The translations under genes and the position numbers were made by a program. 46,818 bases of DNA from a virus: positions 1 to 46,818 of the IMG/VR virus record IMGVR_UViG_3300021964_000127. One strand, 5' to 3'. Numbering within the stretch: position 1 is the first letter of the stretch; each line of letters starts with the position of its first letter. The notes under the pieces are model-generated. The model was not told where the DNA came from, did not search any database, and was given only the letters and a program-made list of their open reading frames with translations. Shown here in pieces: positions 1 through 46,818 of this stretch.

Positions 1-290
1 TAGACCAGCCATGTGTCGAACCAGTTCAGCCCGTTGTTGTAGAACCTGTCCGAGTCGTATGCGAACCCGTCGTCATACTGCTGTGGTGTGAACCCGCCAG
101 TCGAGTTCTCTAGTGTCATTGTCAGCACACCGGAGCCGAGTTGCCCATACTCGATCTCCTGCACAAACTCTACGCCTCTGACATACGGAGTGAGGTCAAA
201 CCGCTCGTCAGGTATGCCGCCAGTCACGGTCATGTCGCCGTCAGGCTGTGGTCGTGCGGCGAGCACTTTCCAGTCTGTCGCTATTGCCAT
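1..290 (-). CDS. Minor tail protein, N-terminal fragment (runs off the left edge)
   Basis: The ATG overlaps the stop of the upstream tail gene (TGATG) and the frame stays open for 96 codons to the window edge. The fragment begins MAIATDWKVL and has beta-rich sequence with Gly/Thr turns. Its phrase 'LTMTLENSTGGFTP' closely echoes the upstream minor tail protein ('SVRIDNSDGAFTP'), so the two probably share a fold. From position and this similarity it is a distal tail or baseplate protein. The C-terminal part is missing, so the exact role cannot be assigned. Confidence 0.75.
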   Translation of the reverse strand, partial: MAIATDWKVLAARPQPDGDMTVTGGIPDERFDLTPYVRGVEFVQEIEYGQLGSGVLTMTLENSTGGFTPQQYDDGFAYDSDRFYNNGLNWFDTWLV

Positions 291-1705
291 CACGCCACCT
301 TGTTCGTACCCAGAACACCGTAGTCATCGAGTCCGATCACAAATCCATAAGTAGCAACAGCATCACGACCGTCACCCAACGTCACCTCCCAGTCCGTAGG
401 CGTAATCGTGTACGACACCTGTTGAAATGAGACGCGACTATCAAGGGCGACACCACCCGCCCCCGTGAACTCGATGTGTGCAGGATGGAACAAAGGTCCG
501 ACGAGTTGACCGGGGTTCGTCAGATTCACATTATTGACGCGTGTCTGCGACACGAGTTCATTCACGACAGACAGAGCGGCATCAGCACAGTTCCCTTGAA
601 TCATTCCACCTGTCACCGTTACTGACTGCACAAAGTATTTGACCGCACCGTAACGCGACACGAGATGGTCAGCAAGTTCCTGTGCTTGCGTATCGAATCC
701 CATAGGCAAGTTCGAGAACTCAACTGAACGAGGACCATAGGTCGACACCGTCGCCGCCGATGCTGTTTGGGTGATACCGCCAGTAACAGTCGCGGCGGCT
801 TCCGTGATTACTTGGTCAATGTTGAATCCGACTTGCGGTCGTATGAACGGCAGTTGAGTACCGCTAGGAGTTCCTTCAACAAACTCGTACTCTGCTGTTG
901 CGAGACCTGCACTTGATCCAGTCCACAGCCAGTCACGAGCGATCATGCCGTGCTCGTATTTCAACTCACCGGACGGCGGGAACCCGGTCACAAAGTCGAA
1001 GGCCATACGCATCGGAAGAATGACACCATGTTCGGCGGCGGCCATCTGAGCGAGAGCGTCACCTAGAAAGTTACCCACCTCAATAATCAGTTCTAGTTCT
1101 TCGCCAGTTGTTCCAGCAAACGAACCTGATCGAGAGTAGCCAAGCGGGATCACGGTGTCATACGCGGTGTAGAACACGAAGTCAGCACCGAACGCCGGAA
1201 TGGAACCTGACGGTGTGTAGTTGTTCCACACATCAGTCGCAATGCCGGGAAGCACGTCCGATGCGCCAATGTTGTCGAACTCGGTGTCGGCAGAAACGCG
1301 AGCAATCAGCGTGTAGGCATCATCAACGTCGATGTCTATGTATGCCGAGAACCCGTCGTCGTAATATCGAACATCAGAGACGACACCGACAAACAGCGGC
1401 ACCTGTGCCGTTAGGGACGCTGGGTTGGTGCCGGTCTTTGCTCGTATGTAGACAGGATTAGCGAGCCAGTCCCATTCCTCGTATGCGCCACCACCGAACG
1501 GTGTGAACGCGCCGTCGCTGTTGTCGATACGAACACTTGCCGACGAGGTGCCGACCCTGCCGATCTGCACGTTGCCGGTGACCTCTATCTGTTGAACGCG
1601 TGAAGTGAAGTCAATCGCCGCATCAGGAATACCGTCCGTCGCAACCTGCGTCGCCGCAGTAGCGAACGACCCCATGAAGAATTCCCAGCCCACATAGATC
1701 GTCAC
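290..1705 (-). CDS. Minor tail protein (distal tail/baseplate)
   Basis: This protein of 471 aa follows the tape-measure gene by 3 nt, the usual place for distal-tail and baseplate-hub proteins of siphophages. It starts at a GTG. The sequence is beta-rich, with few charged helices and many Gly, Thr and Val residues. It contains a 'VRIDNSDGAFTPFGGGAYEEWD' type segment near residues 58-80, a pattern seen in minor tail proteins of actinophages; the next gene repeats it. No enzymatic motif was seen. The structural role is inferred mostly from gene order. Confidence 0.75.
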   Translation of the reverse strand: MTIYVGWEFFMGSFATAATQVATDGIPDAAIDFTSRVQQIEVTGNVQIGRVGTSSASVRIDNSDGAFTPFGGGAYEEWDWLANPVYIRAKTGTNPASLTAQVPLFVGVVSDVRYYDDGFSAYIDIDVDDAYTLIARVSADTEFDNIGASDVLPGIATDVWNNYTPSGSIPAFGADFVFYTAYDTVIPLGYSRSGSFAGTTGEELELIIEVGNFLGDALAQMAAAEHGVILPMRMAFDFVTGFPPSGELKYEHGMIARDWLWTGSSAGLATAEYEFVEGTPSGTQLPFIRPQVGFNIDQVITEAAATVTGGITQTASAATVSTYGPRSVEFSNLPMGFDTQAQELADHLVSRYGAVKYFVQSVTVTGGMIQGNCADAALSVVNELVSQTRVNNVNLTNPGQLVGPLFHPAHIEFTGAGGVALDSRVSFQQVSYTITPTDWEVTLGDGRDAVATYGFVIGLDDYGVLGTNKVA

Positions 1706-1708
1706 GGC

Positions 1709-4700
1709 TTAGAACCTGCGTGTGCCGGTGGTCGGGACGTTCAACTGTCCACGACGGCGCGTGTATTTCTCGATCTCTCGAACGATGTCCTCTGCACGCA
1801 TACCGGCGTGAGTGTTGATCGTCACGTTCACAGTTTGACCGCCGCCACCGAGCGCATGATTCGGCACGACGTAACCCGACGAATCCGGCACGAACAGTTC
1901 TGGTCCCATCTCTCCGACGAGGTGTGGCATACCGCCACGAGCCTTGCCGCCCTTTGCAAGAGCAGGAATACGCAACACCTGATCGGCATGAATTGTCTGC
2001 CAGTCGCTCGACGACCTCCAGAACAGCCCGTTGTGTTGCCAAATCTTTTTGCCTTTGCTCGCCCAACCAGACGCAGACCCTGTGAGTTTCTGAACAATCG
2101 AATACGGACCGTCGTTAGGCACAACTGTGTATGTACGTTCAGGTGCAGGTGCAGGTGCCGGTGTCGGCGTGACAGAACCGCCACCGCCACCACCCCCACC
2201 GGGACTTGGTGTCGGCGCAGGAGCAGTCGTGTCGGTTACGTCAGCAATCAGATTTGTCAGACGGTCGATTGCTGTCAGATCGAGAGACAACGCGACAGGT
2301 GTGCCTGTCAGCGTAGTTATCTCGCCGCCGATCTTCGACAAGAAGTTGTTGAACGCATTGAACAAGTTCACCTGAATGTTGTCGACCAAAGTCGCCATCT
2401 GATTCGTCGCCGCTTGCAACGCTTCAGTCAAACTGTCAACAGCAGACTTCTGCCTGTCGACATCTTTCCTTGCCTCTGCAATCGCGTTCTTGTACAACTG
2501 GTCAACAATCCCGACAAGTTTTTGCACTTCGCCTTCTGCGCCAGCGATATCTGCTCCGAATAGAACCTCGCCAGCGAACTTGGCTGTTGATACGCCGATG
2601 CGCGCGATTTCCTCACGCATCCTCAAGAAGTCAGCCATCTCGCCAGAACCAAGACGCAACAAATGTTTCGAGAGTCGAGCACCGCCCTGAAGACCAGCGT
2701 TGACGACTTCAGCGATTACGTCAGGCGGGAAACCCTTGTCACGCAGTTTGATTAGGTTGTCGCGGAACTCGCGTGCTTGACCTAACAGTCGCTGCGTCTG
2801 CGCCATCACATTTGTGTCCGGTGACAGCGACGGCTGGAACAATGACGTGACTTGATCTTGGAAAGAACCGCGTGCTTGCTTCAGCCGATCGAGTTCATCT
2901 TGCGCGGCTTCGAGTTTCGGCAGGTTCTTCTCAATGCCCTTCAGGGCGATTGACAGAGGATCTTTGTCGCCAGCAATCCTAAACTGCGCGCCGCCAAGAC
3001 CGAACGCGTCCTTGAATCCGGCATACTCGTCTTTGAGATCAGCAAGCACTTTCTTGCGTCGAGCCAAATCGTCCTGCGCTTCTGCAAGAGCCTCAGTTGC
3101 TTCTTGGAGTTCCTGTGCCGCGCTAGCAGCCGCCTTGAACTGTTCACCAAGAGCGATGATCGCTGGACCATTTTCTTCAGTTACCAAGCCAAGCCGGTCG
3201 AGTTCTCCAACCAAGTCCTCGAAGATGTTTGCGATCTCGTCAGGTGACGCACCGAACAACTGTTCACCAAACCCACGACCCATAAACGAGTCACCCAACT
3301 GGGCGACAGATCGACTGAGTTGATCGAGTTGTTGCTGGAGTTCTTCCGCAGCCCGAGCAGCCTCATCGATTGGTTCAGCAACACTGCCACGACCACCTCC
3401 GCCACCACCGCCACCTGAACCTCCAGATGCGAGTGCCTCAATCAGATTGCTTCGCAGGTTGAACAGCGGCGCAAGTTCCTGTTGCATGAACTGTCCGAGT
3501 CCAGCAGCAGCCATCGACTCACGCTTGAATCGGATGATGTCGTCAACAAGTTTGACAAGAGCGTCACCACCGAGCACGTCCAAGCCAAGTTCGACTCGAA
3601 CCTCCGCAGAGACACCATCAAGAATCCCGATCTGATCGGCGAGCGCGGCGATCTGCTCGATGTCGTAGCCAGCGAGTTCGCCAGCAGCGACGAGAGTGCG
3701 AGCCATATCGTCGAACGACATCGCTGCACCAGCGACAGAACCAGACAGGTTGTCAGACGACCCTGCTGCTAGATCAGCCATGAACGAATAACGTCGAGTC
3801 GAATACAACGCTGCCTCGGCGCGCGTAGCGATCTCCTCCATCACTTCTGTAGCAGTCCTGCCGTTGCCGACCATCGCCAGTAGAGAGTTGACAGTGTCCT
3901 CGCCAAGCAGCGCGGCAAAGTCGCGGTAGACATCACCGCTGTCGATAATCGCCTGCTGTTCTTCTTCGATCTTCGCAGTGTTGTCGTCGAACGCTTGCCC
4001 AGTTTGCACGAGTGCTTCGACAACTTTGCGATAGTTCTCCATCAACTCGATTTGCTCGACGCTGTTCTCTTCTGTCGTCATTAGCGAAAGCCGCATCGAC
4101 GCTGACAGTTTGTCATACGCAGCAGGTAGGTTCTGCAACTCGTCATTCACCGCGTCGAGACCACCCACCTCGAACGCTGTCAGCAAGCCCTCAAGTTCGC
4201 CCGCGCCATCTTCGAGCGACGGGATTAGATCCTCAACTGACACACCGATCCGGTTGAACGTATCGAGAACACCACCTGCGCTCAACGCGCCCTGTAGCGT
4301 CGCTGCGCCGATCATGTCTGGGATAGCGTCTGCGCCACCCTCTGCCTCTTCACGCACACGCTTGATCTCGTCAGCGAGATTAGAAAGACGATCTGTCAGA
4401 TTTGCGGCAGGATCACCAGCGTCCTTGAACTCTTGCGTCAAAGCCTCCTGACGACTTCTCGCCTCTCTTGCCTCACGGTAATACTCGCCCATGATGATCG
4501 ACAAACCAGTGAACGCTGTGGTCAGACCTAGCACCCACGGGCTTGCGTTACGCAGAGCAACCAGAGCCTTAGATATGCCAGCGATACCAAGAGCGACTGG
4601 ACCCGCTACAGCAGCGACACCTAACAGGGTGGTCACCATCTGCTTGTTGCTGTCGCTCATCCCAGAGAACGCGCCAGTCACAGACTCGATAACGCCCTTG

Positions 4701-5785
4701 ATCAAACCAAGCGCATCTGTCACCATTGGCATCAACTCTTGACCAAGTGTCAACAGGCTGTCTTTCGTTTCAGCCATAGCCTGCTGGAACTTGAATGATG
4801 CTGTTTCGGATACCGCCGCGAACGCTGCGTCAACTGCGCCAGTAGTGTCCGTCATCGACTCGAAGATCGCCTCGGTTGTTGCGACGTTCGCGCCCATCAA
4901 GTCGAGCACACCAGACAACGCACGAATGTTTCCGAACACGCTCGCTGCTGCTGCTTCATTACCTGCGAACTCTTCAGACAGTGTCTTGAGAGTTTCGAGC
5001 AGACCTTCCTCGCGCATCTGTCGCCGTAGCCCTTCGGACGACAGACCCATACCGGTAAGTGCTTCCTCTGCTTGCTTCGTTGGTCGCAAGAGAGATGCCA
5101 AGATTCCGCGAATCTGAGTTGCTGCTTCAGACGCGTTTGTACCAGTACGCGACAAAGCGGCGAACGCCGCGCCGACCTCGTTGAAGCCGACACCCATCGC
5201 GGACGCGAGCGGGAGAACTCGACCCATCGAGCCAGCGAGTTCAGAGGTTTCGAGTTTGCCCTCTCGAACCGTTGCGGTCATAACGTCTGTTGCGTCAGCC
5301 GCAGACAGAACGTCAGCACCGTAAGCGTTCAGCGCAGAGGTCGCTAGATCAGCGATCGTCGCCGTGTCACCCAGACCGATCGCTGAAGCCTTTAGAGACG
5401 CAGAGAGCGTGTCTGTAGCGACAGAGCCACGCAAACCAGCGGAGGTGATAAAGAACAGAGCGTCAGCAGCCTCTTTGCCCGACTTGCCGAACTCGACAGC
5501 CATCGAACGGACATCGCCCTCCATCCGTTTGACTTCATCGCTTGCGATACCGACGAGAGCCGTGATCGAAGTCATCGACCTCTCGAAGTCGGACGCGGTC
5601 TTGACGGCGGCGACACCAACACCAACAAGCGGCAACGTCAGACGTGTCGTCATCTGGCGACCGACTTGACCAGCCTTGTCGCCGAACGCCTTGAGTCTCT
5701 TCTCAGATTGGTTGAGGTCGCGACGCAGACCAGCAGAGTCGCCTGTAAGTACCGCCTTCAGTCTGGCGACGACTGTCTCTGCCAT
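1709..5785 (-). CDS. Tail tape measure protein with C-terminal LysM-like domain
   Basis: At 1358 aa this is the largest gene, and it lies directly after the frameshifted chaperone pair, as tape-measure genes do. The N-terminal 350 residues match the phage tape-measure core family (segments such as 'DFERSMTSITALVG' and 'SAMGVGFNEVGAAF'). A hydrophobic stretch follows at about residues 380-430, where tape measures often carry membrane-active helices. The middle is coiled-coil rich, with Gly-rich linkers. After a Pro-Ala linker, roughly residues 1215-1275 look like a LysM module ('TYTVVPNDGPYSIVQKLTG' to 'QVLRIPAL'), which would bind peptidoglycan. By the usual 1.5 angstrom per residue rule the tail would be about 200 nm long. 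The assignment is secure; the LysM reading is inference from pattern. Confidence 0.95.
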   Translation of the reverse strand: MAETVVARLKAVLTGDSAGLRRDLNQSEKRLKAFGDKAGQVGRQMTTRLTLPLVGVGVAAVKTASDFERSMTSITALVGIASDEVKRMEGDVRSMAVEFGKSGKEAADALFFITSAGLRGSVATDTLSASLKASAIGLGDTATIADLATSALNAYGADVLSAADATDVMTATVREGKLETSELAGSMGRVLPLASAMGVGFNEVGAAFAALSRTGTNASEAATQIRGILASLLRPTKQAEEALTGMGLSSEGLRRQMREEGLLETLKTLSEEFAGNEAAAASVFGNIRALSGVLDLMGANVATTEAIFESMTDTTGAVDAAFAAVSETASFKFQQAMAETKDSLLTLGQELMPMVTDALGLIKGVIESVTGAFSGMSDSNKQMVTTLLGVAAVAGPVALGIAGISKALVALRNASPWVLGLTTAFTGLSIIMGEYYREAREARSRQEALTQEFKDAGDPAANLTDRLSNLADEIKRVREEAEGGADAIPDMIGAATLQGALSAGGVLDTFNRIGVSVEDLIPSLEDGAGELEGLLTAFEVGGLDAVNDELQNLPAAYDKLSASMRLSLMTTEENSVEQIELMENYRKVVEALVQTGQAFDDNTAKIEEEQQAIIDSGDVYRDFAALLGEDTVNSLLAMVGNGRTATEVMEEIATRAEAALYSTRRYSFMADLAAGSSDNLSGSVAGAAMSFDDMARTLVAAGELAGYDIEQIAALADQIGILDGVSAEVRVELGLDVLGGDALVKLVDDIIRFKRESMAAAGLGQFMQQELAPLFNLRSNLIEALASGGSGGGGGGGGRGSVAEPIDEAARAAEELQQQLDQLSRSVAQLGDSFMGRGFGEQLFGASPDEIANIFEDLVGELDRLGLVTEENGPAIIALGEQFKAAASAAQELQEATEALAEAQDDLARRKKVLADLKDEYAGFKDAFGLGGAQFRIAGDKDPLSIALKGIEKNLPKLEAAQDELDRLKQARGSFQDQVTSLFQPSLSPDTNVMAQTQRLLGQAREFRDNLIKLRDKGFPPDVIAEVVNAGLQGGARLSKHLLRLGSGEMADFLRMREEIARIGVSTAKFAGEVLFGADIAGAEGEVQKLVGIVDQLYKNAIAEARKDVDRQKSAVDSLTEALQAATNQMATLVDNIQVNLFNAFNNFLSKIGGEITTLTGTPVALSLDLTAIDRLTNLIADVTDTTAPAPTPSPGGGGGGGGSVTPTPAPAPAPERTYTVVPNDGPYSIVQKLTGSASGWASKGKKIWQHNGLFWRSSSDWQTIHADQVLRIPALAKGGKARGGMPHLVGEMGPELFVPDSSGYVVPNHALGGGGQTVNVTINTHAGMRAEDIVREIEKYTRRRGQLNVPTTGTRRF

Positions 5786-5788
5786 GCC

Positions 5789-6351
5789 TTATCGTTTCCT
5801 CTTGCTTCTCTGTTCTGATACCTGCCGTTGGTGTTCTCTTTCTCCGGCTTCAATCTTGTACAACGCCATCCACTCGACGAGTTCGTGAGACGACATTCGG
5901 TCGCCTAACTCTCGTACTGTCATCCCTAACTCTCGTGCGAGATGAAACATGAATCGACGTTCAGGGTGGGTTACTCCTCGACTGTCTGGGAATCCGAGGA
6001 GGATTTTCCCGCGTCGTCAACCGCCTCGCGGTTTACGCTCGACACTTCGAGACACTTCGCGGTGAGACGGTCGATGACTGCAAAGGACTTGTCAGTTAGC
6101 AGCCAGTCCATATCGTCCTCAGTGAATACAGGGTCGCCGGTCTCTGGATCGAACACGCAAGAACACAGCAGGTAGCCCCACATCAGTTCTTGCTTCTCTG
6201 CGCCGTCGCCGTCGTGTTCGAGCACGGTGTTCATATTCGCGCGTTGCCGTGCGGACATCGAACGAATCTCAACGGTGACATCCCACTCGTCGATTTCATA
6301 CGATGCCGCATCGGTATCGCGTGCTTGCTTGATCTTGTCTTTGATGGACAC
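5789..6351 (-). CDS. Tail assembly chaperone, -1 frameshift product (GT-type)
   Basis: Siphophages make a second, longer tail-assembly chaperone by a -1 ribosomal slip near the end of the first. Here the first frame carries GGGAAAA, a classic X-XXY-YYZ heptamer in the correct register (GCG GGA AAA). After the slip the frame continues without a stop to a TAA at 5789, just before the tape-measure start. The extension includes 'HPERRFMFHLARELG' and 'SSHELVEWMALYKIE', typical of the T-part that contacts the tape measure. The segment also has an internal ATG (HPERRF-ATG), but the coding-like sequence upstream of it favours frameshifting. The chaperone is not expected in the virion. Confidence 0.85.
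5971..6351 (-). CDS. Tail assembly chaperone (G-type, zero frame)
   Basis: This is the short chaperone, acidic with a central 'DEWDVTVEIRSMSARQRANM' region like other tail chaperones that follow the tail-tube gene. Two GTG starts are possible. The upstream one at 6360 overlaps the Shine-Dalgarno sequence AAAGGAG, so the GTG at 6351, eight bases downstream of it, is the better start. It ends at TAA 5971 when no frameshift occurs, giving 126 aa. It is thought to coat the tape measure before tail-tube polymerisation. Confidence 0.85.
   Translation of the reverse strand: MSIKDKIKQARDTDAASYEIDEWDVTVEIRSMSARQRANMNTVLEHDGDGAEKQELMWGYLLCSCVFDPETGDPVFTEDDMDWLLTDKSFAVIDRLTAKCLEVSSVNREAVDDAGKSSSDSQTVEE
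6004..6010 (-). other. -1 ribosomal frameshift slippery heptamer GGGAAAA
   Basis: On the minus strand the sequence reads GC G GGA AAA TCC in the zero frame, which matches the X-XXY-YYZ rule. Slippage to GGG AAA A opens the frame that encodes the T-part of the chaperone. G GGA AAA is a commonly used site in siphophage tail genes. I did not identify a downstream pseudoknot by eye. Confidence 0.8.
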
Positions 6352-6380
6352 GTTGGTCACTCCTTTGGTTGTTGGTTAGA

Positions 6381-6788
6381 TCAGAAGGTGGTGCGGGTTA
6401 CGTCGCCGGTGCATTGGAAGTCAGCCGAGAACGTCACGACATCGCCGACAGGGTTGCTGACGGAGAACGAAGTCAAGATGCACTCGCCGGTGTACTTGAC
6501 ATTGCCGCCGGTATCGCCAGCAGGACCGTAGATGAACGTGCGGCTTGCTGGCTCTGTGCCGATGAAGTAACCGTCAACGGTCGCATCCCAGATGCCTGAT
6601 ACCGAGAGAGTGGCATCACGCAGACCGACGATGTATGACTTCGAGGTCGCGCCGAAGGCGGTCGTCTCTGCGGTCTCAATCGTCTCTGGGAAATCGACGC
6701 TGGTCAGCGTGTCGCTGATGTCGCGGCTGGTGCCGCCAGTGTCGTCAATCTCGAAGTGAGTTGACTTACCGTGTACGAAGGTAGGCAT
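6381..6788 (-). CDS. Tail tube-like protein, short paralogue
   Basis: This 135-aa protein starts 'MPTFVHGKST' and contains 'ETIETAETTAFGATSKSYI'. The next gene to the right has the same opening and the same central block, so the two are tandem paralogues. The fold is expected to be the tail-tube/phage-major-tail beta sandwich: these proteins stack as hexameric rings to form the tube. It lacks the extra C-terminal domain of its neighbour. Which of the two is the main tube subunit cannot be told from sequence alone. Confidence 0.75.
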   Translation of the reverse strand: MPTFVHGKSTHFEIDDTGGTSRDISDTLTSVDFPETIETAETTAFGATSKSYIVGLRDATLSVSGIWDATVDGYFIGTEPASRTFIYGPAGDTGGNVKYTGECILTSFSVSNPVGDVVTFSADFQCTGDVTRTTF

Positions 6789-6809
6789 TGTTGTATTGCT
6801 CCTGTTTGC

Positions 6810-7562
6810 TCAGAATCGCGCGAAGGCGACGTGGAAGGTGATGGAACCGGACGTGGCCGCCGACGATGCGGTGGCGCGTAGGTACTGGGCGACGGTTCCG
6901 GTGACCGCCTTCTGCTCGCTGGTTGCCGTCGCGGACGACACCGTTGAGAACGTAATCAGGTCGGCAAACGTCGCGTCGTCTGCCGAGTCCTGAATCTTGA
7001 TCACGCAGTCAGCGTCAAGCGTGTTCGCAACAACGTGAATGTTGCCGACACCACCGTTCGCTGACGAGGCTGTGTTGTTGACTGATGCGAGATCACCGAG
7101 CGACCCGAACGCAATCGCTGCGCCGGTCGACAACTGGACACCCTGAGCGATCGACAAGGTCAGGTTCGCTGTGCCATCTGTGCTCGCGTTGAAGTCCGCT
7201 GTCACGGTTACCACGTCCGCTACAGGCGATGAGACGCTGTAGGAGGTTTCGTGTGCCTTCGTAAGCGTCGCACGATTACCGATCGTGCCTGAGTCATACT
7301 CGACCGTTACGACTGGTGTCGTTGCCGCACCAAGAATCGCTGACAGTTCCTCGTCCGTGCCGTCGGTGTCAGCAGCCCACATACCTGAGAGCGACAGCGT
7401 GCCGTCACGCAACCCAGTGATGTACGACTTCGATGATTGACCGAAGGCAGTTGTCTCAGCAGTCTCGATCGACATCGACACGTCCGCGCTATTGAAGTAG
7501 GACGACAGATCAAACTCGTCGAGCATGATCGCCGTTCCCTTACCGTGAATGAATGTAGGCAT
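6810..7562 (-). CDS. Major tail (tube) protein, long paralogue
   Basis: This is a 250-aa tail protein whose first 135 residues parallel the short neighbour: MPTFIHGKGT, then IETAETTAFG, SKSYITGLRD and 'TLSLSGMWAADTDG'. The following 110 residues are a Ser/Thr/Ala-rich beta domain ('SLGDLASVNNTASSANGG', 'QYLRATASSAATSG') of the sort displayed on the outside of tail tubes or used as Ig-like decoration. It lies between the neck genes and the chaperones, the canonical position for the major tail protein. Confidence 0.85.
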   Translation of the reverse strand: MPTFIHGKGTAIMLDEFDLSSYFNSADVSMSIETAETTAFGQSSKSYITGLRDGTLSLSGMWAADTDGTDEELSAILGAATTPVVTVEYDSGTIGNRATLTKAHETSYSVSSPVADVVTVTADFNASTDGTANLTLSIAQGVQLSTGAAIAFGSLGDLASVNNTASSANGGVGNIHVVANTLDADCVIKIQDSADDATFADLITFSTVSSATATSEQKAVTGTVAQYLRATASSAATSGSITFHVAFARF

Positions 7563-7825
7563 CAGCCCTCACCTTCTTCGACTTCGAGGTCGTCGTCGTC
7601 GAGTTCGTCTGCGTCGATGTCGTCGTCGAGTTCCTCGATGATCTCGTCAGCAGGCTCTTCGTCTGCGTCGGCTTCCCATTCGGAGTCGGCGACAAGCAGA
7701 CCGCGCTCGACGAGCCAACCAGCCTTTGCTTGTGTCATCTCAAGAAGGTCGCCAGCCTCGTAACGGCGCGTGCCAACGCTGATACCGCTCTGCCCATCTT
7801 CTCCGCCGGTCACCCGAAACTTCAT
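7562..7825 (-). CDS. Small acidic neck or tail-region protein
   Basis: This 87-aa protein begins MKFRVTGGEDG and has a short folded N-terminal part ('RRYEAGDLLEMTQAKAGWLV', resembling small phage neck proteins that start with a beta barrel) and a very acidic Asp/Glu tail. The start is set by a good Shine-Dalgarno (AGGAG) five bases upstream. The frame stays open further upstream with a GTG at 7903, giving 'VRYVAAGVPVTVSRYRTT', so a longer form is possible. It overlaps the tail-tube start by one base. The role is inferred from position only. Confidence 0.65.
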   Translation of the reverse strand: MKFRVTGGEDGQSGISVGTRRYEAGDLLEMTQAKAGWLVERGLLVADSEWEADADEEPADEIIEELDDDIDADELDDDDLEVEEGEG

Positions 7826-7977
7826 CCGATCTCCTACTTGCTCGCGCAGGGTCGTCCGATAGCGACTGACGGTCACGGGGACACCTGCGGCGACATAGCG
7901 CACTTGTGTGTCCGTAATGCTAGATCGCCTTGCGCCACTTGCGATGTACCTCGACGAGTCGAGAGCGAACCCAACGT

Positions 7978-8070
7978 GAAGAAATTTGCGACAAATGTGT
8001 GGTAAACCGTCAAACGGCTGATAACGTGTTGCATATGGGAAAGAACAACGAACAGAAGGAGAACCCCATG
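7978..8070 (+). promoter_or_regulatory. Promoter-leader repeat, copy A
   Basis: First of seven near-identical elements. In transcription order it holds TGTGTGG, a 16-base spacer containing the inverted repeat CCGT-caa-ACGG, the -10-like block TGATAAC, an ATG at 8035 starting ATGGGAAAGAAC, and a strong Shine-Dalgarno AGAAGGAGA, ending at the gene ATG (8068). The distance between the two ATGs is 33 nt and they are in frame. It is divergent from the tail gene that starts at 7825. Confidence 0.85.
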
Positions 8071-8229
8071 AAACTCAACATCGACAAACTTCAGAACGAT
8101 CTCATCGCATACGCGATGATGGCGAACCAGAGCGACATGATGCCAAAGGCGCATATGGATCGCGCTCTGCGTATCTGCCGCATCTTCAACCTCAAGTTCG
8201 AGGACGTATGCGAGGCGGTGAAGTCATGA
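8068..8229 (+). CDS. Small protein heading plus-strand cassette A
   Basis: This 53-aa helical protein (MKLNIDKLQNDL...) contains several Met residues and ends FEDVCEAVKS. I do not recognise it. It is the first gene behind promoter-leader copy A, preceded by AGAAGGAGA six bases before the ATG. An alternative in-frame start at 8035 would add eleven residues beginning MGKN. Its stop overlaps the next start in an ATGA junction, so it is translationally coupled to the rest of the cassette. Confidence 0.7.
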   Translation: MKLNIDKLQNDLIAYAMMANQSDMMPKAHMDRALRICRIFNLKFEDVCEAVKS

Positions 8230-8762
8230 GCAAGATTCGACGCAACCAGCAAACAGGCACACAGATCGAAGTCGGCACCGCAGAGGAGTTAGGTCTCGAC
8301 GACGAAGGCGGCGCATCCAAGTGGTACTGCGTCTGTCTCGAACACAGCGGGATTCTCGGAACCGAGACACGCAAACTCGCGAAGTCGTGGGCATCGAGTC
8401 CTCTTGACTGGTGCTTCGGTTGTTCAGAGAAAGAGAGCGACGAGCCGACCGAAGAGATCGAGCAGGCAGAGGTCGAGCCAGTCGCGATCGAGCAGTCACC
8501 AACCGGCGGTCTGATTCTGCCGTCAGGTCGCGCAGTCGAGATTGGCGACGAGATCACAGTGCTCGATCCGAAGTCAGACGAACGGCGACGCTACCGGCTC
8601 GTGCGAGTCGAGACAAACGGCGACGTGACCTGCTGGGGGTCGATCGACAAGAGCGGTCTCACACCGAACGGTTCGATGCGTACCTTCAAGGCAGATCGAG
8701 TCGTCGATATCAAACACAACAAGTCACGATCACGTTCGATCAGAGAGCAGGAGGACAACTGA
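8226..8762 (+). CDS. Cys-containing protein of unknown function
   Basis: The N-terminal half of this 178-aa protein has a 'WYCVCLEHSGIL' to 'WCFGCSE' arrangement (Cys pairs around residues 35 and 64), a probable zinc site like those in many small actinophage proteins. A Glu-rich linker follows. The C-terminal half reads like a small beta-barrel ('GDEITVLDPKSDERRRYRLV'), as in KOW or DUF-type nucleic-acid-binding folds. No catalytic motif is visible. It is coupled by ATGA to the gene before it. Confidence 0.65.
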   Translation: MSKIRRNQQTGTQIEVGTAEELGLDDEGGASKWYCVCLEHSGILGTETRKLAKSWASSPLDWCFGCSEKESDEPTEEIEQAEVEPVAIEQSPTGGLILPSGRAVEIGDEITVLDPKSDERRRYRLVRVETNGDVTCWGSIDKSGLTPNGSMRTFKADRVVDIKHNKSRSRSIREQEDN

Positions 8763-8763
8763 G

Positions 8764-8913
8764 ATGATCAAGATATGGGAATGGGACAAGCAGCCCTCGT
8801 TCGAGGAGTTCTGCAAGTTCTTTGGTTACGACCCGACCGATGAGTCGTACTGGGAGAACTACGGCGAATGGTCGTCCGAGAACTTCGACGACGAAGGGAA
8901 CCGACGCATATGA
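8764..8913 (+). CDS. Small acidic protein
   Basis: A 49-aa acidic, aromatic-rich peptide (MIKIWEWDKQPSFEEFCKFF...). It begins one base after the previous stop and overlaps the next gene by ATGA. I do not recognise it. Tight packing in the cassette and typical codon use support it as real. Confidence 0.6.
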   Translation: MIKIWEWDKQPSFEEFCKFFGYDPTDESYWENYGEWSSENFDDEGNRRI

Positions 8914-9107
8914 GCGCAGAGCCAACACCGATGCGACCTCACGTCACGGTCATCGACAACATCCGAAAGATTGACGAACGGCTACCAGAAGGTCAACTCT
9001 TGATCGAGCACTACGCGGACGGACAAGTCCACGTCGCCTTTCGAGAGCAGCGATGGCATACATGGTCGAAGGGTGTCTGGACTATCGACGACACACCTAC
9101 GATCTAA
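8910..9107 (+). CDS. Hypothetical small protein
   Basis: A 65-aa protein starting MSAEPTPMRPHVTVIDNI. The C-terminal half alternates hydrophobic and charged residues with several Trp and His ('VHVAFREQRWHTWSKG'), suggesting a small beta domain. The start overlaps the preceding stop (ATGA). Family not recognised. Confidence 0.6.
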   Translation: MSAEPTPMRPHVTVIDNIRKIDERLPEGQLLIEHYADGQVHVAFREQRWHTWSKGVWTIDDTPTI

Positions 9108-9145
9108 CCGACGTTGCGTCCGATAACATTTCGCTAGGAGACATT

Positions 9146-9328
9146 ATGTCAACCATCATCGAACGGCTCAGGTCGAGGCATCGAGTAGATACCTCGGACG
9201 GACTTGCCGAGTTGCTAGAGGAAGCGGCTCGGGAGATCGAGCGACTCCGTATCGAAGTCGGCGAACTCGAACAGCAAGTCAACGTCAACCGTCCTTACTC
9301 TTCCGCGGAGTGGTCGAACGATTCCTGA
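9146..9328 (+). CDS. Small coiled-coil protein
   Basis: A 60-aa protein with a clear heptad-like stretch ('AELLEEAAREIERLRIEVGE') that should form a coiled coil. It has its own Shine-Dalgarno (TAGGAG) upstream of the ATG and sits 38 bases after the previous gene. It could dimerise or act as an adaptor; function unknown. Confidence 0.6.
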   Translation: MSTIIERLRSRHRVDTSDGLAELLEEAAREIERLRIEVGELEQQVNVNRPYSSAEWSNDS

Positions 9329-9346
9329 CCGAGAAAGGTCACAACA

Positions 9347-9979
9347 ATGTTTCAAGTTCTACGCAGTATGTGGGCGTTCGCCTGTACACTGATGATCGTC
9401 GTGAGCGGCTGGGCAGGAGCCTCCTTCCGGTTCTTTCCCAACTTACCTGAAGCCTCCAGCCCGGCTGCTCCGACACCCTCCACTTCGACACCAGTCGTCA
9501 AGTCTTTCAACCCGCTCTCGATTACGTCGCTGTCAGCAGACGAACACGACAGCGAGGTCGAGATACCGGCAGTGCCAAACCTGCCAGACGGGATAACTCT
9601 TGACCCGCACTTCGAGGGCTGGATCGAACCACGCTATGACCTACCACCGCTCGAAGGAATCGAGGACGCGCTCTGCGGAGAGTGGTGGCAACTCGCGATC
9701 GAAGTCGGCTGGGAACTCGACGACCTCGAAACACTCGACAGAATCATGTGGGCAGAGACACGATGCCAACCTGATCTTGTTTCGTCAACACACGACTACG
9801 GTCTCGTGCAGATCAACAGAGCCGTCTGGCGCGAGTTCGTCGAGGCGCGCGGCTACACGATGAATGATCTGCTCGACGCTCGAACCGGCTTGATGTTCGG
9901 TCTGCTCGTCGCCGAGGAAGCAGAAGCGATGGGATGGTGCCGCTATCAGCCGTGGTACAGGTCGGGCGCGTGGTGCTAG
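9347..9979 (+). CDS. Secreted lysozyme-like lytic transglycosylase
   Basis: This 210-aa protein has an N-terminal hydrophobic segment (residues about 8-25, 'MWAFACTLMIVVSGWAG'), a Pro/Ser/Thr linker (36-60), and a C-terminal domain of soluble-lytic-transglycosylase type. The likely catalytic Glu is E137 in 'IMWAETRCQPD', followed by the family signature 'DYGLVQINRAVW' (150-161). It would cut the glycan strand of peptidoglycan from outside the membrane. It is the last gene of plus-strand cassette A, convergent with the neck genes, and separate from the endolysin at 42 kb. It could be a moron-type wall-remodelling enzyme or an auxiliary lysin. Cys110, Cys140 and Cys210 might form a disulphide. 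Confidence 0.8.
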   Translation: MFQVLRSMWAFACTLMIVVSGWAGASFRFFPNLPEASSPAAPTPSTSTPVVKSFNPLSITSLSADEHDSEVEIPAVPNLPDGITLDPHFEGWIEPRYDLPPLEGIEDALCGEWWQLAIEVGWELDDLETLDRIMWAETRCQPDLVSSTHDYGLVQINRAVWREFVEARGYTMNDLLDARTGLMFGLLVAEEAEAMGWCRYQPWYRSGAWC

Positions 9980-10022
9980 AAGAAACCCGTTTGCGACGCT
10001 TAGACGGCGAAATAGCGGGCAA
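9980..10022. terminator. Possible weak bidirectional terminator between convergent genes
   Basis: The 43 bases between two convergent stops contain CCCG and CGGG arms separated by about 27 bases; read on the minus strand the right arm is followed by TTTCTTCT. The stem is short (4-5 bp), so this is only a weak candidate. Confidence 0.3.
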
Positions 10023-10214
10023 TTACGCTGACTGAGACGCGTTCTCTGCTGACTGGTTCGTCGATTTGCAGCGCGGGCAGCGAATCGACCACGGCGCGGT
10101 AACGAGTTCAGCGAGCAGTTTGCCGCATCCGGCACAGCGGACGTTCGTTCGAGTTCGTCGAGCGTGCTCTGGTTTCGAGCGCAGTTCGGCGTATGGATCA
10201 GCCGGAATCGTCAT
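10023..10214 (-). CDS. Com-like zinc finger protein
   Basis: A 63-aa protein whose core 'VRCAGCGKLLAELV' to 'IRCPRCKSTN' (Cys27, Cys30, Cys46, Cys49) closely follows the Mu Com family pattern, in which CxxCGKLLA is followed 12-15 residues later by I-CPRC-T-N. In phage Mu, Com is a zinc-containing RNA-binding activator of mom translation. Com-like fingers are also scattered in other phages without mom. Here it overlaps the start of the upstream neck gene (ATGA junction) and is the last gene before cassette A. No mom homologue was recognised, so the target is unknown. Confidence 0.7.
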   Translation of the reverse strand: MTIPADPYAELRSKPEHARRTRTNVRCAGCGKLLAELVTAPWSIRCPRCKSTNQSAENASQSA

Positions 10215-10609
10215 GTCGATTTCAGCACGCGGAAGTTCTGCGCCCAGATGACTCGATCTTGTGAGTCACGTTCAAGAGGGAACGGCGACTGGTTAGCGGC
10301 GATGCGATGGTACAGCGTCCCTGACAGGCTCTCGTTGAGAACGCTCTCGACCGCAGTCCAACATTCGAGCGCGAGTGTGCGCGCAGACGAGTAGCCAGAG
10401 GCGCGTGTCAGCACTTGAAGTCGTGGCTGCTCGACAGGAGGCATCGAGTCCCCACCCATCACGTTCAGAGGAACGTCTCCGCCGTACTCGTACAGGGCGA
10501 CACAGGTATCTGGCTCATCGGGCATACGTCCGAGGAACAGGTTCGTGCCGAGCGTCAGCGACGCAACTTGCGAATCGAGAAACGTGCCGAGGTCGTCGAG
10601 TAACGCCAT
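10211..10609 (-). CDS. Tail terminator/minor capsid-type neck protein
   Basis: A 132-aa protein resembling phage minor capsid or tail-terminator proteins in length and pattern: an N-terminal helix ('LDDLGTFLDSQV'), then 'LYEYGGDVPLNVMGG', 'QPRLQVLTRASGYSSART', and a final beta strand. It follows the HK97-gp10-like gene, the standard place of the tail terminator that caps the tail tube at the neck. The ATG abuts the previous gene's stop codon. Confidence 0.7.
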   Translation of the reverse strand: MALLDDLGTFLDSQVASLTLGTNLFLGRMPDEPDTCVALYEYGGDVPLNVMGGDSMPPVEQPRLQVLTRASGYSSARTLALECWTAVESVLNESLSGTLYHRIAANQSPFPLERDSQDRVIWAQNFRVLKST

Positions 10610-11067
10610 CAGGCACCTCCAACCTTCACGACGTTGTAGTGCGCGCGGATACGGTCGACGAGTCGTGCCGGGTATCGCGACACCTCTTGCGTGAACGGAA
10701 ATTCAAGGTACTTAGGACCTCGACCCGCACCGGGGTCAACTGGACCTGTGCCTGTGCGACCGCGAGAGTTCCCCGGCGGCTTCGGCGGATGCCACAGATC
10801 GAGCCTCTCGTGTTGCACTAACGCATACGCAGTGCCGTAACTAATCGACACCTCTGGGGTAGTCGACGACAAGCCGTCAATATCGACAGACATCGAGCCA
10901 GCGAGATCACCTGTGTCGAACGGTACAAGATTCTGCGAGTCAGACGCGATGTCCTCTGCGGCAGAGTAGAGCGCGCGACCTAACGCCTGCTGGATACCTT
11001 CCACGTTCGAGTCGATCGCTCGACGTAGTTCGCGCATCCCGCGAAGATCGATGTTCACGCCGCTCAT
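10609..11067 (-). CDS. HK97 gp10-like neck/tail protein
   Basis: A 152-aa protein with the layout of the HK97-gp10 family: a helical start ('LRGMRELRRAIDSNVEGIQ'), then 'LVPFDTGDLAGSMSVD' and 'ISYGTAYALVQHERLD', which contain the family's diagnostic 'D-TG-L--S' and 'YA--QHE' patterns. It is part of the head-tail connection. Genes on both sides overlap it by a few bases, indicating one operon. Confidence 0.85.
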   Translation of the reverse strand: MSGVNIDLRGMRELRRAIDSNVEGIQQALGRALYSAAEDIASDSQNLVPFDTGDLAGSMSVDIDGLSSTTPEVSISYGTAYALVQHERLDLWHPPKPPGNSRGRTGTGPVDPGAGRGPKYLEFPFTQEVSRYPARLVDRIRAHYNVVKVGGA

Positions 11068-11414
11068 CGGTTACCTCTTCCAATCGCAACAACGACGAAC
11101 TGCTGTCCGTGTTCGTCATAGCGGTAGTCGACTTCAACGACAGGACGAATCACAGAGGACGGATACTCAACCTCATCGTCGAGTCCGACAGTCAAAGTCG
11201 ATGACGGTATGTACGCAATCCACTCGGCAACAGCGTCGTCTCGTTCAAGATCAGCAGACGACCGATTGACCCGTTGCACATACGCGCTGTATGTCGTCGC
11301 GGAACCTACATAGGTTGGTTCGCCGTAATTATTCGTGCCTGCCTTCGCTCGCACATCAACCGTCTGCGTACAGAGACCGGACAACGCCGACAAGAACGCT
11401 GTCGCAGCAGCCAT
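11064..11414 (-). CDS. Head closure/stopper-type protein
   Basis: A 116-aa, beta-rich protein ('TQTVDVRAKAGTNNYGEP', 'EYPSSVIRPVVEVDYRYDEH'). Size, predicted fold and position between the adaptor and the gp10-like protein fit a head-tail joining stopper (Phage_H_T_join-like). No unmistakable signature is visible, so the role rests on synteny. Confidence 0.65.
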   Translation of the reverse strand: MAAATAFLSALSGLCTQTVDVRAKAGTNNYGEPTYVGSATTYSAYVQRVNRSSADLERDDAVAEWIAYIPSSTLTVGLDDEVEYPSSVIRPVVEVDYRYDEHGQQFVVVAIGRGNR

Positions 11415-11902
11415 CAGTCAGCCCCAGCACCAAAGTATTGGACGCCTCGGATCGTGTTCGAGCGCGCACCATCACGAACGTTCTCGAACTGTCCAGAAGA
11501 GAACCAGCCTCGGAACAGGTCGCTGTTCTCCTCGTCGATGTCCTTATCGGAGATCGTTATGCCACCAGCGTAAGGAACAGGCACAGAGCCTTCGCGTTGA
11601 GCGAGCGTCCGCAACTCGTCTGCCTGCGTGCGATATGCGCCAGCGCGTTGCGAGAGTTTGACTGACAGATCGCCGATCTGCTTGTCGGCTTCGCGCGCGA
11701 GTTTCGCAGCGATCGTGATGCAGCAACGAACAGCAGCCTCATACAGCGAGTCAGTTGATGTTGGCGAACCAGTCGCCTCGGTATTCACCCAAGCGATTTC
11801 TTCATCAGATAGCAGTTGATCGTTCGTGTCGGTATCGCCTACAAGGAATCTGATCGCGTCACGCGCAGATGATGCAGGGTCTCCAGAGTATGTCCACGCC
11901 AT
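11414..11902 (-). CDS. Head-tail adaptor protein
   Basis: A 162-aa, mainly helical protein beginning 'MAWTYSGDPASSARDAIRFL' with 'GDTDTNDQLLSDEEI' shortly after. This opening is common in head-tail connector (gp6-like adaptor) proteins, in which the segment reads 'D-VRFL-GDT---QLLSDEEI'. It docks under the portal. The assignment rests on this motif and on neck-gene order. Confidence 0.8.
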   Translation of the reverse strand: MAWTYSGDPASSARDAIRFLVGDTDTNDQLLSDEEIAWVNTEATGSPTSTDSLYEAAVRCCITIAAKLAREADKQIGDLSVKLSQRAGAYRTQADELRTLAQREGSVPVPYAGGITISDKDIDEENSDLFRGWFSSGQFENVRDGARSNTIRGVQYFGAGAD

Positions 11903-11909
11903 TTGTTAC

Positions 11910-12209
11910 CTACCTGTAGAAGATCGAACCCTCTGGGGTTCCTGAGATCACGTCAACATAAATACCGTTCTGGCATTTCACGCCGCCGGGACCAAACCAA
12001 ACGATTTCGTGCTTACCGTTCGCGGGAATCGCAGAGCAGACCAACGCTCCGGTGTTGTCGGTACCAGCGTGAATATGTAGATGAACGTTGCCTGAGTCGT
12101 CATCATTCACGTCGAGACCGAGCAGAACACAAGAGCCAGTGACAGCCTGCTGGTCGACACCTGTGAGTTCGGCAACGGATGCGGCACTGTCTTGTGCTCT
12201 CTGTCCCAC
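11910..12209 (-). CDS. Small structural protein downstream of major capsid
   Basis: A protein of about 99 aa, beta-rich and Gly-rich ('VHLHIHAGTDNTGALVCS', 'GKHEIVWFGPGGVKCQNG'). It looks like a single small beta-sandwich, as in head fibres, decoration proteins or the receptor-facing domains seen near the capsid gene. The GTG at 12209 is preceded by GAAAGGA seven bases upstream and is chosen as start; a TTG at 12224 is also in frame. The structural role is inferred from position. Confidence 0.65.
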   Translation of the reverse strand: MGQRAQDSAASVAELTGVDQQAVTGSCVLLGLDVNDDDSGNVHLHIHAGTDNTGALVCSAIPANGKHEIVWFGPGGVKCQNGIYVDVISGTPEGSIFYR

Positions 12210-12303
12210 GAGTAGTCCTTTCAATAAATAGCAAACGGTCGAGACCGGGACCGTGCGTCAGTTCCCAGTCCCGACCGTTAGCCGGAGGTGATCAGTTGTT
12301 AGG

Positions 12304-13251
12304 TCAGGCGACCGCGTTGCTGAAGAAGTATCCCAGCGGTGATGCGACAACCTTGAAGTCCCACGCGCTCTGGATCTCGATGCGATCGGCGCGGAGGTGA
12401 TCCATACGGAAACGGCTGACGGCACTTGAAGTACCGAGTCCGCCACCGACACCGCTCCACGTCATGTTGTAACCAGCAGACACGGTCATCAGACCGGGCT
12501 GTGGTGCGACGTAGCAGAGCAGAGCGTCCTTGTCACCGATCTGGCTGTAGGACGCGGTTGCGCCTTCAGCAGCAGCGTTGTACACGCCCTTCATCACGAA
12601 GATGCGGTCAACCTCGACGATACGCGCAAGGAGTTCTGCGCTAATCGAGTCAGCCGACGTGTACTTGTAGCGATCAACGAAGTCCGCGTGGTTCTTGAGG
12701 ATCGAGTAAGTGTTGTAGGACAACACGAGCGTGTTCGGCAGATAGCCAGTGTTCGACAAGATGGTGTTCTTGGCGGTCTCGATATCGCCGATCGGGTCGG
12801 AACCTGACGCGCTCCAAAGAGTTGAAGGAGTCGAGTCGGTATCCCACACGCCGGTGGTGAAGTAGTTGCTTGACCAGTCGCGCTCCTGACGGATCAGCAT
12901 TTGCTGAGTGAGGAAGCGGGTCGCGTCCATGTCTGGATCGAGCGGCGAGTCCGAGTTTGCACGAACCTGATCGCCGATGTCCTTGTGCAACGCCCATACC
13001 TGCGAAGAGTATGACGCGGTGCTAAGACCGTAACCGGAACCTGCCGACTCGGTGCCGTCTGCGCGAACCTTTGCTTGGTCGCGGAAGAAGTCACCCTGCG
13101 TGTAGGTGAAATAGATGTCCGACTGCTTCGCAACTGGAATGGTTGGGAACACTCGGCTGGCGATGAAGTTGTCTGCCTCCTGCTGGTAGGCGACACTCAT
13201 GTTCGTCAGGACTGCATCAACATGAACCTGACTCTGTGTTGGCTGTGGCAT
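12304..13251 (-). CDS. Major capsid protein
   Basis: A 315-aa protein with the layout of an HK97-fold coat protein, located after scaffold and decoration genes. The stretch 'ADNFIASRVFPTIPVAKQSD' (residues about 26-45) is typical of major capsid proteins of the family found with Mu-type portals. Later segments such as 'LPNTLVLSYNTYSILKNH' and 'SRFRMDHLRADRIEIQSA' near the C-terminus are also characteristic. A GAGG Shine-Dalgarno precedes the ATG. No large N-terminal delta domain is present, consistent with a separate scaffold gene. Confidence 0.9.
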   Translation of the reverse strand: MPQPTQSQVHVDAVLTNMSVAYQQEADNFIASRVFPTIPVAKQSDIYFTYTQGDFFRDQAKVRADGTESAGSGYGLSTASYSSQVWALHKDIGDQVRANSDSPLDPDMDATRFLTQQMLIRQERDWSSNYFTTGVWDTDSTPSTLWSASGSDPIGDIETAKNTILSNTGYLPNTLVLSYNTYSILKNHADFVDRYKYTSADSISAELLARIVEVDRIFVMKGVYNAAAEGATASYSQIGDKDALLCYVAPQPGLMTVSAGYNMTWSGVGGGLGTSSAVSRFRMDHLRADRIEIQSAWDFKVVASPLGYFFSNAVA

Positions 13252-13269
13252 TGTTTCTTACCTCTCGGG

Positions 13270-13656
13270 TCAGGCGGCGCGTGCGCCGGATGGGTTGAAG
13301 AACATCTCGACAGTCTCGCCAGCAGACGCGGCGTTGAGAGCCTGTCCAACTGTCGTGACGGTCGTGTCGGTTCCGGCGGCGATGGCATCAGCCTGTCCAT
13401 CCGCTGAAGTTCCGATCAGGTTGCCTGCGGCAAGCGTGCCGTCGGCGACGACCTTCGTCACACCGAACAAGCACACCTCTGCGGCTGAGCCGCTGGCAGG
13501 CGAGTTCTGGAGAACGCCGATCGGCACGTCGGTGATTGCGGCGCACACCGTAACGGTGTTGTTGCCACTCATCTTGACGAAGTGGTATTGCTTTGCTGAC
13601 AAGTCCGCTGATGCGGTGAAGTTGCCAACCTTGATCTGCGCGGCTTCAAATGCCAT
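13270..13656 (-). CDS. Capsid decoration (cement) protein
   Basis: A 128-aa, Ala/Gly/Thr/Val-rich beta protein placed between scaffold and major capsid. The sequence ('FTASADLSAKQYHFVKMSG', 'PIGVLQNSPASGSAAEVCL', 'VVADGTLAAGNLIGTSADG') matches the pattern of DUF2190-like capsid stabilising proteins, which trimerise on the capsid surface. The assignment is strong by pattern and synteny. Confidence 0.8.
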   Translation of the reverse strand: MAFEAAQIKVGNFTASADLSAKQYHFVKMSGNNTVTVCAAITDVPIGVLQNSPASGSAAEVCLFGVTKVVADGTLAAGNLIGTSADGQADAIAAGTDTTVTTVGQALNAASAGETVEMFFNPSGARAA

Positions 13657-13659
13657 TGG

Positions 13660-14322
13660 TCAGAGTCCCTTCTCGGTGAGGTAGGTGTTGTAGAGGTCGA
13701 TGTCGCGCTCTGCGACAAGAGTGATCGCCTTTGCGAGCGATGCTGCCTCGCCGGAAGCGACGAGATCATTTGCGCGGGACTCGATGACTCCCCAAGCGTC
13801 AGCAGCGGCTGAACCTTCAGCGTCGTTGCTGTCGGTGCCGATCTCTTTCAGCACGCCTGCTTCGCCAAAGGCGAGAGCGGTCTGCTTGAGGATGTCCTCG
13901 ACGCGTGCAGCGACTTCTGGCATCTCGCCGCGCATCTTCAACAAGTCCTCGCCGAGTGCTTGCGGATCAACTCCGGGCAAGCCAGCGAACTCGTGTGCTG
14001 TTTCGACTGCCTTAGCAAGAGCGGCATCACGCTCGATGCTTTCCTTCTCGGCGCGCATATCAGCGAGTTCCTTGCGCAGGTCGCCGAGTTCTTTGAGTAG
14101 TTCCGAGTTGCTGTTGTCGACGGACGCGGCGACTTCAGTCACCTCAGCCTCGACCACCTCGGCGGTTTCGGTCACTTCGAGTTCCACTTGTTCTCCTTCG
14201 ATCGTGTCGCCACCGTCGGTGACGGACTTTAGGACGAGCCAGCCTTCGTGTAGGTGTGCCGGATGGTCGACACCAGAAGTCTCTCGGATATCGAGATCAG
14301 CGAGTTTCACACTGCGGGTCAT
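13660..14322 (-). CDS. Capsid scaffolding protein
   Basis: A 220-aa acidic protein. The opening 'VKLADLDIRETSGVDHPAHL' resembles the segment that often joins protease and scaffold regions in phages of this type. A Glu/Val-rich linker and a coiled coil ('ELLKELGDLRKELADMRAEK', about 75-95) follow, then a helical C-terminal part, which typically binds the coat protein. It sits directly upstream of the decoration and capsid genes. It should guide procapsid assembly and be removed on maturation, presumably by the XkdF-like protease at 18.9 kb. Confidence 0.8.
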   Translation of the reverse strand: MTRSVKLADLDIRETSGVDHPAHLHEGWLVLKSVTDGGDTIEGEQVELEVTETAEVVEAEVTEVAASVDNSNSELLKELGDLRKELADMRAEKESIERDAALAKAVETAHEFAGLPGVDPQALGEDLLKMRGEMPEVAARVEDILKQTALAFGEAGVLKEIGTDSNDAEGSAAADAWGVIESRANDLVASGEAASLAKAITLVAERDIDLYNTYLTEKGL

Positions 14323-14333
14323 CAGGTCTTAGG

Positions 14334-14501
14334 TTACACATTCGTACGTTGTCTCACGTTGTAGGTCGAGTCAGTCATCTTTTCGAGTTTGTTGACGATT
14401 GCGACGAGTTCGCGCTCCTCGTCTGCTCCTCGTGCGACGACGCGCCGAAGAAACTCGATCGCGGTCTTTGCCTCTCGTTTCGTCAATGTTGACTTGCCCA
14501 T
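14334..14501 (-). CDS. Small basic helical protein overlapping the upstream gene
   Basis: A 55-aa Lys/Arg/Glu-rich protein (MGKSTLTKREAKTAIEFL...) that is predicted helical. A GGAG lies about six bases before the ATG; an in-frame ATG at 14519 would add six residues. Its sequence lies within the 3' end of the 14371-14760 frame, so the two reading frames overlap by about 130 bases. The normal amino-acid pattern here and the Arg-rich pattern of the other frame suggest this is the better-constrained frame. Function unknown. Confidence 0.5.
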   Translation of the reverse strand: MGKSTLTKREAKTAIEFLRRVVARGADEERELVAIVNKLEKMTDSTYNVRQRTNV

Positions 14502-14760
14502 CTTCGACTCCGATCTCATACAGGTCGAACTGCTCGACCACCATCTTGTTTGGGATGTGCGTCACATAGTCAACGAACCTGTCACGAGTCAGTGACTGGG
14601 CGACTGAAACGTGTCCGCGTTTCCCACCTTGCTTTCGATCAAGCACGATACCGACAGAGACAACTTCATACGGGTCGAGGTCGTCGTTGTCGTCGAGTGA
14701 CTTCCACTCGCCAGATACGTCGGCGTGTGCGTCGTGCCAGATAACGATTGACACCTTCAT
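14371..14760 (-). CDS. Hypothetical protein with long 3' overlap
   Basis: A 129-aa frame. The first 90 residues look natural ('MKVSIVIWHDAHADVSGEWK', 'DPYEVVSVGIVLDRKQGG', 'SVAQSLTRDRFVDYVTHIP'). The last 35 or so are Arg/Ser-rich, as expected when one frame is constrained by another gene. It overlaps the gene upstream by ATGA. It could be a real full-length product, or translation might normally end elsewhere through a frameshift. Family not recognised. Confidence 0.55.
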   Translation of the reverse strand: MKVSIVIWHDAHADVSGEWKSLDDNDDLDPYEVVSVGIVLDRKQGGKRGHVSVAQSLTRDRFVDYVTHIPNKMVVEQFDLYEIGVEDGQVNIDETRGKDRDRVSSARRRTRSRRGARTRRNRQQTRKDD

Positions 14761-15062
14761 TCGTCGTCTCCGTCGTAGTCGTCGCCCTCGTCGTCTTGGT
14801 CGTACAGCCTGAACTGTTCTGCGACCTGTGCTGCGTCGAGCGTGAACGCTGCGTCGGCGTGACCGTGTACGACACCAAGCATCTCCCAGCCGAGTTGCGA
14901 CGCAAGAGTCGGGTCGAGCAAGAACGCTGTCACGTCTCCTTCAGCGTCAACCATTTGGAGATAGCAGGCTGGACCTACACCAGTCTCGTTGACAATTGTC
15001 ATGTGGTGGATCGCGTAGCCAACGAGTCCGGTCGTGTCGGCTAGATCAACCCATTCACTCAT
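14757..15062 (-). CDS. Hypothetical acidic protein
   Basis: A 101-aa protein starting MSEWVDLADTTGLVGYAI and ending in an Asp-rich tail ('YDQDDEGDDYDGDDE'). The chosen ATG overlaps the phosphoesterase stop by eight bases; the frame is open further upstream. No recognised domain. It and its neighbours (14334-16502) are a small accessory group between scaffold and cassette B. Confidence 0.6.
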   Translation of the reverse strand: MSEWVDLADTTGLVGYAIHHMTIVNETGVGPACYLQMVDAEGDVTAFLLDPTLASQLGWEMLGVVHGHADAAFTLDAAQVAEQFRLYDQDDEGDDYDGDDE

Positions 15063-16221
15063 CTGGTCGACAGTAGTCGACCCCCCGCCAACGAGCATGT
15101 CCCTCACGAATCGGAACCAGTTCGAGATGAAACGCGCCGTCACCTTCTTGATAATCAACAACTGCTATTCCTTGCTGCCAGTCCTCGTGCCGCACGATCG
15201 GACGACCGTCGAGATCAGTTCCGCCTTTGACAGACGGCACCGCACCGTCGATACGAGCCAGACACCCCGGTGATGCGGCGAGCACGGTTCGAGGTCCATC
15301 GTGATCTTCTCGTGTCATCTCTGCCCATTCGCGTCGATGAATGTGTCCGTACAGCACGCTGACTTTCTCTCGTGCGAGATACTTCGATGCGGTCGAGCCG
15401 TTGCTGTTCACTTTGTCGCCGTGGATAACTCGCAGCCGGTCGTTGACCCAGAACGATGCTGCTGGATATCCGGGCAGGTACTCGACACCGAACTCGTCCA
15501 TACGGCATAGGAACGGAACAGAGAGAACAGGGAACCCTTCAGGATCAGAGCCGCGCCGTAACCCGAATGCAGCGACAGCGTTCGAGATCAAATGACGTGG
15601 CAGACGTTCCTCGTGGTTACCTGCGAGCCAGATGATGCGAGCGCGCGGTGCCGCGTCTCGAAGTTGCGCGCAGAGGACTGTCGCTCGATCAATGCTTGCC
15701 TGTGTCGTTCGCGCATACGCTGGCGTGACAATGTATTTGCCGAGTTCAGGCAAGTCGAGATTGTCGCCGTGGAGAACAACTAGGTCAGGGTCGATGTCTC
15801 GAACCATCGCCAACGCGGTCTCGATCGCTGTCTCATCGTGTGTCGGTTGGAGCGTCTCGTCCGCAAGTCTGAAGTAGCCGATCTGAATGTCAGGGATGAT
15901 CGCTGCCGTGTTCCATTTCGTCGACTTCGATGGTTTGGCTTTGCGGATCGGCAACTTGATCGCCGGTCCTCGGTTCGGCAGTTCCCATTTAGGTCCATCC
16001 TCCCAAGCGGGCGACAGTTGAACTGCGGCGAGGTCGTGTATCTCTGCCTCGCCTTCATCGTTCTTGGTCAGCGACTGGTAGAGCGACACGCGCTGGACTC
16101 GTCCGATCTCGTCGAGGTCGATGCCGTTGCGGTCGAGTAGGTCTGCGATGCGTCCAAGTGATTCACGACGCGCCGATGGAGACTTGCTTGCCTCTGCGGT
16201 GATCTTGTCTGCCATACTCAT
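15055..16221 (-). CDS. Calcineurin-like metallophosphoesterase
   Basis: A protein of about 388 aa with the five motifs of the calcineurin-like phosphoesterase superfamily in order: 'IIPDIQIGY' (D-x-Q in place of D-x-H), 'LVVLHGDNLD' (GD-x-x-D), 'IWLAGNHEERL' (GNHE), 'RVIHGDK' and 'VLYGHIHRRE' (GH-x-H). It binds two metal ions and hydrolyses phosphoesters; known relatives act on nucleic acids, nucleotides or phosphoproteins. About 110 N-terminal residues precede the catalytic domain and may be an HTH-like or adaptor region. The ATG overlaps the upstream stop (ATGA). The substrate is unknown. Confidence 0.85.
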   Translation of the reverse strand: MSMADKITAEASKSPSARRESLGRIADLLDRNGIDLDEIGRVQRVSLYQSLTKNDEGEAEIHDLAAVQLSPAWEDGPKWELPNRGPAIKLPIRKAKPSKSTKWNTAAIIPDIQIGYFRLADETLQPTHDETAIETALAMVRDIDPDLVVLHGDNLDLPELGKYIVTPAYARTTQASIDRATVLCAQLRDAAPRARIIWLAGNHEERLPRHLISNAVAAFGLRRGSDPEGFPVLSVPFLCRMDEFGVEYLPGYPAASFWVNDRLRVIHGDKVNSNGSTASKYLAREKVSVLYGHIHRREWAEMTREDHDGPRTVLAASPGCLARIDGAVPSVKGGTDLDGRPIVRHEDWQQGIAVVDYQEGDGAFHLELVPIREGHARWRGVDYCRPDE

Positions 16222-16502
16222 TTCGCACCACACGAACAGAATCCGCCGACGTGTTTCTCGACCGTGTCCTTTGACGTGACGTATCCCTCGCTGGTAAGTG
16301 CTCGACGAATAGCGGCTGCTGTTAGTTGCGTGTGTCCGTTAGCCGATGTGCCAACTGCTCGTCTGCCAGCACGTACTTGTTCGATCGCAGACTCGGTTGC
16401 TCGACGGTCGTCGTCGCTCATCTCTTCGAGCAGCCGACCAAAATGGCATCGTCGCCGCACCTCTCTTTGCATCTCGTTCGTTAGTGCGTCTGCTAATCCC
16501 AT
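16218..16502 (-). CDS. Hypothetical protein, possible small DNA-binding regulator
   Basis: A 94-aa charged protein. Segments 'AIEQVRAGRRAVGTSANGHT' and 'AIRRALTSEGYVTSKDTVEKHVGG' could form a winged-helix or HTH-like helix pair. It ends in Cys residues (FCSCGAK). A strong Shine-Dalgarno (GGAGGG) precedes the ATG. It starts just left of cassette B and is divergent from it, so it may head the minus-strand operon that leads into the phosphoesterase and scaffold genes. Confidence 0.6.
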   Translation of the reverse strand: MGLADALTNEMQREVRRRCHFGRLLEEMSDDDRRATESAIEQVRAGRRAVGTSANGHTQLTAAAIRRALTSEGYVTSKDTVEKHVGGFCSCGAK

Positions 16503-16586
16503 TTGCCCTCCATCTGTCGGCGACTCGGTTCCTCAGATGGTAGCAAACTCGGCATATCGAACTCTCGCAGCGTTAGCGGCTCCCTG

Positions 16587-16678
16587 AAGGAATCTGCAAC
16601 AAATGTGTGGTAATGCCCGTGACGGCTGATAACGTGTTGCGTATGGGAAAGAACACAACACAGAAGGAGAACCCAATG
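16587..16678 (+). promoter_or_regulatory. Promoter-leader repeat, copy B
   Basis: Second element: TGTGTGG, 16-base spacer with inverted repeat CCGT-g-ACGG, TGATAAC, in-frame ATG at 16643 (ATGGGAAAGAAC), AGAAGGAGA, then the gene ATG at 16676. The palindrome variant (CCCGTGACGG) is shared with copy G at 39.8 kb. It is divergent from the gene starting at 16502. Confidence 0.85.
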
Positions 16679-17020
16679 AACACAGCAACCGACACCATCA
16701 CAATCAACGGCACCGACTACGAGAAGGTTCGCATCACTTCTCTCAAGAAGGGCGATGTCGTTCTCGCTACTTACAACGGCGGCTCTGAATGGGGCGGTCG
16801 CCACCACGCTGGTGGTTACTGGTTTGAGACCGCCGAATACATCTTGACCGACGGCGACGAGCGTACCTACAACCGAGTCCAGCGTTGGGAAGTTGCAGAG
16901 CGAGACGCACGAGGCTTCGATGTGAAGCGGGCTAAGTCAGGAACATTTGCGAAGTACACCCGCGTCACCTTCGCAAACCATTTCGGTGTTCATCGTTTCG
17001 CCTACAAGGAGGTGAAGTGA
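16676..17020 (+). CDS. Hypothetical protein heading cassette B
   Basis: A 114-aa protein beginning MNTATDTITINGTDYEKV. Much of it is beta-rich with alternating hydrophobic and charged residues ('KKGDVVLATYNGGSEWGG', 'RVQRWEVAERDARGFDVKR'), suggesting a small barrel. The first gene after promoter-leader copy B; the upstream in-frame ATG at 16643 would add MGKNTTQKENP. Family not recognised. Confidence 0.7.
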   Translation: MNTATDTITINGTDYEKVRITSLKKGDVVLATYNGGSEWGGRHHAGGYWFETAEYILTDGDERTYNRVQRWEVAERDARGFDVKRAKSGTFAKYTRVTFANHFGVHRFAYKEVK

Positions 17021-17139
17021 TGGGCTCGATGAGAACCTACACCGACCGACCACGCAACAAGGCGCTGCCGACGAAATACGTCGGCGGTGCCGGTCACTAT
17101 CCGAAGCGCGGCGCGCAGAAACCAAAGGGGAAGAAATAA
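17020..17139 (+). CDS. Small basic protein
   Basis: A 39-aa peptide, rich in Lys, Arg and Pro (MGSMRTYTDRPRNKALPT...), which ends KPKGKK. It overlaps the previous stop by one base (TGATG) with a good Shine-Dalgarno (AAGGAGG), and its stop overlaps the next start (TAATG). A nucleic-acid-binding role is possible but not shown. Confidence 0.55.
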   Translation: MGSMRTYTDRPRNKALPTKYVGGAGHYPKRGAQKPKGKK

Positions 17140-17318
17140 TGACCGCTCTCTACTCGAACACTCGACCGACTCGCCTGCCTCGATGGAGGTACGCGGTTCG
17201 TCAGATCGTCGCTGGACTTATCGTCACCGGCGGCATCCTGCTCTCGCTGTACCTACTCGGCGAGGTTCTTTCTTGGTTCGGTATCGACTCGATCTGCGCC
17301 GAGGACATCTGCTACTAA
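17139..17318 (+). CDS. Small membrane protein
   Basis: A 59-aa protein with a basic N-terminus followed by one hydrophobic helix ('IVAGLIVTGGILLSLYLLGE', about 25-45) and a short C-terminal tail containing two Cys ('SICAEDICY'). It should be a single-pass inner membrane protein with the N-terminus in the cytoplasm. In a moron cassette it could affect host entry or lysis timing; no family was recognised. Confidence 0.65.
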   Translation: MTALYSNTRPTRLPRWRYAVRQIVAGLIVTGGILLSLYLLGEVLSWFGIDSICAEDICY

Positions 17319-17343
17319 TCACACTTGACACTTGGAGGTAGTC

Positions 17344-17703
17344 ATGACAGCAATAGCCACATCAACATCGTTCGACGCAGAGACCGCGGCGGCGAACGTA
17401 GCGCATCACTGCGATCACAAACTCGGCGGCGCATCGTTCCGACTGACGGCGCGCAACGAGATCAACAGTCTGTATGTTCGAGCGAGCAACTCACAGCAAC
17501 TGCGTGATCTCGCAGACGCACTTCACTGTCTCGCAAACGAATGGGACAACGACGACCTCGATCTCAAATGCGAGTCGTGCGGTGTCGTTGTTCCAGAAGG
17601 ACAAGGCAAGTACCCGTACAGCATCGGCGGTGACCGTGTATGCGGTGACTGCTTCATCAGCGGCAACTTCCATGACGCGAAGGCGGGTGAGAACAATGGC
17701 TGA
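17344..17703 (+). CDS. Zinc-ribbon-like protein
   Basis: A 119-aa protein. The N-terminal 80 residues form a helical/beta domain ('NEINSLYVRASNSQQLRDLA'), and the C-terminal part has 'LKCESCGVVVPEG' and 'RVCGDCFISG', a CxxC pair separated by about 20 residues that should bind zinc. A GGAGGT sits in front of the ATG. Function unknown. Confidence 0.65.
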   Translation: MTAIATSTSFDAETAAANVAHHCDHKLGGASFRLTARNEINSLYVRASNSQQLRDLADALHCLANEWDNDDLDLKCESCGVVVPEGQGKYPYSIGGDRVCGDCFISGNFHDAKAGENNG

Positions 17704-18007
17704 CTTTGAGCGTTGCTTCTGTGGCGCACAGTCGCTCACCCAGACGGGCTACTGCGCGAAGCACTCAGACAGAGAGCGTCTTGTTCACGCCGAGCGAACA
17801 GTCGAGCAGAGACTGGCAACCGCTGAACATAATGCGAAGCACTATGAGACCGAGTTCAGACGATTCAAGGAACGATTCGTGCGCGCCGACTTGCGTGCGA
17901 CCGAGTTCAACAAGATTCTGATGCTGCTTGCTATCGGTGACGTAAAGGTCGAGCAGATCGACTCAATCGTCAAAGAGATCAACACGCGCTTGCCGAGGTT
18001 GACATGA
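17696..18007 (+). CDS. Cys-rich N-terminus with coiled coil, unknown function
   Basis: A 103-aa protein starting MADFERCFCGAQSLTQTGYC, a likely small metal site, followed by a long helical segment ('VHAERTVEQRLATAEHNAKH' onward) typical of a coiled coil. It overlaps the preceding gene by eight bases and the next by ATGA. Not recognised. Confidence 0.6.
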   Translation: MADFERCFCGAQSLTQTGYCAKHSDRERLVHAERTVEQRLATAEHNAKHYETEFRRFKERFVRADLRATEFNKILMLLAIGDVKVEQIDSIVKEINTRLPRLT

Positions 18008-18111
18008 TTGCCGATCTGTTCGCCGCAGCAGCAGTCGGGCTGCTCGCCTACTGCATACTCAAACTAGTCATCGTGATTGCCGATCTGACTGACAAGGAGA
18101 AGTCGAAATGA
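18004..18111 (+). CDS. Very small membrane protein
   Basis: A 35-aa peptide with one membrane helix ('LFAAAAVGLLAYCILKLVIV') and a charged C-terminus. It overlaps both neighbours by ATGA, which strongly suggests it is translated despite its length. Function unknown. Confidence 0.6.
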   Translation: MIADLFAAAAVGLLAYCILKLVIVIADLTDKEKSK

Positions 18112-18428
18112 GTTGGAAAGAGTTCGCCGCCTGTAAAGGGCTACCGACTGCGCTGTTCTTCCCAGAGAACGGGAAAGTGAGCAGCGAGATCATCGAGATG
18201 TGCGAGGACTGTTCGGTACAGATCGAATGTCTTGCGGACGCGTTCCGGTTCCCGTCGCCAGAAGATCACGGCATCCGTGGAGGCGTTACTGCTCGAACTC
18301 GACGAAAGATGCGGCGCACAGGAATCCCGATCGGGCTACCTCGTAAGCAAGTCAGCGTCGGATTCGACGACCACACGCCGATCTCTCTGCGATACGACTC
18401 GCACACCGAAAGGTATGAGCGGATATGA
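18108..18428 (+). CDS. WhiB-family iron-sulphur regulator (cassette B)
   Basis: A 106-aa WhiB-like protein. The four cluster-binding cysteines are C9, C32, C35 and C41 (pattern C-x22-CEDC-x5-C), followed by the family turn GIRGG at 55-59 and a basic region ('TARTRRKMRRTG'). WhiB proteins bind a 4Fe-4S cluster and usually interact with region 4 of the primary sigma factor. Phage copies can shut off or redirect host transcription. It lies in an accessory cassette with tightly overlapping genes. A second, unrelated-looking WhiB is at 31.2 kb. Confidence 0.92.
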   Translation: MSWKEFAACKGLPTALFFPENGKVSSEIIEMCEDCSVQIECLADAFRFPSPEDHGIRGGVTARTRRKMRRTGIPIGLPRKQVSVGFDDHTPISLRYDSHTERYERI

Positions 18429-18892
18429 GCGACGACCCGAACCTCTTCGACCTCCCAATGCTCCCGTACGCTGGCACATCCGGGTTTGCAGGCTCTACCT
18501 CCAGCGAGGAGCGTGCGCGGCGCGACGACGCAAATGGGACGACTACGCGGCGACAGAGACAAGTGCTTGACCATCTCGCTCGACAAGGCGTGTACGGCGC
18601 AACGTGGAAAGACATCGCCTCGTGGTTCGACTGGCATCACGGGCAAGCGTCAGGCGCGCTATCTGTCCTCCACAAGACAGACGTGATCGCTCGACTCGCA
18701 GAACGTCGAGACCGATGCGCGATCTATGTCTTGCCGCGATTCGTTGACGGTCGAGAGATCGACACCTACAAGCGAAACACGACACGAACGAAAGCGCGTG
18801 CTGATCTCGTCGAGATTCTCGCGATGCTCGAACGCGGTCGCGCGCATCAAGCAACAGAGTTCGTCGAGGCGTTACTGCAACACGAGTATTAG
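18425..18892 (+). CDS. Winged-helix DNA-binding protein
   Basis: A 155-aa protein with an N-terminal disordered part and a helix-turn-helix/winged-helix core: 'TTRRQRQVLDHLARQGVYG', 'TWKDIASWFDWHHGQASGAL', then 'RCAIYVLPRFVDGRE'. This pattern is common in actinophage HTH proteins. The C-terminal helix ('DLVEILAMLERGRAHQATEF') may dimerise. It starts inside the whiB stop (ATGA), so the two regulators are co-expressed. Its stop codon overlaps the convergent protease stop by four bases. Confidence 0.75.
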   Translation: MSDDPNLFDLPMLPYAGTSGFAGSTSSEERARRDDANGTTTRRQRQVLDHLARQGVYGATWKDIASWFDWHHGQASGALSVLHKTDVIARLAERRDRCAIYVLPRFVDGREIDTYKRNTTRTKARADLVEILAMLERGRAHQATEFVEALLQHEY

Positions 18893-20346
18893 ACAGTTGC
18901 CTCAACTGGCAGGTCGGCTTCGACTCGACGCGCTGACCCGCCGATCGAATAGCCACGCAACTGTCCAGCCTTCACCATCTCCCATGCCCACGGCTCCCAG
19001 ACGACTCCGAGGAACGGCGTGTCTGCCGGGAACTGGTATCTGGTGACACCCTGATTAGGCACTGTCAGTTCTGCTTCGAGCGGGAACGGCATCGTCATCA
19101 GTTCGACCATCTCGCCAGCAGGCTTGTCTGAGTGCTGAAGGTAGATCGTGCGGTCGCCTTTGCGTACCCATTCCCACATCGCACTCTGGAGAGTTTCCGT
19201 GTCGGTGAACTCGCCGTGCGCGTCCTCGCGGTCTGGCACATACGCAGGACCTAGCGTGTAGCGGTGCTCTGCTGCTTTCGAGACGAACCCAGAATCGAGT
19301 CGAGTCAGCATCGCTTGCTTGACAGTGTTCGGGATTGCGTATGGCTCTGCGAGTTCGTGCATGACTTCGATCTCGTCTGAGATCAAGTCGTGAATCTCTT
19401 TGACTGCTGGCGTGACGACTTCGATGTTGTGTGACGCGTCGTGGAACTCGATCAGCATCTCAAGTGTTGCGGGTTCGAGCGTCGCCTTGCTGAACTGCTC
19501 TATCTGTTGGAGGCGCGCCTCGGCTGCGTCACGCTCGGCATAGCAACCGAACGCACGACCGGTTTCTGAGTAGACACAGAACTGGTCATCCTCGACGCGT
19601 ATCTCACGCTGCACCATACGACGGTCGTTGTCGCTGCCACGAGCCATGTCGTCGCTGCCCATAGACCTATCTTGATCGCTGCTCTCATCGTTGGTCTCCT
19701 CTGCTGCTGGTGACAGCGCGTCTGCTGCTCGATCCATCAGAGCGAGGATGCGGCGTGCGAGATCACGCGAGTCGGGGAACATCACGAGTCCGAGGTATGC
19801 CTGCGCGAGACAGCCAACGGGGTTGGCATATCCCATGTCGTGCGCCTTTGTTGTTTCGCGGTCTGCGCCGACCATGATCGTTTGCAGATCGTGAACGAGT
19901 CCCATCGTCTCGTCGGCGAACTCGACGCGCCCCATACGGACAAAGGACTGGTATGCGTCGAGGAGTTCATCGAGCGGGTCGATTGCTCCGTCGTCGTCCT
20001 TCGTTTCGTAGTTGTAGCCTTTGAGCACTTCGGGTGCGTCCTCTCTTGATTCGTCTGGGTGTGTCTTGAGCCACGCGGCAAGCACGCGGCGTTTGACGCC
20101 CGCTAGGTCGTCTGCGGGAATCTCGACACGGTTGCCTCGAAACCCTGCGGGTGATAGTGCGGCGACAGCGCGTCCGATTTGCTCAGCCGTCTCTTGCGCT
20201 CTGAGCGAGTCCCAGAGGCGGAGTTTCCAAGTGGATGGTGAGTCCTCGTCCGGCACATAGGCGAACGCCTCTGCTGGGAAGTCCTCTCCGTCCTCGCGCT
20301 TTGTAGCCACACCTCGAACAGTAGCAGTCCGCCTACCGGCAACCAT
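18889..20346 (-). CDS. Prohead maturation protease, XkdF-like
   Basis: A protein of about 485 aa. The C-terminal 130 residues ('KAAEHRYTLGPAYVPDREDA', 'TIYLQHSDKPAGEMVEL', 'DTPFLGVVWEPWAWEMVKAG', 'LRGYSIGGSARR') match the XkdF-type phage serine protease pattern, including the H-x-D/S elements and the final G-YSI-G-A-R block. The N-terminal 350 residues vary, with a DnaJ-like or helical region and the stretch 'VEDDQFCVYSETGRAFGCYA'. It should cleave the scaffold and capsid during head maturation. The first ATG is at 20346; a TTG further up overlaps promoter copy C. It converges with the HTH gene, with overlapping stops. Confidence 0.8.
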   Translation of the reverse strand: MVAGRRTATVRGVATKREDGEDFPAEAFAYVPDEDSPSTWKLRLWDSLRAQETAEQIGRAVAALSPAGFRGNRVEIPADDLAGVKRRVLAAWLKTHPDESREDAPEVLKGYNYETKDDDGAIDPLDELLDAYQSFVRMGRVEFADETMGLVHDLQTIMVGADRETTKAHDMGYANPVGCLAQAYLGLVMFPDSRDLARRILALMDRAADALSPAAEETNDESSDQDRSMGSDDMARGSDNDRRMVQREIRVEDDQFCVYSETGRAFGCYAERDAAEARLQQIEQFSKATLEPATLEMLIEFHDASHNIEVVTPAVKEIHDLISDEIEVMHELAEPYAIPNTVKQAMLTRLDSGFVSKAAEHRYTLGPAYVPDREDAHGEFTDTETLQSAMWEWVRKGDRTIYLQHSDKPAGEMVELMTMPFPLEAELTVPNQGVTRYQFPADTPFLGVVWEPWAWEMVKAGQLRGYSIGGSARRVEADLPVEATV

Positions 20347-20365
20347 TAGAGGTAATAGATACGCC

Positions 20366-20453
20366 AGTTTGTCAGTAGATGTGGGATATTGCCCCAAACG
20401 GCTGATAACTTGTGGCTATGGGAAAGAACAGCAACCAGAAGGAGAACCAGATG
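20366..20453 (+). promoter_or_regulatory. Promoter-leader repeat, copy C
   Basis: Third element, slightly diverged on its left (GATGTGGGATATT in place of TGTGTGGTAAT), with CAAACGGC, TGATAAC, an in-frame ATG at 20418 (ATGGGAAAGAAC), AGAAGGAGA and the gene ATG at 20451. It overlaps the extreme 5' side of the divergent protease gene. Confidence 0.8.
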
Positions 20454-21629
20454 AACACGATCACTCGCACATACACGACCGCGACAGACGCAGCAATCGT
20501 CGTCGCCAAAGTCAACGCCCTCGCAGGTCGAGCAGCCAAGAAGGGAATCGCGACCGACCTCGCCGCGAACGTCGAGACACTCGAAGAGTTCAACGAGATC
20601 ACCGGCGCACCAGAGACCGCCTACCGAGTCGCAGTTACGTTCACCGACCTCGTTCGATTCTCAGGCGGGTGGGTGCTCGTCGCAGTCGCAGACGCAACCG
20701 GCACAGACGAGCCGCTCATCTTTACGTTCGACGACGACACCACGATCGCCGAGAGTGTCGACATGCTTCGCTGCGATCACTGCGAGCGTCGCACACAGCG
20801 CAACAAGGTTCTCTTCGTTCGCAACGACGCAGGCGAGCAAGTTCAGGTTGGCGGTTCCTGCGCGAAGGACTTCCTCGGTCACGACCCGTTCTGGACAACC
20901 GTCCTCTCCGACGCACTCGACGAGCCAACCGAGATCGAGCGCGGCACCGGCAAGATCGAGTTCCCGACCGTCATCGTTCTCGAAGCAGCGATTGAGGCGA
21001 ACCGCCTCGGCTACGTCAAGAAGGGCAGCGAGTTCGGCACTCCGACCCGCTCGATCGTCGAGGCGATGCTGAGCGGCAAGTTCTGGAACAGCAAAGAGTT
21101 CGCAGACGTTCGCAACGAACTCGCGCAGGCTCCCGCCGCGACCGTCACCGTCGCACAGGTTCTCGACTTCATGCGCGATCAGGACGGCGAGTTCGGACTC
21201 AACCTTCGCCGCATCGCCGATAGCGAATACATCGGAGTCAAGGCTCTTGGTCTCGCTTGCTACGCACCGGCAGGCGCAACCGACCACCGAGCCAAGATGC
21301 AAGAGCGCGCCGCACGCCTCGCCGCGCAAGAGGCATCACGCGCAGACGCAACGCCTTGCCCGACAGGAAAGGTCGAGATCGAAGGCGAGTGCCTCACGAT
21401 CCGCGAGACTCACAGCGAGTACGGTTCCTGCTGGAAGATGCGAGTGCTCACCGACGCAGGCTGGGCAGCGTGGGGAACTATCCCACGAGCAATCGACGAT
21501 GTCGAGGTCGGCGACCGCGTTCGGTTCACCGCGACAATCACCCCAAGCAACGACGACAACCTGTTTGGTTTCTACAAGCGTCCGACCCGCCCAGAGATCA
21601 TCGAGCGCGCTCAGGCTCCTTCATCCTGA
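20451..21629 (+). CDS. Large cassette C protein with Cys-rich 'VGGSC-DFLG' domain
   Basis: A 392-aa protein starting MNTITRTYTTATDAAIVV. Around residues 108-145 is a metal-binding module 'RCDHCERRTQRNKVLFVRND' followed by 'VQVGGSCAKDFLGHDPF'. This motif is found in many phage and plasmid proteins of unknown function. A C-terminal 80-residue domain ('EGECLTIRETHSEYGSCWKM', 'DDVEVGDRVRFTATITPS') resembles an OB-fold-like nucleic-acid-binding barrel. It is the only gene of cassette C. A role in handling RNA or single-stranded DNA is possible, but no catalytic motif was found. Confidence 0.7.
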   Translation: MNTITRTYTTATDAAIVVAKVNALAGRAAKKGIATDLAANVETLEEFNEITGAPETAYRVAVTFTDLVRFSGGWVLVAVADATGTDEPLIFTFDDDTTIAESVDMLRCDHCERRTQRNKVLFVRNDAGEQVQVGGSCAKDFLGHDPFWTTVLSDALDEPTEIERGTGKIEFPTVIVLEAAIEANRLGYVKKGSEFGTPTRSIVEAMLSGKFWNSKEFADVRNELAQAPAATVTVAQVLDFMRDQDGEFGLNLRRIADSEYIGVKALGLACYAPAGATDHRAKMQERAARLAAQEASRADATPCPTGKVEIEGECLTIRETHSEYGSCWKMRVLTDAGWAAWGTIPRAIDDVEVGDRVRFTATITPSNDDNLFGFYKRPTRPEIIERAQAPSS

Positions 21630-21649
21630 GTCTTTCCCATAGAGCGCGT

Positions 21650-21720
21650 TCGGAGCCGAGCCGTCCTGCCAATACTGGTGGGGCGGCTTTCGGCTGTTAC
21701 GCGGCGAAATAGAGCCGCCT
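21650..21720. terminator. Hairpins between convergent genes (probable terminator)
   Basis: The 95 bases between the cassette C gene and the next minus-strand gene contain AGCCGTCC pairing with GGGCGGCT, followed by TTTCGG, and an alternative pairing GGCGGCT with AGCCGCC farther right. Both strands could use one of these to stop transcription. There is no long T run. Confidence 0.45.
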
Positions 21721-21724
21721 CGTG

Positions 21725-22378
21725 TCAATCTCTCGACGAGAGTGGATGTCCTTCTGGAAGCAGATCGGTGTCGAACGCCTTGCCGGGGAATCGTCCTGTG
21801 CGTACCGCTTGCAGGAAAGTATTCACGCGAGCGTATGCCCACTGGTCGCTCGACGTGACGTTAGGGCGGACGGACGACGGGTTCGTGTTGTACGCACCCA
21901 CGCCGCGCTCGAACACGGCGGCGAGCATTGCGAGCGTTACACGTTTGCCTTTGCCTGTGTGTTTCTCGTTGTGCTCGTCGACTTTCGTTTGTAGTCCTTG
22001 ACGAACTCGCGCTGACACTGCCTTGTTGAGTTCGCCCTCTTCGATCAGACGGTCGCGAGTTCTCTCAGCCCAGTCCTGTGCGCGGTCTCGATTAGCGCGT
22101 CCGATATCGCCACCCCAGAGCAGCCACGCGACTTGTCCCGGTGTCGGTCGTTCTCGATCGCCTGACAGGTACTCGTTCGCCTTCGGTGATGACAGATCGG
22201 TCGAGTGTCGAGCGAGCCACGCCGCCATACGTCGAACCTTCTCTGCTGTCATCTCGCCGCGCGCCATCGCACGCGCCTCTCGAACAGTCTTAGGGCGCAG
22301 ACCGTCGCCAGCGAACTCTAAGAGATCGAGACCGCGCTTTGCGTTCGCTCGAACATAGGACGGGACGTTGATCGCCAT
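21725..22378 (-). CDS. Head-region protein with 'WLLWGGD' domain
   Basis: A 217-aa protein beginning 'MAINVPSYVRANAKRGLDLL', with 'LRPKTVREARAMARGEMTAE', 'VRRMAAWLARH' and 'PGQVAWLLWGGDIGRA'. This set of motifs recurs in phage head-operon proteins next to MuF and XkdF genes, where it is usually annotated only as a domain of unknown function. The ATG overlaps the MuF stop (TAATG). A role in capsid morphogenesis is inferred from context. Confidence 0.65.
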   Translation of the reverse strand: MAINVPSYVRANAKRGLDLLEFAGDGLRPKTVREARAMARGEMTAEKVRRMAAWLARHSTDLSSPKANEYLSGDRERPTPGQVAWLLWGGDIGRANRDRAQDWAERTRDRLIEEGELNKAVSARVRQGLQTKVDEHNEKHTGKGKRVTLAMLAAVFERGVGAYNTNPSSVRPNVTSSDQWAYARVNTFLQAVRTGRFPGKAFDTDLLPEGHPLSSRD

Positions 22379-23604
22379 TAGGTTTCTCCGTTTCCTGTTT
22401 CAGTCGACGGCAGAGGCGGAGTTGGTAGCGGTCGACTTGCGAATGTTTGACCAGCGTCTGAGAAGTCGCGTGGCACAGTACGGAACGGGTCGCCGAGCGT
22501 TCCTGTTCCAAGATTCTGTGGTGGCTCATACAGACGGGTGTCAGTTCTCATCGTCATCGTGCAACGACAGTTCGGGTGCGCCGGGGGTGACTCGACTTGC
22601 GCGCCGTTCGGTAGCGCGAACGGTTCAGCCACCTTGCGTTCTTGACCTTGCATCGGGACACATATCTGGCAAACGTCGAAAGGTCCTGTCTGCCATTGTT
22701 TGCGTGAGTGCTCTGCTGATGCGATGCCAGAGTCGACTGCCTGCTGGAACGTCAACAGGCGCGCTTGGTTATGGGCGCGCATCCGTTCGGTTCGTGCGAT
22801 GGTTCGAGATCGAGCACGGCGCAGTTGTGTCGCGTACTTGTCGCCTTCCTTTCGCATCTGTTCGAGTGCTTTCGTTCCGGTGATGCCTCGACTTGCTAGA
22901 TCATCAGCGACTGCGGTGACGCGGTTGATGACTGCTGTCTCATAGCGTCGAGTCAGACCGTTGAGGTTCGAGCCGAGCGTGTCTGCGAACTCTCGCGCTC
23001 CTGCTGACGGGTTGACTGTGCGAAGTTGCGCGAAGATTCCTCGACCTGTCTGCTGCACTGTCTGCTGCGCGGAGAACGATGCGTCAATGATTGCGCGAAT
23101 CGACTCTTGTTCAGATCGCACCATGTTCGTGATCATTGTTGCTGACTCTCGTCGCACCCAGTCGACAGCGCGCGGGTCGGTGCGATCGAACCGGAATCTG
23201 AGCGCGACCTCGGACGGCGAAGGTGTCTCTGCTTTCCCTACTCGACGGTAGTCGCGCGCCAGTTGGTTGCCGATCTCGATGGCTGCTGCATCGCCTGAAG
23301 CAACGAACGCTGCCATCAACGCGCTCTCTATCGCCGTAGAACGCTGCGAAAGGGCGTTGAGTACGTCTCGCCCATAATCTGCTACTTCACCGCTCTCAAC
23401 TGAATCTAGGAGGGTCTCGTGGGAAATAGAGTCAACAACCGCCACGAGCACGTCAGCAAGATCGAGTTCGAGTTGCGAAAGGGTCGTGGCTCCAGCCTCA
23501 CGGAACTCTGGGTGACCTGCTGTTCTACGTTTCGAGAGCGGAACGCGACCGCGACCTCGGATCGGGTCGAGTGCTCGACGTATCGCCCGAACAGATCCGG
23601 GCAT
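22378..23604 (-). CDS. MuF-like minor capsid/head morphogenesis protein
   Basis: A 408-aa, mostly helical protein with a C-terminal MuF-type domain: 'RTIARTERMRAHNQARLLTF', 'DVCQICVPMQGQERKVAEPF', then 'PPAHPNCRCTM'. The Cys pair plus H-PNCRC tail is the hallmark of phage Mu gpF-like proteins. It is encoded directly after the portal, as in Mu-like and SPP1-like genomes, and is usually a minor head protein injected or bound near the portal. GAGGAAG precedes the start. Confidence 0.9.
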   Translation of the reverse strand: MPGSVRAIRRALDPIRGRGRVPLSKRRTAGHPEFREAGATTLSQLELDLADVLVAVVDSISHETLLDSVESGEVADYGRDVLNALSQRSTAIESALMAAFVASGDAAAIEIGNQLARDYRRVGKAETPSPSEVALRFRFDRTDPRAVDWVRRESATMITNMVRSEQESIRAIIDASFSAQQTVQQTGRGIFAQLRTVNPSAGAREFADTLGSNLNGLTRRYETAVINRVTAVADDLASRGITGTKALEQMRKEGDKYATQLRRARSRTIARTERMRAHNQARLLTFQQAVDSGIASAEHSRKQWQTGPFDVCQICVPMQGQERKVAEPFALPNGAQVESPPAHPNCRCTMTMRTDTRLYEPPQNLGTGTLGDPFRTVPRDFSDAGQTFASRPLPTPPLPSTETGNGET

Positions 23605-23607
23605 CGG

Positions 23608-24930
23608 TCAGACTTCCTCTGCCTGCCCAGTAGGTAGACCAGCGACGGTTCGCAAATAGCCTTCGAGCGTCTCGTCAGGGAACAGAGGTGCGCCTGCTTG
23701 AGCAAGCGACGTGATGAACGAACCGAGCGCGCCGATATCGACAGAACGTGGCGCAGACGCGGACAGCGTTGGGGACAACGCCTCGTCGATTCCGTTGAGC
23801 CTCATCAGACGTGGGATGGCGTGCTGGTTGAACACTTCAGTGATCTCAGACAGGTATGCGTCGAGCGACTGGATGAACAGATCGACCTTCGAGACGCTTA
23901 ACGCTTGCGAGCCGACCTTCTCGTGACCGAGCAGAAGGAAGTCAGCCAGCACAGTCATAGCGATGCGCTGGTCATAGCGCGCGATGATCGCATCTGTATC
24001 GAACTGACGGCGACCGCCTGTTGACAGCAACGTCAAGTCGAACGCCTTGTTGCCAGTCTCAGGGTCGTAGGCGAGAGGGAACACGATGCCCTCTTGCTCG
24101 TCGCGCTTGATGTTTCTGACGATCTGTTTGATTGCGTCGAGTGCCGCGCGCTCGCCAGCGGTCGCAGAGTCAGACAGCATCTGTGGAGGAACGAGAGCAA
24201 CAGGCAGACCTGCGAGGTCGCGCTCGATGCCGATTGCTTCGATCTCTTGGATGCGTCGCTTGTAGTACCACGACGTGAACGCGTTGCGAAGAATCGAGCG
24301 TCCTTGCGGGTTGTTCAGTTTCGTCGTCGTGCGGAACAGCAACGCCTTCTCGATCGGGATGTACACGACACCCTTTGACTTCGCGTTCGGGTCATTCTGG
24401 TATGCGCCTCTGATGCCGCCGTTGTTGTCGAGTTCCCAGCGGTCGATTGTTTCCTGAGAGCGCACAGGTAGTTTGCGCCAGCCGATACGTCCGTCGCTGT
24501 AACGCGAACGGGTGCGCGGATCTTTCGTGTAGCCCTGCCGACGCTTGTACACGACCTCGTGGTAGGAGTAGCCGTACACGAGGAATCCCATGATCGAGGC
24601 GAGCGTGTCTGCCCACGAGTTCGACATATCCGACAGACAGGTTGACACGAACTCTGCCTCTGCGATTGCGCGCTCGTCGTTCGCGTCTGCTGGTTCAACT
24701 GTCCAGTCGACTGAACGGATCAGCATTTCGATTGCGTGCAGCATCGCGCCGACGACAGGATCGTTGTCTGCCATCTCGCGGTAGTTCGCATACTGTTGCT
24801 TGCCTTGCAGTTGACGCAGGAAGTCGTTCCGAATCTCGCCGCCGTACTGGTGCAGACCTGATGACCCGATCTCCATGAAGTCGGTTGACGATGGCTTTGC
24901 CTTCGCGATGGTCGGATCGAGGTCAGTCAC
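23608..24930 (-). CDS. Portal protein, Mu gp29 (DUF935)-like
   Basis: A 440-aa protein consistent with the Mu-type portal family: 'YREMADNDPVVGAMLHAIEM' (residues 50-70), 'LVYGYSYHEVVYKRRQG', 'ALLFRTTTKLNNPQGRSILR', and a C-terminal 'EVFNQHAIPRLMRLNG'. Twelve copies form the vertex ring through which DNA is packaged. The chosen start is a GTG at 24930 with a poor Shine-Dalgarno. In most phages portal follows terminase directly; here a seven-gene cassette separates them. Confidence 0.93.
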   Translation of the reverse strand: MTDLDPTIAKAKPSSTDFMEIGSSGLHQYGGEIRNDFLRQLQGKQQYANYREMADNDPVVGAMLHAIEMLIRSVDWTVEPADANDERAIAEAEFVSTCLSDMSNSWADTLASIMGFLVYGYSYHEVVYKRRQGYTKDPRTRSRYSDGRIGWRKLPVRSQETIDRWELDNNGGIRGAYQNDPNAKSKGVVYIPIEKALLFRTTTKLNNPQGRSILRNAFTSWYYKRRIQEIEAIGIERDLAGLPVALVPPQMLSDSATAGERAALDAIKQIVRNIKRDEQEGIVFPLAYDPETGNKAFDLTLLSTGGRRQFDTDAIIARYDQRIAMTVLADFLLLGHEKVGSQALSVSKVDLFIQSLDAYLSEITEVFNQHAIPRLMRLNGIDEALSPTLSASAPRSVDIGALGSFITSLAQAGAPLFPDETLEGYLRTVAGLPTGQAEEV

Positions 24931-24961
24931 GTCATTCAGCGTAGCCGACAGATAGCGGTCG

Positions 24962-25219
24962 TCAATCGAGGTAGCCCATGCCGAGAGCGTCGTGAGGTTT
25001 CTCGATCACGGTGCGCGACTCTTCCCCACGTCGAGTATCGACGCACACGAAGTCGCCGTCCGCCGGGTAGATGTTGTCAGGTCGACCAGCGATGAAGCAG
25101 AGTTTGGAATCGCCGTGCATGAGTTGACGTTGTACGCCATCGACAATCCACGGGTAGTGAATGTCCTTGGAGCCGGTTCGGAACTCGACACCGATCTCAC
25201 CCTCTGAGCCAATCGCCAT
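24962..25219 (-). CDS. Hypothetical protein (cassette D)
   Basis: An 85-aa protein with a compact beta pattern ('GEIGVEFRTGSKDIHYPWIV', 'DNIYPADGDFVCVDTRRGEE'). The ATG overlaps the stop of the zinc-finger ORF before it (TAATG). Not recognised. It is the last gene of the cassette inserted between terminase and portal. Confidence 0.6.
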   Translation of the reverse strand: MAIGSEGEIGVEFRTGSKDIHYPWIVDGVQRQLMHGDSKLCFIAGRPDNIYPADGDFVCVDTRRGEESRTVIEKPHDALGMGYLD

Positions 25220-25293
25220 TAGTACACGCCCTCGCAACACGCGTCACGTCGTCCGCACTCCACGCACTTGTAGTGGGCGTGCTCCTGTCTCAT
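25219..25293 (-). CDS. Tiny zinc-finger ORF, start uncertain
   Basis: The 24-aa ATG-started frame reads MRQEHAHYKCVECGRRDACC and then EGVY. In the same frame, upstream of this ATG, the sequence continues as 'STQCGYCGGRM', so the complete pattern would be CxxC-x13-CxxC, a normal zinc ribbon. No ATG, GTG or TTG is visible between that first Cys pair and the end of the preceding gene. Either the real start is non-canonical, the product is reached by a +1 frameshift from the 25325-25519 gene, or the 5' part is decayed. Confidence 0.45.
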   Translation of the reverse strand: MRQEHAHYKCVECGRRDACCEGVY

Positions 25294-25324
25294 CCTGCCA
25301 CCGCAGTAACCGCACTGCGTCGAA

Positions 25325-25519
25325 CTATCGAATGGCTGTTGACTCGTTTCTGATGTAGCCGCGCTGACGCACGATCGGTTCGCAGAGATCACAGACAGAA
25401 ATGTATCTTGGGCGCAGCGTGTCAGATTGCCGGTCGTACATCTCGCCGTCGAGGGTCATATGGTTTCTCGTCACGACCTCGCGTTTGCAGAAGTCGCAGA
25501 ACTCGACGAGCGAACTCAT
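25325..25519 (-). CDS. Small zinc-binding protein (cassette D)
   Basis: A 64-aa protein with 'VEFCDFCKREVVTRNHMTLD' and 'RYISVCDLCEPIVRQRG', a CxxC-x(32)-CxxC pattern that would bind one zinc. It overlaps the preceding stop (ATGA). It may belong together with the downstream tiny zinc-finger frame (see that entry). Confidence 0.65.
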   Translation of the reverse strand: MSSLVEFCDFCKREVVTRNHMTLDGEMYDRQSDTLRPRYISVCDLCEPIVRQRGYIRNESTAIR

Positions 25520-25785
25520 AGCGTCAACTCCCGCTTTGCTTTGCGAGCGATCTTGCGGACGTGCTTGTAGATCGGCTGGTCGATGTCGCCTGACGGTAGG
25601 CACTTGCGAACCGTCGGCGTGCTGATGTCCATGTCGAACTCGATGAGGTCGTCGATGCGATCGGTGAGGTCGTAGAAGTCCATCGTGTCGTCGAGGAACC
25701 AGCCCTCCACGACTTCGTAGATCACTTCCTCGAAGGCTTCGGTCTGTACCTCTTCGAGAGTCAGGTCAACATATTGCCTACTCAT
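25516..25785 (-). CDS. Hypothetical acidic protein (cassette D)
   Basis: An 89-aa protein, very acidic in its first 55 residues ('LTLEEVQTEAFEEVIYEVVE', 'LTDRIDDLIEFDMDI') and basic at the C-terminus ('HVRKIARKAKREL'). It follows the previous gene by one base. Not recognised; the charge pattern is compatible with a DNA-mimic or adaptor, but this is not evidence of either. Confidence 0.6.
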   Translation of the reverse strand: MSRQYVDLTLEEVQTEAFEEVIYEVVEGWFLDDTMDFYDLTDRIDDLIEFDMDISTPTVRKCLPSGDIDQPIYKHVRKIARKAKRELTL

Positions 25786-25786
25786 T

Positions 25787-26185
25787 TCACTTCACCTTCC
25801 TTCTGCGTACTGGTGTGCGTGGGTCTGCGCGGCGATAGTCAGACAGAATCTGATCTGCCTCCTGCTCGCTCTCGCAGTGGCTGAGAACCTCCCAGCCGTA
25901 CAGCGCGCTGTACTGACCCTCAACGATCCATTCCTCGTCGAGTCGCTGTGCCTCGTCCTGATGCTTGATGATCGCCTGAGCGCAGCGTCGACAGACGATC
26001 GGGTGGCACGCGTTGCCACCTAACTGCTCCAGCGTGTAGGTGAGACGATCGGCGAGGGTGGTGGTGTCAGGTAGTTCGATTCTGCCGTCGCAGATTGCGT
26101 GGAACTCGATCTGTCCTCCGGTGTGCGAGCCTGCGTGCCACTTGCCGCCTCTGCCTGTCGGGTAGAAGTTGTGTGAGGTGTTCAT
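25787..26185 (-). CDS. Hypothetical protein (cassette D)
   Basis: A 132-aa protein with His- and Cys-containing segments ('WHAGSHTGGQIEFHAICDGR', 'HPIVCRRCAQAIIKHQDE'). The CxxC and nearby His could bind a metal. The C-terminal half ('YGWEVLSHCESEQEADQILS') looks like a small alpha/beta domain. Its start overlaps the previous stop (ATGA). Not recognised. Confidence 0.6.
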   Translation of the reverse strand: MNTSHNFYPTGRGGKWHAGSHTGGQIEFHAICDGRIELPDTTTLADRLTYTLEQLGGNACHPIVCRRCAQAIIKHQDEAQRLDEEWIVEGQYSALYGWEVLSHCESEQEADQILSDYRRADPRTPVRRRKVK

Positions 26186-26460
26186 CGCGTCACCTCGATC
26201 ATTCGGAGCGGGACACCGACGCGCATCTCGTAGGTGACGATTGCGTGGATGGGTGACTTGGCATTGACGATCTCTGCCATCGTGTGTGGCTGGCGGCGAT
26301 CGCCGATCGTGTAGATGTTCTGCGGGTACATCGTGTGCGTGAGTGCGATGCCGTGGTTGCTATTGAGCGACCAGCCATTGAAGCCTCGGTTGCTCCAAGT
26401 CCGGCGGATGCTCTTCTCGACGTTCTCGTGGACGTGCTCGACTGCGGTGAACCTGTTCAT
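26182..26460 (-). CDS. Hypothetical protein (cassette D)
   Basis: A 92-aa protein, MNRFTAVEHVHENVEKSI..., with 'TWSNRGFNGWSLNSNHGIAL' and 'VTYEMRVGVPLRMIEVTR'. The ATG overlaps the preceding stop by one base (TGATG); a GTG codon one position upstream is also possible. Not recognised. Confidence 0.6.
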   Translation of the reverse strand: MNRFTAVEHVHENVEKSIRRTWSNRGFNGWSLNSNHGIALTHTMYPQNIYTIGDRRQPHTMAEIVNAKSPIHAIVTYEMRVGVPLRMIEVTR

Positions 26461-26759
26461 CACTTGACCTCGTAATAGTTTGCGATTGCTTCTCTAGCGC
26501 GGGCGAGAGCGCGGCGGTAGGACTTCTTGTCTGCGCGGAGTTCGGTGAAGTTGCTCTGGTAGTCGAGATCTTCGATCAACTCAACGAGTGCTCTGTAAGT
26601 GAAGAGGCTCGTGCCTGTGGTTGCGGTGCTCCGAACGCACTCGATGTGTGCGCCTTCGAAGGCGATGTGGTTGAAGCCGAGGTCGCCGTCCCACTTGTAG
26701 AGGCGAGCGGTGTGATCCATAAGAACTCGCTGTGAAATTGTTACTTCGATGGTGTCCAT
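26460..26759 (-). CDS. Hypothetical protein heading cassette D
   Basis: A 99-aa protein starting MDTIEVTISQRVLMDHTARL. The first half is likely beta-rich, the second helical and basic ('RADKKSYRRALARAREAI'). It is the first gene behind promoter-leader copy D, with AAAAGGAGA before the ATG and an in-frame upstream ATG 33 nt away. Not recognised. Confidence 0.65.
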   Translation of the reverse strand: MDTIEVTISQRVLMDHTARLYKWDGDLGFNHIAFEGAHIECVRSTATTGTSLFTYRALVELIEDLDYQSNFTELRADKKSYRRALARAREAIANYYEVK

Positions 26760-26848
26760 TGGGTTCTCCTTTTCGTTGGTGTTCTTTCCCATAACTCAAA
26801 GATACCAGCCGTTTGCGGCATTACCACACATTTGTTGAAGATTTCTCT
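26757..26848 (-). promoter_or_regulatory. Promoter-leader repeat, copy D
   Basis: Fourth element, on the minus strand between terminase and cassette D. It holds GAAATCTTCAACAAATG-type sequence upstream in slightly altered form, TGTGTGGTAATGCCGCAAAC, then GGTATCTTT at the -10 position instead of TGATAAC, ATG at 26792 (ATGGGAAAGAAC), AAAAGGAGA and the gene ATG at 26759. The spacer palindrome is GCCG-caaa-CGGC. Confidence 0.85.
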
Positions 26849-26864
26849 CAACAGCGCGTAACTA

Positions 26865-28193
26865 TTAGAAACGCCACGGAGAAGATTGCGTGAGCGATAC
26901 CGGCGCAGCGATAGGCGCGGCACGACTCGCATCGATGACGAGATCAGTGAACGCCCAGACGAGCGCGTCAAGTCTGTCGGGAGAGTCAGAGACATCTGGC
27001 ACCCACGAGCACAACTGATCTTCGAGCGACGTGAAGAACCCGACGTGATGAACGCGTCCCTGTTCGTACAGCGCGGCGACTGGCTCTGCGCGAGTTCGTT
27101 TGCCGCGTGAGGCGCGCACGAGTTTGATCGGCACGTTCGGGTCGATAGTTCTGATGAGTGACGACACGAGGTCGCCTCCCTGATTCGCCTCGGCGACGAT
27201 CACGTCAGCCTTGTGCGTGTGGTACGCGGCGACAGCGGCTGCTGCCCATTCGTTCGGGCTGGCACGCAACGATCGGTCGTCGAGGACGTAGCCTGCGCCG
27301 TTGCTGTCTGCGCCTGCGACGACGATGCCTGTCTCTGCTGACTCTTGTGTCGACGTGACCGCAGGGTCGATCGCTACAACAACGCGCCGCATCGCTGGAG
27401 GTGTGACGATTCGGTTCGTGTCGATGTTCTCACGTTCCCAGAGCGCGCCGTCAACGTCGTCGATGATCTGTGCTTCGAGTTCCTGACGACCGAGGCGTGT
27501 GCCTTCGTAGCGTCGCCGCATTTCCTCGATGAACTCTGGTGAAAGGTTCGCGGCGTTCTCGTATGTCGAGCCAGTAGTCAGACGCACCTTGCCTGTGCTG
27601 TCAGCAGCGAGCCTTCTGATGATCTGGATAGGTCGCGGCGTTGTCGTGACGACGACTCGCGGGTGATCGCCGAGACGTAGACCGAGCATCAACTGGTCCC
27701 ACGCATCCATGTATCTCCACGCCGCTAACTCGTCAGCCCAAGCAAGATCGTGGTTAGGTCCACGCAGGCGGTCAGGCTGGTCAGCAGAGTAGGCGACAGC
27801 GGTCGCACCATTCGAGAACGTGACACGCCGTTTCGATGGCTCATAGTTAGGACGTTGCCCCGGCGGGAACACAGACATCAAACCCGATGCGCCTTCGATC
27901 ATCGTGTCGCGAACGTCTGCTGCTGTTGCGCCGACGAGAGCGATGCGAGACGCGCGCCCAGCCTCGACCTGTTCACGAATGAACTCTGCGCCGGTTCGAG
28001 TCTTACCGAAACCACGACCAGCAAGAATCAACCAGACGCGCCACGCGCCGTCCGGTGTTCTCTGTTTCGGTCGTCGCCATACAGTCCAGTCGTACATGAC
28101 TGCTCGACGTTGAGCCTCTGTCAAACCATCCAGCACTTGTTCGAGAGCAGCGTCATCAAGTGACGCCATTATCTCAGCGAGTGATCTCGTCAC
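26865..28193 (-). CDS. terL: Terminase large subunit
   Basis: A 442-aa packaging motor. The ATPase domain has a Walker A-like 'AGRGFGKTRTG' (about residues 58-68), Walker B 'DLAWADELAAW' and a coupling 'VVVTTTPRP' motif. The nuclease domain has acidic residues in 'VVVAIDPAVTS', 'VIVAEANQGGD' and 'DRLDALVWAFTDL', as in the HK97/T4 gp17-type family. I prefer the GTG at 28193, which has GAGGAG eight bases upstream and overlaps terS by 20 bases; an ATG at 28169 lacks a Shine-Dalgarno sequence. Confidence 0.96.
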   Translation of the reverse strand: MTRSLAEIMASLDDAALEQVLDGLTEAQRRAVMYDWTVWRRPKQRTPDGAWRVWLILAGRGFGKTRTGAEFIREQVEAGRASRIALVGATAADVRDTMIEGASGLMSVFPPGQRPNYEPSKRRVTFSNGATAVAYSADQPDRLRGPNHDLAWADELAAWRYMDAWDQLMLGLRLGDHPRVVVTTTPRPIQIIRRLAADSTGKVRLTTGSTYENAANLSPEFIEEMRRRYEGTRLGRQELEAQIIDDVDGALWERENIDTNRIVTPPAMRRVVVAIDPAVTSTQESAETGIVVAGADSNGAGYVLDDRSLRASPNEWAAAAVAAYHTHKADVIVAEANQGGDLVSSLIRTIDPNVPIKLVRASRGKRTRAEPVAALYEQGRVHHVGFFTSLEDQLCSWVPDVSDSPDRLDALVWAFTDLVIDASRAAPIAAPVSLTQSSPWRF

Positions 28194-28677
28194 CGGATGT
28201 CTCCTCAACGTCAATCACGTCGTCGAGACCTTCAGGCTCCACACCCAGCGCGCGGATGCGCTCGACGAGCAAACGACCGACATCTGTCTCGATCGGCGCG
28301 CCGTTCTGTCCTGTCACCTCGACCTGCTTCGGAGCGTCAAGCCCGAACAGCGACGACCGTTGCGAACTGATACGCACAGCAGCGTTGATCAGCGCGGCGA
28401 ACTCGCGCGCATCATCTGGACGTTCGAGCAGACGGCTGAACGTCTGCCGCCAGAGTTGTTCGAGTCGCTCACCCTCTAACGCTCGAAGATTACCGACCGC
28501 CTCCGTCCCGTACATTTCGAGCGCGCGGTCATACGCCTCCTTCGCACCAGAGCGCGACTTGTAGCCAACCTGCTTTGCGATCTCGTCAAACGTCATACCG
28601 GCAGCGCGCATACGCACCACTTCCCGATACCTGTCCGCCTGTTGAGGAGTTAGCGCGGGTGTCTGTCCCTTAGCCAT
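28174..28677 (-). CDS. terS: Terminase small subunit
   Basis: A 167-aa protein directly upstream of and overlapping the large subunit. The N-terminal part carries an HTH ('VVRMRAAGMTFDEIAKQVGY') for recognition of the packaging site, followed by an oligomerisation helix ('RALEGERLEQLWRQTFSRLL') and an acidic C-terminus that usually contacts the large subunit. The order and sequence type fit a terminase small subunit. Confidence 0.88.
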   Translation of the reverse strand: MAKGQTPALTPQQADRYREVVRMRAAGMTFDEIAKQVGYKSRSGAKEAYDRALEMYGTEAVGNLRALEGERLEQLWRQTFSRLLERPDDAREFAALINAAVRISSQRSSLFGLDAPKQVEVTGQNGAPIETDVGRLLVERIRALGVEPEGLDDVIDVEETSGDEITR

Positions 28678-28712
28678 GTGTTCAGACTGTAGCGTTCAGA
28701 GCGTTCAGAGAG

Positions 28713-29378
28713 TTAGAGGTGCTGGTCGTTCTCGAAGATGTAGCCTGCGAACTCTCCTATGCGGAGCCAGCAGGTGTACTGTTCGAGGTAGTTGGGGGAG
28801 ATCGGTCGTTGGGTTCCGACAAGTGAGAGTTCTTTGTCGATGATCTCTGCGTGGTTGATTCCGCCGAGTTGTTTCTGTCTGAGTGTCCAGCGGGTGAGTG
28901 TTGATCCGAGGTAGCCGGGTTCGGCTTCGATCTTGTCGACGATGATGATGACTCCGCCGGGGTTGAGTTCCTGTTCGAGTCGGTTGATCAGTTTGGTTCG
29001 TTCGTCGCTAGTGATGAACATGAGGACGAGGAAGAGGACTGCCACGTCGAACTTCTCATATGGGTATTCGGTTGCGCTGACGATCTCTAGGTTGCCGGGG
29101 GCTTTGTAGAGTCGCGCCATTTCTTCGGCGGGTTCGATCGCGATGAGTTTCGCGTTGCGTGTCTTGATGGTGTCTGCTGTTGCGCGTCCGATGTTTCCTG
29201 TGGATGCGCCGATGTCGTACATCGTTCCGCCTTCTGGCAGGTAGGCGCGGACGAGGTGTGCGACTCCGTGTGTTGCGAGGTCGTACCACGGGAGTGTGTC
29301 GCGGACGTGTTGGTCGAATCTGTTTGCTACGTCGTCGGACTTGAATGTCCAGTCATCAGGTATCCATGATTCAGTCAT
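28713..29378 (-). CDS. SAM-dependent methyltransferase (CmoA-like class I)
   Basis: A 221-aa class I methyltransferase with SAM-binding motif I 'MYDIGASTGNIGRATADT' (about residues 53-70), motif II 'KLIAIEPAEEMARL', and 'NPGGVIIIVDKI' in the motif VI region. The stretch 'FITSDERTKLINRLEQELNP' resembles CmoA and related methyltransferases. The substrate (tRNA, protein or small molecule) cannot be told. The start overlaps the end of the DNA methyltransferase by eight bases, so both are translated from the same message. Confidence 0.8.
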   Translation of the reverse strand: MTESWIPDDWTFKSDDVANRFDQHVRDTLPWYDLATHGVAHLVRAYLPEGGTMYDIGASTGNIGRATADTIKTRNAKLIAIEPAEEMARLYKAPGNLEIVSATEYPYEKFDVAVLFLVLMFITSDERTKLINRLEQELNPGGVIIIVDKIEAEPGYLGSTLTRWTLRQKQLGGINHAEIIDKELSLVGTQRPISPNYLEQYTCWLRIGEFAGYIFENDQHL

Positions 29379-30618
29379 TGTGTTCTGCCTCGTCAAGTAT
29401 CTCGCACATGGTGGTTGCGATTGCTTTCATCATTACTGGTGGGACTGATCGTCCGAGTCTTTCCCAGCGTTGCTCGTATGAGCCCGCGAGGATGAAGTCG
29501 TCTGGGAATGAGCAGATGCGGCGTAGTTCTTGAAGGTTGAACTTGCGTGGTTCGCTTGGGTGTGTGACTGATGCTGCTCCGACTGAGCCGCCTGTTGCTG
29601 TAACGGTCGGGCAGGGCTTGCTGTAGGAGGGTCGAACCAGTTGGAAGTATCTGGCGGATGACTCGCCTTGCTTCAACGGTTTCCATTCTGGACCTATCGC
29701 GTATCGAGTGAAGCCGATGTGTCGATCGGTCTCGTCGTCGTACAGAGTGCGGATGAGTTTCTCGTATGCCTCGTCACCCCACTTGCGTCGAAGGTCGCGC
29801 GCGGTCTCTGGGTCGGTGACTGATTCGTCGAGCATCCAGAACTCGTCTGAGTGCGTAGTAATCGTCGGGCAGGGCTTGTCGAGTTCGATTCTGTCGCCGC
29901 CGTAATTACGCCGTGCGATACGCGCCTCATTTCGCCGTAGAGCGTCGCGAAGGGTGTATCTGTACGGTAGGGGCGTTGGATACCGTACCTGCGCTCTCAG
30001 GTCATTACGCAGCCCCATAAAGATCAGACGCTTGCGCGCTTGCGGTACGCCGAGCCGTGACGCGTCGAGAACTGCTGCCGCGACTTGATAGCCGCACTGT
30101 TCGAGTTCGCGATAGATCATCTTGAAGTAGCCCTTGGACTCGCCTCTGACAAGTCCGTCTACGTTTTCTGCGATGAACGCCTTCGGCTGAATCTCTTTGA
30201 GCACTCGTGCGTAGTCGTAGAACAAGTCGTCAACGCGTTGCGCCGTGTCGGAATACTTCTTGACTTGTCCCCAGCCGCCTGATCGTTTGCCTGCCGCAGA
30301 GAACGACGCGCAAGGTGGCGAGCCATCGAAGATATCCAACTCGCCGACATCGAGTCCGACACGATCGAGAATGATGCCGCCAGTGAGTTCTCTGATGTCG
30401 TCGTCGAAGAGAATCGTTGACGGTGACGCATTGAGTTTGTAGACCTCGCCTGCAGCCGGGACGAACTCGTTGGCTGCGACTACATGACAGCCTGCCATCC
30501 GGTAGCCGAGAGACGATCCGCCGCAACCAGAGAATGTCGAGATCACCTTGCGCCCGTTCGGTTCGAGCGCAGCGATGTCGAGCATCGACGGTACTTGGTA
30601 TTCAGGCTGTGTCGTCAT
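29371..30618 (-). CDS. DNA cytosine-5 methyltransferase
   Basis: A 415-aa C5 methyltransferase with motif I 'FSGCGGSSLGYRMAG' (29-43), catalytic motif IV 'GSPPCASFSAAG' (nucleophile Cys103), motif VI 'ENVDGL' (151-156), motif VIII-like 'RLGVPQARKRLIFMG', and motifs IX/X near the C-terminus ('LQELRRICSFPDDF', 'GRSVPPVM'). It should methylate cytosines in a specific DNA sequence and thereby protect phage DNA from restriction. No cognate endonuclease is adjacent. It overlaps the ParB-like gene by 17 bases. Confidence 0.95.
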   Translation of the reverse strand: MTTQPEYQVPSMLDIAALEPNGRKVISTFSGCGGSSLGYRMAGCHVVAANEFVPAAGEVYKLNASPSTILFDDDIRELTGGIILDRVGLDVGELDIFDGSPPCASFSAAGKRSGGWGQVKKYSDTAQRVDDLFYDYARVLKEIQPKAFIAENVDGLVRGESKGYFKMIYRELEQCGYQVAAAVLDASRLGVPQARKRLIFMGLRNDLRAQVRYPTPLPYRYTLRDALRRNEARIARRNYGGDRIELDKPCPTITTHSDEFWMLDESVTDPETARDLRRKWGDEAYEKLIRTLYDDETDRHIGFTRYAIGPEWKPLKQGESSARYFQLVRPSYSKPCPTVTATGGSVGAASVTHPSEPRKFNLQELRRICSFPDDFILAGSYEQRWERLGRSVPPVMMKAIATTMCEILDEAEHND

Positions 30619-31156
30619 CGTCGTCGCTTGTATGTCGAGCCTTGCCCGGGGTTGGTGAGCCTGACCATTCATATCCGCACGACGGACACGCATACTCTGT
30701 CTCCAACGTGTCTGGCGACAGAACATCGAACGGTGTGTCATCAACCTCGTCGTCCTCGAGAATGCCCAACAGTTTGCGAACCTCGTCCTCATCCCAGCCG
30801 GTGCCAAGCAACGTGTCCTGTTCAGAGACAGTCGTCAAGAGATCGAGCAGACGGTCATCGTCGTAGGTAGCGCGATCGGTCGCGCGGTTATCTGCGAGAA
30901 GGATGCGGCGTGCTTTCGCGTCGTCGACATCCACCCAATACACAGGCACTGTGGATAAACCGAGAGCCTGCGCTGCCATCAGACGATGGTTGCCAGCAAG
31001 AACGTGACGCGTCGATGTTTGGGCGACAATCGTTCCGTACCAGCCGTTGTGTTCTATTGACGAAATAATCGCGCCGATGTCGCCGACACGAGGGTTATCT
31101 GGGTGGACAACGAGCGAATCGACTGCCACCTCTTCAGTGTTCGTTTGATCTGCCAT
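30602..31156 (-). CDS. ParB/Srx-fold nuclease-domain protein
   Basis: A 184-aa protein. Residues 8-110 form a ParB N-terminal-like fold: 'VHPDNPRVGDIGAIISSIEH', 'VLAGNHRLMAAQALGLSTVP' (GNHR at 55-58) and 'LLADNRATDRATYD'. The typical ParB HTH is missing. The C-terminal part is acidic with a CxxC ('YACPSCGYEW'). Such truncated ParB proteins are common in phages next to DNA methyltransferases and may act as CTPase switches or nucleases. TATGCT lies at a -10 position for a leaderless start. It is divergent from the whiB gene on the other strand. Confidence 0.85.
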   Translation of the reverse strand: MADQTNTEEVAVDSLVVHPDNPRVGDIGAIISSIEHNGWYGTIVAQTSTRHVLAGNHRLMAAQALGLSTVPVYWVDVDDAKARRILLADNRATDRATYDDDRLLDLLTTVSEQDTLLGTGWDEDEVRKLLGILEDDEVDDTPFDVLSPDTLETEYACPSCGYEWSGSPTPGKARHTSDDDDDTA

Positions 31157-31213
31157 AGCGTCAGCATAGACAACTGTCACTGCGGTAAGGCGACGATCAG
31201 TTACGGTGGTGCC
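31157..31213. promoter_or_regulatory. Divergent intergenic promoter region (parB-like / whiB)
   Basis: Fifty-seven bases separate two divergent starts. On the minus strand TATGCT ends six bases before the ParB ATG, which would make a leaderless transcript. On the plus strand no clear -10 was seen. WhiB autoregulation is possible here but unproved. Confidence 0.4.
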
Positions 31214-31465
31214 GTGCTCGATCTTCCAGACGGTATCCCAGCCCCCGGTGAGTGGTCGCTGCACGCTGTCTGTAAGAACAAACCGATTGAATGGTTCTAC
31301 CCGAAGTCAGGTCGACGACCAATCAAGGCGTTGGCTCTCTGCGGCGAATGTCCTGTCCGTGAGGACTGTTTGAAATACGCGCTTGAGAACCATCAGCATT
31401 GGGGTGTCTGGGGTGGAATGACAGAGCGGCAAAGGTTCGAGGAGAAACGTCGCCGCCGAATGTAG
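31214..31465 (+). CDS. WhiB-family iron-sulphur regulator (stand-alone)
   Basis: An 83-aa WhiB protein on the plus strand with C20, C43, C46 and C52 (C-x22-CGEC-x5-C), the GVWGG turn (64-68) and a basic C-terminus ('RQRFEEKRRRRM'). A GTG is chosen as start because it fits the usual WhiB length; an ATG at 31103 is also in frame. It is a single-gene plus-strand unit embedded in the minus-strand early region, divergent from the ParB-like gene. It likely modulates host or phage transcription through the primary sigma factor. Confidence 0.9.
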   Translation: MLDLPDGIPAPGEWSLHAVCKNKPIEWFYPKSGRRPIKALALCGECPVREDCLKYALENHQHWGVWGGMTERQRFEEKRRRRM

Positions 31466-31555
31466 TGAACCCCGCCTGCGGGTTACTAAGCCACAGACGA
31501 GGTTCATCAGACGGTGTTACATGAGGGGCAATCCCGCTCCCCGTTCGCAGTTCTC
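31466..31555. terminator. Hairpin-rich spacer between convergent genes
   Basis: The 90 bases after the whiB stop contain AACCC-cgcctgc-GGGTT and GGGG-caatcccgct-CCCC hairpins, suitable for terminating both the plus-strand whiB transcript and the minus-strand operon from ArdC. No T run is seen and no tRNA could be folded here. Confidence 0.4.
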
Positions 31556-31819
31556 CTACGGCTCCAGTAGTTCTGACATCTCTTTGATGTAATCGTTGCT
31601 GTCGAAGCAGAACACCTTAGCCTTGTCGGGTGACACCATAAAGACATGCAGGCACGGGTCGTCGCCGTTCTCAAACTTCTCGTTGAACTCTTCCAAGAAG
31701 TCGTCAGTCATAGGCGGGTTGTGTTGCATACAGCCATACGTCAGCCACCCTTCGTTCAAGCCTTTCTCGTACCAGCGACCGAAATTGCAGCGCCGAAACA
31801 CGTCGAGCAGTTTCATCAT
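31556..31819 (-). CDS. Hypothetical protein
   Basis: An 87-aa acidic protein beginning MMKLLDVFRRCNFGRWYEKG, with several Cys/Met and 'DDPCLHVFMVSPDKAKVFCF'. It overlaps the sigma-like gene's stop (ATGA) and is the last gene of the ArdC operon. Not recognised. Confidence 0.6.
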   Translation of the reverse strand: MMKLLDVFRRCNFGRWYEKGLNEGWLTYGCMQHNPPMTDDFLEEFNEKFENGDDPCLHVFMVSPDKAKVFCFDSNDYIKEMSELLEP

Positions 31820-32214
31820 GGCAGTCTCCGAAACCATCGCCTGTTACGTCGTGCGGCTTCGAGCGTGACCGTGTGATCGCTGACATCTTCTCGCAGAGCG
31901 TTCAAGTCGTCACGCAAGACAGCGATCTCTGCCACCGCCTTCTCGATCATCGCGAGCGCAGTGAAGGTTTCTTCTTCTACGCGAGGCGTTGACTGAAGAT
32001 GATCGATGATGACCTGCGCGGCACTCTGCTCGATCCTGCGAACAGTCTCTAGGGTGGTCTTCATCTCCCACGCTGTCTCTTGTCGCGTGAGTGGTGTCTT
32101 AGTTTCCATGCCCCATCGGTATCGAACAACTTGACGCTGAACAGGGTCGAGTAGTTCGAGATGGTAGGGGTGCTTGATATCGGGTCGGTTGATAAGTGCT
32201 TTGCGTCCGCGCAT
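31816..32214 (-). CDS. Sigma-70 region-4-like transcription regulator
   Basis: A 132-aa protein. Residues about 20-75 ('LELLDPVQRQVVRYRWGMET', then 'TRQETAWEMKTTLETVRRIE', 'QSAAQVII') align with sigma-70 region 4.2, in which 'L---ER-V---R-G', 'T--EIG--L--S-E-VR-IE--A---L' forms the HTH that contacts the -35 element. There is no region 2, so it cannot be a full sigma factor. A C-terminal coiled coil ('MIEKAVAEIAVLRDDLNALR') follows. It could be an anti-sigma/appropriator-like co-factor or a promoter-specific activator. It lies in the early ArdC operon. Confidence 0.7.
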   Translation of the reverse strand: MRGRKALINRPDIKHPYHLELLDPVQRQVVRYRWGMETKTPLTRQETAWEMKTTLETVRRIEQSAAQVIIDHLQSTPRVEEETFTALAMIEKAVAEIAVLRDDLNALREDVSDHTVTLEAARRNRRWFRRLP

Positions 32215-32225
32215 GATTCCTCCTG

Positions 32226-32570
32226 TCAGGCGGTTGGGCTGAATGAATAGTTGTATTGAGAGTCAGACTGCTTACGCAGACGAACTCGTTTGTCAAGCCG
32301 CAACTCTGCGGCGATCGACCGACGAGCGTTTGCGAGAGTCGTAAATGCCTCTTGCCGCTCGCCTGTCACTGTGCGTTTGATCTGCACAGTCTCTGGGTGG
32401 TCAGGATCGCCGACCACGTTCTGTTGCACGACGCGCCTGTTCATAATCCATGCGCCTCCGGGCTTGTCTGTCTTGATGAGTTCCCACTCGATGTTCATGT
32501 GTTCTCCTTCTTCTGGTGGGGGGGGTGGTGGTGTCTGGTCGATGACCTTCACGAGTGATCTGACGCTCAC
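32226..32570 (-). CDS. Hypothetical protein with alternative starts
   Basis: The frame starts with a GTG overlapping the ArdC stop and reads VSVRSLVKVIDQT followed by a Pro run (114 aa in total). An internal ATG at 32498 (MNIEWELIKTDKPG) is preceded by AGAAGGAGAACAC, the same Shine-Dalgarno block as in the promoter-leader repeats, so a 90-aa form starting there is probably the main product. The C-terminal half is basic and Arg/Gln-rich ('ARRSIAAELRLDKRVRLRKQ'). Not recognised. Confidence 0.6.
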   Translation of the reverse strand: MSVRSLVKVIDQTPPPPPPEEGEHMNIEWELIKTDKPGGAWIMNRRVVQQNVVGDPDHPETVQIKRTVTGERQEAFTTLANARRSIAAELRLDKRVRLRKQSDSQYNYSFSPTA

Positions 32571-33442
32571 GACGCAACCTCCTCTCGCGTCGCGAGCACT
32601 GCGCGCTCGTCGATGAACTCGACTGCCTTCGATGCTTTCGAGGCGGCTGTCCAGAGTGCGCGGTAATCGTTCTTGAGGATGCTTACCCAATGGGCGAGGT
32701 ACTCGGCGTGATCGGGGCGTGGCTCTTCTTCGATGCCGAGCGTGGCGCAGAGCATCGCTGATCCGAGTTCTGCGACGAGTTCCTCTGCGGCGTATGCGTC
32801 GCTGCCGAACTTGTTCTTGAGGTCGCGGTTGAGGCGTGACTCGTTTCCTGTCCAGTGAACGAGTTCGTGAGCCAGCGTGCCGTAGTAGCCCTCGGCGGTC
32901 TTGAACATCTCGAAGTGTGGCATCGTGATCGAGTCGTCCGATGAGCGGTAGTAGGCGCGACCCTCGTCGCTGTGCTTGATCGTTGCGCCAACGCCGTTGA
33001 GGTAATCCTCTGCGCTTGCGATGCGGTCGTCCTCGCTGACATCTCCTGTCGGGGCTGACCAGCCGTCGACCTGCGTCGAGTTGAAGACTGTGAACACTGA
33101 CGGAATCATTCGACCGCACTGGTTGCAGATAACGTCGTCGCCGTGGTCGCGGCACTTCTTCTCGATCCACTTGATCAACTTGATGCCGGTCTCGCCTTTG
33201 CGGACTTGAGCGTCGACGCTCTGCCACTGCTTGTAGGTTGCATAGAACTGAGAGCCGAAGTCCTCGCCGAGAACCCAGAGAGCGATCAGGTTGCCGCCCT
33301 TGTACTGCTTGCCGGTGACGGCGTTCGTTGCGACCGAGCCACCCTTCCAAGGCTTCTCCCACTTGCCGGTTGCGATTCCCGACTCGATGCTCTTGATGAT
33401 CTGTGCGGCGACGTTCTCCATCACCTCTGCTGACTTGTTCAT
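32567..33442 (-). CDS. ardC: ArdC-like antirestriction protein
   Basis: A 291-aa protein with the two parts of the ArdC family: an N-terminal ssDNA-binding domain ('IESGIATGKWEKPWKGGSVA', 'GGNLIALWVLGEDFGSQFYA', 'RKGETGIKLIKW') and a C-terminal metallopeptidase-like domain with HELVH at about 192-196 and 'EELVAELGSAML' at 220-231. ArdC proteins protect entering DNA from restriction. Being first behind promoter-leader copy E suggests early expression. The SD-preceded ATG is at 33442; a GTG 33 bases upstream is in frame, the only copy in which the upstream start is GTG. Confidence 0.9.
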   Translation of the reverse strand: MNKSAEVMENVAAQIIKSIESGIATGKWEKPWKGGSVATNAVTGKQYKGGNLIALWVLGEDFGSQFYATYKQWQSVDAQVRKGETGIKLIKWIEKKCRDHGDDVICNQCGRMIPSVFTVFNSTQVDGWSAPTGDVSEDDRIASAEDYLNGVGATIKHSDEGRAYYRSSDDSITMPHFEMFKTAEGYYGTLAHELVHWTGNESRLNRDLKNKFGSDAYAAEELVAELGSAMLCATLGIEEEPRPDHAEYLAHWVSILKNDYRALWTAASKASKAVEFIDERAVLATREEVAS

Positions 33443-33530
33443 TGTGGTCTCCTTCTTGTTGTTGTTCTTTCCCACGAACACAACGATATCAGCCGTTTGG
33501 TGGATTACCACACACAATGCGAAGATTTAT
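33440..33530 (-). promoter_or_regulatory. Promoter-leader repeat, copy E
   Basis: Fifth element, minus strand: GTGTGTGGTAATCCACCAAA, CGGCTGATATCG, then GTGGGAAAGAAC at 33475 (GTG instead of ATG), AGAAGGAGA and the ArdC ATG at 33442. The spacer palindrome is degenerate here. It heads the antirestriction/sigma-like operon. Confidence 0.85.
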
Positions 33531-33544
33531 TCCGACAGGTCGAG

Positions 33545-33883
33545 TTAGCGCGTCAGAGTGCGAACATTCGCGGCGATAGTCCGCAACGCTTCAAGTTGCG
33601 AACGCAGCGAGGTCATATGCTGCTGCGTTGCTTTCTCGCGCGCCTCCAACAACTTCCAGTTGCGGAACGCGTCAGGCGACCTGAGATGCGCCACAGCCTC
33701 TTTCGTCGCGACCGGAATCTTGCCGGGCTGCTCCACGAGACCACGACTGAACGCGTATTTGTAGTCCGCCTCTGCGTCTGCGCGTTGCGCGGACAGTTCA
33801 GCGAACAGCGCGACCTGCTCGTCAAGCGTCTCGACAATCGCGATGATGCGTTGCTCGACATCGACTTGCGTCAGTATCTCCAT
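33545..33883 (-). CDS. Hypothetical coiled-coil protein
   Basis: A 112-aa, mostly helical protein ('MEILTQVDVEQRIIAIVETL', 'ALFAELSAQRADAEADYKYA', 'HMTSLRSQLEALRTI'). Several heptad-like stretches suggest a coiled coil. It overlaps the RusA-like stop by one base. Not recognised; possibly a helper of the resolvase or of replication because of its position. Confidence 0.6.
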   Translation of the reverse strand: MEILTQVDVEQRIIAIVETLDEQVALFAELSAQRADAEADYKYAFSRGLVEQPGKIPVATKEAVAHLRSPDAFRNWKLLEAREKATQQHMTSLRSQLEALRTIAANVRTLTR

Positions 33884-34254
33884 CAGGTGTTCCCACTCTC
33901 GTCACTAACCGTAAGGCGCAGACCATCGATGCCGTCATACCGTACCGGCAGAAACGTAACGGAGAGAAGGTGCCGGTCGTCATCGTCCTCGATCACACCT
34001 GCGTCAACGATGCCATCGATCGCCGCCTTCACCGACGGGTAGCAAGCGGCAACGTCCGCGCGCCAGCGACGTGATCGAGCGAGCGGTTGCGCTGTGATCG
34101 ACACGCGATCAAGTTTCGGAATGTTCTCTGCGAGTGTCAGCCACGTCCAACGTGTGCGTGTCTCTCGAACTCGACGTGCGCGCTCGTGGTAATGCAAACG
34201 CCGTTCGGCGTTCGCTGTCCACGGTCGTTCGCGGTCGGTGATCGTCCACTCCAC
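33883..34254 (-). CDS. rusA: RusA-like Holliday junction resolvase
   Basis: A 123-aa protein with the RusA pattern: an N-terminal 'NAERRLHYHERARRVRETRT', a middle 'RRWRADVAACYPSVKAAIDG', and 'IVDAGVIEDDDDRHLLSVT' with the Asp cluster that binds magnesium. RusA dimers cut four-way junctions during phage recombination and before packaging. The GTG at 34254 is preferred; TACACT lies six bases upstream and could act as a -10 for leaderless expression. A TTG at 34278 is also possible. Confidence 0.85.
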   Translation of the reverse strand: MEWTITDRERPWTANAERRLHYHERARRVRETRTRWTWLTLAENIPKLDRVSITAQPLARSRRWRADVAACYPSVKAAIDGIVDAGVIEDDDDRHLLSVTFLPVRYDGIDGLRLTVSDESGNT

Positions 34255-34288
34255 AGGTCGAGTGTAGCCGTTAGGCAAACAACAGAAA

Positions 34289-34323
34289 GGAGCCCGACGC
34301 GCCGGGGGGTAGCGCGCCGGACT
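34289..34323 (-). terminator. Rho-independent terminator
   Basis: On the minus strand a 13-bp stem (GAGTCCGGCGCGC pairing with GCGCGTCGGGCTC, two G-U pairs) with a nine-base loop is followed by CTTTCTGTTGTTT. It lies just after the 34340-34900 gene and should end the transcript from promoter-leader copy F. Confidence 0.8.
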
Positions 34324-34339
34324 CCTTCGAGCGAGTCGA

Positions 34340-34900
34340 TCAGCCCTTGCGGGTAACCGTAATGAAGATGTCCTCGATGGGGAAGTCGTTGAACTCGACG
34401 ACGCGATCGGCGATCCAGCCGGGGGAGCAAGGACACATCGAGCATCCTGCCTTCTGTGAGTGCCTGATCTTGTCGAAGTCGATGCCGATGCCTTCGAGAG
34501 CGGTCGTGATCATCGTGCGCTCTTCTTTGCGATACACGCGGCGACCTGCCTTGTATTCGGGACGCTCTTCGCCGTATGGCTCATAGAACTCGGAGAACGA
34601 GTCGGCGAGTTCGTCGAGGTGCTTGCCTGAGACGTAGATGCGAGTCTTGCGCTGCTTGCCCCAAGACTGCGTGCCTAAACGGAGGTCGATCTTAAATGAG
34701 AAGCCGTCTGCCTCGAAGTCGATCTTGGTGTCGCGGATTAGTCTCTCCATTTGGCATTCCTTGCGATACAAACGTGACTCGGTGACGCGGACTCGTGATT
34801 CGAGTCGATCTTTCACTGCGATAATTCGCTCGATCTCGTCGATCAGACGCTGCTCTGTTTCGGTGGTTGCGGTGATGTCGGTAACTGTGGTCATGGTCAT
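34340..34900 (-). CDS. Hypothetical protein with N-terminal coiled coil
   Basis: A 186-aa protein. Residues 10-60 form a helical or coiled-coil segment ('EQRLIDEIERIIAVKDRLES', 'RVTESRLYRKECQMERLIRD'). The C-terminal half contains 'QKAGCSMCPCSPGWIADRVV' with three Cys and a final beta strand. AAGGAGA precedes the start; ATGs at 34900 and 34894 are both possible. Not recognised. The 3' end runs into the terminator. Confidence 0.65.
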   Translation of the reverse strand: MTMTTVTDITATTETEQRLIDEIERIIAVKDRLESRVRVTESRLYRKECQMERLIRDTKIDFEADGFSFKIDLRLGTQSWGKQRKTRIYVSGKHLDELADSFSEFYEPYGEERPEYKAGRRVYRKEERTMITTALEGIGIDFDKIRHSQKAGCSMCPCSPGWIADRVVEFNDFPIEDIFITVTRKG

Positions 34901-34916
34901 TGTCTCCTTGTGGTGG

Positions 34917-35123
34917 TCAGGCGGGGCTGACAGACAGGACGAACGTTCCGGCGAATCCGGCGTGCTCTCGGACGACGACGACTTCGGCGCTGTCGTCGAG
35001 GCCAGCGACGGCTTCCTGCATCCATGTCGGGAATATGACTTGGCGGCTGCGGAACTGTGCGACCGTTTCGGTCGTGGTCGTGAGGCGGGTGCCTCGGGCG
35101 GTGGTGGTCTCGGTGGTGTTCAT
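34917..35123 (-). CDS. Small Thr-rich protein behind promoter F
   Basis: A 68-aa protein starting MNTTETTTARGTRLTTTTET, then a folded-looking part ('SRQVIFPTWMQEAVAGLDDS', 'VVVVREHAGFAGTFVLSVSP'). It follows promoter-leader copy F with AGAAGGAGA. An upstream in-frame ATG at 35156 would add MGKNTTQKENP. Not recognised. Confidence 0.65.
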   Translation of the reverse strand: MNTTETTTARGTRLTTTTETVAQFRSRQVIFPTWMQEAVAGLDDSAEVVVVREHAGFAGTFVLSVSPA

Positions 35124-35212
35124 TGGGTTCTCCTTCTGTGTTGTGTTCTTTCCCATATCCACAAGTTATCAGCCGTTTGCGGCATTATCACACATTTGTT
35201 GAAGATTTCTTC
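35121..35212 (-). promoter_or_regulatory. Promoter-leader repeat, copy F
   Basis: Sixth element, minus strand: GAAATCTTCAACAAATGTGT, GATAATGCCGCAAACGGC, TGATAAC, ATG at 35156 (ATGGGAAAGAAC), AGAAGGAGA and the gene ATG at 35123. The spacer palindrome is GCCG-caaa-CGGC. It is nearly identical to copy D over the upstream 40 bases and begins at the stop of the HNH gene. Confidence 0.85.
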
Positions 35213-35585
35213 ATGTTGGGTTTGGCGGCTTCGATGCGAGCAGTCCGATCGAGGTCGCCTGCTTCGGGTGATCGTGTATCCAATCGTGACAGGCTCGACA
35301 GATCGCACGACAGTTGTCAGGGTCGAGGATGCTGCCGCCTCGCGCTCTCGTCACGACCTCGTGAATGTCGCACGACCACAGATCGCAACGATGCTTGTCG
35401 TCGACGACGAAGATCAAGTCACGCGCCTCGCATCGAGGTCGCTGGGCGAGCAGACCTGCGACGAGTTCGCGGCGAGCACGGTTCACCTTCTCTCGTTTCT
35501 TTGAGACTGGTCGCAGTCGTGTTCGACGTTCGGGAGGCGCGCCACGTTTGAGAGGCGTGCGGCGTTCGATCGGTGAGCGTTTCAT
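35211..35585 (-). CDS. HNH endonuclease
   Basis: A 124-aa protein with a basic, disordered N-terminus ('MKRSPIERRTPLKRGAPP') and an HNH core: 'RCEARDLIFVV', 'CDLWSCDIHEVVTRARGG', 'DNCRAICRACHDWIHDHP'. The His of IHEVV, the Asn of DNCR and the His of HDWIH provide the catalytic H-N-H residues, and the two Cys pairs could bind structural zinc. Phage HNH proteins of this size may nick DNA in packaging or replication or be homing-type. It overlaps the previous gene by ATGA. Confidence 0.85.
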   Translation of the reverse strand: MKRSPIERRTPLKRGAPPERRTRLRPVSKKREKVNRARRELVAGLLAQRPRCEARDLIFVVDDKHRCDLWSCDIHEVVTRARGGSILDPDNCRAICRACHDWIHDHPKQATSIGLLASKPPNPT

Positions 35586-35860
35586 TTCGGTCGTGTCCTC
35601 AATCTTCCTCGACGCTTGTCGTGACCGACGTGCCAGTAATGACAATGGTTGCAGTAGTAGGAGTCCATTCGATACTTCTCGCGCTGCATCATGTTCTCTG
35701 CTGCTCGTTCTGCGTCACGCTTGCTGTATTGGTGTTTGGTTGTCACGGCACACTTACCGAGAACAGCGACCGGCTTGTCAGTGACGCCGAACTCTCGACG
35801 GCGTTTGTTCTTCTTCTTCGCTCGACGATGCATCTCTTGCGCGTTCGTGCGTCTGCTCAT
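35582..35860 (-). CDS. Small basic Zn-binding protein
   Basis: A 92-aa, very basic protein ('MHRRAKKKNKRRREFG', 'RDAERAAENMMQREKY') whose end carries 'YYCNHCHYWHVGHDKRRGR'. The C-x2-C-x3-H arrangement is common in small phage proteins and probably binds zinc and nucleic acid. It overlaps both neighbours by ATGA. Function unknown. Confidence 0.65.
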   Translation of the reverse strand: MSRRTNAQEMHRRAKKKNKRRREFGVTDKPVAVLGKCAVTTKHQYSKRDAERAAENMMQREKYRMDSYYCNHCHYWHVGHDKRRGRLRTRPK

Positions 35861-36234
35861 TTCAGTCTCGCTGTTATCCGATCGAACTTGACAAGGTCTG
35901 GTTTGCGACCGAGACGCTGGCACTCTTGCTCGTATGCCTTGCGTGCGATCTCGATTCCGTCTGCGACTGGGACGACTCGACCCCCGCCTGTAATCGCTGC
36001 GCGTGGTGCTTGACGGCGGGAGAGTTCTGAGCGGTACGCGTCGAGCACGATGCTGATTGGCGGACGGCGCGCCTCTGTCCAAGTACGGACGACGTTCCTG
36101 ACTGCTGCGCCCATCGCCTCGTAGTCGTTGTGCTTCTGTACCTCGTCGATGTAGACCACCACGCTGTCGTCGTTCCATCCTGTCGTTCCTGCGACGAGAA
36201 AGCCGACGAGCATCGCTGCTTGGTCTGATGTCAT
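35857..36234 (-). CDS. Hypothetical protein of the replication operon
   Basis: A 125-aa protein starting MTSDQAAMLVGFLVAGTTGW, containing 'DYEAMGAAVRNVVRTWTEAR' and 'ISIVLDAYRSELSRRQ', and ending in a helix ('EIARKAYEQECQRLGRKPDL'). Together with its place two genes after the initiator, this could be a helicase-loader-like protein, but no Walker motif is present. It overlaps both neighbours by ATGA. Confidence 0.6.
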   Translation of the reverse strand: MTSDQAAMLVGFLVAGTTGWNDDSVVVYIDEVQKHNDYEAMGAAVRNVVRTWTEARRPPISIVLDAYRSELSRRQAPRAAITGGGRVVPVADGIEIARKAYEQECQRLGRKPDLVKFDRITARLK

Positions 36235-36470
36235 GACACCACCTCTTCTGCTGGCTTGTTGATCAGAGTAATGCGACTGGTGTCGACTGTCGCGCAGTTG
36301 CCTGATGCGTACTGCACGCGCGCTCTCCCCCACTGACGCTTGCCTGACTTTCTCATTGGTTCCCACGCGACGAGAATCGCATACCGTCTCGGTAGGTCGT
36401 CGTGTTCGACGTACACCTCTGCTCGATCTTTCGCTGCCTTCATCATTTCAGGGTTGACTTCACGCGCCAT
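36231..36470 (-). CDS. Hypothetical small protein
   Basis: A 79-aa protein beginning MAREVNPEMMKAAKDRAEVY. The middle has 'YAILVAWEPMRKSGKRQWGR' and the end 'TSRITLINKPAEEVVS', suggesting a small alpha/beta domain. It overlaps the initiator gene by 11 bases and the following gene by ATGA. Not recognised. Confidence 0.55.
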   Translation of the reverse strand: MAREVNPEMMKAAKDRAEVYVEHDDLPRRYAILVAWEPMRKSGKRQWGRARVQYASGNCATVDTSRITLINKPAEEVVS

Positions 36471-37287
36471 TTGCTCCCTCCAGTATCTCTCTGATCTTGG
36501 TCATTCCCGGTGCCGGTCGACGAGTCGTGTCCGTTGGGTTCGGTAGTTCGTCCTCCCAGCGTCGAGCGTTGAGCCACGTCGCTGGATGTGGGATGAACTG
36601 AGGTCGAGTTTGAGATGCCTGCCAGTAGGCGACGTGTGCGCGGATCGCTTGTAACGCGGCGTGACGATCTGGTTCGGAGAGTTTGCCCCACGCTTTCTGC
36701 GCTGGTTGCTTCCCAGTCTTTCTCGGGTAGTTCGTCCAGAACTCGTCGAACTCGTTGTCCGCCGTCAAGAGTTCTTGGCTCTTGGTTCGTGGTTCTTGGT
36801 TCTTGGTTCTTGGAGTGACGGAAGTGTTGCTGGAAGTCTTGCCGGAAGGGTTGCCGGAAGGGTTACCTGAACTGTCGTCGAGTACGTTGTCGGCGTTATC
36901 GAGCAGTGCGGATAACTCGTCGCGGACGATGCGTTTCAGAGCGTCTGACACGATCTCGTCGTATGCGGATGCGATCGCCTTTCGACCGTTCGGCTGTGTG
37001 AACATCTCGTCATATCGCATGTAGGTGCGGACAAGTAGTTCTTGTGTGTCTTCATCGACGACAACGAATCCGCGTGCTGTCAGATCCTCGACCGACGCTG
37101 CGATGTCCTCGACATCGAGATCGGGATACATAGATGCCCAGCGACGCAGAACTGTCGGCAAGACACCTGCCTTCGAGATATTCGGTTGCGAGATCAGTTG
37201 CACATACACGATCTTGCTCGCCGCTGACAGGTCGAGCCATTCTTGATCTGTCCAGATGTTTCTCATCAGTCGTACATACTTGCTCAT
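36460..37287 (-). CDS. Replication initiation protein (O/DnaD-like)
   Basis: A 275-aa protein with an N-terminal winged-helix region ('LDLSAASKIVYVQLISQPNI', 'TVLRRWASMYPDLDVEDIAA', 'VEDLTARGFVVVDEDTQELL') typical of phage replisome organisers. A low-complexity linker follows (GNPSGNPSGK and KNQEPRTKSQE, about residues 139-170). The C-terminal domain 'FDEFWTNYPRKTGKQPAQKA' to 'FIPHPATWLNARRWEDE' is the phage replication-protein signature also seen in DnaD-like and helicase-loading proteins. The DNA of the linker has tandem repeats that may be the origin. The start overlaps a 16-codon leader ORF. Confidence 0.88.
   Translation of the reverse strand: MSKYVRLMRNIWTDQEWLDLSAASKIVYVQLISQPNISKAGVLPTVLRRWASMYPDLDVEDIAASVEDLTARGFVVVDEDTQELLVRTYMRYDEMFTQPNGRKAIASAYDEIVSDALKRIVRDELSALLDNADNVLDDSSGNPSGNPSGKTSSNTSVTPRTKNQEPRTKSQELLTADNEFDEFWTNYPRKTGKQPAQKAWGKLSEPDRHAALQAIRAHVAYWQASQTRPQFIPHPATWLNARRWEDELPNPTDTTRRPAPGMTKIREILEGANGA
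36772..36873. repeat. Iteron-like tandem repeats inside the initiator gene (putative origin)
   Basis: Two arrays lie side by side. At 36772-36813 the heptamer TTCTTGG is repeated about six times, with one TTCGTGG and one shortened unit. At 36826-36873 four 12-base units follow the pattern GTTGCCGGAAGG with 1-5 mismatches. Both fall in the linker of the initiator gene, as the iterons of lambda ori do within gene O. An origin function is inference. Confidence 0.55.
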
Positions 37288-37334
37288 ATCGCCTCGTCTC
37301 TATGGCGTTGCGACACCCGGTTGGTAACATTCAT
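37284..37334 (-). CDS. 16-codon leader peptide upstream of initiator
   Basis: An ATG nine bases after AAGGAGG opens a short frame (MNVTNRVSQRHRDEAI) whose TGA overlaps the initiator's ATG (ATATGAGC). The initiator has no separate good Shine-Dalgarno, so its translation may depend on termination at the leader. The AAGGA part of the SD lies in the loop of a CGACC/GGTCG hairpin. Confidence 0.5.
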   Translation of the reverse strand: MNVTNRVSQRHRDEAI

Positions 37335-37340
37335 TGTGTT

Positions 37341-37520
37341 CGACCTCCTTGCGGTCGTGCCATGCCGGGGGACGTTGTGGGGCGTTGCCCCGGCTGTTAC
37401 TTGTTTGATCTCCCGACCGACGTTGAGCATAGAAGGCAGTCAGGTATTCTTCGCGGTGCGGTGAAACCTCCACACCGCAATGGTGTCGCCTCGGACTGTT
37501 TGTGTTCGCAGTCCGAGGCG
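37341..37520 (-). ncRNA. Structured 5' region with four consecutive hairpins
   Basis: Between the 37524 gene and the leader ORF lie four hairpins read on the minus strand: a perfect 12-bp stem (37487-37520), a 7-bp TGCGGTG/CACCGCA stem (37457-37479), GCCGGGG/CCCCGGC with an alternative GGGGC-gtt-GCCCC (37364-37394), and CGACC/GGTCG around the Shine-Dalgarno (37341-37357). It may be an attenuator, terminator series or small RNA. No known riboswitch class was recognised. Confidence 0.5.
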
Positions 37521-37523
37521 CAC

Positions 37524-37790
37524 TCATTCCAGTATCGCTCGCACAGCGTCTGACGTATGCGAACCATTCCAGCCTTCGATGTAGGCAAGGACGAGTATCG
37601 AGCGAGGGACGACAACTTGAGTGTCGCCGTCCTCGTCGAACTGCGTGAAGATCACGACTGGTTCATCTTCGAGATAGCCGAACGATGCTGACCCGTCAGG
37701 ATTGCCCTCTATTTCGCCGTAGAGCAGTTCTGGCATCCACGAGGGTAGAACTACGCTCGAAACCGTGTTGCGGCTCTTAGAGACGCTCAT
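37524..37790 (-). CDS. Hypothetical acidic protein
   Basis: An 88-aa protein (MSVSKSRNTVSSVVLPSWMP...) with beta-rich, acidic sequence 'EDEPVVIFTQFDEDGDTQVV' and a C-terminal helix. It overlaps the recT stop by ATGA, and a very stable hairpin starts a few bases after its own stop. Not recognised. Confidence 0.6.
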   Translation of the reverse strand: MSVSKSRNTVSSVVLPSWMPELLYGEIEGNPDGSASFGYLEDEPVVIFTQFDEDGDTQVVVPRSILVLAYIEGWNGSHTSDAVRAILE

Positions 37791-38614
37791 AGGAGGGTCT
37801 CTGGGATCGGGTCGAGCGCGAGGCGTATCGACGTAACGCTGTCGGTGTCCGTGTCTCCTGTCATCGTGTCGTCGACGATCTCGCCGTCAACGATGTCGGC
37901 AGCGTCGATTCGATCGAGCAGAGCCTGCAACCTCGACTCGGTAAGTCCCTCGGACGGAGGTAGTTCGTCTTGCGATTCCCACCAGCGTCGAGCGTCGTCC
38001 TTGTCGCCGTCGCACATCGCGAGCACTCGCCGCTTTGCTTCTGCGATCGGAATGATCGGGTCAGCGAACGGGTCTACCTCGACCGGCGTGCCTGTCACGT
38101 CGACTTCGCCACCGATCTCTTCTGGCACATAGCCTGCGCCGAGAACAACGTCAGGGAACAGAACTCGACAGAGCGCGCTTACCGATCGCCACGTCAACAT
38201 TGAGTCGAGATACTGTGACCAGTTCTTCTTGCCTGCCAGCCCTGCGCGTTTCGCGTCGACTTCGCTGAACACTGCGCGGTGTTCGTCGCCGGTGTCTGCT
38301 CGACGACCGATGGCGATTGCCTGACGACCTTCGTCGCCGTCTGAGAGTTCGAGAGTGACAGAGTGTCCCGCTCGACGAACGAGACCGAGCATTGCTTCAG
38401 GTCGCAGGCTTGCCGTGCCTTCAATGACGTGGTAGTTCCGCAGGCTCGTCATCACGTCCCAGCCGAACGACAGACCGGCGAGACCGGCTGCGACGACATC
38501 GGGTGTTCTGTTTCGATATGCGGCAGGGATGATTCGAGATTCGGCGAGCACTTCGGCTTGCCGCAACATAAGGCTGAAACCAGCGTCAGTTGTAGGTACA
38601 AGTTCGTTTGACAT
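37787..38614 (-). CDS. recT: RecT-family single-strand annealing protein
   Basis: A 275-aa protein with RecT features: 'MLRQAEVLAESRIIPAAYRN', 'AGLAGLSFGWDVMTSLRNYH', 'VIEGTASLRPEAMLGLVRRA', and 'NWSQYLDSMLTWRSVSALCR' followed by 'PDVVLGAGYVPEEIGGEV'. RecT anneals complementary strands during phage recombination and replication. The ATG at 38614 is preceded by GGAGGAAAG. Two in-frame ATGs farther upstream lie in a tandem 18-base repeat. A partner exonuclease (RecE/AddB type) was not recognised nearby. The C-terminal 80 residues are acidic and less conserved. Confidence 0.85.
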   Translation of the reverse strand: MSNELVPTTDAGFSLMLRQAEVLAESRIIPAAYRNRTPDVVAAGLAGLSFGWDVMTSLRNYHVIEGTASLRPEAMLGLVRRAGHSVTLELSDGDEGRQAIAIGRRADTGDEHRAVFSEVDAKRAGLAGKKNWSQYLDSMLTWRSVSALCRVLFPDVVLGAGYVPEEIGGEVDVTGTPVEVDPFADPIIPIAEAKRRVLAMCDGDKDDARRWWESQDELPPSEGLTESRLQALLDRIDAADIVDGEIVDDTMTGDTDTDSVTSIRLALDPIPETLL

Positions 38615-38635
38615 TTCTTTCCTCCAGTTACTTGC

Positions 38636-38676
38636 TTGCGTGTTCATTATCTCTTGCGTGTTCATTATCTCTTGCG
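38636..38676. repeat. Tandem 18-bp repeat upstream of recT
   Basis: TTGCGTGTTCATTATCTC occurs twice in direct tandem at 38636-38653 and 38654-38671, followed by another TTGCG. On the minus strand each copy contains GATAAT, which looks like a -10 element, and TTCTGA lies 17 bases upstream of the first. It also creates duplicated in-frame ATGs (MNTQEI-MNTQAS). Confidence 0.6.
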
Positions 38677-38686
38677 GGTGTCACGG

Positions 38687-38944
38687 TCAGAACATAGGAG
38701 CCTCCTCGTCCGGTGTGCAGAGATCGACGAATGTCGTCTGCTCGATCTCGGGGTCACGCAACCGGCGCACGATCGGTGGTACGGGAACGACCGAACCACA
38801 CTGTCGGCAGTATGCGGTGCGCGGTGTTAGTTCTCGACGCAGACGATGCGGACAGTCTGCCTCGTCGTAGAACTCGATGCCGTCAGGTGTCGTTGCGTCG
38901 ACTTCGAGTTGCCGCCAAGTGTCGGGGTCTGGATATCCGCTCAC
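38687..38944 (-). CDS. Hypothetical Zn-finger protein
   Basis: An 85-aa protein starting with a GTG that overlaps the SprT-like stop. Contents: 'EADCPHRLRRELTPRTAYCR' with QCG next, giving C-P-H and CRQC elements that can bind zinc, and an acidic C-terminus. Position between recT and sprT suggests a role in early DNA metabolism, but it is not recognised. Confidence 0.6.
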   Translation of the reverse strand: MSGYPDPDTWRQLEVDATTPDGIEFYDEADCPHRLRRELTPRTAYCRQCGSVVPVPPIVRRLRDPEIEQTTFVDLCTPDEEAPMF

Positions 38945-39489
38945 GAGGCGACCTTCATATCGACCCAGACGATTCGACCGCGGCAGTGTTTGCACAGCCA
39001 GCGATTCTCACGCATCGTCTTTGACATCTTCCAACGATAGGCGAGACCTTCAGCGTGACAGTCAGAGCAGTTCGCCTTGTATCGACCCATCGGCATATCG
39101 CCTGCCTCGTCTGCGTCGGCGCAACGCTCGATGTGACGCATACCGAGTTCCTCGCACCACCACCGCCAGTCGGCACCGTGATCTGATCTGCCTCTGTCGA
39201 AGTAGTCGCAGGCATGAGCGAACTCGTGGAGGATCGTGTTCTCGATCGACTCGATGCTGGCGTGTTCGACGTAGAGCCTTGACAGACCGATCGAGCGTGT
39301 CTTTGGTCGAAAGACTCCGGCAGATCGTTTCATGTTTGATAGCCCGATCTCGACGAACTCAGGCAGGTGTCCTTCTGCTTCGAGCGTCAGGCGCACCTCC
39401 TTTGCGTAGGCGAAGATTGCCGCGTGCTTCGAGCGTCCGCCGTCGACGTAATCTGCGAGGGTGAAGTGGATAAGAGTTGAGCGGCTCAT
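38941..39489 (-). CDS. SprT-like metalloprotease with zinc ribbon
   Basis: A 182-aa protein with 'ENTILHEFAHACDYFDRG', giving HExxH at residues 88-92 and a further His in 'DHGADWRWWCEELG' at 104, as in the SprT/Spartan family. The C-terminal zinc ribbon has C141, C144, C166 and C169 ('NCSDCHAEG', 'WLCKHCRGR'). Cellular Spartan proteases digest DNA-protein crosslinks; phage SprT-like proteins are common but poorly studied. The ATG overlaps the previous stop (ATGA). Confidence 0.85.
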   Translation of the reverse strand: MSRSTLIHFTLADYVDGGRSKHAAIFAYAKEVRLTLEAEGHLPEFVEIGLSNMKRSAGVFRPKTRSIGLSRLYVEHASIESIENTILHEFAHACDYFDRGRSDHGADWRWWCEELGMRHIERCADADEAGDMPMGRYKANCSDCHAEGLAYRWKMSKTMRENRWLCKHCRGRIVWVDMKVAS

Positions 39490-39611
39490 CCGATCGCTCC
39501 TGTCGTGTAAGCGGCGCGGTGTTGCGCCCAAGCGAGAGAAACGTCTGCTGGGTCGCCGCCACCGTGAACCCAAGATGAACCGAACTCTGCGAACATCTCT
39601 GCTTCGTTCAC
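39486..39611 (-). CDS. Small hypothetical protein
   Basis: A 41-aa peptide (GTG start, MNEAEMFAEFGSSWVHGG...) overlapping both neighbours by ATGA/GTGA junctions. The C-terminal part 'ADVSLAWAQHRAAYTTGA' may be a short helix. Tight coupling argues that it is translated; no family recognised. Confidence 0.5.
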   Translation of the reverse strand: MNEAEMFAEFGSSWVHGGGDPADVSLAWAQHRAAYTTGAIG

Positions 39612-39748
39612 CACGCCTCGCAAGGCGCGTCCTTGTGCGGGTCGTGATCGACACAGCATCCGATCGTTCCTGCTTGGCAGGGCTCGTACTCCTGCCGATC
39701 AAAAGCGATCGTGACTTCGTCGAGTTGGCTGGTGCTGGGCTGGTTCAT
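39608..39748 (-). CDS. Small Cys-rich protein behind promoter G
   Basis: A 46-aa protein starting MNQPSTSQLDEVTIAFDRQE with four Cys in 'CQAGTIGCCVDHDPHKDAPC'. The Cys and His spacing could bind a metal. It is the first gene of the early operon behind promoter-leader copy G, with GAGAAGGAGA before the ATG. An in-frame upstream ATG at 39781 would add MGKNETEKENP. Confidence 0.6.
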   Translation of the reverse strand: MNQPSTSQLDEVTIAFDRQEYEPCQAGTIGCCVDHDPHKDAPCEAW

Positions 39749-39838
39749 GGGGTTCTCCTTCTCTGTTTCGTTCTTTCCCATATGCACACGTTATCAGCCG
39801 TCACGGGCATTACCACACACAAGGAGATATTTCTTTGC
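39746..39838 (-). promoter_or_regulatory. Promoter-leader repeat, copy G
   Basis: Seventh element, minus strand: GTGTGTGGTAATGCCCGTGA, CGGCTGATAACGTGTGCAT, ATG at 39781 (ATGGGAAAGAAC), GAGAAGGAGA and the gene ATG at 39748. The palindrome (CCGT-g-ACGG) is identical to that of copy B. It starts right after the lysis-region genes and heads the long early operon (SprT, RecT, initiator). Confidence 0.85.
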
Positions 39839-39839
39839 G

Positions 39840-40019
39840 TTAGCGCGATGGCGTGTGTCGTCGAAGTCGCAGAAGAATCTCGTCCGCCTTCTCTTCGCTC
39901 GTCACAGGAGCACGCCGCCGATGACCTTCTCGATCACACATCCAGCATCGGGTCGAGTACGACGACAGCCATTCGACCTCGCAACGAGGACACCAAACGT
40001 CAGGCAGAATCTCGATCAC
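39840..40019 (-). CDS. Small zinc-ribbon protein
   Basis: A 59-aa protein: GTG start, then 'IEILPDVWCPRCEVEWLSSY' and 'STRCWMCDREGHRRR'. The CxxC-x14-CxxC arrangement is a zinc ribbon. It overlaps the upstream membrane protein gene by 20 bases. Function unknown; it is the last gene before promoter G. Confidence 0.6.
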   Translation of the reverse strand: MIEILPDVWCPRCEVEWLSSYSTRCWMCDREGHRRRAPVTSEEKADEILLRLRRHTPSR

Positions 40020-40242
40020 GCCGCTGCCAGTCTTGATCAAGATGCCAGTCGATGTGATCGTCGATGCGTTTGTCAAGTCTGTCGATCTTCGTGTCGACAC
40101 GTTGCACGCTGTCACCGATGCGTTGTAGTTCGCTGATATTGCGGTCGTGCTGTTCCGTGTTGCGTCGATCGAACCGAGCCATCAAGACAACTACTGGTCC
40201 AGTAATAACTGCGACGACGATCGGCACGACCCAGACAGCCAC
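40000..40242 (-). CDS. Small membrane protein with coiled coil (XhlA-like)
   Basis: An 80-aa protein with an N-terminal membrane helix ('VAVWVVPIVVAVITGPVVVL') and a helical, charged tail with heptads ('ISELQRIGDSVQRVDTKIDR', 'LDKRIDDHIDW'). This resembles XhlA or other accessory lysis proteins that sit in the membrane near holins. The GTG overlaps the previous stop. A lysis role is inferred from the neighbouring holin and endolysin. Confidence 0.65.
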   Translation of the reverse strand: MAVWVVPIVVAVITGPVVVLMARFDRRNTEQHDRNISELQRIGDSVQRVDTKIDRLDKRIDDHIDWHLDQDWQRRDRDSA

Positions 40243-40243
40243 G

Positions 40244-40495
40244 TCACACCTCGTGCTCTTCGTCACGTTGGGATAGTCGAGACCCGAACGCTGCGTCAAT
40301 CTCTTCGCGAGTGATCACACCGTCGTCTGCGTAGGCGCGCGCCAACTTCTCGACAACTTGCGCTGTCGCAGAAATGCCTGCGAGAAAGGCCGCCTTCCAA
40401 ACAGGGATGCCGCCGATGATCGACGCACCGCCGATGATCGCCATCGACGAATATGCGAACACCGCGCCGACTCGAAACATGAGATGCGCGATCAC
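40244..40495 (-). CDS. Small membrane protein, possible holin or antiholin
   Basis: An 83-aa protein with one or two hydrophobic segments ('MFRVGAVFAYSSMAIIGGAS', 'IIGGIPVWKAAFLAGISATA') and a charged helical C-terminus ('ITREEIDAAFGSRLSQRDEE'). It fits a holin-like topology. The GTG start overlaps the preceding tiny ORF (TCGTGA). Confidence 0.65.
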   Translation of the reverse strand: MIAHLMFRVGAVFAYSSMAIIGGASIIGGIPVWKAAFLAGISATAQVVEKLARAYADDGVITREEIDAAFGSRLSQRDEEHEV

Positions 40496-40581
40496 GAGTC
40501 CTCCGCCAGCACAATCACATACCAGACGCGACGACCGTCCTCGGTCGTTCGCCATTCACCGCGAGTGCGAGCACGTTTCAT
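40492..40581 (-). CDS. Very small ORF in the lysis cluster
   Basis: A 29-aa peptide, MKRARTRGEWRTTEDGRRVW plus a hydrophobic end ('YVIVLAEDS'). It overlaps both the upstream (ATGA) and downstream genes, which suggests translation. No function can be given. Confidence 0.4.
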   Translation of the reverse strand: MKRARTRGEWRTTEDGRRVWYVIVLAEDS

Positions 40582-40742
40582 TCGTCACCGTCCGGCAAGA
40601 AGTAGGAAGCAAAGTGCAAGACGACAGCGGCGACACTCATCCAGATGCCAGCGGTGCGAGTCGAGCCTGACAAGGTGATCAACACGAGTCCTGTGCCTGC
40701 CAGCGTCCATGCTTGTTCTGTTATGTAGCGGACGAGTTTCAT
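40578..40742 (-). CDS. Small membrane protein
   Basis: A 54-aa protein (MKLVRYITEQAWTLAGTGLV...) with two short hydrophobic helices around residues 10-25 and 32-48 ('IWMSVAAVVLHFASYFL'). It is two bases after the Thr-rich protein's stop. A holin-type hairpin is possible. Confidence 0.6.
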   Translation of the reverse strand: MKLVRYITEQAWTLAGTGLVLITLSGSTRTAGIWMSVAAVVLHFASYFLPDGDE

Positions 40743-40744
40743 GG

Positions 40745-42073
40745 TCAGACCTTGCGACGACGTGTTGGCAGTGGCGACACAGGCGATGCGACAGTCGCTG
40801 TGACAGCAACAATGGTACGACGTTCAGCAACAGTTACGTTGGAGCCAACAGGTTTGTAACTATCTAGTGCGCCGCTGAACACGTTCAGTTCGGATTCCAG
40901 TTCGCTCTTTACTTCATCGTCAGCATCATTGAGCGCGGCAACAACTGCTTCGATGATTACAGGGTCAGCGTCCTCAAGCCCTGCGGCTACAAGCGCGCCG
41001 ACATCTTCGACTTCGATCTCGCCGTCAAGTACGTCGACGAGCGCGGCGACGAGTTCAGGTTCTGCGTCGTCGAGCGCGTCTGCGATCTTTGCGCTGACGA
41101 TCGGCTGGCTCGTGGTAGTTGAACGGTCCACCGATGCCTGCTGCGATGGCTGCGTCGACGAGGTTGTTGAGGCGATCGTTGTTGTCGGGGTGGTGCTTGT
41201 AGTCGTCGATGAGGATGTCGATGTCGTCGTGCTTAGAACAGGGGCGAGTGTCGTGGCAGGTGGCGCAGATGTAGAAGTCGTCGGCAACGTTGTCGATGTT
41301 GTGCTCGTCGTCGTGGTCGGAAGTGTTGTCGGCGGGGCGGTAGTGGTAGGCGCGACCGTTGTTGTCGATGACGATGTTGTCGTCGGTGACGACGTAGTAG
41401 TCGGCGGCACTGTCGTCGTAGTCGTGGTGGTAGTTACGGCGGTGGTTGTCGTCGTAGAGGAAGGGACAGTTGTCGGTGCCGGTACAGGAACCGAGGTGGT
41501 GGTTGTCGTGGTAGAAGGCCATGTCGTTGTCGTCGTACTCGTCGTGGTTGTCGTTAGCGCAACAGTAGTTGTCGTTGTCGACGTTGTAGTGGATGTCGTG
41601 CTCGACGAACTCGAAGGCGTTGCTGTAGCAAGCGAGAACTCGGCAACCAGTTCGTACTCGCCGTCACCCCAATTAGGTTTGTTGCCGAGACCTAACTGAC
41701 CACAGCAGTAGCCTGCACGCAAGCGATAGTCGCCAGCGTCCAGCGTCGTGTAAATCTTCGACGACACACACTGGTCTTGCTGGTTGAAGTTGCCGTCGTC
41801 GTCGTATGCGATCAGCGTGTCTTTGCCGCCATACAACCACAGGTAAGGATCAACTGTTACCTCTTCGCAAGACTGATTGCTGTTGCCGTAGATAACGACA
41901 AGCGTCTGATCTTGCTCGACCGTGAAATACCAATCCGATTCTGCAGTGACAGTGAACGATGCCGCTGTGACAGAGGTAGGCGCGAACCACGCCCACAACA
42001 GCAGGCACAGGTAGACCGCTTTGGATGCTCGCTGAAGAGTCCGGCGGGTCAGTCGCCGAACAATGCCGCCCAC
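40745..42073 (-). CDS. Secreted Thr/Ser-rich (mucin-like) protein
   Basis: A protein of about 442 aa. After a signal peptide-like region ('VYLCLLLWAWFAPTSVTAAS') come 120 residues that resemble a pre-peptidase C-terminal (PPC-like) beta domain, with 'VDPYLWLYGGKDTLIAYDDD' and 'LDAGDYRLRAGYCCG'. About 190 residues of Thr/Ser/Pro/Val repeats follow, then an acidic helical domain ('EPELVAALVDVLDGEIEVED') and a short hydrophobic segment ending in RRRK. It should be exported and could be anchored. The GTG start overlaps the endolysin stop region by 25 bases. The function is unknown; it could alter the host surface or bind the cell wall. Confidence 0.75.
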   Translation of the reverse strand: MGGIVRRLTRRTLQRASKAVYLCLLLWAWFAPTSVTAASFTVTAESDWYFTVEQDQTLVVIYGNSNQSCEEVTVDPYLWLYGGKDTLIAYDDDGNFNQQDQCVSSKIYTTLDAGDYRLRAGYCCGQLGLGNKPNWGDGEYELVAEFSLATATPSSSSSTTSTTTSTTTTTVALTTTTTSTTTTTWPSTTTTTTSVPVPAPTTVPSSTTTTTAVTTTTTTTTVPPTTTSSPTTTSSSTTTVAPTTTAPPTTLPTTTTSTTSTTLPTTSTSAPPATTLAPVLSTTTSTSSSTTTSTTPTTTIASTTSSTQPSQQASVDRSTTTSQPIVSAKIADALDDAEPELVAALVDVLDGEIEVEDVGALVAAGLEDADPVIIEAVVAALNDADDEVKSELESELNVFSGALDSYKPVGSNVTVAERRTIVAVTATVASPVSPLPTRRRKV

Positions 42074-42837
42074 GTCAACTTGCCGCAGATACCGTCGACA
42101 GGAGGACACGGGTGGTCACTTTGGAAGTCTTTGATGCGCTGAATGGTGTTCGAGCCTGCCTTGCCGTCAACAAGAATCGGGCGAGTGCCAGTCGAGTTCT
42201 TGTATCCGAGGTCAGCGAGTCGCTGTTGCGCGAGTTTGACGTGCTCGCCTCGTGAGCCACGCTTGACGCTCTTCACAAACTCGGGTGCGTCAGAAACTTT
42301 CTCAGCAGGCTTTGGTTCAGGCTTTGCTTCAACTTTCGGTGCCGGTGCAGAAGTACCGCCAGACACGATCTCGTTCCAGACTCGCTCCATACGGGCTGGG
42401 TCATCTGCAACCGCATCACTAACCTCGACGTGAATCCAATCACCGCCGGGAGCACCATGGAAGGCACGCGAGTCGTACACCTTCCAAGCGTCACGATCGC
42501 ATTTCCAGCCACGACCATACGGTGCTGGGTAGTAGTCGAACACAGCCTCGATACCGAGAGCGTCCGCGTTAGCCACCAGCAAGTCCATAACTGCAACAGC
42601 GTGCTCGTAACGTCCCGAGCCTCGCGACTCTCCCATGTTGCGCCACGACAAATCGAACGCGCGACCAGTTCCGTGGATACTCGGCGAGGACTTGCCGCGC
42701 TTTGAGCGCACACCCCACGAGCCGTTATTCCAAAGGTTCTTGCCCGTATGAGCGACGATCAGTTGGATCAGTTTCTCTGTACCGGCACGGCGACCTTTCG
42801 CGTCACCGTTCCAGCCTGTGTAGGGTCGTTTAGCCAT
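42049..42837 (-). CDS. Endolysin: M15-type peptidase plus peptidoglycan-binding domain
   Basis: A 262-aa lysin. The catalytic domain has 'SPSIHGTGRAFDLSW' (H55 and D62) and 'GDWIHVEVSD', which match the S-x-H-x-x-G-x-A-x-D and W-x-H-x-E motifs of zinc L-Ala-D-Glu or D-Ala-D-Ala type peptidases. After an Ala/Pro/Glu linker, residues 195-262 form a peptidoglycan-binding domain ('LVDGKAGSNTIQRIKDFQSD', 'VDGICGKLTWAALFG'). It cuts peptide crosslinks at the end of infection. The holin gene lies directly upstream and overlaps by eight bases. Confidence 0.92.
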   Translation of the reverse strand: MAKRPYTGWNGDAKGRRAGTEKLIQLIVAHTGKNLWNNGSWGVRSKRGKSSPSIHGTGRAFDLSWRNMGESRGSGRYEHAVAVMDLLVANADALGIEAVFDYYPAPYGRGWKCDRDAWKVYDSRAFHGAPGGDWIHVEVSDAVADDPARMERVWNEIVSGGTSAPAPKVEAKPEPKPAEKVSDAPEFVKSVKRGSRGEHVKLAQQRLADLGYKNSTGTRPILVDGKAGSNTIQRIKDFQSDHPCPPVDGICGKLTWAALFGD

Positions 42838-43060
42838 TGAGGTTCACCGCCGATGCAGACGTATCACCAATAGGTCCTTTCGCAGCGGCGACGGACTTCG
42901 CGATTGACAGACCGGCAGCGACAGCAGCAGCCTTCAGCGAGTCACCAAGATTGACCGACAAGATATCAACTGCGTTGGTACCGACAAGAGCGACAAGTGT
43001 TTGTGCGAACGTAGCGACTGCACGCTCGGCAACGTCTTTAATGAATGATGTCTCGAACAT
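42830..43060 (-). CDS. Holin, r1t-like
   Basis: A 76-aa protein 'MFETSFIKDVAERAVATFAQ', then 'TLVALVGTNAVDILSVNLGD' and 'AAAVAAGLSIAKSVAAAKG'. The layout, F---D--ERAV-TFAQ followed by two hydrophobic stretches, follows the r1t-type holin family of Gram-positive phages. It overlaps the endolysin gene, as expected of a holin-lysin pair. Confidence 0.8.
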   Translation of the reverse strand: MFETSFIKDVAERAVATFAQTLVALVGTNAVDILSVNLGDSLKAAAVAAGLSIAKSVAAAKGPIGDTSASAVNLNG

Positions 43061-43078
43061 GGTCGAGATGCTAACAGA

Positions 43079-43441
43079 TCAGGCTGGTAGGTCGTTCTCG
43101 GCGGGCTTTGGGTGTGCGCCTTTGACCGCTTGACAAGCGGCGATGTATTCGTCGATCTGTGCTTGGTCGCCTTTGACGATGCCGTCGAGATAGTCCTCGA
43201 TGGGTGGGTATTTGTCTTTGCGTTGGCGTTGATACTCAGTAGCGTTCCATGATGCCCATACCTGTTCGACCTCTGACATGATCTCATTGTCGGTTGGGCG
43301 TGGACGTTCGTCGTCCCATACGAGGTTCTCAAGGTCGTCGCCGTGAAAGGCGTACTGGCAGGCAGGTACGAGATTGTTGAGAGCGGTGATGATTGCTACA
43401 TGCTGATTAGGCTCGAAGCCGTCTATGTCGCCGTAAATCAT
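43079..43441 (-). CDS. Tail-fibre-associated protein (XkdW-like motif)
   Basis: A 120-aa protein with 'RQRKDKYPPIEDYLDGIVKG' and 'CQAVKGAHPKPAEN'. The pattern R-x-x-x-YPPIE-x-LD--KGD--A-V-YPK is a widespread phage tail-fibre-associated motif. It directly follows a fibre gene and overlaps its stop (ATGA); an ATG two codons upstream is also possible. It probably aids fibre assembly or is a minor structural protein. Confidence 0.7.
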   Translation of the reverse strand: MIYGDIDGFEPNQHVAIITALNNLVPACQYAFHGDDLENLVWDDERPRPTDNEIMSEVEQVWASWNATEYQRQRKDKYPPIEDYLDGIVKGDQAQIDEYIAACQAVKGAHPKPAENDLPA

Positions 43442-44496
43442 ACGCATACCTCATAGACACGGAATCGGTTGCTTCGGTAAACGCCTTGATAGTTGAGTGT
43501 GATTGTAGCACTGTTGTAGGCGGAGACATCGACTCTCACGGTATGTGTCCCTGCCGATAGCGTAAGAGTTGAAGCGGCGATTGTCGCCAAAAACTCTCTG
43601 GCAGTGTTCTGCCCAAAGCCGATGTGGTTCGTCTCCATTTGTTCACCTGCCACAGTTGGGCTACCAATGCTGAGTGGCGTGCCGTCAATGTAGAACTCAA
43701 CAAACAGGTTTGTAGATGCAGTATTCTTGATGAACTGTCCGGTAAAGAAGTCGAAGAACAGGCGGCTGTTCCCTTGAGTCGTTATCGTATGGCTGTGGAT
43801 TGTTGTGGCTGACGTGATTGACCGTGCGCCTGCCGTATCTTGAAACTCATGCATGGCGACGACAAGACCGGGAGAGTGAATCTCGTCTGCCCGCACAGCA
43901 CCATCGACATCGAGCGTCGCACCCGGCGAGGTCGTGCCGATACCGACATTGCCAGACGAATCAATCGTCATTCTTGTTGTAATGCCAACGTCTGTGCTTT
44001 CCGCAAACTTGAGTTTGCCTGAGTCGCTTTGGTCAACACCAATCGACCAGTCCTGTTGACCGAGCGTAGTCATTGTCAACTTGGAATCTGCACCAGTGTT
44101 GTCAATACGAATAGCCCCGCCAGCGACATGCAACTGTTCGGCAGGTGAAGTTGTGCCGATGCCGACGGCGTTGATGAGTGAGTCCACATACAGCGTGTCC
44201 GTGTCCACCGTCAGGTTCGTCGTTGACACAGAGGTCGCTGTCACGTTCCCTAAGAGGTCGCCAGCCTTGACTGTGCCAGCCACCTCCAACTCGACCTGCG
44301 GATTGGTCGTGCCGATACCGACCCGCTCATTCGCGTCGTCAATGTGGAGCGGTGCCCCGTCCAGCAGGGCAGTCTCGATTGCTTCGACAGCATCGTTGAT
44401 GTCGGTGTGCTGACCGGCGTGCGACACCGTCGCCATCGAGTCGCTGGACGACGGGTTGGTGAACGAGTCTGCGCTACTCGGAAAGTTCGTCGCCAT
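43438..44496 (-). CDS. Tail fibre protein with VGIGTT repeats
   Basis: A 352-aa protein with an N-terminal helical or attachment part ('ADSFTNPSSSDSMATVSHAG', 'INDAVEAIETALLDGAPL'), at least three copies of the VGIGTT-type motif, each followed by S/N-P-x(5-6)-V-G ('RVGIGTTNPQVELEVAGTV' etc.), and a C-terminal beta domain of about 130 residues that may be the receptor tip ('SRLFFDFFTGQFIKNTASTN', 'SAGTHTVRVDVSAYNSATIT'). The same repeats are in the neighbouring fibre gene. Trimeric beta fibre is expected. Confidence 0.8.
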   Translation of the reverse strand: MATNFPSSADSFTNPSSSDSMATVSHAGQHTDINDAVEAIETALLDGAPLHIDDANERVGIGTTNPQVELEVAGTVKAGDLLGNVTATSVSTTNLTVDTDTLYVDSLINAVGIGTTSPAEQLHVAGGAIRIDNTGADSKLTMTTLGQQDWSIGVDQSDSGKLKFAESTDVGITTRMTIDSSGNVGIGTTSPGATLDVDGAVRADEIHSPGLVVAMHEFQDTAGARSITSATTIHSHTITTQGNSRLFFDFFTGQFIKNTASTNLFVEFYIDGTPLSIGSPTVAGEQMETNHIGFGQNTAREFLATIAASTLTLSAGTHTVRVDVSAYNSATITLNYQGVYRSNRFRVYEVCV

Positions 44497-44635
44497 CGCC
44501 GCTGTCTTTCTCTTCGAGTGCGTTCTCTAGGTTGCTGATGTACGCCGCCTGTAAACAGATTTCGTATTCACGAGGGAATCGCTGTTGCAACACAGCGAGA
44601 ACAGTTTGCGGGTCAATGGTCTTTGCGTTACTCAT
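44474..44635 (-). CDS. Small hypothetical protein between fibre genes
   Basis: A 53-aa protein (MSNAKTIDPQTVLAVLQQRF...), mainly helical and acidic at the end. It overlaps the next fibre start by 23 bases and has GAGTGAGTGAC upstream. The size and position fit a small chaperone or linker, as seen in tail-fibre operons of other phages. Not recognised. Confidence 0.6.
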   Translation of the reverse strand: MSNAKTIDPQTVLAVLQQRFPREYEICLQAAYISNLENALEEKDSGDGDELSE

Positions 44636-44701
44636 GTCACTCACTCTAACGCCGATAGGCGTGCGACTCGGGATGTCCCCTCGGGTGTTGGTCTGCCGGG
44701 T

Positions 44702-46717
44702 TCATTGTCGTAGATCAACTTGTCCGACGAGTGCTTGTGCTGATGCCGCCTCATCGTAGCGTTGGCGTTCGTCTGCCGAGCGTTCCGTTGGGCGAGGTGT
44801 CGGCGCAACCCAGTCTGGGTGAGCGGTGCCATACATTTCTTCAACGAGTGGTGTCAACCGTTGTATCTCGGCGACGAGGTGCGGGATGAGTGCTTCCAGC
44901 CCGTAGGAGACCAGTTCCCCGTTCTGGTCGTAGTAGCAAAGTTCGGGTGCGACCTCTAGCACTTCTTCCGCAATCATGCCCGCCAGATATTCGCCCCTCG
45001 TATTGTTCGTGCCGTCTGGCCGGTCTCTCTCGTGGAATAGGACAGGTCGCAAATCGTGAATGAGCGAACGCTCGTTCAGATACTCCATCACCGGGACGAT
45101 TGACACGATATCTTGCTTGATCTCGATAGTTGACGAGTAGCGCATTATGTGGCCGTTACTGGAGTTCCAGCGTATCGTGTTGTACGAACCGGTCGGATCC
45201 ATGTTGGGAACGAGTAACTGATAATACTGGTAGATGTGTCCGTCACTGTGAATGAGAGTTCGTCGCACACCGCCTGTGCTGAACCCAATGCTGTTTGCCT
45301 CATTGCGATACATGCCCATATCCTCATCACCAGCAAATGTGAATGACGCATCGTTCGCTGGGCCGTAGTCATCTGCTCGGAACTCGTTTGCTCTCGCCAC
45401 ACCAGAAACATCAAGATCAGTAGCGAACAAGTCTCCGGTGACAGTCAGATTGCCGGACTCATCAAGAGTGAGCAGAGTGTTTGCTGTACCTGTCGTGTGC
45501 CTGCCGACAGTAAATGTGTTCGTGCCGTTGCCGTTGCTGTCGATGTTCATACGGATGTTGCCGTACGAGTTGATTGTGATGGCATCAGTCCAAGTGTCAC
45601 CGTTCGTCGAACGAATCGAGTGGAAATCATTCGTGCCGTAGGAGTCCGAGTCCCAAGTGAAGAAGACACCACCGACCCGATAGATCGAATCATGCACGGA
45701 GTTTCCTGAGCGAAGCGAGATGTTGCTATTGGCTCGTATCTCGCCACTCGCTGTGATAGCCCCACTTGAGATCGTTCCCGTCGTCAGCGAACCTGACCGA
45801 AGCGACGAGTTGCCCGTGTTTTTGTAGGTCGTGTCAGAGCAAAAGTTCCAAGTATTCGATCCATCGTCGTGCCAGATGTGGTCAATGTTGCCGGAGTCAA
45901 CGTATGCGGCGACAAGAGCGTTGTTCTTGAAGTTGATGTCACCGTCAGCGTCGAAGTCTCCACGGACAGTCGTGCCGCCCGCCATATTCAACCACTTGTC
46001 CATGTAAAATCCGGGTCTGTCTGTGTAGATATGCGCGTAGCCCGTGTTCTTCGGTCCGATATCAATGTAACCGTCAGTTCCCTGAACACGCATGGAACCT
46101 GACGAGACAACATTGGAAAGCGTCAGTCCGTTCACGCCGATCTCACCTGCGACATCAAGAGTGACAGATGGCGATGTTGTGCCGATACCGACATTGCCAC
46201 TACTGTTGACGACCAAACGCCAAGAACCGCTGTGCCAAATACCCAACGGGTCAGAGTCATTCACGCCTTCTTTGCCAAAAAACGGTTGAGTGCTGTAATC
46301 AACTGCCGAACCGTTCGCAGTGAATTGAATCCCTGATGTTCCTGAGGTGCCATCCTCAAACCGCATACGAGCACCGTCTGAGCCGGGAGCGTTGAAGTCA
46401 ATCGGCATGACTGGGCTAGTTGTGCCGATACCGACACGGCTGTTCACATCGTCGTAGTAAAGAGCAGACGCACCGCCGAACGATCCACCGTTGTTGTATT
46501 GAACCTGCCCGTCGCTACCACCCGGAGTCCCACCACCGGACGGGTCTTGCCAAGTGACTGTGCCTGAGCCGTTCGTGACAAGTACCTGATCGGCTGTGCC
46601 GTCAACAGCGGGCAGGCTGAACCCGCCGATTGTGACCGTGCCAGATGTTGTCAGTGTGTCGATCGACAGGTCGTTCAACTGTGCGGCTGTCAACACCTGT
46701 CGTGCTGTGAACGTCAT
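44702..46717 (-). CDS. Tail fibre with C-terminal intramolecular chaperone (peptidase S74)
   Basis: A 671-aa protein. It begins MTFTARQVLTAAQLNDLSID, carries VGIGTTSP repeats ('RVGIGTTSPVMPIDFNAPGS' at about 94, another at about 172) and a long beta-rich shaft. The C-terminal 110 residues ('YSSTIEIKQDIVSIVPVMEY', 'LRPVLFHERDRP', 'GEYLAGMIAEEVLEVAPELC', 'YGLEALIPHLVAEIQRL') match the peptidase S74 intramolecular chaperone, which trimerises the fibre and then cleaves itself off at a Ser. It is a receptor-binding fibre of the tail tip. Confidence 0.88.
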   Translation of the reverse strand: MTFTARQVLTAAQLNDLSIDTLTTSGTVTIGGFSLPAVDGTADQVLVTNGSGTVTWQDPSGGGTPGGSDGQVQYNNGGSFGGASALYYDDVNSRVGIGTTSPVMPIDFNAPGSDGARMRFEDGTSGTSGIQFTANGSAVDYSTQPFFGKEGVNDSDPLGIWHSGSWRLVVNSSGNVGIGTTSPSVTLDVAGEIGVNGLTLSNVVSSGSMRVQGTDGYIDIGPKNTGYAHIYTDRPGFYMDKWLNMAGGTTVRGDFDADGDINFKNNALVAAYVDSGNIDHIWHDDGSNTWNFCSDTTYKNTGNSSLRSGSLTTGTISSGAITASGEIRANSNISLRSGNSVHDSIYRVGGVFFTWDSDSYGTNDFHSIRSTNGDTWTDAITINSYGNIRMNIDSNGNGTNTFTVGRHTTGTANTLLTLDESGNLTVTGDLFATDLDVSGVARANEFRADDYGPANDASFTFAGDEDMGMYRNEANSIGFSTGGVRRTLIHSDGHIYQYYQLLVPNMDPTGSYNTIRWNSSNGHIMRYSSTIEIKQDIVSIVPVMEYLNERSLIHDLRPVLFHERDRPDGTNNTRGEYLAGMIAEEVLEVAPELCYYDQNGELVSYGLEALIPHLVAEIQRLTPLVEEMYGTAHPDWVAPTPRPTERSADERQRYDEAASAQALVGQVDLRQ

Positions 46718-46726
46718 GCTGTTACC

Positions 46727-46818
46727 TCACCCGTTGCTGTAGCCGTAGACACGAAGTGTCCCGCCGGTCATTGTTCCGCCCGATGTTGGCAAAAGGGTGA
46801 ACGACGTAAAACTTGTGT
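46727..46818 (-). CDS. C-terminal end of a gene cut by the right edge
   Basis: A frame enters from the right edge and ends at TGA 46727 with 'TSFTLLPTSGGTMTGGTLRV', then YGYSNG. The Gly/Thr/Ser-rich end fits a tail or fibre protein. It ends ten bases before the next fibre start. Joining it directly to the left edge would give a stop codon, so sequence is missing between the two edges. Confidence 0.55.
   Translation of the reverse strand, partial: TSFTSFTLLPTSGGTMTGGTLRVYGYSNG

Follow-up and report, generated by a model that had tools for sequence, protein, structure and literature searches.

Repeated leader units and 5'-terminal start codons in described systems

In cluster K mycobacteriophages, the start-associated sequence (SAS) is a 13-bp sequence, GGGATAGGAGCCC (with at most two deviations), located 3-9 nt before the gene start (PMC3203893; Adephagia, PMC11373665), and the extended SAS (ESAS) consists of imperfect inverted repeats of 15-17 bp that overlap a SigA-like promoter (PMC11373665). 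The elements analyzed here were found in a viral DNA stretch of 46,818 nt (IMG/VR record IMGVR_UViG_3300021964_000127), which we refer to as the window. The initial annotation had compared them to the SAS, and the likeness holds insofar as both are repeated in several copies per genome at the starts of unrelated non-structural genes, with a SigA-like promoter upstream and a conserved sequence that extends past the Shine-Dalgarno (SD) motif. Sequence and layout differ, however, and the window elements, which have GGGAAAGAAC-N9-AAGGAGA over 26 nt, are not SAS. Moreover, the listed sites in Anaya and Pixie are never directly preceded by an RTG (ATG or GTG), and in cluster K an RTG follows the -10 element only at chance level (1/13 sites), whereas the window elements have an in-frame RTG at the presumed transcription start. 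The presence of a promoter had also been put forward as a contrast to cluster K; this contrast no longer holds, because the extended SAS is now reported to contain SigA-like promoters (PMC11373665). When the elements were inspected by eye for an inverted repeat of the ESAS type, some copies could pair CCGT with ACGG, or GCCG with CGGC, in the spacer, and only the right arm ACGGCTG was conserved. A dyad operator between the -35 and -10 elements was rejected; the window copies conserve one arm only.

The combination of a leaderless and an SD-led start has been used in a test construct for mycobacterial leaderless mRNAs (Shell et al. 2015, PMC4633059), and its layout is the same as that found here; unlike the construct, the window layout occurs naturally, and it recurs as a standard unit, joined to an in-frame SD-led start, on numerous early genes across a phage family. 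In E. coli, a 5'-terminal AUG located upstream of an SD-led start can affect downstream expression (Beck et al. 2016, PMC4965119), and the window elements agree with this arrangement in their sequence layout. The E. coli cases were described as upstream ORFs in their own right, variable in length and found on single host genes, whereas here the upstream codon is in frame, phage-wide, and placed at a predicted mRNA end. In the Actinomycetia phage DSL-LC01 (OQ999401), a near-identical promoter with an A/C-rich SD leader is also repeated, there before dozens of genes, but the transcription start lacks an RTG and the frame rule does not apply (2/69 sites, 8.6 expected).

Seven promoter-leader elements in the window

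Exactly seven copies of the element were present in the window (chance expectation 0), at the positions given in the initial annotation: 7978, 16587 and 20366 on the plus strand, and 26848, 33530, 35212 and 39838 on the minus strand. A search of the window with GGGAAAGAAC-N4..16-AAGGAG gave three forward and four reverse matches, with a gap of 9 nt in every one, and the reversed-pattern control gave none. The same seven were retrieved without mismatches by TGTGKGRTAW-N8-ACGGCTGRTAWC (0.00 expected from shuffles). Permitting three mismatches added no further match in the window, and screening it for additional promoter-leader units revealed no eighth copy. By itself, TGTGTGGTAAT (two mismatches) occurred in the window at chance level (10 found versus 6.5 expected), and the significance of the elements rests on the combination of their parts. 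A DNA similarity search found no match among known phages, and an Rfam search gave none. The exact element was not found in other viral contigs among the matches listed, and none of at least 119 pattern-matching loci resembled it.

The layout is nearly invariant, as had been noted earlier: the distance from the TGTG box to the -10 hexamer is constant, and the block ATGGGAAAGAAC opens with ATG (GTG in one copy) 6 or 7 nt past a TAnnnT hexamer with the consensus TAWCKT. This distance agrees with the position expected for a leaderless start of Actinobacteria, a prediction from sequence. The -35 region (TGTGTGGTAAT) is unusual and not TTG-like. The left flank GAAATCTTC is present in most copies, but copy 3 (20366) lacks it and has TGTGGGATATT. 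In all seven copies the gene ATG follows the RTG (six ATG and one GTG) at a distance of exactly 33 nt, in the same frame and with no stop codon between them. The ATG/GTG of [AG]TGGGAAAGAAC thus shares the frame of the gene, and reads M/V-G-K-N-x-x-x-K-E-x-x-M. The 11 codons of the leader are A/C-rich and T-poor, and contain the SD motif.

The genes headed by the elements are unrelated and lie on both strands; among them are three cassettes on the plus strand that run against the direction of the late genes. The description of a repeated promoter-leader control unit was thus supported. Element 1 (7978..8070, plus strand) has its -35 region at 7996-8006 (TGTGTGGTAAA), the -10 hexamer TAACGT at 8022-8027, a predicted leaderless ATG at 8035, the SD AGAAGGAGA and the second ATG at 8068; its gene (8035..8229) encodes 64 aa from ATG 8035 or 53 aa from ATG 8068, and heads the plus-strand cassette at 8.0-10.0 kb. 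In element 2 (16587..16678, plus strand), the TGTG box (16604-16614) and the -10 hexamer TAACGT (16630-16635) are followed by a predicted leaderless ATG at 16643 and the second ATG at 16676. The gene behind it (16643..17020, plus strand; 125/114 aa) heads the cassette at 16.6-18.9 kb, which also contains a WhiB-like gene (18108-18428). Element 3 (20366..20453, plus strand) has the TGTG box TGTGGGATATT at 20380-20390, the -10 hexamer TAACTT at 20406-20411, a predicted leaderless ATG at 20418 and the second ATG at 20451. Its gene (20418..21629, plus strand; 403/392 aa; phrog_2319) encodes a protein whose C-terminal part is similar to ssDNA-binding proteins of Microbacterium/Arthrobacter phages.

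The remaining elements and their genes are on the minus strand. Element 4 (26757..26848) has its TGTG box at 26830-26820, the -10 hexamer TATCTT at 26804-26799, a predicted leaderless ATG at 26792 and the second ATG at 26759, and precedes a gene at 26460..26792 (110/99 aa). Element 5 (33440..33530; TGTG box 33514-33504; -10 hexamer TATCGT at 33488-33483) is the copy with GTGGGA in place of ATGGGA, with a predicted leaderless GTG at 33475 and the second ATG at 33442; its gene (32567..33475; 302/291 aa; ArdcN and MPTase-PolyVal; phrog_7245) encodes an ArdC-like anti-restriction protein. For element 6 (35121..35212), the TGTG box is at 35194-35184, the -10 hexamer TAACTT at 35168-35163, the predicted leaderless ATG at 35156 and the second ATG at 35123 (gene 34917..35156; 79/68 aa). 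Element 7 (39746..39838) comprises a TGTG box at 39819-39809, the -10 hexamer TAACGT at 39793-39788, a predicted leaderless ATG at 39781 and the second ATG at 39748 (gene 39608..39781; 57/46 aa).

Position and frame of the promoter-proximal start codon in relatives

Relatives of this virus, which is that of an actinobacterium, were found via the portal, capsid and RecT proteins (1.7 Mb in total). In these genomes, 54 promoter sites were picked by TTG-N20/21-TAnnnT, an SD and an ORF alone, with no ATG or GTG required. An RTG was located 5-8 nt after the -10 element in 44 of the 54 sites, against 6.8 expected, and 39 of these were in frame. The in-frame share was 36/37 at an offset of 6-7 nt and 3/7 at 5 nt. 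Leaders of different sequence had lengths of 24, 27, 30, 33, 36 and 39 nt, so that length changes proceeded in steps of three and preserved the frame. In 56 leaders there was no in-frame stop, versus 5 + 5 in the other two frames. The position of the RTG and the frame rule were thus established by computation, although naive significance is inflated because the units in relatives are akin. After merging near-identical units at 75% identity, 27 of 32 groups were wholly in frame; at 60% identity nearly all true units fell into one group, and a group-level test is then uninformative.

As in leaderless genes of Actinobacteria, an open frame extends from the 5' RTG through the gene in 7/7 window copies and 36/37 units in relatives. 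Downstream of the relatives' promoters, 60 open codons followed 75% of ATG and 56% of GTG triplets, compared to 16% of other triplets; TTG (4/29, 14%) and CTG (3/24, 13%) gave low shares, in line with the use of ATG and GTG alone in leaderless genes of that group.

Homologous units head several genes per phage in the relatives, where the same genes are found at other sites and in other orientations. The proposal of a phage-wide regulon with a travelling control unit was retained in part: the unit is repeated, also in relatives, but it is not carried unchanged with the cassettes, as a given gene is found in each phage with that phage's version of the unit. For three of the seven genes, orthologs begin directly at a promoter-proximal ATG with no SD. 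For element 3, orthologs in L128, L129, L207, L242, L264 and L280 have an ATG about 7 nt past the -10 element and no SD, and those in L132, L135, L136 and L138 have the dual form. Two orthologs of the element 6 gene (L153, L169) start purely leaderless by sequence layout, and so does the ortholog of the element 7 gene in L169. Leaderless starts appear widespread in this virus family. No ortholog was detected for the genes of elements 1 (in the fetched loci of relatives), 2 and 4.

It is important to mention that some members of the family depart from the frame rule. In L143/L208 a hairpin is present at the 5' terminus and leaders of 37-39 nt fall into every frame, and in L180/L257 the leaders carry an SD but lack an RTG at the transcription start. 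In control phages (cluster K, Waltz and others), the RTG after the -10 element was at chance level. For the element 3 gene, viruses that share its C-terminal domain alone had an RTG in 5/34 sites, none in frame, so that the rule appears not to extend beyond the portal/capsid-related family. Lineages do not share a conserved leader peptide, which thus probably has no function of its own. Finally, a stem between the 5' and 3' ends of the leader, in which RTGG[G/C] pairs with a [C/G]CCA immediately ahead of the second ATG, had at least 4 bp in 21 of 42 units, against 10.8 +- 2.0 in a cross-unit permutation that ignores relatedness; these stems are weak (-2 to -4.5 kcal/mol).

Interpretation of the two in-frame start codons

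The element is best explained as the standard early promoter-leader unit of what appears to be one actinobacterial virus family. We consider it very probable that the elements form a regulon of standard promoters, whose mRNAs would begin with a leaderless start codon in frame with an SD-led second start. RNA polymerase would recognise TAWCKT as the -10 element and start at the RTG 6-7 nt downstream, or within one base of it, so that the mRNA would begin with a start codon usable without a leader; all seven copies probably start the mRNA exactly on this codon, 11 codons ahead of the SD and second start. Ribosomes starting at the RTG would translate 11 codons and continue through the gene, so that the protein would carry a short polar extension at its N-terminus, and the SD motif with the second ATG would act as the conventional start of the same protein. 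We propose that actual use of the 5'-terminal codon is the reason why it has to keep the frame. What we infer from the sequences is the promoter, the site where transcription starts and that the RTG is used; homology of the window promoter with those of the relatives is suggested by the -10 element, RTG and leader, the window -35 region not being TTG-like.

The initial annotation had placed an extended -10 promoter at TGTGTGGTAAT, followed by an untranslated leader with a ribosome-binding site, as in the cluster K SAS/ESAS. TGTGTGGTAAT does match the TRTGn pattern, the SD and gene ATG are well placed, and untranslated leaders occur on repeated promoter-leader units of other actinobacterial phages (DSL-LC01, L358/L366). 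However, the relatives carry canonical TTG-17/18-TAnnnT promoters whose -10 element aligns with TAWCKT and not with TGTGTGGTAAT, which makes the TAnnnT hexamer 6-7 nt before RTGGGA the likelier -10 element. An untranslated leader would also account for neither the RTG enrichment nor its frame, neither of which is seen in cluster K. We therefore regard this reading as very unlikely; the leader is probably translated, the in-frame RTG having been overlooked. Even less credible is the suggestion that the in-frame pattern arose by accident through common descent, from repeated copying of a single ancestral unit whose leader had 33 nt. The window copies, all with 33 nt, do count as one event, and the units in relatives share ancestry, as the 60% clustering into one main group indicates, but leader lengths have shifted to 24, 27, 30, 36 and 39 nt, each time by a multiple of three, and RTGs located 5 nt past the -10 element have no frame preference.

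Two other explanations accept the 5'-terminal RTG and differ in what it does. That the leaderless start alone is used, the SD and second ATG being relics or chance occurrences in an A/G-rich leader, is suggested by the purely leaderless orthologs and the frequency of leaderless starts in the family. We find it unlikely, since many lineages whose leaders otherwise differ have preserved an SD at normal distance before the second ATG, and the SD is also kept in lineages without an RTG at the transcription start. Somewhat less plausible again is that the RTG is a standby or coupling site which recruits ribosomes to the SD-led start and yields hardly any extended protein, or none. In E. coli, 70S ribosomes bind to AUGs at the 5' end of SD-led mRNAs, and downstream expression of ptrB is affected by the AUG but not by translation of the upstream peptide (PMC4965119). 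Recruitment by itself requires no frame, yet 36/37 units with the RTG at the transcription start position are in frame and free of stops, and in some orthologs the RTG would be the sole start.

For the preferred reading, a leaderless start in frame with an SD-led start, it is less certain that both starts contribute to the protein, and also why both are kept: robust translation, ribosome recruitment or two protein forms may be the reason. A tentative and rather doubtful idea is that a whole virus family uses the two starts of its early genes as an inherent switch or fail-safe, which would sustain the synthesis of early proteins if canonical initiation fails in the course of infection and yield forms with different N-termini in changing ratio. 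As the rule is kept in relatives with different sequences, many early proteins of these viruses may have two translation starts. An apparently untranslated leader would become translated, gene starts would shift, and annotation would have a clear rule to look for: a gene caller choosing the SD-led ATG would miss the extension, or the reverse. The elements would represent a naturally occurring example of the two initiation modes serving a single frame, repeated many times in a phage family. Their layout opens to testing the question of when leaderless initiation is favoured and for what reason, and the orthologous genes that alternate between purely leaderless and dual starts provide a ready comparison series.

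A sigma-like protein encoded in the window

A small protein of 132 aa with a sigma-70 region 4 domain (PF04545, 31.1 bits versus a cutoff of 24.1) is encoded on the minus strand at 31816..32214. Its single-sequence structure prediction was poor (pLDDT 63) and was left out of the analysis. No region 2 match was detected in this protein, which showed a weak match to SigA region 4 chains; it may be considered a candidate factor for the atypical -35 region of the elements.

Putative promoter-leader elements in the window

The window, an entire IMG/VR virus record of 46,818 bases with 57% G+C, matched nothing at the DNA level in the phage collection searched. Its capsid, terminase, portal, tape measure and WhiB-like regulator genes suggest a tailed virus with an actinobacterial host, and the closest capsids of named phages, those of the Arthrobacter phages Waltz, Salgado and Laroye, are about 50% identical. 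Nearly all genes lie on the minus strand, with early and replication genes on the right and late genes on the left; the late block contains three plus-strand groups (8.0-10.0, 16.6-18.9 and 20.4-21.6 kb). The second group carries the WhiB-like gene (18108-18428, plus strand, downstream of element 2), and 35 of the related loci retrieved have homologs of it.

The seven elements proposed in the initial annotation at 7978, 16587 and 20366 (plus strand) and at 26848, 33530, 35212 and 39838 (minus strand) are present, far above chance, and a search of the window for an eighth copy found none. In order, each contains TGTGTGGTAAT or something very similar, a variable stretch of 7 bases, ACGGCTG[A/G], TAWCKT, 6-7 bases, [A/G]TGGGAAAGAAC, 9 bases, AAGGAGA, 5 bases and ATG. 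Every element precedes a different gene, four of which encode unknown proteins; the gene behind element 3 encodes a protein of 403 aa, similar in its C-terminal part to ssDNA-binding proteins of phages, that behind element 5 an ArdC-like anti-restriction protein, and that behind element 6 a 79-aa unknown protein with orthologs. In all seven copies, the RTG of [A/G]TGGGAAAGAAC (GTG in copy 5, ATG in the others) precedes the gene ATG by exactly 33 nt, in frame and stop-free, and the leader peptides of copies 1-7 are, in order, MGKNNEQKENPM, MGKNTTQKENPM, MGKNSNQKENQM, MGKNTNEKENPM, VGKNNNKKETTM, MGKNTTQKENPM and MGKNETEKENPM. Since these copies may represent one event duplicated seven times, relatives were needed to test the frame.

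Conservation of the reading frame in related viruses

Portal, RecT and capsid protein searches yielded about 165 loci (1.7 Mb). Many share the architecture of the window elements and differ in sequence (e.g. TTGACATTGGTGTTCGGTCGGAGTAAGGT-CTTGGAC-GTGGGAGAGATCACCGAGCGAAAGGAGACCCAC-ATG in locus L132), and units of the L132 type have canonical -35 and -10 elements, with the RTG at the expected transcription-start position. When the relatives were searched without a frame requirement, 41 of 45 units were in frame. A second search, in which the RTG was not required, combined a TTG-N20/21-TAnnnT promoter with a Shine-Dalgarno (SD)-led ORF within 75 nt and returned 54 sites; an RTG was present 5-8 nt after the -10 element at 44 of them (6.8 expected), 39 in frame. 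The frame was kept by 36 of 37 RTGs at 6-7 nt, the transcription-start distance, versus 3 of 7 at 5 nt. Leaders in the relatives measure 24, 27, 30, 33, 36 or 39 nt and contain 46% A and 5% T; 56 leaders held no in-frame stop, compared with ten stops across the other frames. The naive binomial P for the frame is 4e-14, which ignores relatedness among units; after clustering at 75%, 27 of 32 groups were wholly in frame (P 4e-9), and at 65%, 12 of 16 (P 8e-4), and at 60% the groups fuse, leaving the test empty.

All controls remained near chance: an RTG was found at 1 of 13 sites in the cluster K phages Anaya and Pixie, at 2 of 9 in Waltz (out of frame), at 0 of 2 in phage DSL-LC01 (2 of 69 using the -10 element alone), at 0 of 6 in two further phages, and at 5 of 34, none in frame, in 57 more viral loci whose similarity is limited to a C-terminal domain. 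The frame rule thus appears to belong to this virus family and is not a search artefact.

L208 and L143 have no in-frame RTG where transcription presumably begins; their leaders open there with a short hairpin (e.g. GTCAGC-ACGA-GCTGAC), and the frame rule does not constrain leader length. Pairing is possible, in the window elements and in the leaders of L129-L154, between the initial RTGG(G/C) and (C/G)CCA(Y) right before the second ATG; heads of the form xTGGC are matched by GCCA tails and xTGGG heads by CCCA tails. This pairing is above permutation, with relatedness among units uncontrolled.

Orthologs with a leaderless layout, and gene mobility

The strongest single line of evidence comes from orthologs of the 403-aa gene. 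In L128, L129, L207, L242/L243, L264 and L280, its ATG lies about 7 nt after the -10 element with no SD sequence, a purely leaderless layout (in L280, TTGTCAACTTGTGCCTATAATCTGGGC-ATGGAAGCAACTGCCACAACC...), and the dual form, with RTG and SD-led second ATG, occurs in the window, L132, L135, L136 and L138. The leaderless layout is also seen in the L153 and L169 orthologs of the element 6 and 7 genes. ArdC shows the dual form in two loci, L129 and L131, and elsewhere sits inside an operon. More generally, ATG or GTG opens long frames after the promoters of relatives far more often than other triplets.

The same genes also change place. In L129, L130, L132 and L136 the 403-aa gene is flanked by terminase and portal, in either orientation; in L137 it is just upstream of portal, and in the window and L207 it is next to the gene at 18889-20397 or its homolog. 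ArdC runs against the structural genes in L129, L131, L136, L137 and L141 and belongs to the early block in the window; L218 has no 8.0-10.0 kb group at the corresponding site. Each phage has a version of the unit that is its own, which suggests that copies become alike within a genome and are not carried along unchanged.

Proposed initiation mechanism

In mycobacteria, a 5'-end ATG or GTG is necessary and sufficient for leaderless initiation (PMC4633059). In the simplest model, the promoters would begin transcription on the RTG, ribosomes would initiate at this 5'-terminal codon, and the SD sequence and in-frame second ATG would supply an additional conventional start. mRNAs with a 5'-terminal AUG plus an SD-led start exist in E. 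coli, where the AUG can recruit ribosomes (PMC4965119); the frame rule argues that the RTG here is actually translated. Leaderless translation, the E. coli 5'-AUG mRNAs and the start-associated sequences (SAS/ESAS) of cluster K phages are described. No phage-wide in-frame leaderless plus SD unit was found in the open literature searched, which takes in only a minority of subscription journals.

Promoter recognition and other repeated units

Unlike most relatives, the window elements have no TTG at -35, and no TTG-17/18-TAnnnT unit before an SD-led ORF was found in the window. Sigma region 4 is the domain that reads -35 sequences. A 132-aa protein (31816-32214, minus strand) has a sigma-70 region 4 domain and no region 2 match, and distant versions are encoded in L130, L132 and L178. 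Our guess is that it reads TGTGTGG, which would make it a candidate specificity factor for promoters with the atypical -35 region.

DSL-LC01, a freshwater actinobacterial phage (L295; OQ999401, 20000-69999), has about 30 promoter-leader copies like TTCTAAAGATGTTATAATAGAATCAACAACAACGACGAAAGGACAA-ATG, each before a single gene, and L358 and L366 share a separate repeated set, TCCCTGTTGACGG...CGATAGATTACTTATAGAAGTTAACCAA...ACGGGAGACCAAGACG-ATG. The -35/-10 spacers of L244, L246, L278, L193, L196 and L199 appear to contain lineage-specific inverted repeats (e.g. CCCTAG-N6-CTAGGG), suggesting putative operators for phage-specific regulators.
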